Shown here one piece after another: positions 1 to 64,000 of a stretch of DNA of 64,000 bases. The notes under the pieces are model-generated. The model was not told the origin of the DNA. It searched no databases and saw nothing but the letters and a program-made list of their open reading frames with translations. Each line of letters begins with the position of its first letter. The stretch's first letter is position 1. The position numbers and the translations under genes were made by a program. The stretch is from Butyrivibrio fibrisolvens (GTDB lineage Bacteria > Bacillota > Clostridia > Lachnospirales > Lachnospiraceae), in the NCBI RefSeq assembly GCF_023206215.1, contig NZ_CP065800.1:2108001-2172000 (forward strand), read 5' to 3'.

Positions 1-1
1 C

Positions 2-310
2 TTCATTACAGGCGAGAGTTTCGAAGAGGCATCTTCCAAGAAAGGCTATATCTATCAGATTCTTGTAACACTAAAAGACGCAGATGGAAGAGACGTAGTA
101 TGCCAGGATGAAGAGATAAGTGCATCAGTATCTGATAATGCGCAGGTACTAGGCCTCGATGGTGGTGATCTTGCAGATAATACCGACATGAGATCACCAG
201 TCAGGAAGACATATCAAGGCAGAATTGTCATATACGTAAGGCGCATAGGCGTAGGTAAGATAGATCTTGATATTTCTTTTGGGAATTACAAAAAACATAT
301 TGAACTGTAG
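2..310 (+). CDS. C-terminal end of a glycoside hydrolase family 2 (beta-galactosidase-like) protein, partial
   Basis: An open frame enters from the left edge and ends at TAG 308-310, giving about 102 residues. The text resembles the C-terminal immunoglobulin-like domain of family 2 glycosidases: a strand ending in ILVTLKDADGRDVV, then LGLDGGDLADNTD, then VRKTYQGRIVIYVR, which matches the family pattern of a 'GNGDP..' turn followed by 'K..f.GRa..ivR'. The catalytic domain lies outside the window, so substrate (beta-galactoside or beta-glucuronide) cannot be told. A hairpin terminator follows 38 bases after the stop. It could be another enzyme carrying the same accessory domain. Confidence 0.7.
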   Translation, partial: FITGESFEEASSKKGYIYQILVTLKDADGRDVVCQDEEISASVSDNAQVLGLDGGDLADNTDMRSPVRKTYQGRIVIYVRRIGVGKIDLDISFGNYKKHIEL

Positions 311-347
311 AATTTATATTTTCCAGGAAGTTTGTCAAAGCATATAG

Positions 348-377
348 GAGCCAGCCATGATGAGGCTGGCTCTTTTT
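348..377 (+). terminator. Rho-independent terminator after the GH2 gene
   Basis: A 9-bp perfect stem (348-356 with 364-372), 7-base loop and T run at 373-377, placed just downstream of the GH2 stop codon. Confidence 0.85.
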
Positions 378-385
378 GGCGTAGT

Positions 386-437
386 TAGTGTGCTGGTTCA
401 TTCATATTTGATCAAATATGAATGAACCAGCACACTA
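386..437. repeat. Perfect 52-bp palindrome (two 26-bp arms, no loop)
   Basis: Every base from 386 to 411 pairs with 437 back to 412; the match stops at 385/438. It directly follows the terminator and overlaps the first possible ATG (422) of the next gene. It could be an extruding cruciform, a dimeric-protein operator, or a bidirectional transcription stop. Confidence 0.9.
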
Positions 438-508
438 GATTTACTATACTTATAATATTTGTTACTATACTGTATTATGCGATATTGGATATAAGTGGAG
501 GTTTTTAT

Positions 509-1870
509 ATGACGTACAGGTTATTGGCGCTGTCTTTTATGGCAGTATTTTATATGATCTATTTTGGCAAGATGCTGATCCAAAGAAGGAAAGGCATTGT
601 TACCAACCAGATCGCCAAAGGCAAAGAGCACGATAGAACTTTCTATGTAGAAGCTATTATGAAAGTGGCAACTCTTGTAGTACCGCTTGCTGAGGTGATA
701 TCAATAGTACTTGGTACATCAGGACTTATGATCATGTGGCGAGTTATAGGAATGTATTTTGCATTTATCGGAGATATAATATTCTTTCTATCAGTATATA
801 CCATGAAAGACAGCTGGAGAGCAGGAGTGGCAAGCTCTGATATGGATCAAAGAAAGCTTGTGACAAGAGGGATATATAACTATTCCAGGAATCCGGCTTT
901 TCTTGGATTTGATCTTGTTTACATAGGTATACTACTTATGTTCTTCAATCTGGTACTTATGGTACTTACTATATTTGCAATAGTAATGCTCCATCTTCAG
1001 ATCCTTCAGGAAGAGAAGTTTTTGCCCAAGGTATTTGGCGAAGACTATCTTAAGTATAAAGAGAGAACCAGTAGATATGCAGGACTTGGAAAGCCTTCTT
1101 TTGATAAAATAAGATTGTATATCTATTTTATACTTTTTGTCTGGTCTGTTTTGTATTTTTTTACATGCCTTGCATACGGAGGCGGACTTAGCCTCTCATG
1201 GGTATGGATATGGATCGTTATCGGCGCATTTTCTTTGGTCAGAGTATTGATGCTTGGAGCAGGGATCAAGGGACGTAGCAGGATAAAGATAGCACCTGTG
1301 TTTAGATGGGGTTACAGGATAGTTTTTGGGATATTCCTTATATCTTTTATCATAATCGAGTGCAAGGTTATAGGTGCGATGACTGCGGCGGCTCCTGATA
1401 ACCTTGAGTATGTGGTACTACTAGGAGCCGGCTTACATGGAACGCAGCCTTCTAATCCCTATAGGGCCAGAATTCAAAAAGCAGCAGAGTATCTTGAAGG
1501 CAATGAAAACGCTATATTGATCGCATCCGGCGGACAGGGTTACGACGAAGCCATAAGCGAAGCAGAGTGCGCCAAAAGGGTCCTTGTAGAACAGTACGGC
1601 ATAGACGAAGACAGGATCATCCTTGAGGATAAATCCAGAGATACAGAAGAAAATCTGAAAAATAGCCTTGCTATAATAGGAGATGCAGATGCATCTGTAG
1701 GAATCATAACCAATGGATTTCATGAATGCAGAGCCATGTCTATTGCAGAAAGTGTCGGATATGAAAACGTTCACTCTGTCCCTGCCAAGACTCTTTTCCC
1801 GGTAGGGATCCATTATATCGTAAGAGAATTCTTTGGAATGGTAGAATTTTATTTAAAATACAGGTTATAA
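509..1870 (+). CDS. Membrane protein fusing an isoprenylcysteine-methyltransferase-like half to a YdcF/DUF218 half
   Basis: The 453-residue protein has two parts. The first half has several membrane segments and the ICMT/phospholipid-methyltransferase signature around GIYNYSRNPAFLGF and EEKFLPKVFGEDYLKYKER, typical of small membrane methyltransferases that use S-adenosylmethionine. After more membrane segments, the last 150 residues form a DUF218 (YdcF/SanA/ElyC) domain: YVVLLGAG, IASGGQGYDEAISEAE, DKSRDTEENLKNS and a late ITNGFH. These domains are normally separate proteins; both ends look complete, so the fusion seems real. An earlier ATG at 422 would add 29 residues but lies inside the 52-bp palindrome. 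ATG 509 has a GTGGAGG ribosome site at proper distance, so I prefer it, although the added residues are also hydrophobic. Cell-envelope function is inferred. Confidence 0.75.
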   Translation: MTYRLLALSFMAVFYMIYFGKMLIQRRKGIVTNQIAKGKEHDRTFYVEAIMKVATLVVPLAEVISIVLGTSGLMIMWRVIGMYFAFIGDIIFFLSVYTMKDSWRAGVASSDMDQRKLVTRGIYNYSRNPAFLGFDLVYIGILLMFFNLVLMVLTIFAIVMLHLQILQEEKFLPKVFGEDYLKYKERTSRYAGLGKPSFDKIRLYIYFILFVWSVLYFFTCLAYGGGLSLSWVWIWIVIGAFSLVRVLMLGAGIKGRSRIKIAPVFRWGYRIVFGIFLISFIIIECKVIGAMTAAAPDNLEYVVLLGAGLHGTQPSNPYRARIQKAAEYLEGNENAILIASGGQGYDEAISEAECAKRVLVEQYGIDEDRIILEDKSRDTEENLKNSLAIIGDADASVGIITNGFHECRAMSIAESVGYENVHSVPAKTLFPVGIHYIVREFFGMVEFYLKYRL

Positions 1871-1917
1871 ATGAGATGAAATCATAATGACCAATAAAAC
1901 CTAGCAAGGAGGAATAA

Positions 1918-1989
1918 ATGACCCCTAAAGACAGAGTTAAGGGACCATTTTGGTACAGAATACCCCAAAATGTCCTCCTATGGATGTAG
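1918..1989 (+). CDS. Possible 23-residue leader ORF before the ABC operon
   Basis: ATG 1918 has a near-consensus AGGAGGA site (1907-1913) and reads 23 codons to TAG 1987-1989, only 13 bases before the ABC ATPase start. The site is complementary to TCCTCCT at 1973-1979 inside the ORF, and 1942-1953 pairs with 1965-1975, so the transcript can fold back over its own ribosome site. It may be a regulatory leader or the stump of a lost gene. Confidence 0.35.
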   Translation: MTPKDRVKGPFWYRIPQNVLLWM

Positions 1990-2002
1990 TAAAGGAGTGA
2001 TA

Positions 2003-2964
2003 ATGAGCTTTATTGAAGTAGATAACTTACAGAAAGATTTTATAGTAAAAAGAAACGTGAAAAAGGTAAACTTTTAAGAGAAAAAGAAATTGTGAACGCT
2101 CTCAAAGGCGTTTCTTTTTCTGTGGATAAAGGGGAACTTGTAGGATACATAGGCCCTAACGGAGCCGGTAAGTCAACTACAGTCAAGATTCTCTCCGGAA
2201 TCCTGACACCGGATGGCGGCCAGGTATCGGTTGGCGGTATCGTTCCCTGGAAAGAGAGAAAAAAGCATGTCAAGAACATCGGCGTAGTCTTCGGTCAGCG
2301 AAGTCAGCTCTGGTGGGATGTACCCATAATAGACAGTTACTCGCTTCTTAAAGATATCTACAGGATCCCGCAGGGAGATTATGAATCAAGGTTAAAAGAG
2401 CTAAGTAGTGCCCTGCAGCTTGAAGAGCTTATGAGGACTCCTCTAAGACTTCTTAGCCTAGGGCAGAGAATGCGAGCAGAGCTGTGCGGATCACTTCTTC
2501 ATAGACCGGAGCTGCTTTTTCTTGATGAGCCAACCATAGGCCTTGATGCAGTCAGTAAGCTGGCTCTAAGAGACTTCCTAAAATGGGAAAATAAGCAGTA
2601 TGGCACCACCATCATGCTCACAACTCATGATATGGAAGATATCGAGGCACTTTGCTCCAGGGTTATGGTCCTTGGTCATGGCAAGAAGCTTTTTGATGGT
2701 AAACTTCAGGAACTTCTTGAGCACTATGATACAGTCCGCAGAGTAAATGTTAAGTACGATGGTCATGTTGACTTGAAATTCCCGGAGGGAGTAACCCTTG
2801 GTGATACAGGAGAAGGAATAGAACTTATCTACAATCCATCAGAGCTTCCTACAGCAAAACTTCTGGAAACATTGCAGAAAGCGGGAAATGTTGCTGAGCT
2901 TACACTAAAGCCCGAGACCACGGATCATATGATCGCCGCTATGTACAAGGAACTGGACTTATAA
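2003..2964 (+). CDS. ABC transporter ATP-binding protein (DrrA-like exporter ATPase), frameshifted near its N terminus
   Basis: This is the ATPase of a three-gene ABC-2 type exporter. Walker A is GPNGAGKST, the signature region is LRLLSLGQRMRAEL, Walker B is LLFLDEPTIGLD and the switch region is LTTHDMEDIEALC. ATG 2003 has an AAAGGAG site and encodes MSFIEVDNLQKDF, the expected first strand, but this frame stops at 2075-2077. The remainder reads from about 2062 in another frame. Adding one A to the five-A run at 2060-2064 joins both parts into a normal protein of about 321 residues. So either the assembly lost one A or the gene is truly broken; a GTG at 2092 could give a shortened ATPase. Two permease genes follow. 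Substrate unknown. Confidence 0.85.
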
Positions 2965-3057
2965 GTATCAGGAAAAAATCAAAATTTTATGACAATGTAG
3001 ATAAATTCATAGACAGGTACTTGGATAACAACTGACTATATATGATTAGAGGTGTAT

Positions 3058-3846
3058 ATGCCATATTTTACCGTGTTCAAAATGAGGCTTCGGATGGAGC
3101 TTCAATATAGAGGAGCCATGATCGGAGGGATAGCCTGCCAGATGTTCTTTGGCCTTATACTGGTGGCCCTGTACAGAGCACTTTATGAAGGAAGTCCCCA
3201 GTCGTTACCAATAGAAAGCGTAGCGACATATGTCTGGCTTCAGCAGGCTTTTTTCCGTATGATGCTGGCATCTGACACAGAGCTTGTGGATAAAATAAGG
3301 TCAGGAGATATAGCTTATGATATGTGCCGGCCTGTAGATATGTACGGATTCTACTATGCAAGGATCATGGCGCAGAAGCTCATGGGTAGCCTCATGCGAG
3401 CTGTGCCTATGCTGGTGGTAGCGTTCCTTCTGCCAAAAGGATGGGGTATTAGTCTGCCGGCATCAGTGCCGGGACTTTTGGCTACTATACCGGCTCTTTT
3501 GTTGGGACTGTTATGTGTCTGCGCTCTTGAAAATATCACTGTGGCTTTTACCATGAAAACACTTGACCCAAGGGGCATGCAGGGACTGCTTAATCTTTTG
3601 ATGATGACACTTTCAGGGAATCTGTTCCCACTTACTCTTTTCCCGGAGAGCTGGCAGAAAGTTATAACATTCCTTCCGTATGCCCAGCTTCTTGATGCGC
3701 CTATAAGGCTATATACAGGAGGGTATCCGCCCCATGAGGCGTTATGGATCTATGGACTTCAGGCTTTCTGGGTTGTGATACTGATAGCACTTGGCACATG
3801 GATGTGGAATGCTAACAAAAAAAGAATGATAGTTCAGGGCGGTTAA
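3058..3846 (+). CDS. ABC-2 family exporter permease, subunit 1
   Basis: 262 residues with about six hydrophobic segments. It starts with MPYFTVFKMRLRMELQYRG, like the ABC-2 permeases (PF06182 type) that pair with DrrA-like ATPases. The residues around SGNLFPLTLFPESWQ followed by ITFLPYAQLLDAP are typical of this family near the last membrane hairpins. GTG 3052 is in frame but lies within the ribosome site AGAGGTG, so ATG 3058 is preferred. It lies 93 bases after the ATPase gene and 116 before the second permease; the three form one exporter. The cargo is not visible. Confidence 0.82.
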   Translation: MPYFTVFKMRLRMELQYRGAMIGGIACQMFFGLILVALYRALYEGSPQSLPIESVATYVWLQQAFFRMMLASDTELVDKIRSGDIAYDMCRPVDMYGFYYARIMAQKLMGSLMRAVPMLVVAFLLPKGWGISLPASVPGLLATIPALLLGLLCVCALENITVAFTMKTLDPRGMQGLLNLLMMTLSGNLFPLTLFPESWQKVITFLPYAQLLDAPIRLYTGGYPPHEALWIYGLQAFWVVILIALGTWMWNANKKRMIVQGG

Positions 3847-3962
3847 AGGTAAGCATAGCGTACTATATTTTGGCCCCGGCCTTACCGATCAGGTGGCGTA
3901 TGTTTGGCAAGTGCGAAGTTTGAGTAACTTATTATGTAACTAACCAGATGGAAGGAAGATAC

Positions 3963-4763
3963 ATGAATACGATACATTTATACATAAAATCAATAGGAAT
4001 GCTCCTTAAGAGTCATCTGCAGTACCCAAGTTCTTTTATCATGCAGACCCTTGCCCAGCTAGTTATGGAGGGCGGAGAGATGATGGTAGTCATCCTCATA
4101 GTTGACAGATTCGAAAGCCTTAAGGGCTGGAGCGGTGGGAATCTGTATTTCTTCTTCGGGATAATGTCTGTATCTTTCTATCTTACAGAGATGTTCGGAA
4201 GAGGGATCACCGGAGACTTCCCATCTATGGTCAGAACAGGGCGGCTTGATACATTCCTTGTAAGACCAAGAGGAGTGCTGACCCAGGTTCTGTGCGGCGG
4301 AACAGACCCAAGACGTATCACCTGTATAGCAGTTGGCGTAGCGGCACTTATCATGGGCAGCAGATTATCAGACATAGTCTGGACACCCCTTAAGGCTCTT
4401 GCATTGGCAGAATCCATAGCCATGAGCTGCTTTCTGATACTGGGACTTTTTATGATAGAAGCTATCTTTTGTATATTTAGTGTAAAATCAGTAGAGCTTG
4501 TCAATGCCATCACTTATGGCGGCCGAAGCGCCTGCCAGTACCCGATTGATGTATATCCGCTGCCGCTTAGAGCTCTTTTTACAGTAATAGCACCATTTGC
4601 TCTTACAATGCATGTTCCGGTATCCTATATATTGGACAAGCCGCTATATGGCTGGCCTATGTGGACAGCTTTTGTTACGCCGCTTTCGGGAGTATTGGTA
4701 TTTGGCGTGATGACAGTACTGTTTCATCTTGGCATGAGACATTACAGATCTACAGGAAGCTGA
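3963..4763 (+). CDS. ABC-2 family exporter permease, subunit 2
   Basis: 266 residues, multi-pass, with MNTIHLYIKSIGMLLKSHLQ at the start and a family-typical TGRLDTFLVRPRGVLTQVL in the first cytoplasmic loop. Such proteins occur as a second, diverged permease beside the ATPase and first permease. ATG 3948 is in frame, but the GGAAGGA at 3950-3956 is a good ribosome site for ATG 3963, so that start is chosen. The 116-base gap before it shows no clear hairpin. Confidence 0.82.
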   Translation: MNTIHLYIKSIGMLLKSHLQYPSSFIMQTLAQLVMEGGEMMVVILIVDRFESLKGWSGGNLYFFFGIMSVSFYLTEMFGRGITGDFPSMVRTGRLDTFLVRPRGVLTQVLCGGTDPRRITCIAVGVAALIMGSRLSDIVWTPLKALALAESIAMSCFLILGLFMIEAIFCIFSVKSVELVNAITYGGRSACQYPIDVYPLPLRALFTVIAPFALTMHVPVSYILDKPLYGWPMWTAFVTPLSGVLVFGVMTVLFHLGMRHYRSTGS

Positions 4764-4790
4764 TTAATAGAAAAAAATCTTATTTGTATA

Positions 4791-6158
4791 TCAGTATGCA
4801 GTATATAATGACATATCGCAGGATTCTCCCCAGACCTCCTCAACAAGAGCATTGCAATTGTCCAAAGTAAAGGATGAGTCCTGTTTTGATATCTTGTTCA
4901 AAAGAGCAAGTTCCTCGGTATATAAAGCCAGAGGATATACAGTCACGCCGTTTGTTTCAGGCTCAAGATGACATACGGTTGGTATGACATCATAGCTTTC
5001 TATATATACTTTTCCTTCAATATCTTTAGTAATAGTAACATTAGGGATGCCTCCAACAACTCTGTTAAGAACCCCCTTTCCGCTTCCGGAAGTCCAGCTT
5101 ACGAAGTTGCCTATAGAGTAGTAGCAGAGCATCTGCCTGCCATCTTCTTCGTAGAACTCTATATCCTCGATAACATGAGGATGAGTACCTATCACAAGAT
5201 CAGCCCCGTGCTCCATAAAGAGCCTGCTCCAGTATTCCTGATTGGAAGTGTGGTGCAGCACATATTCCGTCCCCCAGTGAGGACATACTATGGTAAAATC
5301 AGCTATCGTCTCAGCAAGGTCAAGGTCTGCGATAACTCTGTCTTTGTCAAGCGTCTCAACGCAGTATGGCATACTCTTTGGGATCGGGATACCATTAGTT
5401 CCGTAAGTGTAGTTAAGAATCGCTATATTTATATCATTGACATTCACCACAGTAATCCCCGTAGAATCTTCCTCATTATCATATATACCTAATGTTATGA
5501 TCTCAGGATGGAAGGTATGCCAGTAGTTGAGCGTATTGATGATGCCTGTTGTTCCCTTATCAAGAGCATGATTGGTCGCATGGCATACTATGTCAAAACC
5601 TGAATCAGCCAGTGCATCTGCTATAGGATAGGGAGCATTGAAGCAAGGATATCCGGATATACCAAGCTCTTCACCGCCTATGATGACCTCTTGATTGACA
5701 AGGGCAAGATCAGCGCTACTTATGATATCTTTTGTATTTGCAAAAAGAGATGAGAAATCATAACTTCCATCTTCCTGCCTGCAGGTATCTTCGATAGGCA
5801 TATGAAGGAGGATATCACCTACCATCCTGATGGTCACATGCTTATAAAGACTCTCTGCAAGAGCCGCGGTATCTATATCAGTTATAGGAAGATTGTCAGT
5901 AATAGTAGATATATGATCAGATCTTATAAGATGTCCGGAAGAAGTAGTGCCTTCGGGAAGTTTATCATAGGCAGAAGATGAGCTGGCTGCACCTTTCTTA
6001 TTCCCTTTGATAGAATCAGACATGGCAGGATTTGAAGGATTAATGTACGCAGTTTCGGAATCTATGCGGGCGCTGTTGTAGCTGCACGACATACATAGAA
6101 GAGACAAAGTAATGATAATAAGACTTGAAGAGATCTTCCTGACATCTATCTTGCCCAT
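4791..6158 (-). CDS. CapA-family (PGA_cap) exported protein, probable lipoprotein
   Basis: 455 residues. The N terminus MGKIDVRKISSSLIII leads into a hydrophobic stretch ending in LLCMSC, a weak lipoprotein box, so it is probably exported and anchored. After a serine-rich linker comes the CapA/YwtB metallophosphatase-like domain: RMVGDILLHMPIED, ATNHALDKGTTGI, CPHWGTEYVL, LVIGTHPHVIEDIEFY and YSIGNFV, the usual motif order. In Bacillus CapA relatives act in poly-gamma-glutamate export; in clostridia most copies have no known role, so capsule function should not be assumed. An in-frame ATG at 6230 exists, but GAGGT just before 6158 supports the shorter start. The gene runs opposite to its neighbours, and a hairpin (6196-6228) lies in its leader. 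Confidence 0.85.
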   Translation of the reverse strand: MGKIDVRKISSSLIIITLSLLCMSCSYNSARIDSETAYINPSNPAMSDSIKGNKKGAASSSSAYDKLPEGTTSSGHLIRSDHISTITDNLPITDIDTAALAESLYKHVTIRMVGDILLHMPIEDTCRQEDGSYDFSSLFANTKDIISSADLALVNQEVIIGGEELGISGYPCFNAPYPIADALADSGFDIVCHATNHALDKGTTGIINTLNYWHTFHPEIITLGIYDNEEDSTGITVVNVNDINIAILNYTYGTNGIPIPKSMPYCVETLDKDRVIADLDLAETIADFTIVCPHWGTEYVLHHTSNQEYWSRLFMEHGADLVIGTHPHVIEDIEFYEEDGRQMLCYYSIGNFVSWTSGSGKGVLNRVVGGIPNVTITKDIEGKVYIESYDVIPTVCHLEPETNGVTVYPLALYTEELALLNKISKQDSSFTLDNCNALVEEVWGESCDMSLYTAY

Positions 6159-6195
6159 ATCAACCTCACTCTCACCTTGACTGACCGCTTGGGGA

Positions 6196-6228
6196 GCAGT
6201 ATCCCTATGAAGCCTTCGAGGATACTGC
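6196..6228 (-). promoter_or_regulatory. Inverted repeat in the capA-like gene leader
   Basis: Nine-base arms at 6196-6204 and 6220-6228 pair perfectly with a 15-base loop, 38 bases upstream of the start at 6158. Role unknown; no T run follows on the minus strand. Confidence 0.4.
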
Positions 6229-6441
6229 ACTGTTCAAGGGTGAAGTCTGCAAATAATATATCATATACAATATAACGATAACAATAACGCACGGCTCAGT
6301 CAACAGTATACACACATTAACGTAAAAACGAATATAATTACATAAACATATCTGCTATAATATTTTCAACAGCTAAAGTTCTAGTCATATATTCTTGTAT
6401 TTCGCATTCAAGAATAAATCATCTCATGATAAGATAATCTT

Positions 6442-6885
6442 ATGAAGACAGATATAATGCAGATCACAGAGGGTGAGGAATACGTCCGTATACGTTATAA
6501 GGATCTTACCCCATCTATAAAAAGAATAATAGGCATCCTTGAAGGGACAGAAGATAAACTCTGGGGCAAGACTGAAACAGGTACAGTCAGCATCAGACGA
6601 AAGGATCTTTTGTACCTTGAATCTGTTGACGATAAGCTTTTTGCTTATACAGGGGACAAGGTCCTTAGGATAGACGGAAGCCTTAACTCATTTATGGAGG
6701 ATTTTGATGACGGCACCTTTTTTAGGTGCAGTAAATCCATGGTCATCAACGTCGGCAGGGTCAAAGCTTTAAAGAGCCTCTCATCCAACAGGATCGATGC
6801 CACTATGGAAGGCGGAGAGCATATCATCATATCCAGAAGATATGCTTCAGAATTCAGAAGACTTTTAAAAGGAGGCAGAGGATGA
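6442..6885 (+). CDS. LytTR-domain DNA-binding regulator
   Basis: 147 residues: about 45 N-terminal residues, then a full LytTR domain (roughly 45-145) with GTVSIRRKDLLYLESVDDKLFAYT, FFRCSKSMVINVGRVKAL and an ending IISRRYASEFRRLL. There is no receiver or sensor domain. Stand-alone LytTR proteins followed by a DUF3021 membrane protein form a common Firmicute regulatory pair, often beside ABC exporters, as here. The stop overlaps the DUF3021 start by 4 bases, so the two are translationally coupled. It probably regulates its own operon and the ABC genes downstream. Confidence 0.88.
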   Translation: MKTDIMQITEGEEYVRIRYKDLTPSIKRIIGILEGTEDKLWGKTETGTVSIRRKDLLYLESVDDKLFAYTGDKVLRIDGSLNSFMEDFDDGTFFRCSKSMVINVGRVKALKSLSSNRIDATMEGGEHIIISRRYASEFRRLLKGGRG

Positions 6886-7349
6886 AAAAAGAAGGAAAGC
6901 CTACTTTGTGGGAACTGTATCTTACCAAAGAGATCGGGATTGAATTCAAGGCATGTTTGTACTTTTTTGCATTCCTGTTCTATTACTGCGTATACAGGAT
7001 CATAAACGGAGTCTACAACGCCAGTATCCTGCATATGACCGAACTTATACTCATATGTTATGTCATAGGATATGTTCAGGTATATCTGCTGTGGAATTTT
7101 GATGAATCGGACAAACTGGGAGTCAGGGAAGTTATAGGTATGGTCATATGTACGGCTGTCTACTGCGTATCATCATGGCTTTTCGACTGGTTTTCAAGAG
7201 ATCTATTAGTGACGCTTTTATTCGCAGCATATATCCTTCTTGTATATTTCTGTGTATATCTGATATATAAATACAAGCGCATCATCGATGATAAAAAACT
7301 CAATGAAGATCTGAAACTTTTTCAGGCCCATCACAAAAAAAGTGAATGA
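6882..7349 (+). CDS. DUF3021-family membrane protein
   Basis: 155 residues with about four membrane segments and a charged C-terminal tail. The sequence WNFDESDKL between segments two and three matches the DUF3021 style. Proteins of this family are encoded directly after LytTR regulators and are thought to be their membrane partner or inhibitor; that role is inferred. A good terminator follows at 7373-7401. Confidence 0.78.
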   Translation: MKKEGKPTLWELYLTKEIGIEFKACLYFFAFLFYYCVYRIINGVYNASILHMTELILICYVIGYVQVYLLWNFDESDKLGVREVIGMVICTAVYCVSSWLFDWFSRDLLVTLLFAAYILLVYFCVYLIYKYKRIIDDKKLNEDLKLFQAHHKKSE

Positions 7350-7372
7350 TAAAGGCAAAAAAGTGCACCTTA

Positions 7373-7401
7373 CGGGAACATGTATTGTTCCCGTTTTTTT
7401 T
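7373..7401 (+). terminator. Rho-independent terminator after LytTR/DUF3021
   Basis: Seven-bp stem (7373-7379 with 7387-7393) followed by a run of eight T. Confidence 0.88.
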
Positions 7402-7466
7402 ATCTGTTATGAATAAGATATAGATAAGGCGTCATGAAAGAATAATGAAGTAAATCGGAGGATCAT

Positions 7467-8168
7467 ATGAAAGAAATTGCAAAAGGTCAAAAAGTAATAG
7501 AGATAAGCAATCTTACTAAAAGCTATGGAAAGCAAAGGGGCGTTATAGACGTATCTCTAAGCGTAGAGAAAGGGGATATATTCGGATTCATAGGACCAAA
7601 TGGTGCCGGCAAGTCCACAACTATAAGGTCCATGCTTGGATTCTTAAAATTCAGTCAGGGTAGTATCAGGATACTGGGCATGGACAGCGTTAAGAATCAT
7701 GAGGATATCTTAAAAGAAGTTGGCTACATGCCTTCGGAAGCATGGTTCTATGACTCCATGAAAGTCAGAGACGTAATAAAATATGCAGCTGATATAAGAG
7801 GACTTAACTGCAGCAGCGAAGCTGATAAGATCTGCGAAAAGCTAAAGCTTGACACTAATAAGAGGATCAAGCAGCTGTCTCTTGGTAATAGAAAGAAAGT
7901 CAGTATAGTATGTGCCATGCAGCATAAGCCAAGTCTTTTCATTTTCGATGAGCCAACAGGTGGCCTGGATCCCCTTATTCAGAAGAACTTCTTCGAACTG
8001 ATACATGAATATGTGGATAATGGTGCGACATGCCTTTTGTCAACACATGTGCTGTCAGAAGTTGATAAGTACTGTACCAAAGCTGCCATCATGAGAGAGG
8101 GAAGGCTTACGATGCTGGATACGCCGCATATTGATGATGAGACTTTTTTGAGTTTCTATGAAGATTAA
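7467..8168 (+). CDS. ABC transporter ATP-binding protein (BcrA-like)
   Basis: 233 residues, a complete small ABC ATPase: Walker A GPNGAGKST, signature IKQLSLGNRKKVSI, Walker B SLFIFDEPTGGLDP, and H-loop LLSTHVLSEV. Start ATG 7467 follows CGGAGGA. It is 202 bases before its permease, with a purine-rich spacer and hairpin between. It energises export of an unknown substrate, probably a peptide or antibiotic, judging from the family and the LytTR neighbour. Confidence 0.87.
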   Translation: MKEIAKGQKVIEISNLTKSYGKQRGVIDVSLSVEKGDIFGFIGPNGAGKSTTIRSMLGFLKFSQGSIRILGMDSVKNHEDILKEVGYMPSEAWFYDSMKVRDVIKYAADIRGLNCSSEADKICEKLKLDTNKRIKQLSLGNRKKVSIVCAMQHKPSLFIFDEPTGGLDPLIQKNFFELIHEYVDNGATCLLSTHVLSEVDKYCTKAAIMREGRLTMLDTPHIDDETFLSFYED

Positions 8169-8317
8169 AAAGAAGGTCGGAAAGAAAATCTGAAAAGATC
8201 AAAAAAGAAAATCAAAAAGACCAATAAGAAGATCAAATAGATAATCCAAAAGACTAAAAAACAAGAATAAAAGATAAAATGAAAAGAATACTAAAAGAAA
8301 ACTGATAACAGAATAGC

Positions 8318-8350
8318 ATACATTTTTGAATCTTTGATTCATAAATGTAT
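8318..8350 (+). repeat. Inverted repeat (15-bp arms, one mismatch) before the permease gene
   Basis: 8318-8332 pairs with 8336-8350 except 8326/8342, with a 3-base loop; the ATG of the permease is 21 bases downstream. It lies at the end of an unusually A-rich purine spacer (8169-8317). It could tune expression between ATPase and permease. Confidence 0.6.
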
Positions 8351-8370
8351 AGAAAATGTGAGGTATAAAC

Positions 8371-9162
8371 ATGAAAGCTGTTTTGAAAAGGGAATTACTA
8401 TTGAATATAAAGAGTATGCTGATATGGAGTCTGTCTGTTGGAATTTTGGGACTTACCTGTATACTTTTGTACAGCTCCATGGAAGGCGAGATGAAGGATA
8501 TGGCAGATGCTTTCTCCAATATGGGAGCCTTCTCGGATGCCTTTGGCATGAGCACACTTAGTATCGCATCGCTAAAAGGCTATTTTGCCACAGAGATAGG
8601 AGCAGTTCATGGCCTTGGAAGTGGCATGTTCGCTGCGATCATCGCTATCAATATCATATCCAGGGAAGAGGATGGACATACAGGAGAGTTCATCTTCTCA
8701 ATGCCCCTGTCAAGAACCAAAGTCCTTACAGCCAAGGCTATATGCGTGTTTATAATGCTTATAGTATTCACTATAGTATGTACAGTCTGCTATGTTGTAG
8801 GATTTAACATACTTGGCGAAGAGATGCCCATGGATCAGTTCATGACTTTTATGTGCAGGCAGTTTGTTATGAATCTGGAAGTTGCCGGTATATGTTTTGG
8901 ATTGTCATCTCTTGCAGGTAAGAACAGGATGGGACTTGGCCTTGGACTTGCACTTTTGTTCTACGCATATGACGTAATGGGAAGAGTAATTCCTGATCTT
9001 AAGGATTATCTCTTCGTAGGACCATATTCTTATGCCAATGCAGCAGAGATCTTTACAGGAGAGGATACTCCTGTAAAGGCGCTGATACTGGCAGTTTTGA
9101 TTCTTGTGATCGGTGTAGCTTTTGGCTTTTATAATTTCAATAGAAGGGATCTTGCGAGCTGA
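8371..9162 (+). CDS. ABC-2 type permease subunit
   Basis: 263 residues with six predicted membrane segments. It begins MKAVLKRELLLNIKSMLIW and contains the ABC-2 permease feature SREEDGHTGEFIFSMPLSRTKVLTAKA in the first large loop. Start ATG 8371 follows TGAGGT. It partners the ATPase at 7467. Confidence 0.83.
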   Translation: MKAVLKRELLLNIKSMLIWSLSVGILGLTCILLYSSMEGEMKDMADAFSNMGAFSDAFGMSTLSIASLKGYFATEIGAVHGLGSGMFAAIIAINIISREEDGHTGEFIFSMPLSRTKVLTAKAICVFIMLIVFTIVCTVCYVVGFNILGEEMPMDQFMTFMCRQFVMNLEVAGICFGLSSLAGKNRMGLGLGLALLFYAYDVMGRVIPDLKDYLFVGPYSYANAAEIFTGEDTPVKALILAVLILVIGVAFGFYNFNRRDLAS

Positions 9163-9213
9163 CGGATATTTTTATATATTTAACTCAGACTTCCCACTTG
9201 GAAGGTGTAGTAT

Positions 9214-9795
9214 TTAATTCTTACCTTTAAGTTTGCAGATCCCCTGAGTCATGGTTCCCATAGGGCAGAAGGTGCACCAGGTCCTTGGTCTGTAGAGTAT
9301 CATGACGATAAGACCTATCAGAGTCGAAGTCAGCATGAGACTGTAGAACCCATACGAGAACTGAGTGATCCACGCAGGGACACCGGTAACAGTATAAGCC
9401 CAGTTCCAAGGAAGCTTGAAAGTCCAGAACAGTTTAACAACTGTGCGCAGCGAAGCACTTCCTGCAAACACAAGATAGGTCTGATATACCATATTTCCAA
9501 ACATTGTCAGGAAAAAGATAAGAAAGCCATATCTGAATACTTTGCCATACATCCAGGAGGGTGCGACCTTCCTGGATTTTATTTTTAGAAGTTTTGGGAG
9601 TGTTGCAAAGAGCCTGCCTCGTCCGCAGTATCTGTTACAAAAAGCTTTGCCGCCTCCCAAAGATGCAATGAAGATAGGAACTACAAAATCTATCATGCCT
9701 AGCCACGCGAACAAAATGTTAAAAAAGCCAAGTGAAAAATATATGATTGGCCATATCCAAAGGTAATCGTACCATTTCTTTTTCTTTTGCTTCAT
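9214..9795 (-). CDS. Membrane 4Fe-4S-binding protein (NapH/YccM-like, short form)
   Basis: 193 residues with about four membrane segments and two cysteine groups on the cytoplasmic side: CNRYCGRGR early and WCTFCPMGTMTQGIC near the C terminus. This is the NapH-type membrane ferredoxin-like pattern without the usual two-cluster ferredoxin tail; that ferredoxin is instead encoded by the gene just upstream (10062-9859). ATG 9795 has GAGG at the right distance; longer starts (9831, 9807) lack one. It likely moves electrons between membrane and cytoplasm; acceptor unknown. Confidence 0.75.
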   Translation of the reverse strand: MKQKKKKWYDYLWIWPIIYFSLGFFNILFAWLGMIDFVVPIFIASLGGGKAFCNRYCGRGRLFATLPKLLKIKSRKVAPSWMYGKVFRYGFLIFFLTMFGNMVYQTYLVFAGSASLRTVVKLFWTFKLPWNWAYTVTGVPAWITQFSYGFYSLMLTSTLIGLIVMILYRPRTWCTFCPMGTMTQGICKLKGKN

Positions 9796-9858
9796 AAAAA
9801 ACCTCATTTCTATAATTCGTAATAATTCCAAACAGGTATCTTTGAGTCTAACCTTGTG

Positions 9859-10062
9859 TCAGGCCGGCTTCCTGTCACTGACTGTGATGCATCCGGCAGG
9901 GCATATTCCGGCGCATCTGCCGCAGCCGACGCATATGGAAGGGTCAACTTTCATGAAGCGGCCACCTTCGGAACTAATGGCTGACATGGGGCACTCCTGG
10001 AAGCATGCCCCGCAGCAGACACATATGTCTTTGTTAATACTTGCAACTTTCTTTGAATTCAT
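9859..10062 (-). CDS. Two-cluster 4Fe-4S ferredoxin
   Basis: 67 residues with two CxxCxxCxxxCP motifs, CVCCGACFQECP and CVGCGRCAGICP, the full ligand set for two [4Fe-4S] clusters. It lies 63 bases upstream of the membrane Fe-S gene on the same strand, probably one transcript, and is transcribed away from the HxlR regulator gene, which may control it. Confidence 0.9.
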   Translation of the reverse strand: MNSKKVASINKDICVCCGACFQECPMSAISSEGGRFMKVDPSICVGCGRCAGICPAGCITVSDRKPA

Positions 10063-10118
10063 AGTCTCTTTTCCTTTGTAAAAAAATATGCTTGCTTATC
10101 GATAGTGATAATGTTAGT

Positions 10119-10170
10119 ATATGTGGTATAAAAATATATCAAGTACGCAGAATATACATACGTGGTATTA
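10119..10170. promoter_or_regulatory. Direct repeat pair between the ferredoxin and HxlR genes
   Basis: Near-identical 12-base words (TAYGTGGTATWA style) start at 10119 and 10159, 40 bases apart, in the divergent promoter region. HxlR regulators commonly bind such intergenic repeats, so these may be operators; inferred only. Confidence 0.4.
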
Positions 10171-10234
10171 AAAAACTGAGTGACGTGTGTTCCGCCAAGT
10201 TGAACCATTAGTCACTCGTGACATGAGGTTATTT

Positions 10235-10759
10235 ATGAAAGGAAAAAACAAAGAAGAATCAATAGTTAAAGAAAAAAAGATTATTACAAAAGAGATTACA
10301 AAGTCGAAAAAATCGGCGGCAAAAAAGCAGGTAAATTCGAAAGCTGCAATTGAAAACGAATCATCTAAATCAAAAAAGGCAGCAGCAAAAGCTGATTCAG
10401 CCAAAGACCGTGAACCACTCTGCGAAGATCTGGCGGGTAAGAATTGCGGCCTAAAGAAAGTGCTGGACATCATAGGTGGCAAGTGGAAGATAATGATCCT
10501 CTGCGTTATAGACAAGGAAGGCACCGTTAGATATGGAGATCTTAGCAGGAGAGTGTTCGGCATCACTAATACCATGCTGGCCAATTCACTTAAAGAGATG
10601 GAAGCAGATGGGCTTGTTGAGAGGAAGCAGTACATGGAGATGCCTGTCCGGGTAGAATATTCACTTACTCAGAAAGCTGAGAGCATCATCCCGATCCTAC
10701 TTCAGCTCAAAAGATGGGGTGAAGAGAATCTTCCCGATGACCAGGAAGAAAGTAAGTAG
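10235..10759 (+). CDS. HxlR-family transcriptional regulator with a Lys/Ala-rich N-terminal extension
   Basis: 174 residues. The first ~70 are a low-complexity Lys/Ser/Ala stretch, then an HxlR winged-helix domain from CGLKKVLDIIGGKWKIMIL through RYGDLSRRVFGITNTMLANS and LVERKQYMEMPVRVEYSLT. An upstream ATG at 10187 is in frame, but ATGAGG before 10235 gives the better start. The basic tail, reminiscent of non-specific DNA-binding tails, is unusual for this family. HxlR proteins often respond to redox or electrophile stress, which fits the divergent Fe-S genes. Confidence 0.82.
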   Translation: MKGKNKEESIVKEKKIITKEITKSKKSAAKKQVNSKAAIENESSKSKKAAAKADSAKDREPLCEDLAGKNCGLKKVLDIIGGKWKIMILCVIDKEGTVRYGDLSRRVFGITNTMLANSLKEMEADGLVERKQYMEMPVRVEYSLTQKAESIIPILLQLKRWGEENLPDDQEESK

Positions 10760-10937
10760 ACATATATAACAGAAAAGTAATAAGAATCATAAGACTGGGA
10801 AAATAAGTATGTAGATAAGACTGACGAAAAAGTGATTCTATAAAACCGAATTCATCGAAGGCATACTAAAAAAAAAAAATGAAGAAATACAAAAAATATC
10901 TTATTGATATATTTGGTAATAAAGGAGAAAGCAAACT

Positions 10938-11312
10938 ATGGAAAGAAAAGAACTTGCAGTAGAACTTAAACACAATGGACACAATTGTGCCCAGGCAGTA
11001 TTGTGCGCATTCGAGGATGAACTTCAGATGTCCAAAGACGACCTTAAGAAGATGGGCGCAGCCTTTGGCGTAGGAATGGGATGTATGGAAGGAACCTGCG
11101 GTGCTCTAATCGCAGCTCAGATGGTCATGGGACTTAAGAAGTATGAAGGCGCACCTGTATTAAGAGATGCAGCCGGAATATTGAAAGAGTTCGAGAATAA
11201 GTGCGGCGCCACCATCTGCAAAGATCTAAAAGGCAGAGACACTGGCGTTGTCATCTGCGAATGTGATGACTGCGTAAGACATGCGGTAGAAGTTGTAGAA
11301 GGTCAGATGTGA
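10938..11312 (+). CDS. C_GCAxxG_C_C family redox-type protein
   Basis: 124 residues. It contains HNCAQAVLCAF, then GVGMGCMEGTCGALIAAQMVMG, and later cysteines in KCGATICKDL and CECDDCVRHAVEVV, matching the C_GCAxxG_C_C family named after this cysteine spacing. These are cytoplasmic proteins thought to hold a metal or redox centre; no enzyme activity is established. Start ATG 10938 follows AAAGGAG. Proximity to the Fe-S genes suggests an electron-transfer setting. Confidence 0.85.
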   Translation: MERKELAVELKHNGHNCAQAVLCAFEDELQMSKDDLKKMGAAFGVGMGCMEGTCGALIAAQMVMGLKKYEGAPVLRDAAGILKEFENKCGATICKDLKGRDTGVVICECDDCVRHAVEVVEGQM

Positions 11313-11440
11313 TGAACTGGAGAAAGAGGATGAGTCTGAAACTGATAAAACTAACAAAGGATTACGAGAAACAGTGCAGAGATACTGGATTTCACTGAGT
11401 TAATTATATAAATTAAGGCAATACTCATATTTTCCTTTGT

Positions 11441-11540
11441 AGTTGAGGAAGGTTGTGGAAAGTTGTGGAAGGAAAATAAAGTTGTGGAAGGTTGTGGAGA
11501 GTTGTGGAAGAAAAATAAAGTTGTGGAGAGTTGTGGAAGA
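11441..11540 (+). repeat. Tandem GTTGTGGARG repeat array upstream of an ATPase gene
   Basis: Ten-base units based on GTTGTGGAAG recur about eight times in groups of two or three, separated by AAATAAA-type spacers. The array ends just upstream of a TATAAT box (about 11546-11551). The strand asymmetry and promoter position suggest a binding array. Confidence 0.8.
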
Positions 11541-11585
11541 ATGAGTTATAATTAGATTAGAACTTGTGATTTAAGGAGTATTTGT

Positions 11586-12677
11586 ATGAAATTTGAAGAA
11601 ATCAAAAATCCATATACACTTCAATTTAGTTATATACCTCCTCAATTTATAGAGAGATCTATCATAACTAATGAAATAATCAACAACTTCATAAGGGAAG
11701 TGCCGACTTTTCGAGGCATGTTCATCACAGGGGTTAGAGGATCCGGCAAAACAGTTCTGATGGGAGATGTGCGCAACAAAATAGGGAAACTGGATGATTG
11801 GATAACTATCGATATCAACCCTGAGAGTAACCTTTTGGATTCTCTTGCAAGGGGCCTGTATATTATTCCTGAAATAAAGGCACTTTTTGTAAAAGCAAAG
11901 CTCGATTTCTCAGTTCTGGGGATAGGAGTACATATTGAGAATGCTGAGCTGGTGGCATCTAATGAAGAGGATGCTCTCAAGATGATGCTTGGAATTCTAA
12001 AGAAGGCTAAAAAGAAAATTCTGGTCACAATAGATGAGATCACATATAGCACTGATGTTGCCCGTTTTTCACATGCTATGTCATCTTATGCAAGTGCTGA
12101 TTATGATATCTATGTCCTTATGACAGGACTGATTGAGAACATCAAGGCTATAAAAAATCAAAAGTCGCTTACTTTTTTGTATAGAGCCAAAGCCAGAGAA
12201 TTAGACAATCTGAATATCACAGCTATCTGTGCTGATTATCAGAAAGTTCTCGCCCTTGATAGAGAGACTGCTGAGGCACTGGCTTTTTGTACCAAGGGAT
12301 ATTCACTGGCATTTCAGGCGCTGGGATATCACTACTGGAACGCCCTTTCAAGATATGGTGCAGGCAAGTTCGATATAGATGATGTATATCGGGAGCTTGA
12401 TATTACGCTTTCTGAACTGTCTTATGAGAAAATATGGGATGAGCTATCTGAAACAGACAGAAAAGTCTTAGCGGCGATAGATACCATCTGTAAAAAGAAT
12501 AATACCGATGCTGCAAAGGTTGAAGATATAAGAAAACATATAGATATGACATCTAATACATTTGCCACCTACCGCACCAGACTTATTGATAGCGGAATAG
12601 TAGATGGGAAAAAATATGGATTTCTTTCTTTAAAACTTCCGCGATTCGGAGAGTTTATCAGGTTTAATACATATTGA
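11586..12677 (+). CDS. Stand-alone AAA/P-loop ATP-binding protein
   Basis: 363 residues. Walker A GVRGSGKT at 49-56 and Walker B KILVTIDEITYS near 150 mark an AAA ATPase of the archaeal ATPase/ORC-like class; the C-terminal 100 residues resemble a winged-helix domain (SELSYEKIWDELSETDRKVLAAI, then SNTFATYRTRLIDSGIVDGKKYGFLSLKLPRFGEFI). Start ATG 11586 has TAAGGAG. Such proteins are abundant in Lachnospiraceae and have no firm function. Its 3' end abuts and slightly overlaps a GH30 gene relic, so the unit probably arrived by insertion. Confidence 0.78.
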   Translation: MKFEEIKNPYTLQFSYIPPQFIERSIITNEIINNFIREVPTFRGMFITGVRGSGKTVLMGDVRNKIGKLDDWITIDINPESNLLDSLARGLYIIPEIKALFVKAKLDFSVLGIGVHIENAELVASNEEDALKMMLGILKKAKKKILVTIDEITYSTDVARFSHAMSSYASADYDIYVLMTGLIENIKAIKNQKSLTFLYRAKARELDNLNITAICADYQKVLALDRETAEALAFCTKGYSLAFQALGYHYWNALSRYGAGKFDIDDVYRELDITLSELSYEKIWDELSETDRKVLAAIDTICKKNNTDAAKVEDIRKHIDMTSNTFATYRTRLIDSGIVDGKKYGFLSLKLPRFGEFIRFNTY

Positions 12678-12678
12678 T

Positions 12679-12936
12679 GAGCAGAAGATCGATGTCAAGC
12701 TCTCATACTACTATATAGGACACTTCTCAAGACATATAAAAGAAGGCGCAAGAAGAGTACTGTCCAGCACTTATGACAACGATATCGAGACAGTAAGCTT
12801 TATAAATCCTGACGAAAGCCTCGTAACTGTTATCTTAAACAGACGAGATGAAGACAAGAAAGCTGTAGTCAGTACAGGAGATGGCTACGTAGAAGTAGAT
12901 ATCCCGGCACATTCTATCCAGACACTGGTAATGTAA
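12679..12936 (+). pseudogene. C-terminal relic of a glycoside hydrolase family 30 enzyme
   Basis: The frame beginning about 12679 reads YYIGHFSRHIKEGARRVLSS, then FINPDESLVTVILNRRDE, and ends in IPAHSIQTLVM before TAA 12934-12936. This is the C-terminal beta-domain of GH30 glucosylceramidase/xylanase-type enzymes. It has no start codon and no catalytic part; the upstream sequence is the AAA ATPase gene. A normal terminator still follows. Confidence 0.75.
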
Positions 12937-12955
12937 ACAATATACACATCACAAA

Positions 12956-12987
12956 GACCCCCAGGCTCTGTCCAAAGGGGGCTTTTT
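12956..12987 (+). terminator. Rho-independent terminator after the GH30 relic
   Basis: C-run 12958-12962 pairs with G-run 12977-12981, followed by five T (12983-12987). Confidence 0.7.
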
Positions 12988-13013
12988 CAATTATCAGGGA
13001 AAAGACTTGTCGC

Positions 13014-13703
13014 TTACAGTGATATCTTATTTACGGTTAATCTATCGTTTGTTTTTGATACTTTTAATATAAACGGGAATTTATTGATATCTACACACAG
13101 AGGATAGTCCTCTTTTGGAAAAACATCCTGCGTATCAGGGTCGAAGAACTTGGATGCGCCGTGATCCTTAAGATGGGCTATCCTTCCTTCTATGTCGAAG
13201 TCTTCACCAAGGATCAAGGCTCTTATATATTCTGCGGCAAGGAGATCTTCTTCGGAGCTAACCTTGCCGGCAAGCCCCATAGGACAGATGGAGACGTCTT
13301 CCGGGTTCCTGGCCTTAATATACTCAGCTACGGCCTTGGCATTAACAAGGGATCCTGTGATGATCTCGGAGGCATTGACTGCATTGACTATGCCCTGTGT
13401 TCCGGCGCTTGTGGTATGGATTATGGTCTTACCTTCAAAGTCGCCTGAAAGGAGCTGGTATGGGGAGTTGCCATAATCGCAGCCTTCCTGCTTCCTGCCT
13501 TCTCGCTCGCCGAAGAGTACATAAGACGGATTCTGCTTCTTTAGCTCTAGGGCCTCTTCAAGACTTCCTATAGGGAAAATTCTGGCAGCGCCCTTATCAA
13601 AAAGGTAGCACTCCACAGTAAATGCTCTAAATACATCTATGATAACTGTAAGCCCCTTGGCTTTTTTTGCTCCTTCTATAAGTTCTAGTATCTCAATATT
13701 CAT
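13014..13703 (-). CDS. 2-phosphosulfolactate phosphatase-like protein (ComB family)
   Basis: 229 residues matching the ComB family: TVIIDVFRAFTVECYLFDKGA at the N terminus, FGEREGRKQEGCDYGNSP, IHTTSAGTQGI and ICPMGLAGKVSSEEDLLAAEYI. In archaea ComB removes phosphate from 2-phosphosulfolactate in coenzyme M synthesis; in clostridia the true substrate is unknown. ATG 13703 has AGAGGAA about eight bases upstream; the longer in-frame start at 13766 has none. It is a single gene, divergent from the oligoxylanase gene. Confidence 0.85.
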   Translation of the reverse strand: MNIEILELIEGAKKAKGLTVIIDVFRAFTVECYLFDKGAARIFPIGSLEEALELKKQNPSYVLFGEREGRKQEGCDYGNSPYQLLSGDFEGKTIIHTTSAGTQGIVNAVNASEIITGSLVNAKAVAEYIKARNPEDVSICPMGLAGKVSSEEDLLAAEYIRALILGEDFDIEGRIAHLKDHGASKFFDPDTQDVFPKEDYPLCVDINKFPFILKVSKTNDRLTVNKISL

Positions 13704-13766
13704 AATCGCATTTCCTCTTTTCTGTAGAGAATGAATACTTCCCACTTGGTTATAAGATTTATTCAC

Positions 13767-14081
13767 ACTAATTTAGTATGTTCGGGACATATTCTAGCAC
13801 TTGGGCTTTTTGAATTCAAATATAAACGAGTCAGCACACTGGCAAGCATTTTTAGCAACAATTAGAAAGAAAAAGACAATATAAAGTAAGACTAATATTT
13901 GTATATATGTAAATATGATAATTACTATCATTCATGCGAATAAAGTAAGAAAAAGTTCGAAAAGCATGAAAAAGCGCAAAGAGAATTGCAAAGAAAGTAC
14001 AAAGATAATCATAAAGAAAAGTACAGAATCACAAAGAAAAGCGCGAAAAATTAAATGAAAAAGATGGAGAGTATATAAATC
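13767..14081. other. Intergenic spacer between divergent genes
   Basis: 315 bases, AT-rich. From about 13935 onward it is almost pure purine on the plus strand, with repeated AAAGAAAAG words. No gene, hairpin terminator or clear promoter box could be supported. Confidence 0.5.
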
Positions 14082-15236
14082 ATGGGATCATTCGATAACA
14101 AAACCTATAGAAATGTATTCAAAGAGATAGGTAAAACGCAAGAAGAGATAGATGCTAAGATCAAAGAAGCTGTCGATATCTTCTTTTATGATGAAAAAGA
14201 AAGAATCTATCATCCTGCAGGCGATGACATGGGATATCTTGTAGACACCGGCAACAACGATGCCAGAACAGAAGGCATGTCCTATGGCATGATGATGTGC
14301 GTACAGCTTGATATGAAGGAAGAGTTTGACAGGATCTGGAAGTGGGCTAAGACCTTCATGTACATGGAAGAGGGTGACAATGAGGGATATTTTGCATGGT
14401 CATGTCAGCTTGATGGTACCAAGAACGCTTACGGACCTGCACCTGACGGGGAAGAGTTTTTTGCCATGGCGCTTCTATTCGCATCACACAGATGGGGAGA
14501 TGGAGAGGGCATCTACAATTATAGTAAACAGGCCAAAGAAATTCTCAGAGCCTGCCTTCATAAGGGTGAAAATGGCAGAGTAGGAGATCCTATGTGGAAC
14601 AGAGACAACGGCCAGATCCTCTTCGTACCGGGAAGCCCATATACAGATCCTTCCTATCATCTGCCACATTTCTATGAGCTGTTTGCTCTCTGGGCATATG
14701 AAGAGGATAGAGAGTTCTTCAAGAAGGCTGCAACAGTTAGTAGGAAATATCTGGTATCTGCCTGTCATCCAGAGACTGGCCTTAATCCTGAATATGGCAA
14801 CTTCGACGGCACACCTATGGATGAGAAGCTCCCGTGGGGACAGTTTGGTGATTTCTTCAGTGATGCCTACAGGACAGCTGCCAATATAGGTCTTGATGCA
14901 GAGTGGTTCGGAGTAGACGAAGGCCAGCTTGGCGTACCTCTTAAGGCTATGAAGTTCTTCGGAACAGACCTTGAAGCAGTAAGATGTGCTTACAAGGTGG
15001 ACGGAACTCCCCTTGAAAGACCGGTACTTCACCCTGTAGGACTTGTTGCTACCATCGCTCAAAGTGCTCTGTCCGTACCTTACAGCGAAGATCCTGATAG
15101 CGACTTTTCTGTAGCAGCCAAGTGGGTCAACTGGTTCTGGAATCAGCCACTTAGAAAAGGAGAGCGCAGATACTATGACAATTGCCTGTATCTGTTCGCA
15201 CTGCTGGCGCTGTCAGGCAATTATAGGATATGGTGA
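14082..15236 (+). CDS. Reducing-end xylose-releasing exo-oligoxylanase (glycoside hydrolase family 8)
   Basis: 384 residues without signal peptide, so cytoplasmic. It matches GH8 Rex enzymes (EC 3.2.1.156), which cut xylose from the reducing end of short xylo-oligosaccharides. The block DARTEGMSYGMMM puts the general acid at Glu64, and FFSDAYRTAANI puts the likely base at Asp261, at the spacing seen in characterised Rex proteins. GPAPDGEEFFAMAL and SYHLPHFYELFA are further family blocks. Length is normal. Start ATG 14082 follows GGAGA. It would finish digestion of imported xylan fragments, fitting a plant-fibre degrader. Confidence 0.92.
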   Translation: MGSFDNKTYRNVFKEIGKTQEEIDAKIKEAVDIFFYDEKERIYHPAGDDMGYLVDTGNNDARTEGMSYGMMMCVQLDMKEEFDRIWKWAKTFMYMEEGDNEGYFAWSCQLDGTKNAYGPAPDGEEFFAMALLFASHRWGDGEGIYNYSKQAKEILRACLHKGENGRVGDPMWNRDNGQILFVPGSPYTDPSYHLPHFYELFALWAYEEDREFFKKAATVSRKYLVSACHPETGLNPEYGNFDGTPMDEKLPWGQFGDFFSDAYRTAANIGLDAEWFGVDEGQLGVPLKAMKFFGTDLEAVRCAYKVDGTPLERPVLHPVGLVATIAQSALSVPYSEDPDSDFSVAAKWVNWFWNQPLRKGERRYYDNCLYLFALLALSGNYRIW

Positions 15237-15295
15237 TGAAGGACTATATTGAAATCTATATTAGTGTTCAAGATTGAGGATTAGTAAATTCAAGT

Positions 15296-15340
15296 GAGGC
15301 TACTGCATGTTTAGTTTAATATGCAGCAGCCTCATTTCTT
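15296..15340 (+). terminator. Terminator after the oligoxylanase gene
   Basis: The segment 15296-15308 pairs with 15321-15333 (one bulge), followed by a T-rich ATTTCTTT. Confidence 0.75.
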
Positions 15341-15459
15341 TACACTTTTTGAAGATCATCCTGAGTTTTTTGCGAAATACCATATCAGTAACGAAAGAAC
15401 TTGAGAGAGCTTCCGGAGCTGAAGGTTGGGTTGATGTGTGTAAAGGATGGGATGAATAA
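15338..15459 (+). pseudogene. Rpn-family gene fragment (copy A)
   Basis: Bases 15338-15396 are nearly identical to part of the Rpn-like gene at about 17521-17580 (copy B). The copy is broken at once by a different tail ending in TGA/TAA codons near 15455. Too short to code for anything; it is a relic of the same mobile family. Confidence 0.7.
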
Positions 15460-16065
15460 TTACCTAAGAATCGACGGCTCCTCTGCATACGGAACCGGAC
15501 CACCCTTTGATTTATCATAAATAGCAATCGCATCAGCGATGTAGTCATACAGGTCGTCGTAAACATAAGCAAAGAGCATAGGATTTACCGTATCATCAGA
15601 AATTTGGCCATGGTTGTAAGAATACGCATATTTACCTCTACGCTTAATGATAGTTAGACAGCCATCAAGCTTTGATCTAACATCGCTTTCGAAGATGCCT
15701 GATTCCAAAAGGGTCTTTCTGATAAAGTCACAGAAGAACTCAAAATCATCATCCCAGTTGATATTTCCATTATCCTGAGCTTCGCCACGTAAAGCCTCTA
15801 ATTGTCTCAGAAGCTCGCCTTGAACGCAGTTTGACTGGCCGCTTTTAGGAACATAGTCATGCCAGATCTTCTTACATGCTTCTAGATGAGTCATTTTATA
15901 ACCACGTATGCCAAGCTTATCAACTCCATCATACATAGTATCAAAATCAATCAGATCTTCTTTCTTTGAATTGTCTTTCTTAGGTTGTGAAAAGTCTTTC
16001 CTAAATCGTGAAAAGCCTTTTGCAAGCCATGAAAAATCTTTTATCAATTGAGAAAAAAATGCCAT
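15460..16065 (-). CDS. Hypothetical protein
   Basis: 201 residues, soluble, with a basic N terminus containing repeated KDFS motifs (IKDFSWL, RKDFSQP) and a mixed helical body including WDDDFEFFCDFIRKTLLESG and a Tyr-rich segment YAYVYDDLYDYIADAIAIYDK as printed near the C terminus. No family was recognised. ATG 16065 has a good GGAGC site, and a short open fragment ends 25 bases upstream on the same strand. Confidence 0.6.
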   Translation of the reverse strand: MAFFSQLIKDFSWLAKGFSRFRKDFSQPKKDNSKKEDLIDFDTMYDGVDKLGIRGYKMTHLEACKKIWHDYVPKSGQSNCVQGELLRQLEALRGEAQDNGNINWDDDFEFFCDFIRKTLLESGIFESDVRSKLDGCLTIIKRRGKYAYSYNHGQISDDTVNPMLFAYVYDDLYDYIADAIAIYDKSKGGPVPYAEEPSILR

Positions 16066-16090
16066 AATATGCTCCGATCCTCAGATCCTT

Positions 16091-16276
16091 TTACTTCTCA
16101 AAAGAAGTATCTCCAATAACAATCTCATCAACATCTACATCTTCAATCACGCTTGTAAAGTATGTGTGGTAGAATTCTGAATTTTCAAAATCGAAGCTAT
16201 AGAAATTGATCCATACTTCGTCACCTTTTTTGAAGCAGTTGTAAGGGACAGTACATTTAAATTTGGGCCTTGAATA
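16091..16276 (-). pseudogene. Startless ORF fragment upstream of the hypothetical gene
   Basis: An open frame on the minus strand encodes about 59 residues ending FFTSVIEDVDVDEI-like acidic sequence (NFYSFDFENSEFYHTYF inside) and stops at 16091-16093. It has no ATG/GTG start and a stop lies just upstream, so it looks like the 3' piece of a lost gene. The remaining bases to 16406 hold a TATAAT-like box (about 16343) and a weak hairpin at 16352-16378. Confidence 0.4.
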
Positions 16277-16406
16277 CTATAGCACATTTGGATCTATTTT
16301 GGAAAAAAGCCGTAATCTGGCACACCACTAAGCAATATACTATAATAACCTCAGAGGGAGCCCACAGCTTCCTCTTTGCTTTTTCAAAGTTTCTTACGAG
16401 GTAAAA

Positions 16407-17417
16407 ATGATGCAGGAAAAATCCGCCAAGAAATCCCTAATCCTATTCGCCATCATATTTAGCTTGGGCCTTCTCGTAATAGAAGCCATAAAGATCAACT
16501 ACCAGGTAACCAACAAATATGGAAGCTGGAACCACTACTGGGAGCATGTGCGCCTCAATCGCGAGAAGCCAAACCTGGCTGAAGAGTTTGACACAGCCAG
16601 AGACGCATATAAATATACAGTAGAAAACTCCGTCCTATACATGATCAGAGACGGCGACTATGTAGAATCAGTAACCGCCGAAGTTGTATATGACGACATA
16701 CGTTCCGCTGAAATTACTGCTGAACGCATAGGATCATGGTGCAATCTTGACAAAGCCTATGTAACAGTCCAATTGGATACAAGTTTTAACAGCATCCCCG
16801 ATTTAGACAAGTGCAATATGCTCTTAAAGATCCAGGATGAAATAGAGCATAATCTGTCCGAACTGTATTATGGCAGCAGCTATTACCAGATGTTCGAGCA
16901 GTACAAATACCAGCCCCGCGATTCAATAGAATACAAAGATCACTATCTATGGATTGAATACACCCAACGTTGCACCTTTACTGCCGGTACAACTGAGTAT
17001 AGTCCCGACACATATATGTTTAGCGTGATCAAAAACAACAGATATACTATCTATAACTGCAGGGAAAGCCACGGAGAAGTAGTAAAACTCATAAAATATG
17101 ACACAGGAACTATAGAAGCCGACGGCAGCTGGACATCTGATAGCGAAAAGAAGAAATCTAAGGACACCACAACTACAAATTCTTCTGGCAAAAAAGATAC
17201 AGACTCCTCCGGCTCGAAAGATACAAACTCATCTGGCAAAAAAGATACGACAGGCAGCAGCTCTGGCAGCTACGATCCATACGACGTGCACGACTACGAC
17301 TCTGCAGACGACTTCGCTGATGACAAGTATGAAGAATTTTACGATTATGAAGACGAGTACGAGGATGAAGACGAAGCTTATGATGCGGCGGAAGATTACT
17401 GGTATGATGAGTATTAA
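16407..17417 (+). CDS. Membrane-anchored hypothetical protein with acidic low-complexity tail
   Basis: 336 residues. One membrane segment (about 9-27) follows a basic N terminus, so the body is probably outside the cell. A globular region (40-240) contains paired cysteines and DYVESVTAEVVYDDI. Then comes a Ser/Thr/Lys linker with repeated SSGKKDT words, and a strongly acidic Asp/Glu/Tyr tail to the stop. No family recognised. A shortened paralogue lies at 29687-30442 with an almost identical last 190 bases. Start ATG 16407 follows ACGAGG. Confidence 0.7.
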   Translation: MMQEKSAKKSLILFAIIFSLGLLVIEAIKINYQVTNKYGSWNHYWEHVRLNREKPNLAEEFDTARDAYKYTVENSVLYMIRDGDYVESVTAEVVYDDIRSAEITAERIGSWCNLDKAYVTVQLDTSFNSIPDLDKCNMLLKIQDEIEHNLSELYYGSSYYQMFEQYKYQPRDSIEYKDHYLWIEYTQRCTFTAGTTEYSPDTYMFSVIKNNRYTIYNCRESHGEVVKLIKYDTGTIEADGSWTSDSEKKKSKDTTTTNSSGKKDTDSSGSKDTNSSGKKDTTGSSSGSYDPYDVHDYDSADDFADDKYEEFYDYEDEYEDEDEAYDAAEDYWYDEY

Positions 17418-17450
17418 TTTGATATAGTTCGGAACAATATCGAAGCGAAA

Positions 17451-18119
17451 TTGACATTTGATAACGTGGTTCGAGGAGATGATTATATCGAAGTTAAGCC
17501 TGTCTATCACATAGGCTTTCTTGACTTTACACTTTTTGAAGATCATCCTGAGTTTTTTGCAAAATACCATATCAGTAACGAAAAGGATGGTTATCAGTAT
17601 ACTGACAAGTTTCATCTGTATGTGATAGAATTAAATCACACAGAAATGGCTACAGAAGAAGATAAAAAACACAAAATCGATACTTGGGCCAAACTTTTCA
17701 AAGCTACTACATGGGAGGAAATTAAGATGATCACAAGTGCCAACCCATCCATGAATTCAACTGCTGAAGAAATATTTGCCGCTAATTCTGACTTTATGAT
17801 CGCTGAGCAGTGCCGCGTAAGAGAAGATAATATCATTCACGAAAGAAGAATGAAAGAAGCACTGGTTGAAAAAGATAATAAAATCGAAGAACAAGCAAAA
17901 GAACTTGAAGAGAAAGATAAAAAGCTTGAAGAGAAAGATAAAAAGCTTGAAGAGAAAGATAAAAAGCTTGAAGAGAAAGATAAAAAGCTTGAAGAGAAAG
18001 ATAAAAAGCTTGAAGAGAAAGCAAAAGAACTTGAAGAGCAAGCAAAAGAACTTGAAGAGCAAGCCGAATTAATTGCAATATTACAAAAACAACTGGAAGA
18101 AAAAGGCATAAAGGATTAA
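17451..18119 (+). CDS. Rpn/PD-(D/E)XK transposase-like protein, N-terminally truncated, with coiled-coil repeats (copy B)
   Basis: 222 residues from a TTG codon. The text VYHIGFLDFTLFEDHPEFFAKY and WAKLFKATTWEEIKMI is the C-terminal half of Rpn (recombination-promoting nuclease, YhgA-like) proteins, which are common in Lachnospiraceae. The N-terminal nuclease core with its D...ExQ residues is missing, so catalysis is unlikely. After residue 140 a coiled coil is built from EEKDKKL heptads. No good ribosome site lies before the TTG, so this is probably a decaying gene. Confidence 0.6.
   Translation: MTFDNVVRGDDYIEVKPVYHIGFLDFTLFEDHPEFFAKYHISNEKDGYQYTDKFHLYVIELNHTEMATEEDKKHKIDTWAKLFKATTWEEIKMITSANPSMNSTAEEIFAANSDFMIAEQCRVREDNIIHERRMKEALVEKDNKIEEQAKELEEKDKKLEEKDKKLEEKDKKLEEKDKKLEEKDKKLEEKAKELEEQAKELEEQAELIAILQKQLEEKGIKD
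17904..18068 (+). repeat. 21-bp tandem repeat encoding EEKDKKL heptads
   Basis: Five perfect 21-base copies run from 17904 to 18008, followed by about three diverged copies to 18068. Each encodes exactly seven residues, extending a coiled coil without breaking the frame. Copy number is likely to vary by slippage. Confidence 0.9.
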
Positions 18120-18125
18120 CTGATC

Positions 18126-18152
18126 AGGCAGGGAAATATCCCTGCCTATTAT
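18126..18152 (+). terminator. Terminator after Rpn copy B
   Basis: A perfect 9-bp stem (18126-18134 with 18139-18147) and a short T-rich tail. A copy of the second arm (ATATCCCTGCCTATT) recurs after the ATPase gene at about 19914. Confidence 0.6.
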
Positions 18153-18182
18153 TTCGAACGAAACCAGCAACAAAACTGTAAA

Positions 18183-18284
18183 AATGCAGATAGTAATCTT
18201 ACATCCAGAATAGATGCCAAAGTCAAGGAAGCCATTGCTAAGAGCCTGTGGAGGAAAGAGTATATGACTTACAAAGAGATATAG
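18183..18284 (+). pseudogene. C-terminal relic of another Rpn-like gene
   Basis: 34 codons ending EAIAKSLWRKEYMTYKEI before TAG 18282-18284. The W(R/K)xEYMT motif is a usual C-terminal feature of Rpn-type proteins. No start codon; a terminator hairpin follows at 18296-18328. Confidence 0.45.
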
Positions 18285-18295
18285 AGTAGATATTG

Positions 18296-18335
18296 GCTAC
18301 AGCCTGATGATGATCAGCGGGCTGTAGCTTTTATT
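18296..18335 (+). terminator. Terminator after the relic
   Basis: Nine-bp stem 18296-18304 with 18320-18328, then a T-rich run. Confidence 0.75.
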
Positions 18336-18441
18336 TTGGGAAAAGAAATATGGAATTGATATAATAATACAATCGGTATAGTTCTGAAAAAGTTAGGTAT
18401 AAGTGGGCATAGAATAGCACTGTATAAATGAAACAAAAAAG

Positions 18442-18473
18442 GGCATCGACTAAGAAATTAGCTGATGCCTTTT
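18442..18473 (+). terminator. Hairpin with short T run
   Basis: 18442-18447 pairs with 18464-18469, extended inside by CTAA/TTAG, followed by four T. Nothing else was seen in 18336-18508. Confidence 0.55.
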
Positions 18474-18508
18474 ACCATGAAAAAAGTATGTAAGGTCAGT
18501 CTGTATGT

Positions 18509-18597
18509 TCCCTCATAAAAATGTAAGACAATACTAAAAGATCCCTCATAAAAATGTAAAATACCTTGAAAGATCCCTCATAAAAATGTAAAATACT
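18509..18597 (+). repeat. Three direct repeats of a CCCTCATAAAAATGTA unit
   Basis: Identical 17-base words start at 18509, 18542 and 18574, spaced 33 and 32 bases (about three helical turns), with the last one 29 bases before the ATPase ATG. They contain or flank the likely promoter and leader, so a regulator-binding or RNA-level role is plausible. Confidence 0.85.
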
Positions 18598-18618
18598 ATA
18601 TTAAGAAGGAGTATCTTT

Positions 18619-19914
18619 ATGGAGAGAATAGCTTACAACAAATTAGTAGAATGGAAAAACAAATCCAATAGAAAGCCTTTAATTCTTAATGGAGCAAGGC
18701 AGGTTGGTAAAACATGGCTTTTGAAAAATTTTGGGCAAAGAGAATATAAGAACGTAGCATATATAAATTGTGACAGAACAGATGAGATGAAGACTATATT
18801 TTCCGATTTTGATACAGAACGTCTGATCAGAGTTTTTTCTGCACTTTCAAATACAACAATTGAGCCTGGTAATACAATTATAATTCTTGATGAAATACAG
18901 GTAACTCCACTGGGGCTCACTGCTCTAAAATACTTTTGTGAGGAAGCACCGGAATATCATATTGTTGTTGCCGGTAGTCTTCTGGGAATAGGACTTCATG
19001 AAGGAACGGGATTTCCTGTTGGAAAAGTTGACGAGATCACACTTCACCCAATGTCATTCGAAGAATTTCTTATGGCAATGGGCAAAGATATCTTATTGTC
19101 TCAGATAAAAGAACATCGTTGGGATGAATTAACATCATATTCAAGTACATTTATTGAACTTTTGAGACAGTATTATTATGTTGGCGGTATGCCAGAAGTA
19201 GTTAACTCTTATATAGAGAATCAGAATCTTCAGGAAGTACGATCTATACAGAACCAGATTCTAGCAGATTATAAAAGGGATTTTTCCAAACATGTACCAA
19301 TGGATATTATACCAAAGGTAAATATGGTATGGGATTCAATTCCAGCTCAGCTTGCTAAGGAGAATAAAAAATATATCTTTGGTTCGGTAAAAAAAGGTGC
19401 ACGGGCAAAAGAGTTCGAAAACGCTATACAATGGCTTATCGAAGCAGGGCTTGTTCATAAAGTACCGCGCGTTTCAAAAGTATGTCGTCCAATAAAATTT
19501 TACGAAGATTATAATGCATTTAAATTATTCTGTGTTGATCTGGGGCTTCTTGGAGCGATGTCTGATGTTTCTGCAAAAGATATTTTAGTGAAAGACACAG
19601 TTTTTAAAGAGTATAAAGGCGCCTTTACAGAACAATATGTTTTGCAGCAAATCATAGCGCAAGATATCAAAGCATATTACTACTCAAAAGAGAATTCTAC
19701 GCTAGAACTTGATTTTATAATTCAAAAAGAAGACGTTCATCCTATAGAAGTTAAGGCGGAAGAAAATCTAAGATCCAAAAGTCTTAGTACTATTTATAAC
19801 GAAAATAAAGATTTGAAACCCTGGCGATTCTCAATGGCGGGTTTCAGACAACAAGATTGGATGGTCAATGTACCACTATATCTTATCTATGAATGGATCA
19901 AAGCAAGTGAGTAA
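18619..19914 (+). CDS. ATP-binding protein, AAA_14/DUF4143 family
   Basis: 431 residues. Walker A GARQVGKT at 25-32, Walker B IILDEIQ near 93-98 and the C-terminal DUF4143 block KFYEDYNAFKLFCVDLGLLGAM and STLELDFIIQKEDVHPIEVKA, which resembles a PD-(D/E)XK-like D...EVK arrangement. The family is widespread in anaerobes, is often carried in multiple copies, and lacks an established role; it is related to ATPases seen near toxin and mobile genes. Start ATG 18619 follows AAGGAG. Flanked by Rpn relics. Confidence 0.88.
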   Translation: MERIAYNKLVEWKNKSNRKPLILNGARQVGKTWLLKNFGQREYKNVAYINCDRTDEMKTIFSDFDTERLIRVFSALSNTTIEPGNTIIILDEIQVTPLGLTALKYFCEEAPEYHIVVAGSLLGIGLHEGTGFPVGKVDEITLHPMSFEEFLMAMGKDILLSQIKEHRWDELTSYSSTFIELLRQYYYVGGMPEVVNSYIENQNLQEVRSIQNQILADYKRDFSKHVPMDIIPKVNMVWDSIPAQLAKENKKYIFGSVKKGARAKEFENAIQWLIEAGLVHKVPRVSKVCRPIKFYEDYNAFKLFCVDLGLLGAMSDVSAKDILVKDTVFKEYKGAFTEQYVLQQIIAQDIKAYYYSKENSTLELDFIIQKEDVHPIEVKAEENLRSKSLSTIYNENKDLKPWRFSMAGFRQQDWMVNVPLYLIYEWIKASE

Positions 19915-20037
19915 TATCCCTGCCTATTTTATTGCTCTGAGAGTTACGTTAATAAGACCAGCAAAACTTCCGATAATATCGATAAGAAGCGATATTGCCA
20001 GATATAACAAGGTAACAGACATAGCAGGAGAATACCA

Positions 20038-20874
20038 ATGCTTAAAAAGTATATCGATTTTATGAAAAGATCACCGCTGATAACTGCTGCGCTCTGTATA
20101 GTATACGTGGTTGTGTGTTTTAAAACGGTACATACAGATACAAATTTTCAGTTCTTTATAGTGAGAACCATGCTTTGCGGGGCAGTGTGCTTCTTCCTGT
20201 ACCAGATATCCGGAGATAAGACACTGACATCCTGTTATGTCTCCACGGGCTATGTCATTAAGAATTCCATAGGATTTCTTGCGATGTCCCTTATCATGGG
20301 CTTGGTACTACTAATCTCAAATATAGAAGAGCACGTCCCGCTTAAGGATAATCCGGTATTGGGATTTATAGTCATATTTCTTATGTTTATGTCCGTGGGC
20401 CTTTTTGAGGAACTGGCTTTCAGGGCAGTCATCAATGATGCCATAATCTATAAGTTCAGGGAAAAGAAATATGTCTTTGTCCTTAGTGCACTAGTATCTT
20501 CGATAGTGTTCGGGGCAGTACATATAGTAGGAGAATTTGATGTAACGTCCCCTATTGCATGGGGGCAGGCTGTAGCCAAAACGTTGGAATCAGGCGTTTT
20601 CGGACTGGCCCTTCTTATACTGTATTGGAAGACCAGAAATGTATGGGCCATAGGTGTGACACATGGATTATTCGACTTTCTGGCAGGCTTTACAGATGGC
20701 CTTTTTGTTTCGGTGGGAAAATCAGGTTCATCGTATATCAATACCGGTGAAGATGGAGTACGGATCCTTATCACATACTTTGCAATAGCTGCAATAAATG
20801 CGGTCTTGACGTTTATTGTATGGAAGAAGGTTGGGAAGACTATCGATTTTGAGAAGATAAGAAGAGAGTGGTAG
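20038..20874 (+). CDS. CPBP-family intramembrane metalloprotease
   Basis: 278 residues with about eight membrane segments. The CPBP (Abi) motifs are present in order: EELAFR with Glu124, Glu125 and Arg129, then a His in GAVHIVGEF and a second His in THGLFDF. These enzymes cleave proteins in the membrane; bacterial copies act in bacteriocin self-protection or stress signalling. Substrate unknown. Start ATG 20038 follows CAGGAGA. The preceding 120 bases hold no intact gene. Confidence 0.87.
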   Translation: MLKKYIDFMKRSPLITAALCIVYVVVCFKTVHTDTNFQFFIVRTMLCGAVCFFLYQISGDKTLTSCYVSTGYVIKNSIGFLAMSLIMGLVLLISNIEEHVPLKDNPVLGFIVIFLMFMSVGLFEELAFRAVINDAIIYKFREKKYVFVLSALVSSIVFGAVHIVGEFDVTSPIAWGQAVAKTLESGVFGLALLILYWKTRNVWAIGVTHGLFDFLAGFTDGLFVSVGKSGSSYINTGEDGVRILITYFAIAAINAVLTFIVWKKVGKTIDFEKIRREW

Positions 20875-20885
20875 GCACTCGATAA

Positions 20886-21065
20886 CGATCATCCTGAGTT
20901 TTTTTGCGAAATACCATATCAGCAATGAAAAGGATGGCTATCAGTATACTGACGAGTTTCATCTATATGTGATAGAATTAAATCGCACAGAAATGCTACA
21001 GAAGAAGATAAAAAACACAAAATCGATACTTGGGCCAAACTTTTCAAAGCTACTACATGGGAGGA
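20886..21065 (+). pseudogene. Rpn-family gene fragment (copy C)
   Basis: About 180 bases closely match 17540-17730 of copy B, but carry an extra T in the run near 20902 and lack a G near 20993, so the frame is broken twice. The homology ends abruptly at 21065, 40 bases before the next gene. Confidence 0.75.
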
Positions 21066-21104
21066 ATCGCGATCATCACATTGATTGCATGTTTTTTATA
21101 GAAT

Positions 21105-22067
21105 ATGTATAGAGTCAAGAGAATAATACCATACGCTTGTACAGTTCTGTTAGTAGCGCTGATGACACTATTTGCAGAAACTTTAAATGAGAAGGAGATT
21201 ATATTTCCTGAGATAACAGCATTAGCAGTTGGATATATGGTGGCAAAAAATAGAAGCTGGAAGGTTAATGGAAAGCGTATGCTTTCACTGATAACAGGCT
21301 GTGCGATAATAGGAGTGTGCATTGTAAGATTTGTTCCGTTTGATACGTATATCGAAGTGATTTTGGCATTCACAATCGCTCAGGTAATCTTTATGTTTTC
21401 AGGAACCACGTTTGCACCATTTGTCTCAGCAATAGTGCTCCCGGTGATGATGCATACTACAAGTATAGTGTATCCTATAGCTGCATTTGTACTGACATTA
21501 CTTGTAATATTGTTTCATAAACTTTTTCTATTTCAAGGAATCCGAGCAGATGAGGAATATGTTCCTGTGATGCTGAATTCCAGGGACGATATGGTAGATA
21601 CTTCCATTAGAATCCTTTGTGTGACAGTAATAGCCGGTGTTGCATTCAGAACGGGTTATAGATTTGTTGTGGCACCTCCATTACTTGTGGCATTTACTGA
21701 GTTTTCCAGGCCAAGGAACAAAACAAGAAATATGCCAGTCAAAACGGTGGCAGTGATAACTGTGTGTGCCATAATTGGTGTGATTTCAAGATATTTCTTT
21801 GCTATTTGGATAGGGCTTCCTATTACGATTTCAGCAATTGTTGCTACAAGTGGTATGCTTATCGTTATTCATTTTACTAAGATGTATATGCCACCGGTTG
21901 GCGCTATTACCATGCTGAGCATGATAATATCTGAAAGCGTACTAATCACATATCCGATTCAGATTTTTGTAGGAAGTAGCTTGATTCTTTTTCTGTCCCG
22001 GATGATTTTCATGAGACGGCAGGATAACAAGCTTTATGAAAAAGAACATGAACTTCATGCAGAATGA
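21105..22067 (+). CDS. HPP-like multi-pass membrane protein
   Basis: 320 residues with about nine membrane segments. The late motif MYMPPVGAITMLSMI resembles the HPP signature of HPP-family membrane proteins, and IFPEITALAVGYMVAKNRSW is a conserved-looking N-terminal loop; assignment is tentative. No convincing ribosome site precedes ATG 21105, and an Rpn fragment ends 40 bases upstream, so the original promoter region may have been replaced. Its end overlaps the convergent LysR gene by 13 bases. Confidence 0.65.
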   Translation: MYRVKRIIPYACTVLLVALMTLFAETLNEKEIIFPEITALAVGYMVAKNRSWKVNGKRMLSLITGCAIIGVCIVRFVPFDTYIEVILAFTIAQVIFMFSGTTFAPFVSAIVLPVMMHTTSIVYPIAAFVLTLLVILFHKLFLFQGIRADEEYVPVMLNSRDDMVDTSIRILCVTVIAGVAFRTGYRFVVAPPLLVAFTEFSRPRNKTRNMPVKTVAVITVCAIIGVISRYFFAIWIGLPITISAIVATSGMLIVIHFTKMYMPPVGAITMLSMIISESVLITYPIQIFVGSSLILFLSRMIFMRRQDNKLYEKEHELHAE

Positions 22068-22948
22068 GTTATAGGTTGTATTTCCTCACATATTGCACGG
22101 ATCTCTTCACTGAAAACAGTATCTTTGGGCCAGATGAAGGTAAAATCATGTTTTACCCTAAAGTCGTCAAGGGGGATTGTTTTCAGATATCCGGACTGCA
22201 GTCCTGATGCAACCGCTGCTTTATATAAAAAGGTGATGCCACAATCTTTTTCAATAAGGCTTATTATGGCATGCATGTTCTCCACCTGGGTAAAATTCCT
22301 AAAATCACTTGTGGAGTAATTGTTCAGGGCAAGAGCTCTTTCCAATATATTGCGCGTTCCTGAACCGGGTTCTCTTATAAGAATTCGCTCGGGAAAGAGA
22401 TCTTTTATCACGCGTGGCTTCTGATTGAAAGAGTGCTTTGCCGAACAGACAGGAACGAACTCTTCTTTGCTAAAAAGCAGCGTTTCATAATCATTTTCAG
22501 GGAAATATCCTTCTACAAGTGCAAAATCTATAACACCGTCGGAGAGTTTTTTTAGAAGCTCCGATGTGTTGCCAAATGTAATCTTAAGATTAGTATCCGG
22601 GTGATTTTTTATGTAATCACTGATCGGATCAGCAATTATGTATTCTCCTATGGTCATGGTGACACCAAAAGAGATGTCTTTTAAGCCATGGTTATTCTTT
22701 GAAAGTATTTCTTTGAGACTTTCATCATCATTTTTTATCTGATTCATTTTTTTATACAGGAGTTTTCCGTTATCAGTTAGAAAAAGTTTTTTTCCATCCT
22801 GAGTAAACAGCTTTGTCCCGTATTCATTTTCAAGATGATGTATGTGCTGAGAAACAGCGGGCTGAGTAATATTCAGCTCCTTAGCCGCCTTGGTGAAATT
22901 GAGGTGCCTGCAAACACATAGAAAGGTATCTATCCTGAAATCCAGCAT
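22055..22948 (-). CDS. LysR-family transcriptional regulator
   Basis: 297 residues. The N-terminal helix-turn-helix is clear (FLCVCRHLNFTKAAKELN, ITQPAVSQHIHHLE), followed by the substrate-binding domain. Start ATG 22948 follows GGGAGGA. It is divergent from the YeiH gene, the usual place for its activator; relatives such as YeiE/CysL-type regulators control YeiH or sulfur genes. A T-N11-A type box lies between them. Confidence 0.9.
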   Translation of the reverse strand: MLDFRIDTFLCVCRHLNFTKAAKELNITQPAVSQHIHHLENEYGTKLFTQDGKKLFLTDNGKLLYKKMNQIKNDDESLKEILSKNNHGLKDISFGVTMTIGEYIIADPISDYIKNHPDTNLKITFGNTSELLKKLSDGVIDFALVEGYFPENDYETLLFSKEEFVPVCSAKHSFNQKPRVIKDLFPERILIREPGSGTRNILERALALNNYSTSDFRNFTQVENMHAIISLIEKDCGITFLYKAAVASGLQSGYLKTIPLDDFRVKHDFTFIWPKDTVFSEEIRAICEEIQPITHSA

Positions 22949-22966
22949 AATCAGTCCTCCCTAACG

Positions 22967-22981
22967 ATAAGAAATGTTTAT
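22967..22981. promoter_or_regulatory. Candidate LysR-type operator
   Basis: ATAA-N7-TTAT palindrome in the divergent promoter region between the LysR and YeiH genes, matching the T-N11-A form of LysR boxes. An AT-rich -10-like stretch follows. Confidence 0.5.
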
Positions 22982-23075
22982 GGATATATAATAATATATA
23001 ATTTTATCTTTTTCAAAAGACAGAATAGAATAAGACATGCGAAAGAACAGATTAAAAAGAGAGAGAGGTCTTGAG

Positions 23076-24113
23076 ATGGATTTTTTGAAAAAGAATTACA
23101 TGGGAGTAATAGTATGCTTCACTATTGCAGTTCCTTCATGGCTCCTGGGAAAGCGCTTCCCTGTCGTTGGCGGAGCGGTGATTGCAATCATTCTGGGCAT
23201 GATAATAGCCCTGTTCTGGAATGACAAGGGGAAGGCGGCTGATGGAATAAAGTTTACATCAAAGATAATTCTGCAGGAGGCTGTTGTCCTCCTTGGATTT
23301 GGTATGAATCTTTCGGTCGTTCTTCAGACCGGGAAACAGTCACTTCCTATAATTATCTGCACGATTTCAACATCGCTTATCCTATCATGGATTCTTCATA
23401 AGGTTATGAATATCAAAGGAAACACAGCTACTCTTATCGGAGTTGGCTCATCAATATGCGGCGGCTCAGCAATTGCAGCTACGGCTCCTGTCATTGATGC
23501 GGATGATGATGAAGTGGCACAGGCAATTTCTGTGATATTTTTCTTTAACGTGCTGGCAGCACTTCTTTTTCCTTCGCTGGGAAAGCTTATAGGTTTTGAT
23601 ATCACAACAGGAGAGGCTTTCGGTATTTTTGCGGGAACTGCAGTTAATGATACTTCTTCCGTCACCGCAGCTGCGTCAACATGGGACAGCATGTGGAACC
23701 TGGGTAGTCAGACTTTGGACAAGGCAGTTACAGTGAAGCTTACAAGGACATTAGCAATCATTCCGATTACACTGGTTCTTGCTTATATGAGAGCAAAGGA
23801 AGCAAAAAAGGATGGAAGCACCACCAACGGTTTTAGCTTCAGGAGAGCATTCCCGATGTTCATAGTGTTCTTTGTTCTTGCTTCAATCATCACAACACTT
23901 TGCTTGGAAATGGGAGTACCTTCGGATATTTTTATACCTCTTAAAGAACTTAGTAAGTTCTTTATCATAATGGCCATGGCTGCTATAGGCCTGAACAGCA
24001 ATATAATCAGGCTCATTAAATCCGGCGGAAAACCGATACTGCTTGGTGGTTGCTGTTGGATAGGAATAACAGTTGTAAGCCTTGTGATGCAACATGTAAT
24101 GGGGATATGGTAA
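23076..24113 (+). CDS. YeiH-family putative sulfate/anion exporter
   Basis: 345 residues with about ten membrane segments, the normal length of UPF0324/YeiH proteins. Conserved blocks seen: [35 protein letters not shown] and [10 protein letters not shown] near the end. The family is proposed to export sulfate or related anions; direct evidence is thin. ATG 23037 is in frame but the AGAGAGAGGT at 23057-23066 supports ATG 23076. Probably controlled by the divergent LysR gene. Confidence 0.85.
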
Positions 24114-24172
24114 ACGATTTAAAATAGATGTTGACAAATATAGACAGATCTCATTCAAAAATAGGAATCGAT

Positions 24173-24274
24173 TATATCCTTAGAAACCGCCGTATATGAA
24201 GCGATAGACGGTAAGGACAATGAGGCAGTTTTAGCAGAAGCATGGTGTGAAATCAAAGTACAGATCAAATGATT
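24173..24274 (+). pseudogene. Short C-terminal gene relic
   Basis: A frame without start codon encodes about 32 residues, LETAVYEAIDGKDNEAVLAE-like, ending before TGA near 24272. It looks like the last part of a lost gene; family unknown. Confidence 0.3.
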
Positions 24275-24355
24275 ATAGAATAAAAGTGAAGTAGGTTATA
24301 TCGGAATATTATCTTACAATAATACTTGGATGGACCTGATTTTTAGAAAGAAATA

Positions 24356-24540
24356 ACAGAGTTGCCACCAGCCGTATACAGTAGCCCTGAGCTTTCTACC
24401 GTACGCAGCAGGTAAACAGCAACTCATCCTACAAATGCCCAAAACAAGGCAATTAGGGCATTGAAAAAGTTCTCAAAGAGATAATCATCTGCTATTGCAG
24501 ATTTCAAAAGACTCGGTACAGTGTACCGGGTCTTTTTTGT
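24356..24540 (+). ncRNA. Candidate structured RNA ending in a terminator
   Basis: Four helices follow one another: 24359-24365 with 24419-24425 enclosing a 53-base domain; 24434-24440 with 24456-24462; ATCTGC/GCAGAT around 24486-24501; and a terminator stem around 24511-24535 followed by a T6 run. No ORF occupies this stretch. I do not recognise the family. It could be an independent small RNA or a leader of the decayed manA gene 65 bases downstream. Confidence 0.45.
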
Positions 24541-24604
24541 GTGATTTGTTTTTACAACGCACCTGTGATAGAATAACTATCTACGTGAAAGGAAAGGGCA
24601 GTTA

Positions 24605-25103
24605 ATGGGTATTTATAAGCTAAAGTCGCCTGTAAGGATTACCTTTGGGGTGGCCACAAGCTGGTGGATGATTTTGGAATAGAATACGATGGCGATGTAT
24701 TAGCTGAGGCTTGGCTTTTATCGTGCCATAAGGATGGGAAATCTGTAGTGGCTGACGGAGAGTATAAGGGCAGGACGCTTAAAGAGCATATAGATATTCT
24801 TGGAAAATAGTGTCTTGGCAGTGATTGCAGGGATAAAGAAGACTTCCCTATTCTGACAAAGCTCATAGATGCAAGGAAGCCTCTTTCAATCCAGGTACAT
24901 CCCGATGAAGTATATGCCAAGGCCAACGAAGGCCAGCACGGTAAGACAGAGATGTGGTATGTGCAGATGTTATATGTCAGGGAGAATGCATCAGAGCTAA
25001 AAAAGGAGAGTCGCTGTTTGTGACTGCGGGAAGCGGAGAATTTACAATAGACGGAGATGCCGAGGTCCTTATCACCTGGGTTCCGTGAATAAAGCAAAGA
25101 TTG
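24605..25103 (+). pseudogene. manA: Decayed mannose-6-phosphate isomerase gene
   Basis: Recognisable class I isomerase blocks occur in changing frames: MGIYKLKSPVRITFGG at the ATG, GHKLVDDFGIEYDG, AEAWLLSCHKDGKS, an in-frame TAG at 24808, then LTKLIDARKPLSIQVHPDE with the metal-binding QVHPDE, and GKTEMWYV. The C-terminal barrel is almost gone. Several frameshifts and internal deletions show it is dead. A terminator follows. Confidence 0.75.
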
Positions 25104-25104
25104 T

Positions 25105-25137
25105 ACAGGTAGCTGGTAAGGCTGCCTGTTTTTTTGT
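25105..25137 (+). terminator. Terminator after the manA relic
   Basis: Nine-bp stem (25105-25113 with 25121-25129, one G-T pair) followed by seven T. Confidence 0.8.
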
Positions 25138-25203
25138 GTTTTTATGCATTTTTATTTAATTTTATTAAAAAAATATAAAACGTAAAACAATGCATTATTT
25201 AGC

Positions 25204-25211
25204 TGTATAAT
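25204..25211 (+). promoter_or_regulatory. Likely extended -10 promoter element of the chemotaxis receptor gene
   Basis: TGTATAAT (TATAAT at 25206-25211), 42 bases before the ATG, in an AT-rich stretch; no clear -35 box. Confidence 0.5.
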
Positions 25212-25252
25212 GTATATAAGTGGACATTTATTATATTGAAAGGAGTATCGCT

Positions 25253-27028
25253 ATGTCAAGGACAACTGAAAACAAGAAGAATAAGGTCAGTTTTTTCAAA
25301 TCTATTCCGGTTCAGATTTTGTTCTTTAATATTCTGATGTTGCTGGTATTTAACATAGTAAGCTACATTGTTAACGATGGAATATCATCCATGTCTGACA
25401 GTGCTCAGGGTATAATTGCCGGAGTAACCGAGCTGGTTCATAAAGAGGGAACAGTTAAGGAAGATCTGGCCAGGATTGACGGAACGATCCAGAGCGCACT
25501 GGGACTATGGTCATATTACACTGATGCTGATAAAGAGAGAATCGGAAGCGAGCTTAAATCCTACGAGAGCGAAGTGACCACTCTTGTAAAAGAAATCGGC
25601 GATGAGTTTACTATATATGGCAATCCAAACGCAACGACACAGCTTGATGCTTCGGCAAACGCTCTTATTGCGAACGTTGATGAAGTGTTCAATATCATGA
25701 TGACAACCGGCGATGGACGTGTTGCCTCGGAGATACTTACCGGAGATTATATGACTAACATGGAAGGTGTCAAAGCAGGCATGACAACCCTTGATGCATC
25801 GGTGGATGCACTTAAGGGTAATGTTGTAAATTATATGGCACAGACAAGAAGTAAAATAACTGTCATGAATGTAACAGGAATGGTTGTGTTTATCGTGTGC
25901 CTTCTTTTGAACCTCTATGTTTCATTTGTTCTTATCACCAAAGTTATTGTTAAGATTTCCGACTCTGTTCAGGAAATTATAAATGATATCAACGCCGGAA
26001 AGGGTGACCTTACAGCAAGAGTAAATGTTAAGACCGGAAATGAGCTTGTATTTATAAGAGACGGCATAAATGATTTTATTGAAACCCTGCAGGGCGTAAT
26101 GAAAGATGTTAAGAGCGGAACACTCATTCTTACAGATTCCGCAGACAAGATGACCTCACAGATCGCTTTGGCTAACGACAACATCACCAACACATCAGCG
26201 GCGCTTGAGGAGCTTTCAGCCAGCATGGACAATGTGTCAACTACAGCTTCTAACATTAAGGAGCAGCTCAATGATGTAAGAGATGCGGTGGAGAGCATCA
26301 ATGATGAGGTTGCTTCAGGAAAAGAGCGTGCAGACGAGATCCAGAAGGAAGCTGATACCATTAAGAATGAGGCTATGCAGAAGAAGGAGAATACAGGTGC
26401 CAGAGTTGAGGCGCTCAGCAAGACCCTTGATGAGTCAGTAAAGGAAAGTGAGCAGGTTAATCAGATCGGAGAACTTACCAAGGTTATCCTCGATATAGCT
26501 TCCCAGACAAACCTTCTTGCACTTAACGCCAGCATTGAGGCTGCAAGAGCAGGTGATGCCGGCAAGGGCTTTGCGGTAGTTGCGCAGGAGATCAGTGCAC
26601 TTGCCGATAACAGCAGACAGACAGCCGGAAATATTCAGACTATAAGTGAGAATGTGACAAAGGCTGTTCAGGAGCTTTCGAATAATGCCATCGAGGTTGT
26701 AGATTTTATCAACAATACTGTTATTGCCGATTATGAAGCCTTTGTTGAGACAGGAGAGAAATACGAGAGTACAGCAGAGATAATGAATGAAATTCTTGAA
26801 GGCTTTACTGAGAAGGCAGACTCTCTTGATAACACAATGCACAGCATGGCAGACTCAATTCTTACAATCACCGATTCTGTTGAAGAGTCCACACAGGCCA
26901 TCAGCCTTTCAGCTTCCAACTCTACGGAGATTGTGGGAGAAATTCAAGAAATCGGAGAGGCCATGGATAATAACAATCAGGTTACGAACAAACTTAGCGA
27001 CAGTACAAAGAAGTTTATAAACGTATAA
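25253..27028 (+). CDS. Methyl-accepting chemotaxis protein
   Basis: 591 residues. Membrane segment 1 (about 20-40), a helical extracellular sensor of about 160 residues, membrane segment 2 (about 203-225), a HAMP linker, and a cytoplasmic signalling hairpin whose tip carries [21 protein letters not shown] near residue 415-432, the CheA/CheW contact site. It signals a chemical cue to the flagellar motor. The longer in-frame start at 25220 is rejected because AAAGGAG lies just before ATG 25253. The sensor type (four-helix bundle) is inferred from its helical character. A strong terminator follows. Confidence 0.93.
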
Positions 27029-27050
27029 TACTATTTAATAGTTTTTTAAT

Positions 27051-27099
27051 AAAAGGGGCTGTGAAGAAATGATTTCTCATTTTTTCACAGCCCCTTTTT
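27051..27099 (+). terminator. Strong terminator after the chemotaxis receptor gene
   Basis: About 14 paired bases between AAAAGGGGCTGTGAA (27051-27065) and its complement ending at 27097, with a T run. The next 150 bases hold no gene. Confidence 0.9.
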
Positions 27100-27253
27100 G
27101 TGTGCCGAAAGTGGACCTGGGGGGACGGTGTTAGTGGTTTACTTTTGTGCTAAAAGATTAAGGGTAAGGCTTGCCTTTATTGATATGATTTTATTAAAAT
27201 GTAAGAAAGCACCATGGAATAATATTGGATTAACCGATGAGAGAAGATAGATT

Positions 27254-27631
27254 ATGGACAAATCATGGTCAGAAAACAATAAAGAAATACAGAAATTGTT
27301 GACGAAGGAAGCAACCTTTAAAGATGCTATTCAGAAGCTTTTGGCTTTCCGTGAGGAAATGTTTGAGCAGATCACACAGATTGTGAGTGAATACCCGGAT
27401 GAGGCCTTTGCCAAAATGCCTTTTGCGGGTGCGGACGGATATCACAGTAAAACCCTTGCCTATTCTATCTGGCATATTTTCAGGATTGAAGATATAGTTG
27501 CCCATGAGATGATAGCAGGGGATAGTCAAATCCTTTTTACAAATGACTTTCATAATCGCATTGGCGCACCTATTATTACTACGGGTAATGAACTTCAGGG
27601 AAACGAGATTGCAGAGTTTTCAGTTTATTGA
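27254..27631 (+). CDS. DinB-like protein, C-terminally truncated
   Basis: 125 residues beginning MDKSWSENNKEIQKLL and including GADGYHSKTLAYSIWHIFRIEDIVAHEM, the first helices and metal-type histidines of DinB-like four-helix proteins. The family usually needs 150-180 residues; here the frame ends at EIAEFSVY right after the second helix pair, so the end is missing. Start ATG 27254 follows GAGAGAAG. Probably non-functional or a recent deletion. Confidence 0.6.
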   Translation: MDKSWSENNKEIQKLLTKEATFKDAIQKLLAFREEMFEQITQIVSEYPDEAFAKMPFAGADGYHSKTLAYSIWHIFRIEDIVAHEMIAGDSQILFTNDFHNRIGAPIITTGNELQGNEIAEFSVY

Positions 27632-27684
27632 ACCTGGTACTATTAATTGGTTGTGAATATGGCGAGTATGGAGGGTGATATTTC

Positions 27685-28338
27685 ATGAAGGCAGAATACA
27701 TTAGTGAAGAAATGGATTCTTCAGGTTTTGTAGTTCTTGCAGATTATATACCGGGCATAATTCAGGAAATAAGGTATCACTCCACTTATAATTTTATAGG
27801 TGACAGGATTGATGGATATGAAGAGCCAGTGGCGCTACTGACCAAAGAAGCGGCTCGAGCCTTGAAAAGTGTCAGTAATGAGATGATGGTTCAGGGTTAC
27901 AGACTTAAAGTATATGACGCCTACAGGCCAGCCCGTGCGGTTAAGCATTTTGTTCTGTGGGGGATAGAAGATACTGATATCAGGATGAAGCCTTATTTTT
28001 ATCCGGATCTTGAAAAACAGGAACTCTTTGTAAAAGGATATATAGCAAAGAATTCAAGTCACAGCAAGGGAAGTACTGTTGATCTGACTTTATTTGATAT
28101 GAAGTCGGGTAAAGAAGTTGATATGGGAAGTCCCTTTGACCATTTTAGCGAAGTATCTCATCCGGATTATAAGGGCATAACAGATGAGCAGTATGAAAAC
28201 CGCATGGCTCTCCAAAAGGTAATGATAAGGAATGGGTTTAAACCTATTGACTGCGAATGGTGGCACTTTACTTTGGAGAACGAACCTTATCCTGAAACAT
28301 ATTTTGATTTTCCTATTTCAATTAAGTATTTGAAATAA
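27685..28338 (+). CDS. D-alanyl-D-alanine dipeptidase (VanX/DdpX type, M15 family)
   Basis: 217 residues with all expected residues: YDAYRP with Arg81, the zinc motif SSHSKGSTVD with His126 and Asp133, and EWWHF with catalytic Glu191 and zinc ligand His194. The enzyme cuts D-Ala-D-Ala, either for peptidoglycan recycling or vancomycin resistance; no vanHA genes are near, so housekeeping or nutrient use is more likely. No signal peptide is visible. Start ATG 27685 follows GGAGGGTGA. Confidence 0.9.
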   Translation: MKAEYISEEMDSSGFVVLADYIPGIIQEIRYHSTYNFIGDRIDGYEEPVALLTKEAARALKSVSNEMMVQGYRLKVYDAYRPARAVKHFVLWGIEDTDIRMKPYFYPDLEKQELFVKGYIAKNSSHSKGSTVDLTLFDMKSGKEVDMGSPFDHFSEVSHPDYKGITDEQYENRMALQKVMIRNGFKPIDCEWWHFTLENEPYPETYFDFPISIKYLK

Positions 28339-28350
28339 AGGGTGGCGTTT

Positions 28351-28503
28351 ATGTCAGATGAATCCAAGAATAATCCCAAAAAAGATCTTAAGTCTATAAA
28401 AACAAAGAGTAATCCTAAGAAGGATGCTCTTGCCAATGCGCCAGAGCAGGTGCTGGCTATGGCAATAAGAGACGCCATGAGGAAGGATAAGGATAAAACT
28501 TAA
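28351..28503 (+). CDS. Small basic protein of 50 residues
   Basis: ATG 28351 follows GGGTGGCG and the frame runs to TAA 28501-28503. It has two near-repeats of KSNPKKD-type text (NNPKKDLKSIK, SNPKKDALAN) and ends AIRDAMRKDKDKT. It lies 12 bases after the dipeptidase gene, so the two are likely co-transcribed. Function unknown. Confidence 0.6.
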   Translation: MSDESKNNPKKDLKSIKTKSNPKKDALANAPEQVLAMAIRDAMRKDKDKT

Positions 28504-28561
28504 TTTTAATTCACAAGGTTCGAATCGCAGGACTTACACAAATTTCGTAAGGAGAAATTAT

Positions 28562-29686
28562 ATGAAAAAAAGAATAGTAAGTATCACATTAGCTGTTGTT
28601 ATGACCAGTTTTCTTTTAACAGGTTGTAATAAAGAAAACATTGCTAATGAAGATAACAATAATACGGAAACAGATTCAGGCGATGGATTATCTACTTTGG
28701 ATTCTTCAGATACTACGGAATCAGAACCTGATGCTGATGTAGCTGATAGTAGTGATACAGATATCGAAACTGAAATTACAACTGATACAGATAGCCAAAC
28801 CTTTAATTATCATTTTGCTGATCAGGATGAAGCTATTAGCTGTTTTCTTTCAAATGAAGATTACTTCAATGGCTTTAGTACTTGTGATCTTCAATACAAA
28901 ACCGGCAAAAAAGATGGAACAATTGAAGATTATAAGGAATTTGGCGTATCCCAGATGCTAGAATTCACCGATTCTGAAAAAGAATCTATTGATAAGCTGA
29001 TGGCGGAAATTGAAGAAGATATTGCTTCAAATGGATATTACATTCCTGAAGTCGATGAGATTACATTTATTAAATCTACTCAGGATGAAGAAAACGGTAG
29101 CGGCGCATATACTCATGGAACACAGATTTATTTTGGTCAGAGCTTTGTTGACTTATTCACATCAGACGATCCTGATTATTACAAATATGGAAAGTCTATT
29201 TTGTGGCACGAAATATTCCATTGCCTGACCAGAAATAATCCGGATTTTAGAGCTTATATGTACAGCATCATAAATTTTACAGTTCAGGATAATGAATATG
29301 ATATTCCTCCGTCAGTTTTTGATAAATATATTTCAAATCCTGATGTTGAACATCACAATGCCTATGCAACTTTCCATATTAATGGTGAAGATATAGACTG
29401 CTATACAGTTCTCATAGCTACCAAGCCTTTTGAAAAGGAAGGCGATTCATTTTTTGACTGCATGGAGACTGCTCTTGTGCCAGTAGATGGTTCTGATATC
29501 TACTACGTTCCTGATGATGCCGACAATTTCTGGGATGTATTTGGTATGAATACTGGATATGTAATAGATCCGGAGGAATGTATGGCAGATAATTTCAGCT
29601 ATGCATTAACATATGGACTTGAAGAAGATTATGAATCTCCGGAGATAATCGAAGCGATAATTGATTATTTATCCATGCAAAAATAA
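28562..29686 (+). CDS. Lipoprotein with HExxH zinc-peptidase motif
   Basis: 374 residues. Signal peptide MKKRIVSITLAVVMTS then LLTGC with lipid-anchor Cys22, and an Asp/Glu/Thr-rich linker to about residue 75. The HEIFH motif at 216-220 gives two zinc ligands and the catalytic Glu; EECMADNFSYA at about 338-348 offers a Glu or Asp third ligand, as in gluzincin-like peptidases. It probably acts outside the membrane on proteins or peptides. No known family was named with certainty. Start ATG 28562 follows AAGGAGA. Confidence 0.7.
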   Translation: MKKRIVSITLAVVMTSFLLTGCNKENIANEDNNNTETDSGDGLSTLDSSDTTESEPDADVADSSDTDIETEITTDTDSQTFNYHFADQDEAISCFLSNEDYFNGFSTCDLQYKTGKKDGTIEDYKEFGVSQMLEFTDSEKESIDKLMAEIEEDIASNGYYIPEVDEITFIKSTQDEENGSGAYTHGTQIYFGQSFVDLFTSDDPDYYKYGKSILWHEIFHCLTRNNPDFRAYMYSIINFTVQDNEYDIPPSVFDKYISNPDVEHHNAYATFHINGEDIDCYTVLIATKPFEKEGDSFFDCMETALVPVDGSDIYYVPDDADNFWDVFGMNTGYVIDPEECMADNFSYALTYGLEEDYESPEIIEAIIDYLSMQK

Positions 29687-30442
29687 AATATCGGAAAGGT
29701 ATTAACATATGAGATCAAAGACAGCGACCATGTAGAATCAGTAAGTGTAGAAGTTACATCTATCGATAGCCATTACGACAGTACTACCAAAGACCGAATA
29801 GGATATTGGCTTAACTATGATAGAGTCGATGTAACGGTAAAAATGGATGCAAGCTTTCGTGAACTCCCAGATAAAGATAAGTGCTATATACTCATCGGTG
29901 TCGAAGATGAAATAAACCAAAATCTGGCTGATCTGTATAATCGTAGCAAATATTATCAGCTTTATGAGCAATATAAATGCCCGTATTCCGGGAATTTAAT
30001 ATATAAAGATCTGCATTTACAATTGGATCATACAGAATGCTGTATCTTTACTGATGGCGTAGCTGAGTATAGTATCTATGGCGATTTTTATGAAGTAAGT
30101 AAGAAGAATGGTAAGTATACTACTTATCGATACAGGGAAAGAAATGGAGAAATAGTAAAGCTTGAGCTATATCACGAAGGAGGCACTAATTCAAGCAGCC
30201 AATCCACCTCTGATACCGATAAGAAACAATCCGAAGACACGAAGAACACTAACTCCTCTGGCAAAAGAGATACGACAGGCAGCAGCTCTGGCAGCTACGA
30301 CCCATACGACGTACACGACTACGACTCTGCAGACAAGTTCGCCGATGACAAGTACGAAGAATTCTACGACTACGAAGACGAGTACGAGGATGAAGACGAA
30401 GCTTATGATGCAGCGGAAGACTATTGGAATGATGAGTATTAA
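29687..30442 (+). pseudogene. Truncated paralogue of the acidic-tail membrane protein
   Basis: From 29687 the frame is open and aligns with residues from about 80 of the protein at 16407: DHVESVSVEV versus DYVESVTAEV, then YYQLYEQYK versus YYQMFEQYK, a Ser/Lys linker and the acidic tail. It lacks the membrane anchor and any start before Met at 29843. It is in the same frame as the lipoprotein gene and separated from it only by that gene's TAA (29684-29686). An ATG at 29709 with a ribosome site is out of frame. Confidence 0.65.
30253..30442 (+). repeat. About 190-bp near-identical repeat of 17228-17417
   Basis: The segment coding SGKxDTTGSSSGSYDPYDVH and the acidic tail is almost base-identical in both places, much closer than the rest of the two genes, suggesting recent gene conversion or duplication. 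Confidence 0.85.
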
Positions 30443-30459
30443 AGGAAGGGAATCCTGAT

Positions 30460-30627
30460 ATGAGCAAGCGAGACAGATACGATAGTGACGATAATAGATA
30501 TTTCTATGAGCATTATGAGGGAAAAGACTATTACGAAGGCTATTCCGGAATTAATACTGGGAAAATAGATTTAATAATATACATATTATTCGTGCTCTTC
30601 TTGATCTATATTGAAATAACCAAATAA
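30460..30627 (+). CDS. Small membrane protein of 55 residues
   Basis: ATG 30460, after GGAAGGG, runs to TAA 30625-30627. It has a charged Tyr/Asp-rich N-terminal part RYDSDDNRYFYEHYEGKDYY and one C-terminal membrane segment. The charged part recurs in the gene fragment at 36331-36546. A terminator follows at 30654-30691. Confidence 0.6.
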   Translation: MSKRDRYDSDDNRYFYEHYEGKDYYEGYSGINTGKIDLIIYILFVLFLIYIEITK

Positions 30628-30653
30628 AAGCATAGATGCAAGTAACAGTGTTG

Positions 30654-30691
30654 ATGCCAGTAACCGTAATTTATGGTCACTGGCATTTTTT
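30654..30691 (+). terminator. Terminator
   Basis: ATGCCAGT...ACC (30654-30665) pairs with GGTC..ACTGGCAT (30675-30686) and is followed by a T run. It marks the left edge of the AT-rich island. Confidence 0.75.
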
Positions 30692-30909
30692 AATTTAGAA
30701 AAAAATCTATAGAGAACGAAAAAATAATGAAATTCTTATTCTATATAAATACTTTGAATAGTATAATTATGAATTAGTAATCATATAATTGAGGAAAATT
30801 GAAGTATGAAGCTACGGGAGCAAGAGCGCTAGTTTATTGTACCTGATACCATTAAACAAAGAATTCTTTATGATATACCTGAGTTATACGGGATAAAGGA
30901 GAAAAAAGC

Positions 30910-32040
30910 ATGGAAGATAAAAGCGGTATTTATAGTTTGGGAGGATTTGCATTTCAAATATTGGTTTTGGCAATATATATTCCATTTATGCGGTCAGGAG
31001 ATTTTGTCTCATTTGAAACAATAGATGATGTTGAAACAAATTTGAAACAAGAAGAGTTAGATAATAAAGAGAATCTTTTGAATGTATCACGAATCGGCAC
31101 GAATAAACGTACCTCGATACAGGTAAAAAAAACATCCATAAATCACACCAAAGCTAAAAAAATAGTAAAGAATTGGATGATAGCAGAGATAGAAAATAAT
31201 GATATTGATAAGTTTTGTTTAATAACTGATAGAAGTGACACTGATAAAAAAATTTTTAAGAAGGTTTTGACATCGGAAATAGTCGACGAAATTCTCAATG
31301 AAAATGACAAAAAAACAAATTCTATAAACAATAGGATTAAGGCGTATAAGTATTCGGAGAATGAGCTAGAAAAGATTTGTAATAAAGTAAAATCTAAGTC
31401 AGAGGTAAAAATATTATCAAATATAGAAGCGGAAGTTAAAAAAGCATATGATAGTTATCTTATTGCCTCTTCTGTTTATGAATATACATATATTGAACGA
31501 ATACGTCAGTTTTTGTCTAATGTTGCATTTAATATTCTTGAGTGTGTGATAAAGGGGAACCCATATACGCTTAGATATGAAGACGCTGGTAAAATACAAA
31601 ATAATGTCATAACTTCTATTAACGATGAACACTTTGAACCTTCGTTCTCACAGTTCCAAAGGGTGAATAAAATAAATCTCTCTGATTTAGCTATAGCGAA
31701 TACGAGAGAGTATAAGCAGTTATGTGAATGTAAATTAGAAGAAGACTCAATAATGCGACATTTGATATATGGAGAATACTATGCTAATTGTCGCTTAAGA
31801 TACTACGAAGCGGGTAAAGTGGGTTTGGTAGATGATATTGAAGTAACTGCCCATGATAATTTTTGTAATGCAAAAGATGGGCTAAAGTATATCAAAAAAG
31901 ATACTCCAAGAAATCGGTTAGACAAAACTAAGGAATTGCCTAACGGATATGCAAAGAATGATCAAATAAAATATGGTGTTTGCATAGGTTTAACAAAGGA
32001 TGGAGTTGATCCTGGTTTACAGATTTCATGGAAGGATTGA
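30910..32040 (+). CDS. ABC-three-component (ABC-3C) system effector-type protein
   Basis: 376 residues. The start SGIYSLGGFAFQILVLAIYI, a Lys-rich QVKKTSINHTKAKKIVKNWM strand (a D/E...QVKK nuclease-like arrangement), and the C-terminal block FCNAKDGLKYIKKD resemble the large first component of predicted ABC-3C systems, usually an effector domain followed by a conserved C-terminal domain. The next two genes supply the middle component and ATPase, which supports this call. Likely role is abortive defence or nucleic-acid cleavage upon sensing; inferred. Start ATG 30910 follows AAAGGAG. Confidence 0.65.
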   Translation: MEDKSGIYSLGGFAFQILVLAIYIPFMRSGDFVSFETIDDVETNLKQEELDNKENLLNVSRIGTNKRTSIQVKKTSINHTKAKKIVKNWMIAEIENNDIDKFCLITDRSDTDKKIFKKVLTSEIVDEILNENDKKTNSINNRIKAYKYSENELEKICNKVKSKSEVKILSNIEAEVKKAYDSYLIASSVYEYTYIERIRQFLSNVAFNILECVIKGNPYTLRYEDAGKIQNNVITSINDEHFEPSFSQFQRVNKINLSDLAIANTREYKQLCECKLEEDSIMRHLIYGEYYANCRLRYYEAGKVGLVDDIEVTAHDNFCNAKDGLKYIKKDTPRNRLDKTKELPNGYAKNDQIKYGVCIGLTKDGVDPGLQISWKD

Positions 32041-32044
32041 TGTG

Positions 32045-32470
32045 ATGAATAGAGAATATGAAGTTATACAAATCAGTGTGTATGTAGATGCAGTTTATAC
32101 AATTCTTATGGAACATAACGATATTAGCATTGTACAACTTGTGTTCTATTCATATGTTTTAAATAAGACTCGTTTTTTTGAGAAGGGTATATACACTGCA
32201 AATACTAAAAATGATATTGTAAAGAAACAAATATCAGTTATTAGTGGTGATTTTGAGGGCTTTTCAAATGCGATTCCTTTTATTCTTAAAGCTATACATA
32301 TTATGAATAAATCTGGAATCATTTCAGTAGAAGATAAATATGTTCATCTTATTAACAAAAAATATAAAAGTATTTATGCAAAACTCAGCAACTTTGAAAA
32401 GAAAGCGATTACTGAAAGTAAGCGATGGAGTGATAAGCGGTTCATAAAGGAGGTCTTGCACTGTGTTTAA
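32045..32470 (+). CDS. ABC-3C system middle component
   Basis: 141 residues, mostly helical, starting MNREYEVIQISVYVDAVYTIL and ending FIKEVLHCV. Small helical, winged-helix-like proteins of this size lie between effector and ATPase in ABC-3C systems and are thought to bridge them. ATG 32045 is 4 bases after the previous stop, and the end overlaps the ATPase start by 8 bases, so all three are coupled. Confidence 0.68.
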   Translation: MNREYEVIQISVYVDAVYTILMEHNDISIVQLVFYSYVLNKTRFFEKGIYTANTKNDIVKKQISVISGDFEGFSNAIPFILKAIHIMNKSGIISVEDKYVHLINKKYKSIYAKLSNFEKKAITESKRWSDKRFIKEVLHCV

Positions 32471-34192
32471 AATTTGCAGCATTACATTGATTAGTTCTAA
32501 AGGTGAAGAATATGTATATAAATTCAATTCAGGAATCAATTTCTTTAGGGGGTCAAATGATACTGGAAAGACAGAGTTTTATAAGTTTATCGATTATATG
32601 TTTGGATCATCTTCGGATATTAATACTAATGACTGGAATAATGGAACTGTTGTAAAAGCAGTTATGGAAATAATAAACGATGAAAAAAAGTACAGATTCA
32701 CAAGAACTAATTGTGTAGAAGAAAATTATTTCTGTGACAACAATGATTATGAAACAGAGGCTATTGGTATTGATGAATATAGAGATTGCCTTGGGAATGT
32801 TTTTTCTCATAATGAAGATGAGTTGCGCAGATTACGAGACTTTACAGGAGAAAATTATACATATCGTACATTTACAATGTTTAATTTTTTAGGAGAGAAT
32901 GGTCAGGGTGAAACGTGGGATTTTTTAGACAAGTGTAGAAATATAAAATACGCTATTAAGCTCGGACCGATCCTCGATTATATTTTTAATGAAAACGTTA
33001 GTAATATTGAAAAAATATTAAACGAACTGGAAGAGTTAAAGGAGATATTACGTAAAAAGGAAGCTGAACAAGGACAATATTTTTATAATATTGAACAAGT
33101 TAATAATAATTTGCTAAAGCTAAATATTGATATTAAATTCAATGGTAATAATGTCGAAGATGTACTGAAATCATTACAAGAAAGAGAATATGAATTAGAT
33201 TATTCTCATGAAAATATTAGGAATACTATAAGTGAATTGGAAGTCATCTATAGTAATATTAGTGAGCAAATAAAAACTTATGAAACAACAGTATCAACGT
33301 ATGAACATACTAAAAAGGAAAATGAGAACAGAGAGAAACTCTTGACCAATTTAGCGGGGCTGGTAGAAGAAAATCCAGAAATGTCATATTTAATAGAACC
33401 AATAAACGGCTTGTTAAAAGATGTGGAAAATAGTATATCATTTAGTAAATATATTATAAGTGATGAAACAGTACTTGCTTTAAGAAAACAACAAGCCAAT
33501 ATTAGACATGCAATGAGACTTCTTAATTCAAAATATAGATTTTATTCTATTACTGATAAAGCTAAAGCGGTTGCTTTGATACGCGAATATTTAAGTATGA
33601 ATATAAAGAACAATATTTCTGATATAGAAGAATTAAAAAAGCGTATTTCTGATTTGAAAAGAAAATTACGTACTTTACGTGCTTCGGATAACAAGGAAAA
33701 AATAGATGTGTTTTCCGATGTAATAAATCAGTTATATAGTAGTGCTGTTGATGCATCGCCTTTTGTAAAATTTGATTTAGAGCATGATGTAAACATAAAA
33801 TATATAAAAAAGGGGAATAGATTACAAACAACAAAATCTGATAATTATTTGAGTGAAAAGATGTTGAAATAAATAAAGGAAGTATGGCAAGACATACACT
33901 AATTCAGTTATGTGGGTACCTTGCTTTTTTGAATTTATTTGTTTCTGAAAAGAAATATCCTATTGTTCCGATGTTTGTAATTGATCATATCTCAAAGCCC
34001 TTTAGCAAAGATAATTCTAAAGCAATTGGAGCAGTATTTGAAGAATTTTTTAAAATCTGTGATAAAGAAAACGTCCAGGTTATCATGTTTGATGATTGTA
34101 GTGCTAGTGATTTAGGCATTGACAATATTGACGAAACAAATTTGGTAGAAAGAAATAAGACTGGATTCAATCCTTTTTATAGTGCTCACTAA
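32463..34192 (+). CDS. ABC-3C system SMC/RecN-like ATPase, frameshifted near the C terminus
   Basis: Start GTG 32463 follows AAAGGAGG. Walker A GSNDTGKT lies at 30-37, followed by a long coiled-coil middle (roughly 180-430). The frame ends at 33872 after LSEKMLK; the missing head segment continues in another frame from about 33875 (GSMARHTLIQLCGYLAFLNL, then VPMFVIDHISKPFSK with Walker B-type residues, and MFDDCSASDLG). One extra A in the AAA at 33867-33869 would join both into a protein of about 576 residues. As written the nucleotide-binding head is split, so the system may be off, or the base was lost in sequencing. Confidence 0.75.
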
Positions 34193-35152
34193 ATCATAGT
34201 TGTCATCTTAAAAAACTGCATTATGAATCTGTTCATACAAAATGCAGTATTTTTAACTTGGAAAACTGATAATTGTGTCGCTGCATTCGTAAAAACGTAT
34301 TAGATACTTAATGATTTATGAAAACTGGCTGGTCTCAGTAATATGAGACCAGCCAGACTTTTTATTCACATAAATATGTGTCATAAAGCATTAATAACGC
34401 CAGAAAATGAAGATCTTCTATGGTTTTTACATCATAGAGAGTTGGGGTTATAAGACTTTTGTATTTATTATTTTCATTACTTATATGTTTGGACATATTG
34501 TAGCAGCAACATGAATAGAGCTGTTTTTGATTGCCCTTAATGAGGAATAAAAGCCCTGCCATTGGAAAATGAGATCCAATGACAGGGGGGGTGGCGTATC
34601 TGGAGGGGAATAGTAGAAGTGGCTATCATCGAGAGTTAATTAAAAGCAATAACAAATTAGCAATATTCAGGTAGATTGTGCTAATAAGAACGACGATAAT
34701 AGTAGTGAGATGATATTATTGTAAAAAGGGTTATGGAATTTTAAGAAATAGAAAAATTGGTGTAATAGCGTAGTACAGTTACGTGTCCTAAGTGTTATGC
34801 GTAGAAGGTGTTATAGTGATACGATTTGGCCGGAATAATTACGGCCTATTAATGCTGTATGCTATTTGTAGTGAAAATATATTATGAGTTTAAAACAAAA
34901 ATATAAGATCAGAAAAAACGATTTGATATATCTGTATGTGTTAAAGACTTTGCTCCTCAATAAACGTAAGGAACATTTGGACTTTTATACTACGGATTAT
35001 AGTCAATAGATTTTGGTCAACAAAAATCATCAAAACTATTTGAAGAAAAAATTGCGTTTTGATAATATTACGTCAATTGAGATGGCCATCTTCAAGAGAA
35101 TAACAGTGATAATGGATAGTAGAACAAATAGATAATACAAGGAGAATGTAAA
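34193..35152. other. 960-bp intergenic stretch
   Basis: AT-rich, no convincing gene. It contains a terminator (34325-34362), a hairpin at 34561-34581 (CATTGGA/TCCAATG arms) followed by a seven-G run near 34586, and short ORFs (minus strand 34362-34562; plus strand 34884-35009) that lack good ribosome sites. It is probably decayed accessory DNA. Confidence 0.5.
34325..34362. terminator. Strong hairpin terminator after the ABC-3C operon
   Basis: A 13-bp perfect stem (34325-34337 with 34344-34356) with a six-base loop and T run on the plus strand. Confidence 0.85.
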
Positions 35153-35758
35153 ATGAATTTTTATGGTCATGATGTTCAGTTTGAGTATAGTATTTACGAA
35201 GTAGGAGAAAAAGAGGGAGCGCGTTATAGATTTGATACGATAGAAGCAGTTGATGCTTTCGTGCTAGAGGCTAGATCGGATAAAAGGAATATAGGAAAAA
35301 AAGAATCCCTTCAATTGGTCATTGATGGCGATCCGGATGATGAAACTATGGTTTTGGAATACGAGGATATTCAGCCATCACCATTATCTTTTAATGAAAA
35401 GGCTCTGTTATTACAGGATATTCCTTTGCAATTGGGATGGGATATGACTTTTTGGCCGACATGCCCAATTGTAAGAATTAATGTAGTGGTGGAAGGAAAG
35501 AATAAATGGAAGACATTTATGATTGATGACATCGATTCATGCGAAGAAGCCATTGCTAGTATGAATGAGTATATTGCTGGATTTGGAGAAGAAGTATTAA
35601 AGAGAAATTCTAAAGTATACGCCTATGTTGCACCTAACAATATGATAGGCGATCAACGTCTGGTTAAAGCGTTCAGAAAAATATTGCTTTTTGAAAATGG
35701 GTATCGTCTACTTGATTTTTATGATTATTATTCTTTTTTCTTACTTCATGTGAGATGA
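35153..35758 (+). CDS. Hypothetical protein, partner of the TIR-like gene
   Basis: 201 residues, acidic, soluble, rich in beta-strand-like alternation (VQFEYSIYEVGEKEGARYRF, CPIVRINVVVEGKNKWKTF). No family recognised. ATG 35153 follows CAAGGAGA, and its stop overlaps the next start by 4 bases, so the two products are made together. This suggests a two-protein unit, for example effector plus sensor or regulator; function unknown. Confidence 0.6.
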   Translation: MNFYGHDVQFEYSIYEVGEKEGARYRFDTIEAVDAFVLEARSDKRNIGKKESLQLVIDGDPDDETMVLEYEDIQPSPLSFNEKALLLQDIPLQLGWDMTFWPTCPIVRINVVVEGKNKWKTFMIDDIDSCEEAIASMNEYIAGFGEEVLKRNSKVYAYVAPNNMIGDQRLVKAFRKILLFENGYRLLDFYDYYSFFLLHVR

Positions 35759-36237
35759 TATCGAACAAGTACGCTACTTTGAGTTATATATATTCTTACT
35801 TTAACAAGGATGCTGATAATAAAAACAGGGAAATCTATGGACCTGAATATAGAAACGTTATGGTTGCTCTTAGTAGAGAAATGGCAGACAAAGAAGTGGA
35901 TGATACATACTTGGATTTATCATGCATATTGTTAGAAGAATGTAATGTAACTGCTTTGGAAGAATATGATTTAGGCAATTCTTCCGATGATTCTCATCTT
36001 GAAGATGCTTTATTATTATCAGACTTTATAGTTGTGATAGTTGATAAAGCGTATATAGAAACAAGTGAGTTTGATGAAGAAGTTGTTCCGTTAGCTAAGA
36101 AACTAAAGACTGTACTTGTGTATGCTGATGACACAAGATTATCAGAAGATAAGATGAGTCAGTTGGGAGAATATATAGAGTACATCCCTGGCATTACTAA
36201 GGTTGATGAATTAAAAGCATTTCTTCAGATTGGATAA
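35755..36237 (+). CDS. Small TIR-like fold protein (tentative)
   Basis: 160 residues. The stretch LLLSDFIVVIVDKAYIETSEFDEEV, followed by a second hydrophobic strand LKTVLVYADD and then IEYIPGITKVDELKAFL, resembles the C-terminal half of TIR domains, where a Glu in the 'S-x-x-C/F-x-x-E' segment is catalytic for NAD+ cleavage. The N-terminal half matches less well. It could be another Rossmann-like nucleotide-binding protein. It lies in a defence-type island, which makes an effector role reasonable. Confidence 0.5.
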   Translation: MISNKYATLSYIYSYFNKDADNKNREIYGPEYRNVMVALSREMADKEVDDTYLDLSCILLEECNVTALEEYDLGNSSDDSHLEDALLLSDFIVVIVDKAYIETSEFDEEVVPLAKKLKTVLVYADDTRLSEDKMSQLGEYIEYIPGITKVDELKAFLQIG

Positions 36238-36248
36238 ATTAAACTGGG

Positions 36249-36303
36249 AGCGCAGATACTTTCGTACGGTTAGTCATTTTAGGTATGGAATTGCGTCTGC
36301 GCT
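36249..36303 (+). terminator. Weak long-loop hairpin after the TIR-like gene
   Basis: AGCGCAGA (36249-36256) pairs with TCTGCGCT (36296-36303) over a 39-base loop, followed by TCTGCTTTATT. May be a terminator. Confidence 0.35.
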
Positions 36304-36330
36304 TCTGCTTTATTCGATTAGCTTATAGAT

Positions 36331-36546
36331 GTGGATGATTTTAAACAACCTTTATCAAGTGAAAGAATGAAGAGTAGCTGGCTAGAATGGAAGTATATGA
36401 TTTACGTTTTGCTGCAAGGAGCCGTTTTACGTTTTGCTGTTTTACTGTTTGATAGGTACGATAGTGACGATGATAGATATTTCTATGAGCATTACAAAGG
36501 GGAGAGTTATTATTCTTCACAATATTCAAACCCTGAATTTCCATAG
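36331..36546 (+). pseudogene. Fragment related to the small RYFYEHY protein gene
   Basis: The C-terminal 30 codons (DRYDSDDDRYFYEHYKGESYY) match the 55-residue gene at 30460, but the membrane segment is missing: the frame ends at TAG 36544-36546, right at the left terminal repeat of the insertion sequence. The IS probably entered or removed the 3' part of this gene. Confidence 0.6.
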
Positions 36547-36708
36547 GATTTCCGACTAAAAGGGATTCCGCCTCAAAAAAGGCGCTTTGAAAATCGAAAA
36601 AACTCAGTAAAAATGCGCGTTTGAGCCTGGTTTTTGTTGCCGAAAATGGCTTCCTGTGGTAGAATATATTTAGTAGGAATTCCGACTAAAACTACAGGAG
36701 GAAAACAC

Positions 36709-38448
36709 ATGTATCTGGATGCTTATGTGAAGGTGCCTGAGGTAAAGGGAAAGATAACTTTCAGGACGAAAGGCAACACAACATATGTCGAGTTTGAGTA
36801 TGACAGAGTCTATAGCACTGAGAAGCAGTATACAGATGTAAAGCGAAAAACGATAGGAAAGCTTGCTGATGAAGATAAGCGTATAATGCGGCCAAATGAA
36901 AACTTCATCAAGTTTTTCCCTGACACTGAGCTCCCAGAAGAAAGGGACAGATCATCAAGGAGCTGTGGGCTACGGATCGGTACATGGGTTGTTATCAGGA
37001 AGATAGTTAATGAATATAAGCTCACTGAGATCCTAGGGAGATATCTTCCGTGGAAGGATGTGGGGCTGTTTCTTGATCTTGTGGCATACTCAATTATTGA
37101 GGAAGATAACCGTGCCCAGCATTATCCTGCGTATGCCTATAGTCACCCTCTCTTTTCTGAAGGTATGAGGATATATAGTGATTCAAAAGTCAGCGAGTTC
37201 CTCAATACTATGGATGCAGATACCAGTGTCATGTTCCAGAATGACTGGAATGCGGAAAGGAATCACCGGGAGAGGATATATTTTTCATACGATTCAACAT
37301 CTAAGATATGTGAAGCTGGAGACCTCAGGATAGTAGAAGTCGGTCATTCAAAGGAAAATGTAGAGACGGATATTTTTAACTACGCAATTGCCTATGACAC
37401 AAAGAACCGGGAGCCACTTTTTTACGAAATATACCCCGGCAGTATCAATGATATGTCACAGTTCCAGTGCACTGTGGAAAAGGCTAAGGGCTATGGATAT
37501 AAGAAGATAGGATTTGTTCTTGATAGAGGATATTTTAGTAAGGATAACATCTATCAGCTTGAAGATAGCGGATACAGTTTTGTCATGATGCTTAAAGGCA
37601 AGGCTGATCTTGTACAGAAATGGGTGCTAGAGAATAAGGGATCATTTGAAACGAGCAGATCGTGTAATATACCTGCTTATCAGGTCTATGGGAAGACCAT
37701 TGAGAAGAAACTATTTGGGACAGATAAAAAGCCAAGATACATACATCTGTATCACAGTTCATCGTTGGAAGCAGATGAACGTACCGGCGTAGAGAAGAAG
37801 ATAAATCAGCTTACGGCTTTTCTTAACAGTCATATAAATCAGTTCAGGGATTTTGGACCTGGAATGGAAACATACTTTGAACTGCACTATGACGAGAATG
37901 CAAAGAAGACTGGAAAGAAAGATAAGGACACAGCAGATAGTTCAGCAAGGAAGTTTGTGTTTTTTGAAGAAAAGATGCCTGTTATAGAGCTGGAACTTAA
38001 GCTTTGCGGATATTTTGTTATTGTCACATCAGAAAAGATGACAGCAAAGGAAGCGCTGGAAATCTATAAAGGGAGGGATGCATCCGAGAAACTGTTTTTA
38101 TCAGACAAGACTTTCCTTGGCAATCACTGCTTAAGGATTGGTTCTGATGAATCAGCCACATCTAAGATCTTCATCGAGTTTGTTGCGCTGATAATAAGAA
38201 ACCGTATGTACAACTATCTCAAGGATGAGATGAAGGAAATGGCTACCAAGCCTAATTACATGACAGTTCCTGCTGCAATAAGAGAGCTGGATAAAATCGA
38301 AATGTCCCGTCAGCTTGATGGGGTATACAGATTTGACCATGCAATAACAGCGAAGCAAAAGACAATACTCAAGGCATTTGGACTTACTGATGCAAATGTA
38401 AAATACAGGGCGCAGGAAATAAGCAAGATGCTTGAGATGGCAGATTGA
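36709..38448 (+). CDS. IS1634-family (IS4 superfamily) DDE transposase
   Basis: 579 residues. Catalytic Asp candidates lie in YFSYDSTSKICEAGD and FVLDRGYFSKDN, and the third acidic residue is in the exact Y-(2)-R-(3)-E-(6)-K signature YKGRDASEKLFLSDK that marks IS4-type enzymes. It cuts the element ends and joins them to target DNA. An in-frame ATG at 36634 exists, but ACAGGAGG before ATG 36709 decides the start. It looks intact. Confidence 0.92.
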   Translation: MYLDAYVKVPEVKGKITFRTKGNTTYVEFEYDRVYSTEKQYTDVKRKTIGKLADEDKRIMRPNENFIKFFPDTELPEERDRSSRSCGLRIGTWVVIRKIVNEYKLTEILGRYLPWKDVGLFLDLVAYSIIEEDNRAQHYPAYAYSHPLFSEGMRIYSDSKVSEFLNTMDADTSVMFQNDWNAERNHRERIYFSYDSTSKICEAGDLRIVEVGHSKENVETDIFNYAIAYDTKNREPLFYEIYPGSINDMSQFQCTVEKAKGYGYKKIGFVLDRGYFSKDNIYQLEDSGYSFVMMLKGKADLVQKWVLENKGSFETSRSCNIPAYQVYGKTIEKKLFGTDKKPRYIHLYHSSSLEADERTGVEKKINQLTAFLNSHINQFRDFGPGMETYFELHYDENAKKTGKKDKDTADSSARKFVFFEEKMPVIELELKLCGYFVIVTSEKMTAKEALEIYKGRDASEKLFLSDKTFLGNHCLRIGSDESATSKIFIEFVALIIRNRMYNYLKDEMKEMATKPNYMTVPAAIRELDKIEMSRQLDGVYRFDHAITAKQKTILKAFGLTDANVKYRAQEISKMLEMAD

Positions 38449-38462
38449 TGGAGGGTGATGAT

Positions 38463-38693
38463 ATGGCTAGAATGACATCGATGGATGCACTTGAAACTAA
38501 GATAGAGAAGGCACAGGAACAGGTGAGCAGAACGAAGAAACAGTATGATGCTGCTCTTGCAAGACTTAGTGATCTGTTGGACAAACGGGATGCGCTCAGA
38601 AGGGATGAACTTGTAAAGGCAATCCTAAAGAGCGATAAGACATATGAGGAAGTACTGGAGTTTCTTGGCTCCGGCCAGGAAGAGGCAGAATGA
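38463..38693 (+). CDS. Small coiled-coil passenger protein of the IS
   Basis: 76 residues: MARMTSMDALETKIEKAQEQ then a long helix ending in LLDKRDALRRDELVKAILKS and YEEVLEFLGSG. It resembles small DUF4315-like proteins often next to mobile-element genes. ATG 38463 follows GGAGGGTGA; the frame overlaps the next gene by 4 bases. It may assist transposition or regulate it; unproved. Confidence 0.7.
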   Translation: MARMTSMDALETKIEKAQEQVSRTKKQYDAALARLSDLLDKRDALRRDELVKAILKSDKTYEEVLEFLGSGQEEAE

Positions 38694-39427
38694 TGACTGA
38701 TCAGACAGAGATAATTGTCACGCTTTTGAAGGAACTTATAGATAAAAACGGACCCGAGTATCTTTTGGAGAAACCTTATGATGCTTATAAAGAACTGAAC
38801 AGATATATGGGAGCAGACAACGCGGTTACTGCTGCGATGCTTTGTTTTCTGGTGAGCGGGCTTGTGAGCGATGCAGAGAAAGGCTGTGAGCCGGAGGAAC
38901 TGTCAAAGGCTATACAGAAGAAATGCTGTTTCAACAAGAAAATGTCGGATCTGCTGTCAAAGATCTTCTGTGTACTTTATTCGGAAGGAAACAAGACAGA
39001 GTGGAAAGCAAAAGACAGTGAAGGGCTATCGAAGTTCCTGAAACAGGAGCATACTTTCAGATGGGAAGGATGCTCTGTCTGGGATGCAGGGAATGGTACA
39101 GTGGACTGTTACTATGATGCGGACATGGTATTGAAGCCGACTAAGGAAGCCGGGAAAACAGATGGTCTGAAGAGTATGCTAAAAAAGAATCCATTTGTTA
39201 CGGCAGATGCGATTTATAAGTTTTATGAAAAGGAACTATGTAAGTACCTCGACCATGAATTTGAAGAGTATTGCACCTGCGATGATTATTACCAACCGGT
39301 GGTTGAAGATTTTGAACTGGAATATGATGTGAAAGCCTGGGCAAAGAAAAATGGATTCAATGTCATCTCATGCAATGGAGATGGTAGAGATGACGGATAT
39401 GAGCCCAAGTTCAGAAGAGGTTGGTAA
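38690..39427 (+). CDS. Passenger protein of the IS, unknown function
   Basis: 245 residues, soluble, Lys/Glu/Cys-rich, with CTCDDYYQPV and a late CNGDGRDDGYEP. No family recognised. Its stop lies 15 bases before the right terminal repeat, and the start overlaps the coiled-coil gene, so it belongs to the element. Such a gene is unusual for a simple IS. Confidence 0.65.
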   Translation: MMTDQTEIIVTLLKELIDKNGPEYLLEKPYDAYKELNRYMGADNAVTAAMLCFLVSGLVSDAEKGCEPEELSKAIQKKCCFNKKMSDLLSKIFCVLYSEGNKTEWKAKDSEGLSKFLKQEHTFRWEGCSVWDAGNGTVDCYYDADMVLKPTKEAGKTDGLKSMLKKNPFVTADAIYKFYEKELCKYLDHEFEEYCTCDDYYQPVVEDFELEYDVKAWAKKNGFNVISCNGDGRDDGYEPKFRRGW

Positions 39428-39455
39428 GAGACAAAAGACGACTTTTAGTCGGAAA

Positions 39456-40167
39456 AATCGTGGAAAATGAGGCAAACCCTAGAGGCAACTGAATATAAAG
39501 TATGAGCAATATAAGAGTAAACTATTATAATGTGAATTGTGCACAATGGAGCAAAAATTATTCTAAAGTCTAGGGGTGCTAGAAAATTCAAGGGAAACTA
39601 GCAAGTTTAATGCTGATTTTTGAGCTTTTGGCGTTTGGTAGAATTGCACAAAAATTCGTTGACTTCGTATAAAGCAAGTGATATATTCGTAATAGTCTTA
39701 ACTGCTTAGTTGAACTGACATATACAAGACTTAATAAAGAGGTGAATTGTATTATGAAATGTTGTAACTATCAAGGGATATCAACTAAGAACAGGCCATA
39801 TTCGACTCTTTTCTGCTAAATAATGTGGTTGTTATCTTATATATGCTTTATGTTTTGTGTGTTGGCAATATGGCTCTTTTGAATTGATATCTTTGAAATA
39901 TAATAGCTAAAGGATTTTTAGCTGTTTTTTTTTGGGCAATATTATTCCACTGATATATATTCTCACAATACATATATTCTAATTATTGATTTATAAAGTA
40001 ATTCATATATAAGGGTGAACTACTATTAATAATTCAATATAACGATAATATATAAAATATATTATTGGTGTATTTTGGCTTGTTTGTATTATTTATGTTC
40101 TTTTTTCATTTTAATATAATAAAAGATTTATAATTATAATAATTACTAATACTAAATGGAGATATTT
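39456..40167. other. 712-bp AT-rich gap before the helicase island
   Basis: Very AT-rich from 39830 on. A 21-codon ORF at 39754-39819 has a fair AAAGAGGTGAA site but unremarkable coding content. No terminator stem or known RNA was found. The promoter of the long operon that starts at 40168 presumably lies here (TATAAT-type words occur at several places around 40100-40140, none with a clear -35). Confidence 0.5.
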
Positions 40168-42254
40168 ATGAAGAAAGACATTGTTATTACAGATTGCTTT
40201 ATGTATAGCGTTTTTAAGCTGAGTGTAAATGAAAGAAAGCAAGCTACAAATACGATAAAACAGATGAATCAGGATATTTCTACGCCATCGCTTAAAGTCC
40301 ATGCAATAGATAGAGAAAAGTGTGATTCTAAATTTAAAAGTGCAAGGGTTAGTAGCGATATTCGATTGATTTTTTATTTGGAAGGGAATAGCTGTTTCTT
40401 ACTCTACATAGATCATCATGATGCTGCTTATGACTGGTGCGAAGGGAAGTATTTTAAAAAGACGGATTTTGGTGCGTCGTATATTTTTGATGTAATTAAG
40501 GAAGAAAAATTATTATCCGAATTTGGCGAGAATGAGCAGAATTTGGATGTTAGTGAGGGCGAAGGCGTTTTAGAAAAAATGGGATCACATTAAAAGAATT
40601 GATTAAATTGGGTATAGCAAAAATACATGCAGGTAATTTATTAACAATAGATGATGATGAGCGCTTTGTTGAATATATTGAGATTTTTCCTGAAGAACTG
40701 CAAGAAGCATTGATGGATTTGTATGCTGGGGAAAAGAAATTTGATGTTGTTTATAATGAGTTGAAAGATAATGAAATTCAAGATGAAAATAAAATTGATA
40801 TAAGTCAAAGTTTGCTTCAAAAAGATACTAAAAGAAGATTCTATGTTACTCAAAGCATGGAAGAATTAGAGTATTTGATGGAAAATGAATCATTTGATAA
40901 ATGGACTATTTTTCTGCATCCATCTCAGGAAAAGTATGCCAGTATTCATGTTAATGGTCCTATGCTTGTTGAGGGCGGACCTGGAACAGGAAAAACCGTA
41001 TTGGGAATTCATAGAGCTGCTTTTCTGTCGGAGAATGTCTATAAAGCGCAAGATAACAAGAAGATATTATTCTGTACTTATAGTAAGAAGCTTGCGAGAT
41101 ATATTTCAGATAACATAGATAAATTATTTACGCAGAGAGGAATAACAAATAATGTTGATGTTGTAGGTGTAGACGCTTTTATAGCACAACAGCTTGGACA
41201 CAATACTCTTGCTGTTTCGATGGAGAAGTTCAATGAGCTAGCTAAGTTTATATATAGCACACAAAGATGGAAGTATTCATTTGATTTTTACATGTATGAG
41301 TACTTTCAGATTATTGAACGTTATGGAATTGTTTCGCTGGAACAGTATCTTAAAGCAGATAGAACAGGAATGGGTGTTGGATTAAACGAAAACAATAGAA
41401 AGGCTGTATGGGAATTTTTTAGGAGACTTTATGAAGAACAGAGGAAAAGGGGAATAGCTACATTTGTAAATAGAGCAGAGAAGTTGTTGTACCTAATAGA
41501 TAAGAATGAAATATCCCCAACTTATGATGCAGTTATTATTGATGAAGCACAGGATTTGGAACCGTGCAAATTAAGAGCTGTTATTTCCTGTGTAAAATCA
41601 GGCTCTGATTCTGTAATGATATTGGCTGACGATAACCAAAGAATATTTAATTTGCGTTCTTGGAAAAGTGATGTTGGAATTAACATTGTTGGTAGAACGC
41701 ACTATTTATATTTGAACTATCGTACCACCAAAGAAATAAGTGATTACGCTACTGCAGTTTTATTTAAAGGCGAAGAGAAAAATGAGTATATGAAGAGTTA
41801 CAAGTCAATAGTAAAAGGAAATGACCCTGTTGTTCAGGGATATAAGGATGAGGCCAGGGAAAGAGATGCTGTTGTTGCAACTATTGCAGGGCTTATACAA
41901 CGAGGAACAGAACCTAACCAAATCTGTGTGGTATTTCCGAATACTAATGAGTTAAGTAAATTTGAGAGTGTTTTAGATAAGCATAATGTTGATCATATGT
42001 TTTTGAAAGATGATGTTATACCTCAAGATTCTAATGGGGTTTGTCTATGCAATGTTTATGGAATAAAAGGTTTGGAATTCCGTGTTGTAATTATATTTGC
42101 AGCAGAAAAATATGGCAACTGGATAACTAATAAGTATGAGAATATTGGTGATCCAGAAGCAAAGAAGAAATATTTAAAACAGGCTGACTGTGCTAGATTT
42201 GTTGCTGCGACAAGAGCTAGAGATGAATTATACGTCACATATACAGAGGGATAA
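40168..42254 (+). CDS. RelE/ParE-like domain fused to a UvrD-type helicase, frameshifted
   Basis: The first part (40168-40593, 141 residues) has a RelE-like toxin fold pattern: FKLSVNERKQATNTIKQMN and SDIRLIFYLEGNSCFLLYIDHHDAAYDW. The second part (to 42254) is a superfamily 1 helicase: Walker A GGPGTGKT, DEAQD, ADDNQRIFN, LNYRTT, GIKGLEFRVVI and FVAATRARDELYVTYT. The helicase frame reads ITLKELIKLGIAKIHAG just before its apparent start, so one missing G in the GGG near 40580 would fuse both into about 695 residues, an architecture known for UvrD-like proteins with an N-terminal RelE-like domain. First gene of the long operon. Confidence 0.8.
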
Positions 42255-42256
42255 AA

Positions 42257-45200
42257 ATGGTATTTCCAAAATTTGATTTTCATGGTAATTCAGTAGGAGA
42301 AGATGATATTTGGGATAAAATGAGGCAGTATTTACCTCAGAATTACGTATCTTTTCATAATTATTTATTGGATACTCAAGAAGTAGATTGGATTTTATTA
42401 GTCCCTGATTTTGGGGTGCTTATTATTGAAATTAAAGCATTTTATCCAAATAATATTGTTATTGCAATAGATAATAATAATATTCTGCTTAGTGATGGTA
42501 CTATGGAGTATTCACCGTATAAGCAGGCACAGCGCTATTGGAAGAAATTGCTGGAGATGACAGCTGATAATCCGGATTTGAAAAAAGTTTATATCGCTAG
42601 AGCTGCTTGTTTCCCATTCCTTACAAGGAAAGATATAGCAGATAAAAAACTTACACGTATTTGCGCTGATAAACTAATTATTTCAAAGGAGGACTTGGTA
42701 AATTTTAGCTCTCTTTCATTGAGAATAGAGACTATTTTTAGGACAACATATGAAGTGAGTCTTCCTGGTGCACTGGATTATGGCTTTAATGAAGAGATAA
42801 AAAAAGAATATGCAAACTTTATTTCTGATGGTTGTATGGATGAAAATGACGATGAAATAATACAAGAAGATGAGGTAAAGGAAGCTGATTATTCTATTAT
42901 ATGTGTAAAAACTAAAAAAATAGATGAAGGAAAAATAGATAAATTATTCAATTCATGGAAACATGGCACGAAAATTTTCTTTTTTACAAAAGTTCGAGAA
43001 GATGCTGAATTGCTACGAAATAAAATTTGTGAATATATTAAGAGCATAGGTGAACTAGATAGGCTATGTTCTAAGGGAGACATATTTAATTGTTACATTG
43101 ATAGTTGTACAGAAATTATTGATGACTTTGAAATAACAAATGGAGATAATCTCGAGTATTATTGGGAAAAGTTAGAGCACCTGGGAAGTATTGTTTCTTT
43201 CAATGCAGAACAATACAGGGTAGAGCATCTTAATACTGAAGATATCATCGTGAAAGCTGGCGCAGGAACGGGAAAGACGTACCTTTTAGTTTCTCGTATA
43301 GCATATTTATGCTGGAGAAAAAAATACGATGAAAATGATATTTTAAATAAATTAGTGCTTATTACTTTTACGAATGATGCAACTGATGAGATGAAGTCAA
43401 GACTTGAAGCTTATTTCAATAAGCTTTTTGTCTTAACATATAATCCTTTATACTTCAGCTATGTTGAGAGTATAGAGAATATGAGGATAAGTACAATTGA
43501 TTCTTTGAGTTTAAGCATTATTAAATCGTATGCATACTATTTAGGATTGGGAACGGAGCTTTCGATTACTAATGCAACTCTTATAAAAAGAGATGCTATC
43601 AGAAATTTGATTAATTCAGTTATCGAAAATGGAGATAGCACGAGTTTATTGACTAGTTATCAATTGCAGAAGGTAATAGAAGAAATAATAAATAAGTTTG
43701 AAAATAGAAATGTTGACCTTAAGACTTGTAAAGAAACATTTTTTAATGATGAAATGCTTGGCAATAATGCCATTTCGAAATATCTTAAAGCTATACCAGA
43801 AGCTGTAGAAAGTATTGAAGAGGAATGCGAAAAGAGAAATAGAATTACTACAGGACATATAATAGTCTATCTGCATAGATTAGCAGCAATGATGAGTGAG
43901 GGTAAAATTGTTCCTAAGAAATCGTTGAATATTGAACATGTATTTATAGATGAATTCCAAGATACAGATGATACCCAGATTCAGCTAGTTGCATTGTTTA
44001 AGAGATTTTTTAAATTCAATCTGTTTGTGGTTGGAGATGTAAAACAGAGTATATATAGATTTAGAGGAGCAGATGATGATAAGGCATTTACTACGCTAGA
44101 GGAGAAACTGGGATATTCAATAAAAGAGTATCCTTTAAAAAAGAACTATCGAACCAATAGTCAATTGTTAAACTATATGGATGGTGTTTTTGAAAAAATA
44201 TCTGCTAAAAAGTTATTAAAATACTCTAGAGATGATAAGTTACAAGGTGTTATTAATCCAGATGTTCCGGCTAGTGTTATTAGTATGAATATTGTTACCG
44301 AAGAAGAGCGAGAGCATAGAATAGTTGAGGTAATAAAAAGATTTGAGAAAGAATGTTGTCAAAACGATGACAGAAGGAATAATAAAAAGAAGTTAGGAAT
44401 ATTGGTAAGACGAAGATCTGAGATACTTAAACTAAGAGAGATTTGTTCAAATAATGGAATTAAAAACATTGATATCGATATCGGAGGTAAGTTATATAAG
44501 ACTGAAGCAGCAATAGATTTATATAAATTGATATTAGCTCTTAGAGACTGCGGAGATGTTGGTGCTGTATATAATCTTTATTCAACAAATTATGTAAATG
44601 AACAATTAGACAAAACAAAATTGATTAGAAAAAAAGATGGGTTGCTGGAATGCTTCTATAGTGAATTGCCTAGTACGTTAATAAAGTGGAATGATTATTT
44701 GAATAGACTGAAAATTGAGCCTATTTTAAAAATTCTTAAGGAAATTACCGAAGATATTAAACCTTGGGATATCTATGCCTCAAAGATGAACAATGATACA
44801 TCATTGGAAAAAGATGCTCTAGCAGTAAGCTATAAATGTAACTTAGATAAAATGTTCGAAAAAATCGCAATAGATTTTGAAGGAGATTATCTTACTTTGA
44901 ATTCATTGATTGATTATCTATCAATAATGATAAAAACAGAGCAGGAAGAAGAAGAACGATCAATTGAAGAAGAATCTGCTATTCAGTGTAGAACTGTCCA
45001 TAGAGCCAAAGGAAAGGAATATGATTGGGTATTTATGCCTTTTAGCGATATACAAATTACTGGTGGTGGAGCGGGAAAACAATCGGATTTTATAATTGAT
45101 GAATTTGGCTTTGGATATCGTATTGTTCTAAATGTGGATGAGGAATCTCAGAAGATAGATTCTTTATCTAACCCATTCTATGAGAATAGAAAAAAATAGA

Positions 45201-45333
45201 AAGAAATGATCAAAGTTGCGAAGAAGCAAGAATTCTTTATGTCTGTTTAACAAGAGCTAAAGAAAGTATCATTTATTTAAAAAAGATATCAGATAAAAAA
45301 ACAAAAGGCTTGAAGTGGCAAGATTTATTGTGA
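42257..45333 (+). CDS. NERD-nuclease-domain UvrD/RecB-like helicase, frameshifted near the end
   Basis: About 1,025 residues. Residues 1-180 form a NERD-like domain with Asp44 and Glu58-Ile-Lys60 (VDWILLVPDFGVLIIEIK), a PD-(D/E)XK core. Then helicase motifs: Walker A GAGTGKT 335-341, TFTNDATDEM, DEFQD near 565, GDVKQSIYRFRGAD, LKKNYRTN and VHRAKGKEYDWVF. The frame stops at 45199, but motif VI (EARILYVCLTRAKES) follows in another frame to TGA 45331. One more A in the seven-A run around 45190-45196 restores it. ATG 42257 is 2 bases after the previous stop. It probably unwinds and cuts DNA ends like AddA. Confidence 0.82.
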
Positions 45334-45354
45334 TTGGAGGATAAGAGTTTCTTC

Positions 45355-48073
45355 ATGGAAAGAGAAATGATGTTTAAGTGGAATAATTCACCAAGAATAA
45401 TTACATATAATGATCCTAAACAGATTTTTATGTCTGTAGATCGTGAATTAATTAAAAGGCATCCACATGTATGTGCATCTGATACCTTAATGCAGGGGCT
45501 AGAAGAAAAATATGGAAGAGACTCATTTTCTATTATTGGTGCAGTTAGTCAGTTTACTAATTGTATTTTTTCAGGAGGTTTAGATAGAGCCACTGATAAC
45601 TTGCAGCTCTATTTAAATGTGTCTGATGCGATAGATTCACTTAATTCGAATGAAAGTAATTCGGGATTATCAGATTATTGCAAAAAAGCGTTCAATCATA
45701 ATAAAGCTTCAATTATAGAAGCAGTAAAACTTTTAGTATATGCGAATGCAGATGAGAATTTTGAAACGTATTGCCATAATGAAGAACAGAAAGCATTTTT
45801 TAATAATGTATATCTTAAAGTGAAAAATGATTATAGAAAAACCTTTGATAACATTATTGAAAATGTATCTAAAGAAACAATTAGAGCTTCTATGGAAGCA
45901 GTACTAATAAACGAAATAAATTATCAGTTAAATAGAGATTCTAAATTATCAATTAGAACAGTGGATGATGCAAAAGTTTTTTTAGCCGAAGTATGTAATA
46001 AAGAGGATACTAACGCGTGGAATAAGAAAAAAGCAGCTGATTATCTAAAAGTAATATATGAATTAGATAATTATGATTATGGTACATTTGTATTTCATGG
46101 TATCTTAAGGTTTACACCAGAAATAATAAAAACGCTGGAAGTGCTTGATAGAATAGGAATCCGTATAATCTTTCTTTTTAATTATGTCGATAATTTGGAT
46201 AGTATATATGGCGTATGGAAAAAGGCATATGAGTGGATAGATTCGGACTTTGAGAATATAAGTTCGCTTAATTTTAGTCGAGGTACAGACGTCGGAAGAA
46301 GAATAGCTGATGTTTGTAGCGGAAATAGAATTAAAGATAATTCTACTGCACAGTTTAGAGAATATAGATACTTGACAGAATTTACAGACAGAATAAGAGA
46401 TGAGTATACGTGCGCTCAAAAAAGAAATAAAAATAATCCATTGAGTAGTATGGAAGTTCAGTTCTATGCAGTTAAGCCTGACAATGTAAATGATATTTTG
46501 AGAAATTATTTCCCAGATCAATTTTCGGATAAACCTTTTATGGCATATCCTATTGGACGGTTTGTAAAAGGTATATATTCCATGTGGAATTTCGATGAAT
46601 CAAGAGTTGAGATTGATTTCAAGGAATTAAAAGAATGCTCAGTAGTTGGAATAGGGCATGACAATTTAAAAATGTCAGAAGTAATTGACATGCTTCAGTT
46701 GTATTTTAAGGGATTAAAAGAAGTTGATGAAGTATTATCTCGTGGGCAGGAGCTAATTTCAAGGAGAAAAGAAATTAGCGAGAAAATGAACAACAGTGGA
46801 AATATTTATCTTTTACACATTATCAGAATCAGATATTCAAAGTTTTTTAATATTTATAAGTACAATAAATAAAATATCTAAAAAATTATTCCTAAGCTTG
46901 TCAAAAAAGGATGTGGACTATAAAAAGCACTTTAATGATACTATGCATTTTATAAGTAATGCTACAGAGGATAATTCGTTAATTAGCGAAAAAGAGCGAG
47001 AACTTATTGACATGTTGCTTGAATGTTTGAGCTTTTCTGAAGATTCTGATGTACATGGATCAGCGAATGACTTAAAAAATGCATTACAGTTTTATCTTGC
47101 AGCCAAAAGAAAAATGAGTGGCAGTGATTGGATTGTTCGAGGTTTTGATCAATTGGATGGAGCTCCTTTCCTTTGCGAAAGATCACGTAGAATGTATGAA
47201 TTTTCATTAGTGTCTATGAAAAACATGACTTCTAATGGAAAAGATATGATTCCATGGCCGCTTGATGAAGAAATGCTAAATAGTTGTCAAGGTACGAGTA
47301 TTTATTTTGAGCAGTTAAAAAATATAGTGGATACCAAAAAAGATTATTTACTGTTTTATCTGTTTTATGGAGCTTTCTTTTCAAAGGCTGGTATTACTTT
47401 TAGTTATGTTCAAGATGAGGATGGGATAAAGCAAAGACCTTTTTTTGTAGTGGATATGATAAAGCCGGTTAAACCTTTGAAAAGAGCTGTTTCTATTGAT
47501 CCTAATCCATTAGAAAATATTGAGTACAAAGTAAAAACTGATGGTCGGATAATTGATGTAAGCTTTGATAAGCGAGACGAGAAACTTTATTCCATATGTG
47601 CATATAAGTTTTTTCTTTCAAAAGTTATAGGAAAAGATGTTTATTATGTTGATGAATATCATATTAAGTACTTTATTGAAAATGAAGCATGTGCATGGAT
47701 TAGTGAGAAATGCGGATATAGTAAAAAGAATATCGATAAAGAATTCATAAAATTAAAGGAATACCTTGTATACTGGTTTCCATTCCTTGATGAAGCAGAT
47801 ATTTTTGATATTAGGAGATTTGTTGAAGAAAAATTTTATACATCAAGACCTCAGAATGATTACTTACAAAGAAAAAGAGATTTTTTGATAGCAAAGTGGG
47901 AAGATAAAGGTGTAAATTATATGAATTTCAATTCTGCAACCCAGGAAGATATAAAAGCTTATATAAATGGTAATTATTTGGAGAGCAAGAATGTACCGCA
48001 TAAGAAGATATGTCAGGAATGTAATTTTAATTCTGTTTGTATGAAATATTATTATGACAAGGTGACAGATTAA
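45355..48073 (+). CDS. AddB-like protein with a 4Fe-4S cysteine set, frameshifted
   Basis: About 906 residues when joined. Part one (to 46872) has a RecB/AddB-like inactive helicase feel (YGTFVFHGILRFTPEIIKTL). It continues in another frame from about 46796 (EIFIFYTLSESDIQSF); removing one G at 46798-46799 joins them. The C-terminal part has CAYKFFLSKVIG (Cys at 47597) and CxxCxxxxxC (48011-48040), the AddB/Cas4 iron-sulfur spacing. No GxxDRID or DYK-type nuclease motif is visible between them, so the nuclease is probably dead. Together with the NERD-UvrD gene just upstream it resembles an AddAB-like end-processing pair. Confidence 0.72.
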
Positions 48074-48642
48074 TGAAGTTGTTAACGGTTGCAATAGAAA
48101 AAAAGGAAAAAAAAGAATTTATATGGGGAATTGACTCAAAGACAAAACAGTTTTTTTACGTTGAAATGTGTGATGTCATAAAAGAAAAAATGAAGTCAAT
48201 TGGAGATTATTTGATTTTTAAAGAAAGAGTGATTAAAGGTACTCATGAACTACAGATAATAAAGCTTTTAGAGATTGAATCGAACGCTAGAGTGAATTTG
48301 ATTAATACGTTAAATTGTATGGCAACATATCCAGCATGTTTGAGAGATCATTTTGTTAAAAATAACGTAATTAAAATTCGTGAGATTCATGCTTTGGAAA
48401 GATTAGGTGAAGCAGTTGCCGCTAAAATTGAAATCTGCGGAATAGAAGGAATATATAATGCAATAATCAATGATTCAAAGTGGGTGAATTTTTGGAATGA
48501 TAGTTCAAGTAGCGAAATAAATGAAAAAAAAATAGTAGATGCTATTAACTCGATGAAAAATATTTACATGATTCTTGATTTTGATCAGACTTTTTTTGGT
48601 AATGAACTAATTTTTAGTGGAATGGTAGTTGAGTATGGCTAA
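48073..48642 (+). CDS. Unknown protein of the helicase/dnd island
   Basis: 189 residues, no membrane segment, no recognised family. The N terminus alternates strands (LTVAIEKKEKKEFIWGIDSK), followed by helices. ATG overlaps the previous TAA (TAATG), and the end overlaps the next gene by 8 bases, so it is translationally coupled within the operon. Confidence 0.7.
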   Translation: MKLLTVAIEKKEKKEFIWGIDSKTKQFFYVEMCDVIKEKMKSIGDYLIFKERVIKGTHELQIIKLLEIESNARVNLINTLNCMATYPACLRDHFVKNNVIKIREIHALERLGEAVAAKIEICGIEGIYNAIINDSKWVNFWNDSSSSEINEKKIVDAINSMKNIYMILDFDQTFFGNELIFSGMVVEYG

Positions 48643-49417
48643 GACATATTTACATATCGATAAAGAAGGCTATAGTATTTCTGAAGATTCAAAAAACTCA
48701 TCAATGAGTTATAAAGATTATTTATATAAAAAGATACTAGTTGTGCTGGTAGATGGATTAGTTACGGATGGCTTTCTTAATGTATATGATGTTGATTCAT
48801 TTTGGGATAGCTTATCAGAATATAGGTTTGAGCTTTTTGAAAATGGCATCGATAACGGAATAAATAATGAGGAACTAGAAAGTAAACTAAATAATGTATC
48901 AGATATTATTGAGTCTAAAGAAAACAATGTCAATGAAGTGTTGTTAGGCGGCATTGAAGAAAGAATTATCAAAGTATTAGATACAGAAATATTACCAGTT
49001 ATTATGGCAAGAGTTAATAATAAAGACATTCAGTTGAATGTAGACGATGGCTTTGGGATTATTAAGCGGTTATTTTTAGATTTATTGAAAGAGTATGGAT
49101 ATAAAGTAGATATTACTCGAATAGGAAGTAATAAAGACTTAAGTAGGATACAAGTGGAATACGAAGATGAGATTATAATTGATTTAAATGATGGTCAAGG
49201 TATGCACATGGGTAAGTGCAATATAGCAAGTGATATAGAACCGTATATTGTATTTAAAGTAATAACAAATGATGTAGAGTATGTAAATGTGTTTTTTCCA
49301 TTCTTTGGTTATAGTGATGCCATTGAAGTTAGGATAGAGCATAAAGACGGGAATTATTTATTGATTGTTAAGCATGACAAAACAGGGTTATGCGTAACAA
49401 AAAAAATAGGGGGTTAA
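48635..49417 (+). CDS. Unknown protein of the helicase/dnd island
   Basis: 260 residues, acidic, no recognised domain. Helices around 20-130 contain an Asn/Glu-rich stretch; the C-terminal half is strand-rich (IQVEYEDEIIIDLNDGQGMH, VFFPFFGYSDAIEVRIEH). ATG 48635 lies inside the end of the previous gene; the next gene starts 10 bases after its stop. A role as adaptor for the following SNF2 helicase is only a guess. Confidence 0.7.
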   Translation: MAKTYLHIDKEGYSISEDSKNSSMSYKDYLYKKILVVLVDGLVTDGFLNVYDVDSFWDSLSEYRFELFENGIDNGINNEELESKLNNVSDIIESKENNVNEVLLGGIEERIIKVLDTEILPVIMARVNNKDIQLNVDDGFGIIKRLFLDLLKEYGYKVDITRIGSNKDLSRIQVEYEDEIIIDLNDGQGMHMGKCNIASDIEPYIVFKVITNDVEYVNVFFPFFGYSDAIEVRIEHKDGNYLLIVKHDKTGLCVTKKIGG

Positions 49418-49426
49418 TAGATAACG

Positions 49427-52400
49427 ATGTTTTCGTTAGGAATGTATGTGAAATTTAGAGCAGAAAACTCTAATGGTGAAGAAAAAACAATACTGGGTCA
49501 GATAGAGAAAGAGCTTTCTGACGTTGCAATAGTCCTTTGTTATGAAAAACATAATAGCGCGATGATGATGAAGAGAACCAGGATTAATCTTAAGGAGCTA
49601 ACTAGAGCAAGGATCAAAAATGGTTCAATCTGTTTGGTTGAGGGAAAATCTGTCAGAATACTGGAAAAGTCAAAAAAAATGACAAAGACAGGTCTTCATG
49701 GGTATTATTGTGAGTTTTTTGGTACTAATAAAGTTCGACTTGTAAGTGAGGCTAAGCTAATAGCAGATTATGAGAGCGCTGCAGTTACAACTGTTGATTT
49801 ATTGAAACAAGATAAGATTACAAATTACACGTTGTGGAGATCCAGAGAAAATATAAGTGATTATTATATTAATTCTTCACTTGTTATGGAAGGCTTTGAT
49901 ATAGCTATAAATAGCAAAATAGAAATGTATGAACATCAGCTGGAAACTGTGCGTGGTATTGTGGCTAACAAACCATATAGGGCAATGCTATCAGATGAGG
50001 TTGGATTAGGAAAGTCTATAGAAGCGCTAGTGGTTTTAAAGTATGCTATTAGAAATGGTTTTGTTAATAGAGCTATAATTGTTGTTCCAAGCCAGCTTGT
50101 ACAACAGTGGAGACTAGAAGCTACTAGTAAATTTTCTTTAGACGCTCAAGTGTTTATATACCACTCTTATGTCGTTCAGAAGAAGATTCCTCAAGTACTG
50201 ATTATTGGATTTGATGATTATAAGAAATATGCAGCAGATTATTTTGAATACGCTAAGTGGGATTTTGCGATTGTTGATGAAGCTCATAAAGTAATTAGAG
50301 ATAATAAGCTTTATGCAAGTATAATGAAGATAAGTAAGGCTACAGAAAACTACCTTATGCTTAGTGCTACTCCAATTTTGCAGAGGACAGAGGAGTATTA
50401 TAATCTTTTACGCCTATTATTCCCTCATCACTATACATCGATTGGAATTAATAAATTTAATAATGTAATGAAAATCAGAGAGAAGATAATAGATGATGTC
50501 AATTATCTAGCTGAGAATTTAAGATATTATAAAGAATATGCTCTTTATGAAGATTATTTGACAAGATTAAATGGAATAAATGAAGTTGTAAATGATGATT
50601 ATTTAAAAGAATTATTGGAGCGGATGAGTGAGCAAGAAGATGATTCTTATAATATAGCATATATTGCAGTTAATTATCTGTCTGCTACATATGAGATAGA
50701 TTCAAAATTTATAAGACATAGAAGACAATCTGTTTTAGATCCAACTACAAAAAGAATTCTTTATGAAGCAATTCCAATTGATTCAGGCGCATTTGACTTT
50801 GGACTTAATGAGCGTGATTTGAAAGATCAAGTCATAGCTGAGCTTGATGAGAGCATATCAAATGAAATTGTTAATATAGATAAAGCTATTCAAATTTGTA
50901 ATGCTTTGTTTAGCTCTATTGGTGCCTTGTTCGGCGTTATAACTCGTAATAAATTAGAAAAGTGCTTTCCAAACACATTACAGGCCATTAGTAGAAGTGC
51001 AGATAAAGAAAACTTTAGAATGGCGAATTTAAGACTTAATACAATAATACCAGTATTAAAGAAACTTATTGAAACTGGCGATAAAATAATTATTTTTACA
51101 GATTACTATGAGACTGTTAGCCTGATATATAACAGACTAGTAAAGGAATTTGGAGATAATAAAGTAGCAAAGTTTTCAAGTGAATTAAGTCCAGCTGGAA
51201 TGCAGATAGCAGTTAATAAATTTAAACATGACAAAGCATGTCAAATTTTGGTATGTGATAAATCCGGAGGTGAAGGAAGAAACTTTCAATTTGCAGAATA
51301 CATAATTCATTATGATATGCCATGGTCTCCAGCTGATTTGGAGCAAAGAATCGGTAGATTGGATAGAATAGGCAGAAAGCATAATCATAATGTTAAGAAT
51401 ATCGTTTTTTATGAACCGGATACAGTAGAAGAAGATTTGTTTAATCTTTATAATAACTCACTTAATATTTTCGAAGAGTCATTATGTGGAATAGAAATAG
51501 TATTTGAAGATATGAATTCAGCAATTAAGGATCATCTAAAAAAAGGGGTTAAGATAGGATTTGAAAATTTATCTGAAACCTTATGTGATTTAAAAAAGAT
51601 TGCAGAAGATCAGATTAGTTATGAAAATTTGTCTATTATGTTGCAACATTCAGATGATTCATACAAGAATATAGAAGACGAATTAATGAAGCATTTTGAT
51701 GAGAGTTCCACGTTAAAGTATCAAGATGCAATTGCGTCATGGATAGAAGCACAAGAAATTGGGGATTGCAAGCTAAGCTCAAATCCTTATAGAGGAGCGA
51801 AGATACATATTTATGAAAGTTCAAAGCACAACGACTGCAAAGTCGAAGGGACTTTCTTTGTTAAAGATGCACTAGAATATGAGGATGTGGATTTTTTAAC
51901 CTGTCAGCACCCTATTGTTAGAGAATTATCTGAAGAGGTTATTGATAGTAATGATGGAAGGTTTTCAGCTGTAAAAGTTAATGATTCAGATGTAGAATGG
52001 AAGGGACTTATTCTTTCATGGAATCTAGATCTTGATATTCCGGATTACTTTTCTGGCGAGTGGGATAAAGATCTCTTACCCTTAACAAATGAATTTATCA
52101 CAAATAATAGAATTAAGATTGTTTATCCTATGAATGATTCAAAATACATGATGTATGAAGATATCATTAATAGTGTGGATAACGGACTGCTAAATAAAAC
52201 TTGTGAAGATATTTCACGAAGCGAAATTGAAGATATATTAGATTATTCAGACCTAGAAGAAGATGTAAAAATCGCAATTAAAGAGACAAAATCGAAGTAT
52301 TCAGAAATAGAAAAAAGTACTTTCGCACAAGCACTTCTTGAAAAGAAAATTGAAGATCTGGAGTTTAAGTGTCAATTAAACAATCAGATGAAAGTATCAA

Positions 52401-52507
52401 ATACTTATGATGAAAAAAAACTCGAGTTATACAAGGCGCTCAGGAAAGCTATGAATGCAGCTAATGGCGTTTTGGATAGCATCTTATTTGTGTGCTTAGA
52501 GAAATAA
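49427..52507 (+). CDS. SNF2/RapA-type helicase (DpdE-like)
   Basis: 1,026 residues. An N-terminal 160-residue domain precedes the SNF2 core: DEVGLGKS at 190-197, VVPSQLVQQWRLE, DEAH at 284-287, LSATP at 312-316, and after an insert the second lobe with GGEGRNFQFAEYIIHYDMPW and QRIGRLDRIGR from 640. Size and arrangement match DpdE of the 7-deazaguanine DNA island and RapA-like enzymes. The immediate neighbours (RecQ type, small protein, large ATPase) repeat the DpdE-F-G-H order, which supports the link. It likely translocates on double-stranded DNA. Confidence 0.8.
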   Translation: MFSLGMYVKFRAENSNGEEKTILGQIEKELSDVAIVLCYEKHNSAMMMKRTRINLKELTRARIKNGSICLVEGKSVRILEKSKKMTKTGLHGYYCEFFGTNKVRLVSEAKLIADYESAAVTTVDLLKQDKITNYTLWRSRENISDYYINSSLVMEGFDIAINSKIEMYEHQLETVRGIVANKPYRAMLSDEVGLGKSIEALVVLKYAIRNGFVNRAIIVVPSQLVQQWRLEATSKFSLDAQVFIYHSYVVQKKIPQVLIIGFDDYKKYAADYFEYAKWDFAIVDEAHKVIRDNKLYASIMKISKATENYLMLSATPILQRTEEYYNLLRLLFPHHYTSIGINKFNNVMKIREKIIDDVNYLAENLRYYKEYALYEDYLTRLNGINEVVNDDYLKELLERMSEQEDDSYNIAYIAVNYLSATYEIDSKFIRHRRQSVLDPTTKRILYEAIPIDSGAFDFGLNERDLKDQVIAELDESISNEIVNIDKAIQICNALFSSIGALFGVITRNKLEKCFPNTLQAISRSADKENFRMANLRLNTIIPVLKKLIETGDKIIIFTDYYETVSLIYNRLVKEFGDNKVAKFSSELSPAGMQIAVNKFKHDKACQILVCDKSGGEGRNFQFAEYIIHYDMPWSPADLEQRIGRLDRIGRKHNHNVKNIVFYEPDTVEEDLFNLYNNSLNIFEESLCGIEIVFEDMNSAIKDHLKKGVKIGFENLSETLCDLKKIAEDQISYENLSIMLQHSDDSYKNIEDELMKHFDESSTLKYQDAIASWIEAQEIGDCKLSSNPYRGAKIHIYESSKHNDCKVEGTFFVKDALEYEDVDFLTCQHPIVRELSEEVIDSNDGRFSAVKVNDSDVEWKGLILSWNLDLDIPDYFSGEWDKDLLPLTNEFITNNRIKIVYPMNDSKYMMYEDIINSVDNGLLNKTCEDISRSEIEDILDYSDLEEDVKIAIKETKSKYSEIEKSTFAQALLEKKIEDLEFKCQLNNQMKVSNTYDEKKLELYKALRKAMNAANGVLDSILFVCLEK

Positions 52508-52508
52508 T

Positions 52509-54986
52509 ATGAAAATAATAGAGATAGTAGAAAAATATATTGAAAAGCAAAAAACAGCTCAAGAGAGCATTAAGTTGCTGAATGATATGTGTTGTGCTAA
52601 TAAGTCTTTAATATCACCTGCTGTTAGGTTTATAAAGTGCATAGAATCAAATGCATTATATGATTCTGTTAGCCATTTGAGACAAATTTTGCTTTATGAA
52701 AAGTCTAATATACGTATATCAGAATCTTATTATGAATATCTAAAAAATCATTCTGAGAGTTTAGATTTATATTTTGATGATTCAAATAATATAGTTGCTG
52801 TTAAGCCTTGGTCTTTAACTGATAATGATGATTTGAAATATTCATATTCATTTGAACGAAAACGAAATGCTTTGGGATCATACCCTGATGGAGATTTGTT
52901 AAATTATTTCGGGTACGATTCATATATAAGCATTCAGCAAAAGCTAATGATTCATTCATTGAAAAAGATGAATCCAGGTGATTGTTTATTGGCTTGCCTT
53001 CCTACGGGAAATGGAAAGAGTTTGCTTTGGCAATATGCAGTGGCCAGTGGAAAGTTTACAGGATTAACTGTTGTAATAGTTCCAACAGTTGCACTTATTT
53101 CAGATCATATAAAGAGTGATAATAAAATATTTGCACGTCTTCCATGGATATCATCTATTTTTTACTCTGCTAAGAGAAATGAAAAATCAGAAACATACAT
53201 GGATGAATTATGCGAACAAATAAAAAATGCTAAGCAGACAATTCTATATATATCACCAGAAAGTTTAACAAATTATAAAATTGTTAATGCACTAAACTAT
53301 TCAGCAGCCCATGGTAACTTATCTGCAATCGTCGTTGATGAGGCACATTTAATTGTAGATTGGGGAATGAACTTCAGACCAGAATTTCAGTTTATTCCAG
53401 CTCTTTGCGAGAAGTATAATAATTATGAGTCAAAGATTTATACGATATTAACTTCGGCAACCATTACGGAAAGTGATTCAGATACTTTGAGGAGTATCTT
53501 TAAATCTGGTGAGTTCATTGAGTATCGAGGGGAGTCACTTAGACCAGAAATTTCCTATTACTCTAGCTATTGTATTAGCGAAAAAGATAGAATGTACAAA
53601 ATTAAAAAGTTAGTGAAATCTGTTCCAAAGCCAGCGATTATTTATACGGGAACAAAGAAGCAGAGTGATGAATATCTAGAGCTTATAAAGAGTATGGGTA
53701 TTACTAGAGTGAAACAGTTTACCGGAGATACCTCGGATAATGAACGTGATCAACTTATTGAATTGTGGAGAAATGATGAAATAGATATTATGGTTGCAAC
53801 ATCTGCTTTTGGAATGGGAGTAGATAAGGCTGATGTTAGAACTGTAATTACAGCTTACATGCCTGATAGTATAAGTAGGTTTTATCAAGAAGTCGGGAGA
53901 AGTGGAAGAGATGGATATTCATCTTTAAGTTTCACGTTATTTTGTCCTATTATTGACAAAGGATATGTTTCTGATATTACGGATAAGAGATTGCTAAAAA
54001 CAGGAAGTATTATTGATCGGTGGAATGATATTAAGGCATATGCTGTCATAGGAGATGAACCAAATTTTTATAAGATTGATTCAAGTGTTACACCAGAACA
54101 TTTGAAGTATTCAAAGACTGGACAGAAAAATAGTGGATGGAATCAGAATGTTTTGCTCTTTCTTATCAGATGTGGTTTTTTAGACATTGTTGATGTTAAA
54201 CGTTCGTTTACTAGTGGTTATAAGTCATATGTGATTACTGTTAGACAGAAGAAATTTTTTACTTCAAGAGATAATGAGGCATTTGAACAATTAGTTGAAG
54301 AGCAAAGAGAAAAAGAAAGGAAATCAATATTAGAGGCGAGAGAAGCAGTTGAGAAAATGCTATCAAAGAATAATGAAGATTGCTTTTCTTATTATTTTCA
54401 GCAGGAATTTCCATATACAGATGGAGGATGTAATGGGTGTCCGGTTTGTAGAAAAAATGAGTATTCTAACTGGTTTCCAGAAGGAAGAATTAGCCTAATT
54501 TATAATGGGCAATTTAAAGCTTCAAGAAAATATTCTTTTAAAAATAATTGTTCTATGTATATGAAGTTGCATAGTCGAGGAATGCTTTTTTACGAGCGCA
54601 GCATGAGTAGTAATGATCATGATTTGCTTGTGGAACATTTAATCGCTTCTGGAGCAGATATTATTGTAAGTGAGCACTTTACCAATGAATTGAAGAATAA
54701 AATTACAAATTATATGTCCAATGAATATCTCTTGCTAACTTTTGATGAGTTTGTAAATACGCCCAGACAGTATATAGTCGGTACCATAACGTTGTTTCTA
54801 GATACTGGCAAAGAGGCTAAGATGTTGAAGCAAATAGAAAAGCTTTGTAATGATATTGATGGCTTGAACATAGTTTATGTTTGCGAAAAAGATTTTTATT
54901 ATGAAAAGGAAGAACACTTTCTAAGAGATATAGTAGAATATGCTATTCCTATTACAACCATATTATTGGAGGATGTTGTATGTTAA
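52509..54986 (+). CDS. RecQ-type DEAH helicase (DpdF-like)
   Basis: 825 residues. After a 130-residue N-terminal part: Walker A TGNGKS (166-171), DEAH (277-280), SAT (316-318), TSAFGMGVDKADVRTVI, and motif VI QEVGRSGRDG (460-469). A RecQ-style zinc site follows with Cys625, Cys641, Cys644 and Cys647. The C-terminal 150 residues are unassigned. Length fits DpdF of Dpd islands. ATG 52509 is one base after the previous stop. Confidence 0.82.
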   Translation: MKIIEIVEKYIEKQKTAQESIKLLNDMCCANKSLISPAVRFIKCIESNALYDSVSHLRQILLYEKSNIRISESYYEYLKNHSESLDLYFDDSNNIVAVKPWSLTDNDDLKYSYSFERKRNALGSYPDGDLLNYFGYDSYISIQQKLMIHSLKKMNPGDCLLACLPTGNGKSLLWQYAVASGKFTGLTVVIVPTVALISDHIKSDNKIFARLPWISSIFYSAKRNEKSETYMDELCEQIKNAKQTILYISPESLTNYKIVNALNYSAAHGNLSAIVVDEAHLIVDWGMNFRPEFQFIPALCEKYNNYESKIYTILTSATITESDSDTLRSIFKSGEFIEYRGESLRPEISYYSSYCISEKDRMYKIKKLVKSVPKPAIIYTGTKKQSDEYLELIKSMGITRVKQFTGDTSDNERDQLIELWRNDEIDIMVATSAFGMGVDKADVRTVITAYMPDSISRFYQEVGRSGRDGYSSLSFTLFCPIIDKGYVSDITDKRLLKTGSIIDRWNDIKAYAVIGDEPNFYKIDSSVTPEHLKYSKTGQKNSGWNQNVLLFLIRCGFLDIVDVKRSFTSGYKSYVITVRQKKFFTSRDNEAFEQLVEEQREKERKSILEAREAVEKMLSKNNEDCFSYYFQQEFPYTDGGCNGCPVCRKNEYSNWFPEGRISLIYNGQFKASRKYSFKNNCSMYMKLHSRGMLFYERSMSSNDHDLLVEHLIASGADIIVSEHFTNELKNKITNYMSNEYLLLTFDEFVNTPRQYIVGTITLFLDTGKEAKMLKQIEKLCNDIDGLNIVYVCEKDFYYEKEEHFLRDIVEYAIPITTILLEDVVC

Positions 54987-55765
54987 TGCCTGATTCATTA
55001 AGACAGGAATATATGCCAATGATGGTATATTATCTATGTAAAGCAGTTGATTCAACTGTATGTAATGAAGATGATTTAAAAGGAAAGATGACAGCTTTTC
55101 AAGATGATAAAAATAGTTCAGATGAATTTAATAAAGTATTTAAGTTTTCTGAAAATGTTTTTATCAAAAAAGATGAAAAAACGGGAGAAATATCAAGTGT
55201 TTTTAGCAGTGAGGAATTAAAGGATTATAAGTCATTTTCGAAATCTTTGTTAACAAAATTAGAATTAAAACGCTCTAACAAGTTTAGTCAAATGCTTGAG
55301 TGGCTCATTGGTTCTGAAAATCGTAAATTAGATAAGTATACAAGGGCTGAAGATTTTGTTCCAGCTATGGGTATAGATGGTATAGACCATAATACGGTTC
55401 ATGGTTTTTTGTTTTGGTGTGAGATGTTAGGGATAATATCCTTTAATGGTTATAGGTCAGGAAGAGTATCGTATGCTCTGGATAGTATTTTATATGATTA
55501 TCTAGAAGACCATGAAGAACTCAAGCAGGAAGGATATATTCCGGCAAAGTTGTTTTTCGATAAAATGGCAAGTGAATTATTCTTTATTAAAATTTGTATT
55601 CATGAAAACAATGTTTCATATCCATTATCACAGGCTATTAGAATACTTGAACAAGCCAAGATGATAAAAATAGAAACTATGAAAGATATAGGAGATGTTT
55701 GGCATTTAAGTAAGTCAAACATATTACTTAAAGGAAATAATTTTACAAATATAAAGGTGTGCTGA
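54980..55765 (+). CDS. DpdG-like protein (by position and size)
   Basis: 261 residues, soluble, no motif of known enzymes. The region DGIDHNTVHGFLFWCEMLGI followed by SGRVSYALDSILYDYL looks like a winged-helix module. It overlaps the RecQ gene by 7 bases and ends one base before the large ATPase, the same slot and length as DpdG. Assignment rests mainly on context. Confidence 0.55.
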   Translation: MLMPDSLRQEYMPMMVYYLCKAVDSTVCNEDDLKGKMTAFQDDKNSSDEFNKVFKFSENVFIKKDEKTGEISSVFSSEELKDYKSFSKSLLTKLELKRSNKFSQMLEWLIGSENRKLDKYTRAEDFVPAMGIDGIDHNTVHGFLFWCEMLGIISFNGYRSGRVSYALDSILYDYLEDHEELKQEGYIPAKLFFDKMASELFFIKICIHENNVSYPLSQAIRILEQAKMIKIETMKDIGDVWHLSKSNILLKGNNFTNIKVC

Positions 55766-55766
55766 A

Positions 55767-58700
55767 ATGACAAAAATATCAGAAGAGAGAATCAATAAAG
55801 TAATTAATACAACAGCAACAGAGTGTAGTGAAGCGGATTTTATGCTTACGCATATGCCGTTTAATTCGTTAGTTGATTATATTAAACCTATTGAAGGTAG
55901 TACACAGCACCTTTTTATTGAAGATAATCTTTATGACAATGCAACTGTATTTACCGAAGATGATCTTCTTGATGATATGATAGCAAATGCTAATAATCAT
56001 CAGTTTATTATGATACAAGGTAAAAATGGGTGTGGAAAATCACATTTAGTAAGATGGCTATATTATCAATTTAGAAAGAATAATGATGAAAATATAGAAA
56101 AAAGCATCTTTATTCCGCGTTCTAAAAACACCCTTAAGGCAACAATTAGAACTATTCTTGATGCTAATATTCTACCAGAAGATAGAACTAAATATTATCT
56201 CGACAAAATTAGTGCTGGTACTACAGAAATGTCAGATGTGGAGTTTAGGGATACGGTCTATTCAACTCTTAAGGTGCGAGTTAAGAATTATGAGGGAGAT
56301 AATATTGATAAGATACTAAAAGAAAAACTGTATCATTATTTGTCTGATCCTGTTGTAGAACAGACTATCTTTATGTGCGAAGATGGGCCAATAGATAAGT
56401 TGTGTAACAAAATAACTGGAAAAATAGTTCTACGTGATGGAGAAGATATATTTGAGGATGATGCTATTATGTTCTCTCCTTCCGATATAGCTAAGCATTT
56501 GCAGTCTTCAAATCATAAGGCAGACAGGGAAACACTTGAGTTAGCTAAACTTTTAGCTACAAATAAAAAAGAGTGTTTGAAGGTAACACAATATTTAAAT
56601 TCACTTGTTGAGATAGTTATAAAAAGAACGTTGAATTTTTCTGGAAGCGATTTACGAGATGTTTTTGACGAAATCAGAACTGAGTTAAAAAAACGCGGTC
56701 AAAAATTGTCTCTTTTTATTGAAGATATTAATATTTTTACAGGAATTGATAGTGAAATCATAGAAGTATTAATCAATAAGCATACCGATGTTGGCAATGA
56801 TAATCTATGTCGTATTCTTTCGGTAATTGGATCAACAGATGCCTTTTTTGATCGTTTTCATACAAGTTTACAAGAGAGATTGACTAGGAATGTTGTTATT
56901 CTAGAGAAATCATTGCTGAAAAAAGATGAGTGGATTATTGAATTCGCAGCTAAGTATATTAATGCTATTAATTTATCTTCAGATGATAGCGATAAGTGGT
57001 ATACAAAAAAGGGTGGAGATATACCAGTTTGGGAATGTGCATATGATTTTGCAGATGTGATGGTTAATGGAAAGAAAATGTCTGTATTTCCATTTAATAG
57101 GAATGCTCTATTGAATATGTACAGACTACTTCCAGATAGTTCAAAGTCACCTAGATGTTTTTTGAAAGATGTAATTAAGCATGTTGAATTAAAGTGGCTA
57201 AGTTTTGGACCTAAGATTATTAGCGAAGAGCGTAATTTTCATAATGCAAGTATAGTTACTTTGGGAAGAATGGAAGAAAAGGATGAAGTACTAAATGAAA
57301 ATTTTGATCCTATAAGCGAACAAAAGGAAAGAGAAATTTTAATTAAAATTTGGGGGAATGGAACTTTTTCTCGTGGCGCAAATGGCGAGATAGGCGATGT
57401 TCCGCCGACACTTTTTGAATTTTTTGGATTACATCTTGGAGCTTCAGCTACATCAGTTTTTGTTTCGGCAGATGATAATAAAGAAAACGATAACATTAAT
57501 GCCATAGGTAAGGCAGAAGAGAATGCATCTATTGAGCATAATCAAAAAGAAATAGAAGTCCAAAAGAAAAAATCTAGACAAGAAGAAAAATTAGAAGACG
57601 ATATAAGCCAAATTAAGCGCTGGTATGATGATCCTGCTGTAAAATTGAAAATCATAAGAGAACCTAAAGAGTATATTTGTAAATATATTCTTGAAAACAT
57701 TAATTGGGAGCATGAGGGACTGAGTTACAACTTAGTATCAAAAGTTTTAAACGCAAGAAATATCTATATTGAAGGGCAGAATGTTTCAGGTAATGGCATA
57801 ATTAAGATTGATAGAAATCTTGAATCGTACCAGTTATTAAGGGCATTGTATAACTATAATTTTTATAAAGGATGGGATTATGAAAATGGTGACGAACAGT
57901 TTGTTAGCGCCAAAGCATGGTTAATTAACCACCGAAACGAATTGGTAAGCATAATCAAAAAAGAAATTGCTGGAGAACAGGATATCGATTACATTGTAGT
58001 GAAATCAGCAATGGTATATTTACTTGTAAAAGGGAAAATAAGCTCATTTGATAAAAAGAATGTAATAAAGGCTCTGTTTTCTTTAAATAGAAAGAGCAAA
58101 AGCTTTGCTTTAAAAAGTGATAAATGGTCTTCTATTGATTCTAGGATGGATGATAATAGTGATGTAATAATGGATTTACTCAATATACGTTTTAGAACTT
58201 ATATAGGTAGTAGTAATGAAAGCAGTTACTTTTATATTGATGAGACTAGATTGTCCTCTGTTGTTGAAAAGGTGTTAGAAGAGGGGATTATTTCGGATTT
58301 TGTAATAAAGGGAGTATTACCTAATGATGCTTTGATAGTAGAGGCTCTAAAACTATTAAGTGTCTTTGCGGAATCCAAAGATGACATAATGAATGAAGAG
58401 CTGGAGGTTGCCAAAAATTCAAAGAGAAAACTAGAGCAATGGCTTGGAAATGACATCGATGAAAAAATAGTAAATAAAACCAATATGGAAATGTTACGTT
58501 ACCTGAAGTTCATAAGAAATGATTGTAATTTGCCTTATGAAGATGTTTCACTAAAGGTAATTTATGATGACTCATTTTCTATGGAGCTATTGAATTTAGT
58601 TCGTTCTCTTAACAAGATATCAAGAACGAAGAGTTGCGATGATGTATTTTTGTTATTAGCAAAATTAAATACTGAGACCTTGAAAAAATATGTGTGTGCT

Positions 58701-58835
58701 TTTGAGGCTTTTGAAAAATTGATATCAGAAAAAAATAGTATATTTACTTCAAATATTGATAGATCATTAGATCAAAAAGCAACCAGAATCAAAGAAGGGA
58801 TAAAAGCTAGCCTAGATAGTGTTAGTAATATGTGA
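55767..58835 (+). CDS. Large ATPase (DpdH-like)
   Basis: 1,022 residues. Walker A GKNGCGKS lies at 85-92 in IMIQGKNGCGKSHLVRWLYY, and a Walker B-like LSLFIEDINIFTGID lies near 315, so it is a STAND/AAA-type NTPase. The C-terminal half is helical with a Lys/Glu linker around residue 600. Size and the preceding DpdE/F/G-like genes match DpdH. Such ATPases may act as sensor or motor in restriction. Homology is tentative outside the P-loop. Confidence 0.7.
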   Translation: MTKISEERINKVINTTATECSEADFMLTHMPFNSLVDYIKPIEGSTQHLFIEDNLYDNATVFTEDDLLDDMIANANNHQFIMIQGKNGCGKSHLVRWLYYQFRKNNDENIEKSIFIPRSKNTLKATIRTILDANILPEDRTKYYLDKISAGTTEMSDVEFRDTVYSTLKVRVKNYEGDNIDKILKEKLYHYLSDPVVEQTIFMCEDGPIDKLCNKITGKIVLRDGEDIFEDDAIMFSPSDIAKHLQSSNHKADRETLELAKLLATNKKECLKVTQYLNSLVEIVIKRTLNFSGSDLRDVFDEIRTELKKRGQKLSLFIEDINIFTGIDSEIIEVLINKHTDVGNDNLCRILSVIGSTDAFFDRFHTSLQERLTRNVVILEKSLLKKDEWIIEFAAKYINAINLSSDDSDKWYTKKGGDIPVWECAYDFADVMVNGKKMSVFPFNRNALLNMYRLLPDSSKSPRCFLKDVIKHVELKWLSFGPKIISEERNFHNASIVTLGRMEEKDEVLNENFDPISEQKEREILIKIWGNGTFSRGANGEIGDVPPTLFEFFGLHLGASATSVFVSADDNKENDNINAIGKAEENASIEHNQKEIEVQKKKSRQEEKLEDDISQIKRWYDDPAVKLKIIREPKEYICKYILENINWEHEGLSYNLVSKVLNARNIYIEGQNVSGNGIIKIDRNLESYQLLRALYNYNFYKGWDYENGDEQFVSAKAWLINHRNELVSIIKKEIAGEQDIDYIVVKSAMVYLLVKGKISSFDKKNVIKALFSLNRKSKSFALKSDKWSSIDSRMDDNSDVIMDLLNIRFRTYIGSSNESSYFYIDETRLSSVVEKVLEEGIISDFVIKGVLPNDALIVEALKLLSVFAESKDDIMNEELEVAKNSKRKLEQWLGNDIDEKIVNKTNMEMLRYLKFIRNDCNLPYEDVSLKVIYDDSFSMELLNLVRSLNKISRTKSCDDVFLLLAKLNTETLKKYVCAFEAFEKLISEKNSIFTSNIDRSLDQKATRIKEGIKASLDSVSNM

Positions 58836-58843
58836 GGTAAGTT

Positions 58844-59503
58844 ATGTTAATAGAGGATATTTCTTATTCTATAAAACAGGGAAACAAGTATTTGAGTTCA
58901 AAGGTTGCTAAAAATAATGTTAGTGACCTTGAAAAGATTCAGATGGACTTGTCTCCTATTATCGTAGATATTATAAAATTGTACGCCCAAAGAAAAGTGT
59001 ATGAGAAGCTCGAAGATTTAGAAGAGGAAAATATTAAATCAATTAGGGGATATTTGAATTCTATAAGAAAAGATATAGAGCTAGATAATACAGAAGATAT
59101 TCTAAATAATATGAGCTTTCTGAAAACTAGAATCACAGAAGAAAAAAATTATCTTACAAAAATATGGCGTACTTATAAAAATGACCGTATTAATTCTTAT
59201 GCGAAACTTATCAATGCGTTAGCAAATATTATAGATAATGGCGAAGTTCTTGATGAATTAGGGAAACTTAAAAGTGATATAGATAAAGTAGACGTAGGAA
59301 ACGATAAAGAAATTGATATGATTTCAGACTATATAAAAAAAAGCAAAGAGTTGATAAAGTCACTTTCGCTCGATGAGGATACGGAGAAGTTTGTAATAAG
59401 TATTACGGATGGAGAAGATATTAGCCTGGCAGATGTGAAAAATTCTACTATGAATTGGCTTGAAGATCATAGATTATTGACTAAAATAAAGCTTGTTTTG
59501 TAG
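58844..59503 (+). CDS. Coiled-coil protein of the island, unknown
   Basis: 219 residues, almost entirely charged helices (LEDLEEENIKSIRGYLNSIR, DYIKKSKELIKSLS), likely coiled coil. ATG 58844 follows GAGGTAAG, 8 bases after the ATPase gene. It ends the first transcription unit; the dnd promoter follows. No family recognised. Confidence 0.7.
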   Translation: MLIEDISYSIKQGNKYLSSKVAKNNVSDLEKIQMDLSPIIVDIIKLYAQRKVYEKLEDLEEENIKSIRGYLNSIRKDIELDNTEDILNNMSFLKTRITEEKNYLTKIWRTYKNDRINSYAKLINALANIIDNGEVLDELGKLKSDIDKVDVGNDKEIDMISDYIKKSKELIKSLSLDEDTEKFVISITDGEDISLADVKNSTMNWLEDHRLLTKIKLVL

Positions 59504-59510
59504 ATATCAA

Positions 59511-59558
59511 TTGACACGAACACCCTACTTAAGTATACTACTTAAGTAGGGTGTTTTT
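59511..59558 (+). promoter_or_regulatory. dnd promoter embedded in a long palindromic operator
   Basis: TTGACA (59511-59516), 17-base spacer and TATACT (59534-59539) form a strong sigma-A type promoter. A perfect inverted repeat with 17-base arms (59519-59535 and 59539-59555, 3-base centre) covers the spacer and -10 box, so a bound dimer would block transcription. The downstream T run means it may also act as a terminator for the upstream operon. DndB is a known repressor of dnd genes in other bacteria, so it is a candidate binder. Confidence 0.78.
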
Positions 59559-59570
59559 GCGGAGGAAGAT

Positions 59571-60632
59571 ATGAACTATTGTTATAAATTTCCTGTGGTA
59601 AAAGGCGTTCAGGCTGGCAAAGATTATTATATTGCTATGGTGCCGTTAAAAATGATATCAGCATTGTTTCCGAATGATGAAGAATATGTTCTCCCAGAGC
59701 ATAGAGCTCAGAGGAAATTAAATGAATCCAGAATTCCAGAAATAAAAAGGTATATGTTGAATAATAGAGATTCTTATGTCTTTTCAGCGTTAGCAGCAAG
59801 TATAGATGGCGAATATCGATTTGTTTCAACAGACCAAGAAGATTTGGGCATTTTAGAAGTATCTATGGATGCTCATTTCTTAATTAATGATGGGCAGCAT
59901 AGAAAAGCTGCAATATTAGCAGCACTTGAAGAAGCTCCAGAACTATCAGATGAAACAATTTCGGTTGTTTTTTACGAAGATATGGGACTGGAAAGAAGTC
60001 AACAAATGTTTACAGATCTAAATAAGCATGCAGTTAAGACTTCCAATTCAATAGCTGAATTATATGATTCAAGGGATGAGCTTGCAGTACGTACGAGAGC
60101 TGTAGTTAAGGCCGTCTCATTTTTTGATGAATATATTGATAAAGAAAAAGATATTTTAGGTAAGTTTTCATCATCGCTATTTACTTTAAACAATCTGTAT
60201 ACAGCTAATAAGCGAATACTTAGAAGATATACTTGTGATGATAAATTTGAGAACTTTTGTATTGCTTATTGGAATATTGTTTCAGAACATATGGTTCCTT
60301 GGAAAGATATGCATGAGAGAGTTATTAGTAAAACAGAGTTAAGAGAAAAGTATATTGCAGCACAAGCCGTGGTTTTACAAGCTTTAGGCCGTGTTGGCGG
60401 ATGCTTGTTTGATAATTGCAAAGAAAGTGATCTTGAAAAGTTACTAATAAGATTAGAAACAATTGATTGGAAGAGAAGTCATAAAGAATGGCAGCAAAGA
60501 GTAATAAAACCCAATGGTAGAATGATAAATAATGAGAAAGCAATAGTTTTAGCTGCAAATCTAATTAAGAAAAAAATCGGTATACCTCTTTCTAACGAAG
60601 AAAAAGAGGCAGAAAAAGAAATAAGTAGGTGA
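59571..60632 (+). CDS. dndB: DNA sulfur modification protein DndB
   Basis: 353 residues. The DGQHR motif (LINDGQHRKAAILAAL, 107-111) and ParB-like fold define the DndB/DGQHR family; also RFVSTDQEDLGILEVS and FTDLNKHAVKTSNS-type text. DndB regulates dnd transcription and modification frequency but is not needed for sulfur insertion. ATG 59571 follows GCGGAGGAAG within the promoter region's transcript. dndC starts 4 bases after its stop. Confidence 0.88.
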   Translation: MNYCYKFPVVKGVQAGKDYYIAMVPLKMISALFPNDEEYVLPEHRAQRKLNESRIPEIKRYMLNNRDSYVFSALAASIDGEYRFVSTDQEDLGILEVSMDAHFLINDGQHRKAAILAALEEAPELSDETISVVFYEDMGLERSQQMFTDLNKHAVKTSNSIAELYDSRDELAVRTRAVVKAVSFFDEYIDKEKDILGKFSSSLFTLNNLYTANKRILRRYTCDDKFENFCIAYWNIVSEHMVPWKDMHERVISKTELREKYIAAQAVVLQALGRVGGCLFDNCKESDLEKLLIRLETIDWKRSHKEWQQRVIKPNGRMINNEKAIVLAANLIKKKIGIPLSNEEKEAEKEISR

Positions 60633-60636
60633 CAAA

Positions 60637-62178
60637 ATGGACGTGAATACAAGTAATGAAAAAAGTGAAGTGACTATTACGAATGAATCCATAAGATGTT
60701 TATTAACAACAGTAAGGAATTTATATCTATGTGATGATATTCCTTGGGTTATTGGATATTCCGGAGGAAAGGATAGTACAGCAACAGTTCAATTGGTTTG
60801 GATGGCTATACAAGGACTTCCGAAATCGCTTCGCAAAAAGACAGTTCATGTTATAAATACAGATACTTTAGTTGAATCACCTGTTGTATCAAAATGGGTG
60901 AAGAGATCACTAGAATTTATGGATGAGGCAGCTGAAGAACAAGATATGCCATTTGTAACACATCAGTTAACTCCTGCAGCTGACAATACATTCTGGGTTA
61001 ATTTTATAGGTAGAGGTTATCCGTTTCCAAGAAAAAAACTTCGTTGGTGTACAGATCGATTGAAAATACAGCCTGTTAATAATTTTGTTAAAGATAAAAT
61101 AGCAGAGCACGGCGAAATAATTATGGTAATTGGCACACGTAAAGCTGAAAGTGCGAGACGTGCTAAAACCATGGCTTATTATGAAAAAAAGCGTGTAAGA
61201 GAACTTCTTAGTCCTAATCCTTCACTTGCGAACGAACTTGTTTTCTCTCCACTTGAAGATTGGAATGATAATGATGTTTGGGTATTCTTAATGCAACATA
61301 AGAATCCTTGGGGATATTCAAACAAGGAGTTGCTTACTTTATATAGAGGAGCAACTGCGGATGGAGAATGTCCACTTATGATAGGCAAAGGACTTCCGAG
61401 CTGTGGAAGAAGTAGATTTGGTTGCTGGGTTTGTACCATGGTTGAAAAGGACAAATCAATGGAAGCTATGATAGCAAACGATTCTGAGAAGGAATGGATG
61501 TCTTCATTACTAGAATTTAGAAATAAATTTGGTGATGAAGAACATGATAGAGAGCGAAGAAGCTTTAGAAAGATGGCAGGTTATCTGCAGGGAAGTTATA
61601 AGCAGTTATATCATGGCCCTTATAAGAAGGAAGTCAGAGAAGAGTGGTTGCGTGATTTATTAGAGGTTCAAAAAGATATAAATGAAAATGGTCCTGCTGA
61701 ATTTGCTGACCTTCAATTAATTACGCTTCCAGAGCTTAGAAATATCCGTAGAATATGGGTAAATGAAAAGCATGAGTTTGATGATTCTCTCCCTAGAATA
61801 TACAAAGAGGTGACAGGAAAGGAATTTGATGATCCTGAATGGATTAGTTCTAATTCTTTCCAGTCAGAGGAATGGGATATTTTAAAATCAGTTGTCGAAG
61901 AGTTATATCCTGATGAAGAATTAGCATTTGAAATGGCTTATAGTCTGGTTGATATTGAGAATAAGTCTAGTGGATTAAATCAGAGAAAAGGTATAGCAGA
62001 TGCATTAGAAAATACAATAAAGAGAACATATTACAAAAACGAGGAAGATGCAAGACAGTTTTATCTAGGACAAACAGAACGAAAACGAGATCTTGGGGGC
62101 AAGTACAATGCGCTTGCACTTGATGATTCATATGATGAACCATACGAAACAGATGATGACGAGGAAGATAAGGAATGA
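60637..62178 (+). CDS. dndC: DNA phosphorothioation sulfurtransferase DndC
   Basis: 513 residues. PAPS-reductase-like PP-loop SGGKDS at 42-47 binds and hydrolyses ATP. Cys245, Cys256, Cys263 and Cys266 (the last three in SCGRSRFGCWVCT) are the likely 4Fe-4S ligands. DndC activates the DNA backbone oxygen for exchange with sulfur provided by a cysteine desulfurase (DndA or IscS, not in this window). Ends in an acidic tail; its stop overlaps dndD by 4 bases. Confidence 0.92.
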   Translation: MDVNTSNEKSEVTITNESIRCLLTTVRNLYLCDDIPWVIGYSGGKDSTATVQLVWMAIQGLPKSLRKKTVHVINTDTLVESPVVSKWVKRSLEFMDEAAEEQDMPFVTHQLTPAADNTFWVNFIGRGYPFPRKKLRWCTDRLKIQPVNNFVKDKIAEHGEIIMVIGTRKAESARRAKTMAYYEKKRVRELLSPNPSLANELVFSPLEDWNDNDVWVFLMQHKNPWGYSNKELLTLYRGATADGECPLMIGKGLPSCGRSRFGCWVCTMVEKDKSMEAMIANDSEKEWMSSLLEFRNKFGDEEHDRERRSFRKMAGYLQGSYKQLYHGPYKKEVREEWLRDLLEVQKDINENGPAEFADLQLITLPELRNIRRIWVNEKHEFDDSLPRIYKEVTGKEFDDPEWISSNSFQSEEWDILKSVVEELYPDEELAFEMAYSLVDIENKSSGLNQRKGIADALENTIKRTYYKNEEDARQFYLGQTERKRDLGGKYNALALDDSYDEPYETDDDEEDKE

Positions 62179-64000
62179 TCATAAAAAAACTTATTTTGCA
62201 TAATTTTGGAGTTTATGCAGATACAAATATAATGGAATTCACTGGAAAGAAACCCGTTGTTCTAATTGGCGGAATGAACGGAAGAGGTAAAACGACAATT
62301 CTAGAAGCGGTTTTATTAAGCCTTTATGGTTCGAATTCATTTGCATATACAGAGAGTAAATACCAATCATATGGTCAATATTTGAAATCATATATTAACA
62401 AGAAAGATGGTACACTGTCATCTTTTGTTGAAATAATTTTTCTATGGATAATTCTGATGAAGAAGTATATCAAGTTCATCGTGAATGGGATTCAAATACC
62501 CAAAGGGTACATGAGAAAATATGGGTTAAGAAGAATGGCGAAGATAGTCCTTTTTTAACAGAAAACTGGCCGATGTTCGTAGAAAGTATATTACCAAGCG
62601 CATTATCTAATTTTTTCTTCTTCGATGGTGAGAAAATTGCAGAACTAGCAGTAGAAGAAACTAGCCACCAAATGAAAGAATCAATAAAGGCTATGCTTGG
62701 AATATCAGTTCTTGATATTCTTGATAATGATATTAGTAAATTAATTACAAGAATCGGCAAGAAAATTTCATCAAATCAAGATCTTACTAAATTGGAAGAG
62801 CTTAGAAATGAAAAAGAAGCTGTCGGTGAAGAATTAAGAATGATTGATGAAGAGATAGATGAAGTTGAGAAAAAGAAAACTAGATTAATTAACGAATTGG
62901 AAAATCTTAATTCTGAATATCAAGTAAAAGGTGGAGATATTGTTGAACAAAAACATGATTTAATGCAGGAGAGAGCCAATAAGCTTAACGCACTTGCCAG
63001 CAATCAGGATGATAGATTTGAGATGGCGGCAGGAGAATTGCCTTTATCACTAGTGATGCCATTATTAGCTGATATTAGAGATGAAGGTGAAAAAGAGCAT
63101 GATAAGAGGATATCTTCTTTTGCGCTAAGTAAAATAAATGAATTGTACGCTGATTTTAAAGGGAAAGATGAAAATACTGACAAGTTTATATCTTTTATGA
63201 AAGAGAAAATCAACGCTAATCAAAGTGAAAACATATATAATCTGTCAGACGCAACATTATATAAAGTCGGTATGCTGTATGATCATGGCCTTAATAATGC
63301 TAAAGAGCAGACAAAAAAACTCATAGATGATGAAAAGGAATATCAAAAGAATATAGATGTAATTGACGGATACTTGTCTGTTGATATCAATGAGAAAGAA
63401 TTAAGTGAGCTATATAAGACTATAAAATCAACAGAAAAGGAAATTGCTAATTGCGAAGTTGAAATAGAAGATTACCATAAGAAGAGATCAAGCATAAATA
63501 GTAATTATATTTTGACATCTGCTGAATTTAGTAGGATGGCAGAAAGTGTATTATCTTCGCTTGAAGCAGTGGATTCTGACGAAAGAGTCGTTAAGTATGC
63601 TCATATGGCGAAAGATATAATAGATCAATATAGAATTAGATTACAAGCAAGAAAAACTAGTATTCTTGCTTCAACAATGACTTCATGCTACAAGAAATTA
63701 GCAAATAAGAAGAACTTGGTATCTAATATTGAGATGGATCCTGAAACTTTGGATCTTACATATTTAAATAAAGATGGAGAGATAGTAACTAAAGAGCGCT
63801 TATCTGCAGGAGAAAAGCAATTGATGGTAATTTCATTGTTATGGTCTTTAGCAATTTGCTCTCAGAAAAAGCTTCCGGTTATTATTGATACACCATTATC
63901 AAGACTAGATTCAGCGCATAGAGAATCATTGATTACAACTTATTTCCCTAATGCAAGTGAGCAGACAATAATACTGTCTACAGATTCTGAAATAGATGAG
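62175..64000 (+). CDS. dndD: DNA sulfur modification ATPase DndD, frameshifted and cut by the window end
   Basis: An SMC/Rad50-like ATPase: Walker A GGMNGRGKT at 32-40, a long coiled coil (about 210-480), the signature KERLSAGEKQLMVISLLW near 63799, and Walker B VIIDTPLSRLD near 63880, still open at the right edge. The first frame stops at 62556-62558, while the true sequence resumes as SMDNSDEEVYQVHREWD from about 62441. One additional T in the run at 62437-62441 restores it. DndD works with DndC and DndE to nick or open DNA for sulfur insertion. dndE probably lies beyond the window. Confidence 0.85.

Follow-up and report, generated by a model that had tools for sequence, protein, structure and literature searches.

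In the analysed window, a 64,000-nucleotide stretch of the Butyrivibrio fibrisolvens contig NZ_CP065800.1, we found a row of genes that joins the DNA phosphorothioation (PT) genes dndBCDEA to homologs of DpdE, DpdF, DpdG, DpdH and DpdI, as identified by profile and sequence matches. Judged from its gene content, this row likely encodes a PT restriction-modification system of a new variety, equipped with a Dpd-type effector. The same-strand, dnd-linked gene row noted in the preliminary description of this DNA is real; it comprises 17 genes, all on the + strand, and runs from 40156 to 66654, passing the window end at 64000 by 2.7 kb. Intergenic gaps range from -14 to +67 bases when broken genes are taken whole. 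An IS1634 transposase lies upstream of the row, which contains the following genes:

40156..40593, + strand: small protein of 145 aa (PF05015 at E 0.047, below the cut-off)
40599..42254, + strand: UvrD-like helicase of 551 aa, a recurrent add-on (PF00580/PF13361)
42257..45333, + strand: NERD nuclease domain with UvrD/RecB/AddA-like helicase, frameshifted (PF08378, PF00580)
45334..48073, + strand: AddB-like partner, frameshifted (ORFs 45334-46872 and 46796-48073; relatives align on both sides)
48073..48642, + strand: 189-aa protein, no family
48629..49417, + strand: 262-aa protein, no convincing family
49427..52507, + strand: DpdE-like SNF2 helicase (NF041062, E 7.9e-94)
52509..54986, + strand: DpdF-like RecQ helicase (NF041063, E 3.9e-140)
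54980..55765, + strand: DpdG-like protein (NF041064, E 4.5e-4)
55767..58835, + strand: DpdH-like ATPase (NF041065)
58844..59503, + strand: DpdI-like protein of 219 aa
59571..60632, + strand: dndB (TIGR03233, 419 bits, cut-off 328)
60637..62178, + strand: dndC sulfurtransferase (TIGR03183, 611 bits, cut-off 290)
62175..64000, continuing to 64108, + strand: dndD ATPase, frameshifted (TIGR03185 in two pieces)
64095-66654, + strand, outside the window and downstream of dndD: dndE, dndA and an HNH gene

In the reading that we consider probable, DndA-E would modify the backbone of host DNA with sulfur, and an effector composed of the DpdE SNF2 motor, the DpdF RecQ helicase, DpdG, the DpdH AAA+ ATPase and DpdI would scan DNA. 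With the assistance of an AddAB-like pair (the NERD-nuclease/UvrD helicase and the AddB-like protein), DNA free of the mark would be unwound and degraded. We infer here that PT is made, that it is protective, that DpdE-I sense it and that the NERD domain makes the cut. This reading follows from the homology of DpdE-I, the packing on one strand, the recurrence in several gene orders, the lack of a detectable DpdA and the intact NERD residues. Counting against it, dnd modification is described as commonly decoupled from DndFGH restriction in the available part of Rakesh et al (PMC10853773). The rarity of the pairing, the presence of the AddAB-like pair on a Geobacillus plasmid without dnd or dpd, and the three broken genes in the window were likewise weighed against it.

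With dndC, dndD, dndE and a cysteine desulfurase gene in one cluster, the Dnd modification half appears to be present, albeit with a frameshifted dndD. Two pieces of DndD were matched, at 77 and 343 bits (cut-off 246), and just past the window we identified DndE (PF08870, E 1.3e-41) and a DndA-like cysteine desulfurase (Aminotran_5, E 9.8e-67). dndA is followed by two HNH genes (331 and 392 aa), and HNH genes also adjoin dnd in a Coriobacteriaceae metagenome-assembled genome (MAG). DndF, DndG and DndH (DptF, G, H) were absent among the best 25 families listed per protein for the scanned operon ORFs; the DptH profile TIGR03237 had matches in 0/28 genomes, but also in 0/14 controls. As for PbeABCD/CxC-ATPase systems, which likewise adjoin dnd and are based on an SF2 helicase, the PbeC models fall here on dndD, where they are weaker than the best DndD model (376 vs 606 bits). 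The best PbeA match listed reached 39.5 bits and fell on DpdF, and no PbeC ATPase separate from DndD was found.

Dpd islands, which were reportedly first described in a 2016 paper, are associated with 7-deazaguanine in DNA and carry the effector genes dpdD-K. The preliminary description had recognised the order and sizes of DpdE-F-G-H between 49427 and 58835, and profile searches corroborated this homology, with scores that stay under the NCBI equivalog cut-offs for DpdE (315 of 500 bits), DpdF (469 of 550), DpdG (19.7 of 80) and DpdH (292 of 450). By sequence comparison, DpdE, F and H are clear homologs and DpdG a weak one, none of them being equivalogs by NCBI's rule. The NF041065 match spans residues 6-1008 of the 1022 of DpdH, whereas NF041064 matched only a C-terminal stretch of the DpdG-like protein, which is 23% identical to a Paenibacillus protein at the same place. 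The 219-aa ORF was assigned to DpdI through its counterparts in Moorella (E 1.7e-7) and Nostoc (pairwise E 5e-4); the Paenibacillus protein in this position gave no match to it. DpdJ, DpdK and DpdD were absent among the best 25 families listed per protein for the scanned operon ORFs.

The preliminary description had also counted five DNA motors. Five ATP-driven proteins are indeed encoded (UvrD, NERD-UvrD, DpdE, DpdF and DpdH), but NERD-UvrD is frameshifted and DpdH is modelled as an ORC/Cdc6/BrxC-like AAA+ ATPase rather than a helicase. In the predicted fold of the Moorella homolog, it is the N-terminal half that resembles such ATPases, among the matches listed. Searching PDB sequences with a DpdH profile returned 11 weak matches, the best of which (E 9e-4) was a designed coiled coil and the rest mostly ATP-binding stretches.

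In the proposed NERD-UvrD/AddB-like pair, the first protein matches PF08378 and PF00580, and such a pair recurs in all three of the other genomes that carry the dnd-Dpd pairing. In 4/4 aligned proteins, the NERD-site residues D, E and K are invariant. The arrangement is similar to AddAB/RecBCD in that the helicase half matches RecB (125 bits) and AddA (114 bits) models and is paired with a protein of comparable size that has conserved cysteines; it differs in that these scores are below the equivalog cut-offs (696 and 708), in the N-terminal NERD nuclease domain and in a partner that matches no AddB model. Intact AddB-like relatives of 886, 911 and 942 aa share four invariant cysteines, and no nuclease motif was seen by eye in this three-member alignment. 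The NCBIfam AddB models gave no match in four AddB-like relatives (one recC match had E 0.041), a profile found no match among PDB sequences, and the fold prediction was too poor to use (mean pLDDT 46.8). Of the proteins previously listed as unknown, two ORFs turned out to be one frameshifted AddB-like gene and the 219-aa protein is DpdI-like, whereas the 189-aa and 262-aa ORFs still had no match (E <= 1e-3) in the compared loci of other genomes.

DpdE-H were found beside dnd genes in three further genomes, giving three gene arrangements overall, and this recurrence is more than chance. In Moorella stamsii, the genes for NERD-UvrD, AddB-like, DpdE-F-G-H-I and dndC-D-E-A are all open on one strand, in the same order as in the window. 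A Bacillota MAG has them re-ordered on one strand, as dndC-D-E-A, NERD-UvrD, AddB-like, DpdE-F-G-H and, at the place of DpdI, a 223-aa protein. A Coriobacteriaceae MAG very probably carries the pairing as well, if its two contigs join as we infer: one carries NERD-UvrD, AddB-like and DpdE-F-G-H up to the contig end, and the other a DpdI-like gene (217 aa) beside a convergent dndC-D-E-A. In agreement with the preliminary description, which saw no DpdA-type transglycosylase, an Enterobacter DpdA query had no match at E <= 1e-8 in the window's genome, nor was a match found in the three linked genomes, although a DpdA could have been missed, the Bacillota and Coriobacteriaceae relatives being MAGs. 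Taken at the level of genes, homology, recurrence and the lack of a detected DpdA support the reading of the preliminary description that an effector module has been paired with a different mark, and recurrence in a few distantly related bacteria suggests that one kind of attack module can serve alongside more than one DNA tag. The pairing is rare: a full-length DpdH match was obtained only in the window's own genome (398 phylum genomes and 391 class genomes with NF041065), together with two short matches in other genomes of these samples. A single-sequence scan of genome contigs yielded 10 stretches, none of which was confirmed.

To look at co-occurrence, we used 80 DpdH loci, the ones most similar to the window out of 200 rather than a random sample; the DpdA query matched 52 of the 80 genomes, one match being a 62-residue fragment. 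Outside cyanobacteria, dndC over the cut-off was present in 4/7 DpdA-negative versus 1/43 DpdA-positive genomes tested (Fisher p 7e-4), a table in which one row, a 'Tatlockia' MAG, has a contig of cyanobacterial appearance (without that row 4/6, p 3.4e-4) and which counts the Chloroflexota genome G780, which has its dnd and Dpd loci on different contigs and contains DpdJ and DpdK. Three DpdA-positive genomes (G788, G814 and G828) had dndC matches below the cut-off only and were scored negative. Outside cyanobacteria, dndC and DpdA tend toward mutual exclusion in DpdH genomes, with small numbers. The pooled 80-genome table (dndC over the cut-off in 23/28 DpdA-negative versus 5/48 DpdA-positive genomes tested, p 3.5e-10) is confounded by phylogeny and unsuitable for quoting alone; in it, four DpdA-positive loci (L111-L114) are untyped for dndC and the DpdA-negative G786 has only a dndC fragment.

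In the cyanobacterial phylum sample, dndC was found in 9/10 DpdH genomes compared with 66/244 overall (8/9 minus the centre genome, Fisher p 1.3e-4), and DpdA in 3/10. Against the order baseline, however, dndC was present in 19/21 DpdA-negative DpdH genomes versus 189/243 (P 0.12), which weakens a genome-wide link between Dnd and DpdE-I in this group. Cyanobacterial dpdEFGHI without dpdA are located apart from dnd, and DpdE-I form a five-gene unit whose flanking families are common to at most 5/14 loci. Conversely, 9 of the 66 dndC-carrying genomes of the phylum sample also contain DpdH, two of them with DpdA. This bears on the statement, in the available part of PMC8569181, that Cyanobacteria lack PT restriction systems, although the co-occurrence is not above the order baseline.

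In a Selenomonas MAG, DpdE-I precede DISARM-type DrmA/DrmB and neither dndC nor DpdA was detected, so that DpdE-I may not need PT. Tentatively, and with somewhat less than even confidence, we consider that DpdE-F-G-H-I could be an exchangeable core independent of the mark, serving at least three partners or self-recognition chemistries, namely DpdA (7-deazaguanine), Dnd (phosphorothioate) and DISARM-type DrmA/DrmB, and reading a shared consequence of DNA being marked or unmarked, such as the way its motors travel along it, rather than one chemical group. It is unlikely, in our view, that DpdE-I act against phages on their own, by sensing phage DNA or its replication intermediates, with dnd, dpdA and DrmAB as alternative neighbours forming separate defence layers. 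The variety of settings (with DpdA, beside dnd, before DrmA/DrmB, or as the cyanobacterial unit) and the cyanobacterial baseline would fit such autonomy, but dnd and DpdE-I form a single same-strand row in the window, in Moorella and in the Bacillota MAG, and the exclusion tendency outside cyanobacteria, small as its numbers are, also speaks against it.

Very improbable is an ordinary defence island in which unrelated systems became adjacent by chance and PT is used by another nuclease, for example the HNH protein after dndA. HNH nucleases that use PT are reported at other dnd loci in the available part of PMC10853773, HNH genes lie beside dnd in two of the genomes here, and both the upstream transposase and the occurrence of UvrD-type add-ons in other defence loci also count in its favour. 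Nevertheless, the same gene sets are found in four genomes and three arrangements, and neither HNH protein had a match in the Moorella or Bacillota MAG contigs. A PT restriction-modification system with a Dpd-type effector remains our preferred reading, with which a non-functional window copy would not conflict. NERD-UvrD is broken near 45196 (its ORF ends at 45199), the AddB-like gene near 46806 and dndD near 62440, and in each case intact relatives align on both sides with a frame change. Two of the three breaks sit in short A or T runs, and further downstream a duplicated methyltransferase gene has a fourth indel, located in a GA repeat. The copy is thus either decaying or mis-assembled. 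That the locus is a decaying relic, with mark and attack both non-functional in this strain, is a serious possibility that we hold just short of an even one, as indels in simple repeats are also typical of assembly errors and DpdE-I, dndB, dndC, dndE and dndA are still open. Given these frameshifts, real or artefactual, Moorella stamsii DSM 26217, with its open-reading copy and no DpdA found, is better suited for studying the working form.

Compared with known systems, the row shares with Dpd islands the DpdE-F-G-H-I order, similar sizes and the presence of a DGQHR protein, which is DndB in this row and DpdB in the islands, and differs in having no DpdA found in the genome, no DpdJ, K or D listed, E-H below equivalog level and sulfur-mark genes instead. 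Its modification half, dndBCDE with a dndA-like gene, is shared with Dnd systems that use DndFGH/DptFGH or SspFGH; the neighbours are DpdE-I and the NERD-UvrD/AddB-like pair, and none of the F, G and H proteins appears in the family listings of the operon ORFs. The IscS-DndBCDE-DndI system also joins dnd modification to a non-FGH effector, but DndI, in the available part of PMC11662687, is a single ATPase-HNH nickase, whereas the present row has a helicase/ATPase module of five proteins together with an AddAB-like pair. Dpd parts are likewise mixed into other defence systems in BREX-related systems with TGT/Dpd parts (PMC12839542) and in BRIGADE, which combines Dpd with ARMADA-like helicases (PMC12458937), and in type 4 BREX methylation is swapped for PT; the available parts of these two accounts describe no dndBCDE-DpdE-I pairing. 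Our literature search, made on partial texts and with the 2016 account of Dpd outside its scope, found no description of dnd paired with DpdE-I. If the reading is correct, a Dpd-type effector would join the published PT restriction sets (DndFGH/SspFGH, SspE, Pbe and DndI), and effector modules would move between chemically unrelated marks, one an exchanged base and the other sulfur in the backbone. Whether DpdE-H read the mark itself or the behaviour of DNA under their motors thereby becomes a testable question.

Among viral contigs, we found one DpdH locus, lying in a cluster of the dpd type where DpdJ, K and D also had matches, and 17 DpdF-like loci, four of which were scanned, one sharing its contig with the viral DpdH locus. 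At the upstream end of the row, the 145-aa protein is possibly RelE/HigB-like, as weak matches indicate, and over 36 residues it matches the N-terminal end of a UvrD protein from Selenomonas (pairwise E 0.001). The 551-aa UvrD-like helicase is one of the UvrD-type add-ons that are also met in other defence loci, and its homologs were found in loci L036 and L091 and on a Geobacillus plasmid (L162).

Within the window (G000:C1:2108001-2172000, from a 4.45 Mb genome of two contigs), we found a row of 17 genes that runs past the window end, all on one strand and with intergenic gaps of -14 to +67 bases when broken genes are taken whole. The same-strand arrangement of dnd and DpdE-H genes proposed in the preliminary description was thus confirmed. 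The genes are ordered as follows:

from 40156, + strand: small, possibly RelE-like ORF; UvrD-like helicase; NERD-UvrD helicase
45334-46872 and 46796-48073, + strand: AddB-like gene, in two pieces
48073-49417, + strand: two unknown ORFs of 189 and 262 aa
next, + strand: DpdE, DpdF, DpdG, DpdH and the DpdI-like gene
next, + strand: dndB, dndC, dndD, dndE, dndA and an HNH gene

An IS1634 family transposase lies upstream of the operon (36634-38448).

In family scans of the row's ORFs, several of which cover the best 25 families only, DpdE, DpdF and DpdH gave strong Dpd family matches, yet below the NCBI equivalog cut-offs, and DpdG gave a weak one, in agreement with the DpdE-F-G-H homology first suggested. 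Matches to Dnd families were above cut-off for dndB and dndC, and split for dndD. The 189- and 262-aa ORFs had no match among the compared loci of other genomes.

Two gene calls had to be revised. The 219-aa protein is DpdI-like, as it aligns with the Moorella protein in the same position (E 1.7e-7) and with its Nostoc counterpart (pairwise E 5e-4); no alignment was obtained with the Paenibacillus counterpart. Likewise, the two AddB-like ORFs are pieces of a single gene, because intact relatives (886, 911 and 942 aa) match the sequence before and after the break, in different frames. Relatives also align across frame changes in the NERD-UvrD gene (near 45196) and dndD (near 62440). Two of these three breaks sit at A or T runs, and all three may be real or assembly errors. 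Downstream of the row, near two HNH genes, are two near-identical methyltransferase and glutaredoxin-like gene pairs (L003:14690-15620 and 17945-18910; 66690-67620 and 69945-70910 in window coordinates), the first methyltransferase copy having an indel of 2 bases within a GA repeat.

Relatives were collected by a profile search of genome contigs with a 7-member DpdH alignment, which yielded 200; the 80 best of these were taken further. These loci and five viral-contig loci were scanned with the window proteins, Dpd markers and Que genes, and the genomes behind the DpdH loci were searched whole for DndC (76 of 80; 26 + 50) and DpdA (all 80; 30 + 50). In one unverified phage record (L165, MT835580.1, 'Bacteriophage sp.'), a dpd island includes matches to DpdF, DpdH, DpdA, DpdB and QueC/D/E, and its gene set is closest to alphaproteobacterial ones.

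The pairing of DpdE-H with dnd genes was found to be kept elsewhere, as the reading in the preliminary description requires. Moorella stamsii DSM 26217 has NERD-UvrD, AddB-like, DpdE-F-G-H-I and dndC-D-E-A genes, all open and on one strand, with no dndB between DpdI and dndC. In a Bacillota MAG, dndC-D-E-A precede NERD-UvrD, AddB-like and DpdE-F-G-H genes, and the position of DpdI is taken by a 223-aa protein. A Coriobacteriaceae MAG carries NERD-UvrD, AddB-like and DpdE-F-G-H genes at the end of one contig; a second contig, which we infer to join the first, holds a DpdI-like gene next to dnd genes of convergent orientation, plus an HNH gene. In these three hybrids, DpdE directly follows the AddB-like gene, with no ORFs like the 189/262-aa pair between. 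Next to dndC in the Coriobacteriaceae MAG is a gene (L130:6740-7909) whose product is homologous to the 392-aa HNH protein of the window's genome (151 bits).

DpdA, reported as not seen in the preliminary description, had no match anywhere in the window's genome, nor in those of the other three hybrids; it was matched in 52 of the best 80 DpdH genomes. A quick tree of DpdH with 82 rows, in which several branches including the window's are long, placed the four hybrids within one supported seven-row set (SH-aLRT 98), together with one Selenomonas and two Paenibacillus sequences. Outside cyanobacteria, dndC was present in 4/7 DpdA-negative versus 1/43 DpdA-positive DpdH genomes, although these numbers are small and one MAG is probably contaminated. 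Within cyanobacteria, apparent co-occurrence of DpdH and dndC was not above the order baseline, and in ten dndC stretches of 12-20 kb (L132-L141) nothing matched DpdE, DpdG or DpdH, while DpdF had a single weak match (38 bits). Eight cyanobacterial loci (L044, L045, L047, L052, L053, L060, L063 and L065) hold a complete five-gene DpdE-F-G-H-I operon with no DpdJ, K or D, and no DpdA match in the genome; flanking gene families of cyanobacterial DpdE-I loci were common to at most 5 of 14 loci compared. In a 'Tatlockia' MAG, one contig (L056) is probably a contaminant: the DpdH tree places it among cyanobacteria, and its flanking ORFs show the same pattern of lengths as in L052.

Published accounts cover neighbouring ground. 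Rakesh et al. (PMC10853773) surveyed dnd neighbourhoods, and the main text does not mention Dpd, RecQ, UvrD or AddB. A dpd-island study (PMC11888242) requires dpdAB for inclusion, and a DpdA-less dnd and DpdE-I kind would therefore escape it. A 2025 review (PMC12707154) gives the phosphorothioate restriction branches as dndFGH/sspFGH, sspE and pbeABCD; DndI was added in 2024 (PMC11662687). Mixing of defence modules as such has already been published: BRIGADE combines features of Dpd and ARMADA (PMC12458937), and BREX-related systems take in TGT/Dpd parts, type 4 BREX using phosphorothioate (PMC12839542). A literature search that did not reach the first Dpd paper returned no description of the dnd and DpdE-I pairing. 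The DptH model matched none of 28 genomes and no controls, and is hence uninformative on absence.

Both modules also occur in other settings. In a Selenomonas MAG (L036:3082-21910), DpdE-F-G-H-I is followed by DISARM-type DrmA (699 bits) and DrmB (234 bits), accompanied by a UvrD protein that has an additional domain at its N-terminus; of six methyltransferase motifs, none was seen in the ORFs of the two flanking stretches. A partial locus in a Selenomonadaceae MAG (L042) has a similar set in which a Pfam MZB protein takes the place of DrmB, DrmA and DrmB having been scored in L036 only. Neither DndC nor DpdA was found in these two genomes. The NERD-UvrD/AddB-like pair is not exclusive to hybrids, since homologs occur on Geobacillus zalihae plasmid pJS1-2 (L162:15981-22951), where an AddA-like helicase, an AddB-like protein and a small UvrD form a unit and neither dnd nor dpd genes are annotated. 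A type II restriction-modification set (AlwI-type restriction enzyme and cytosine methyltransferase) is present on the same plasmid. As to the host, at a guess a rumen bacterium of Lachnospirales type, the second contig of the window's genome (C2) matches a Selenomonas ruminantium plasmid over 2.1 kb at 98.9%, and its matches to plasmids of Butyrivibrio, Monoglobus, Lachnospira and Roseburia are short or distant.
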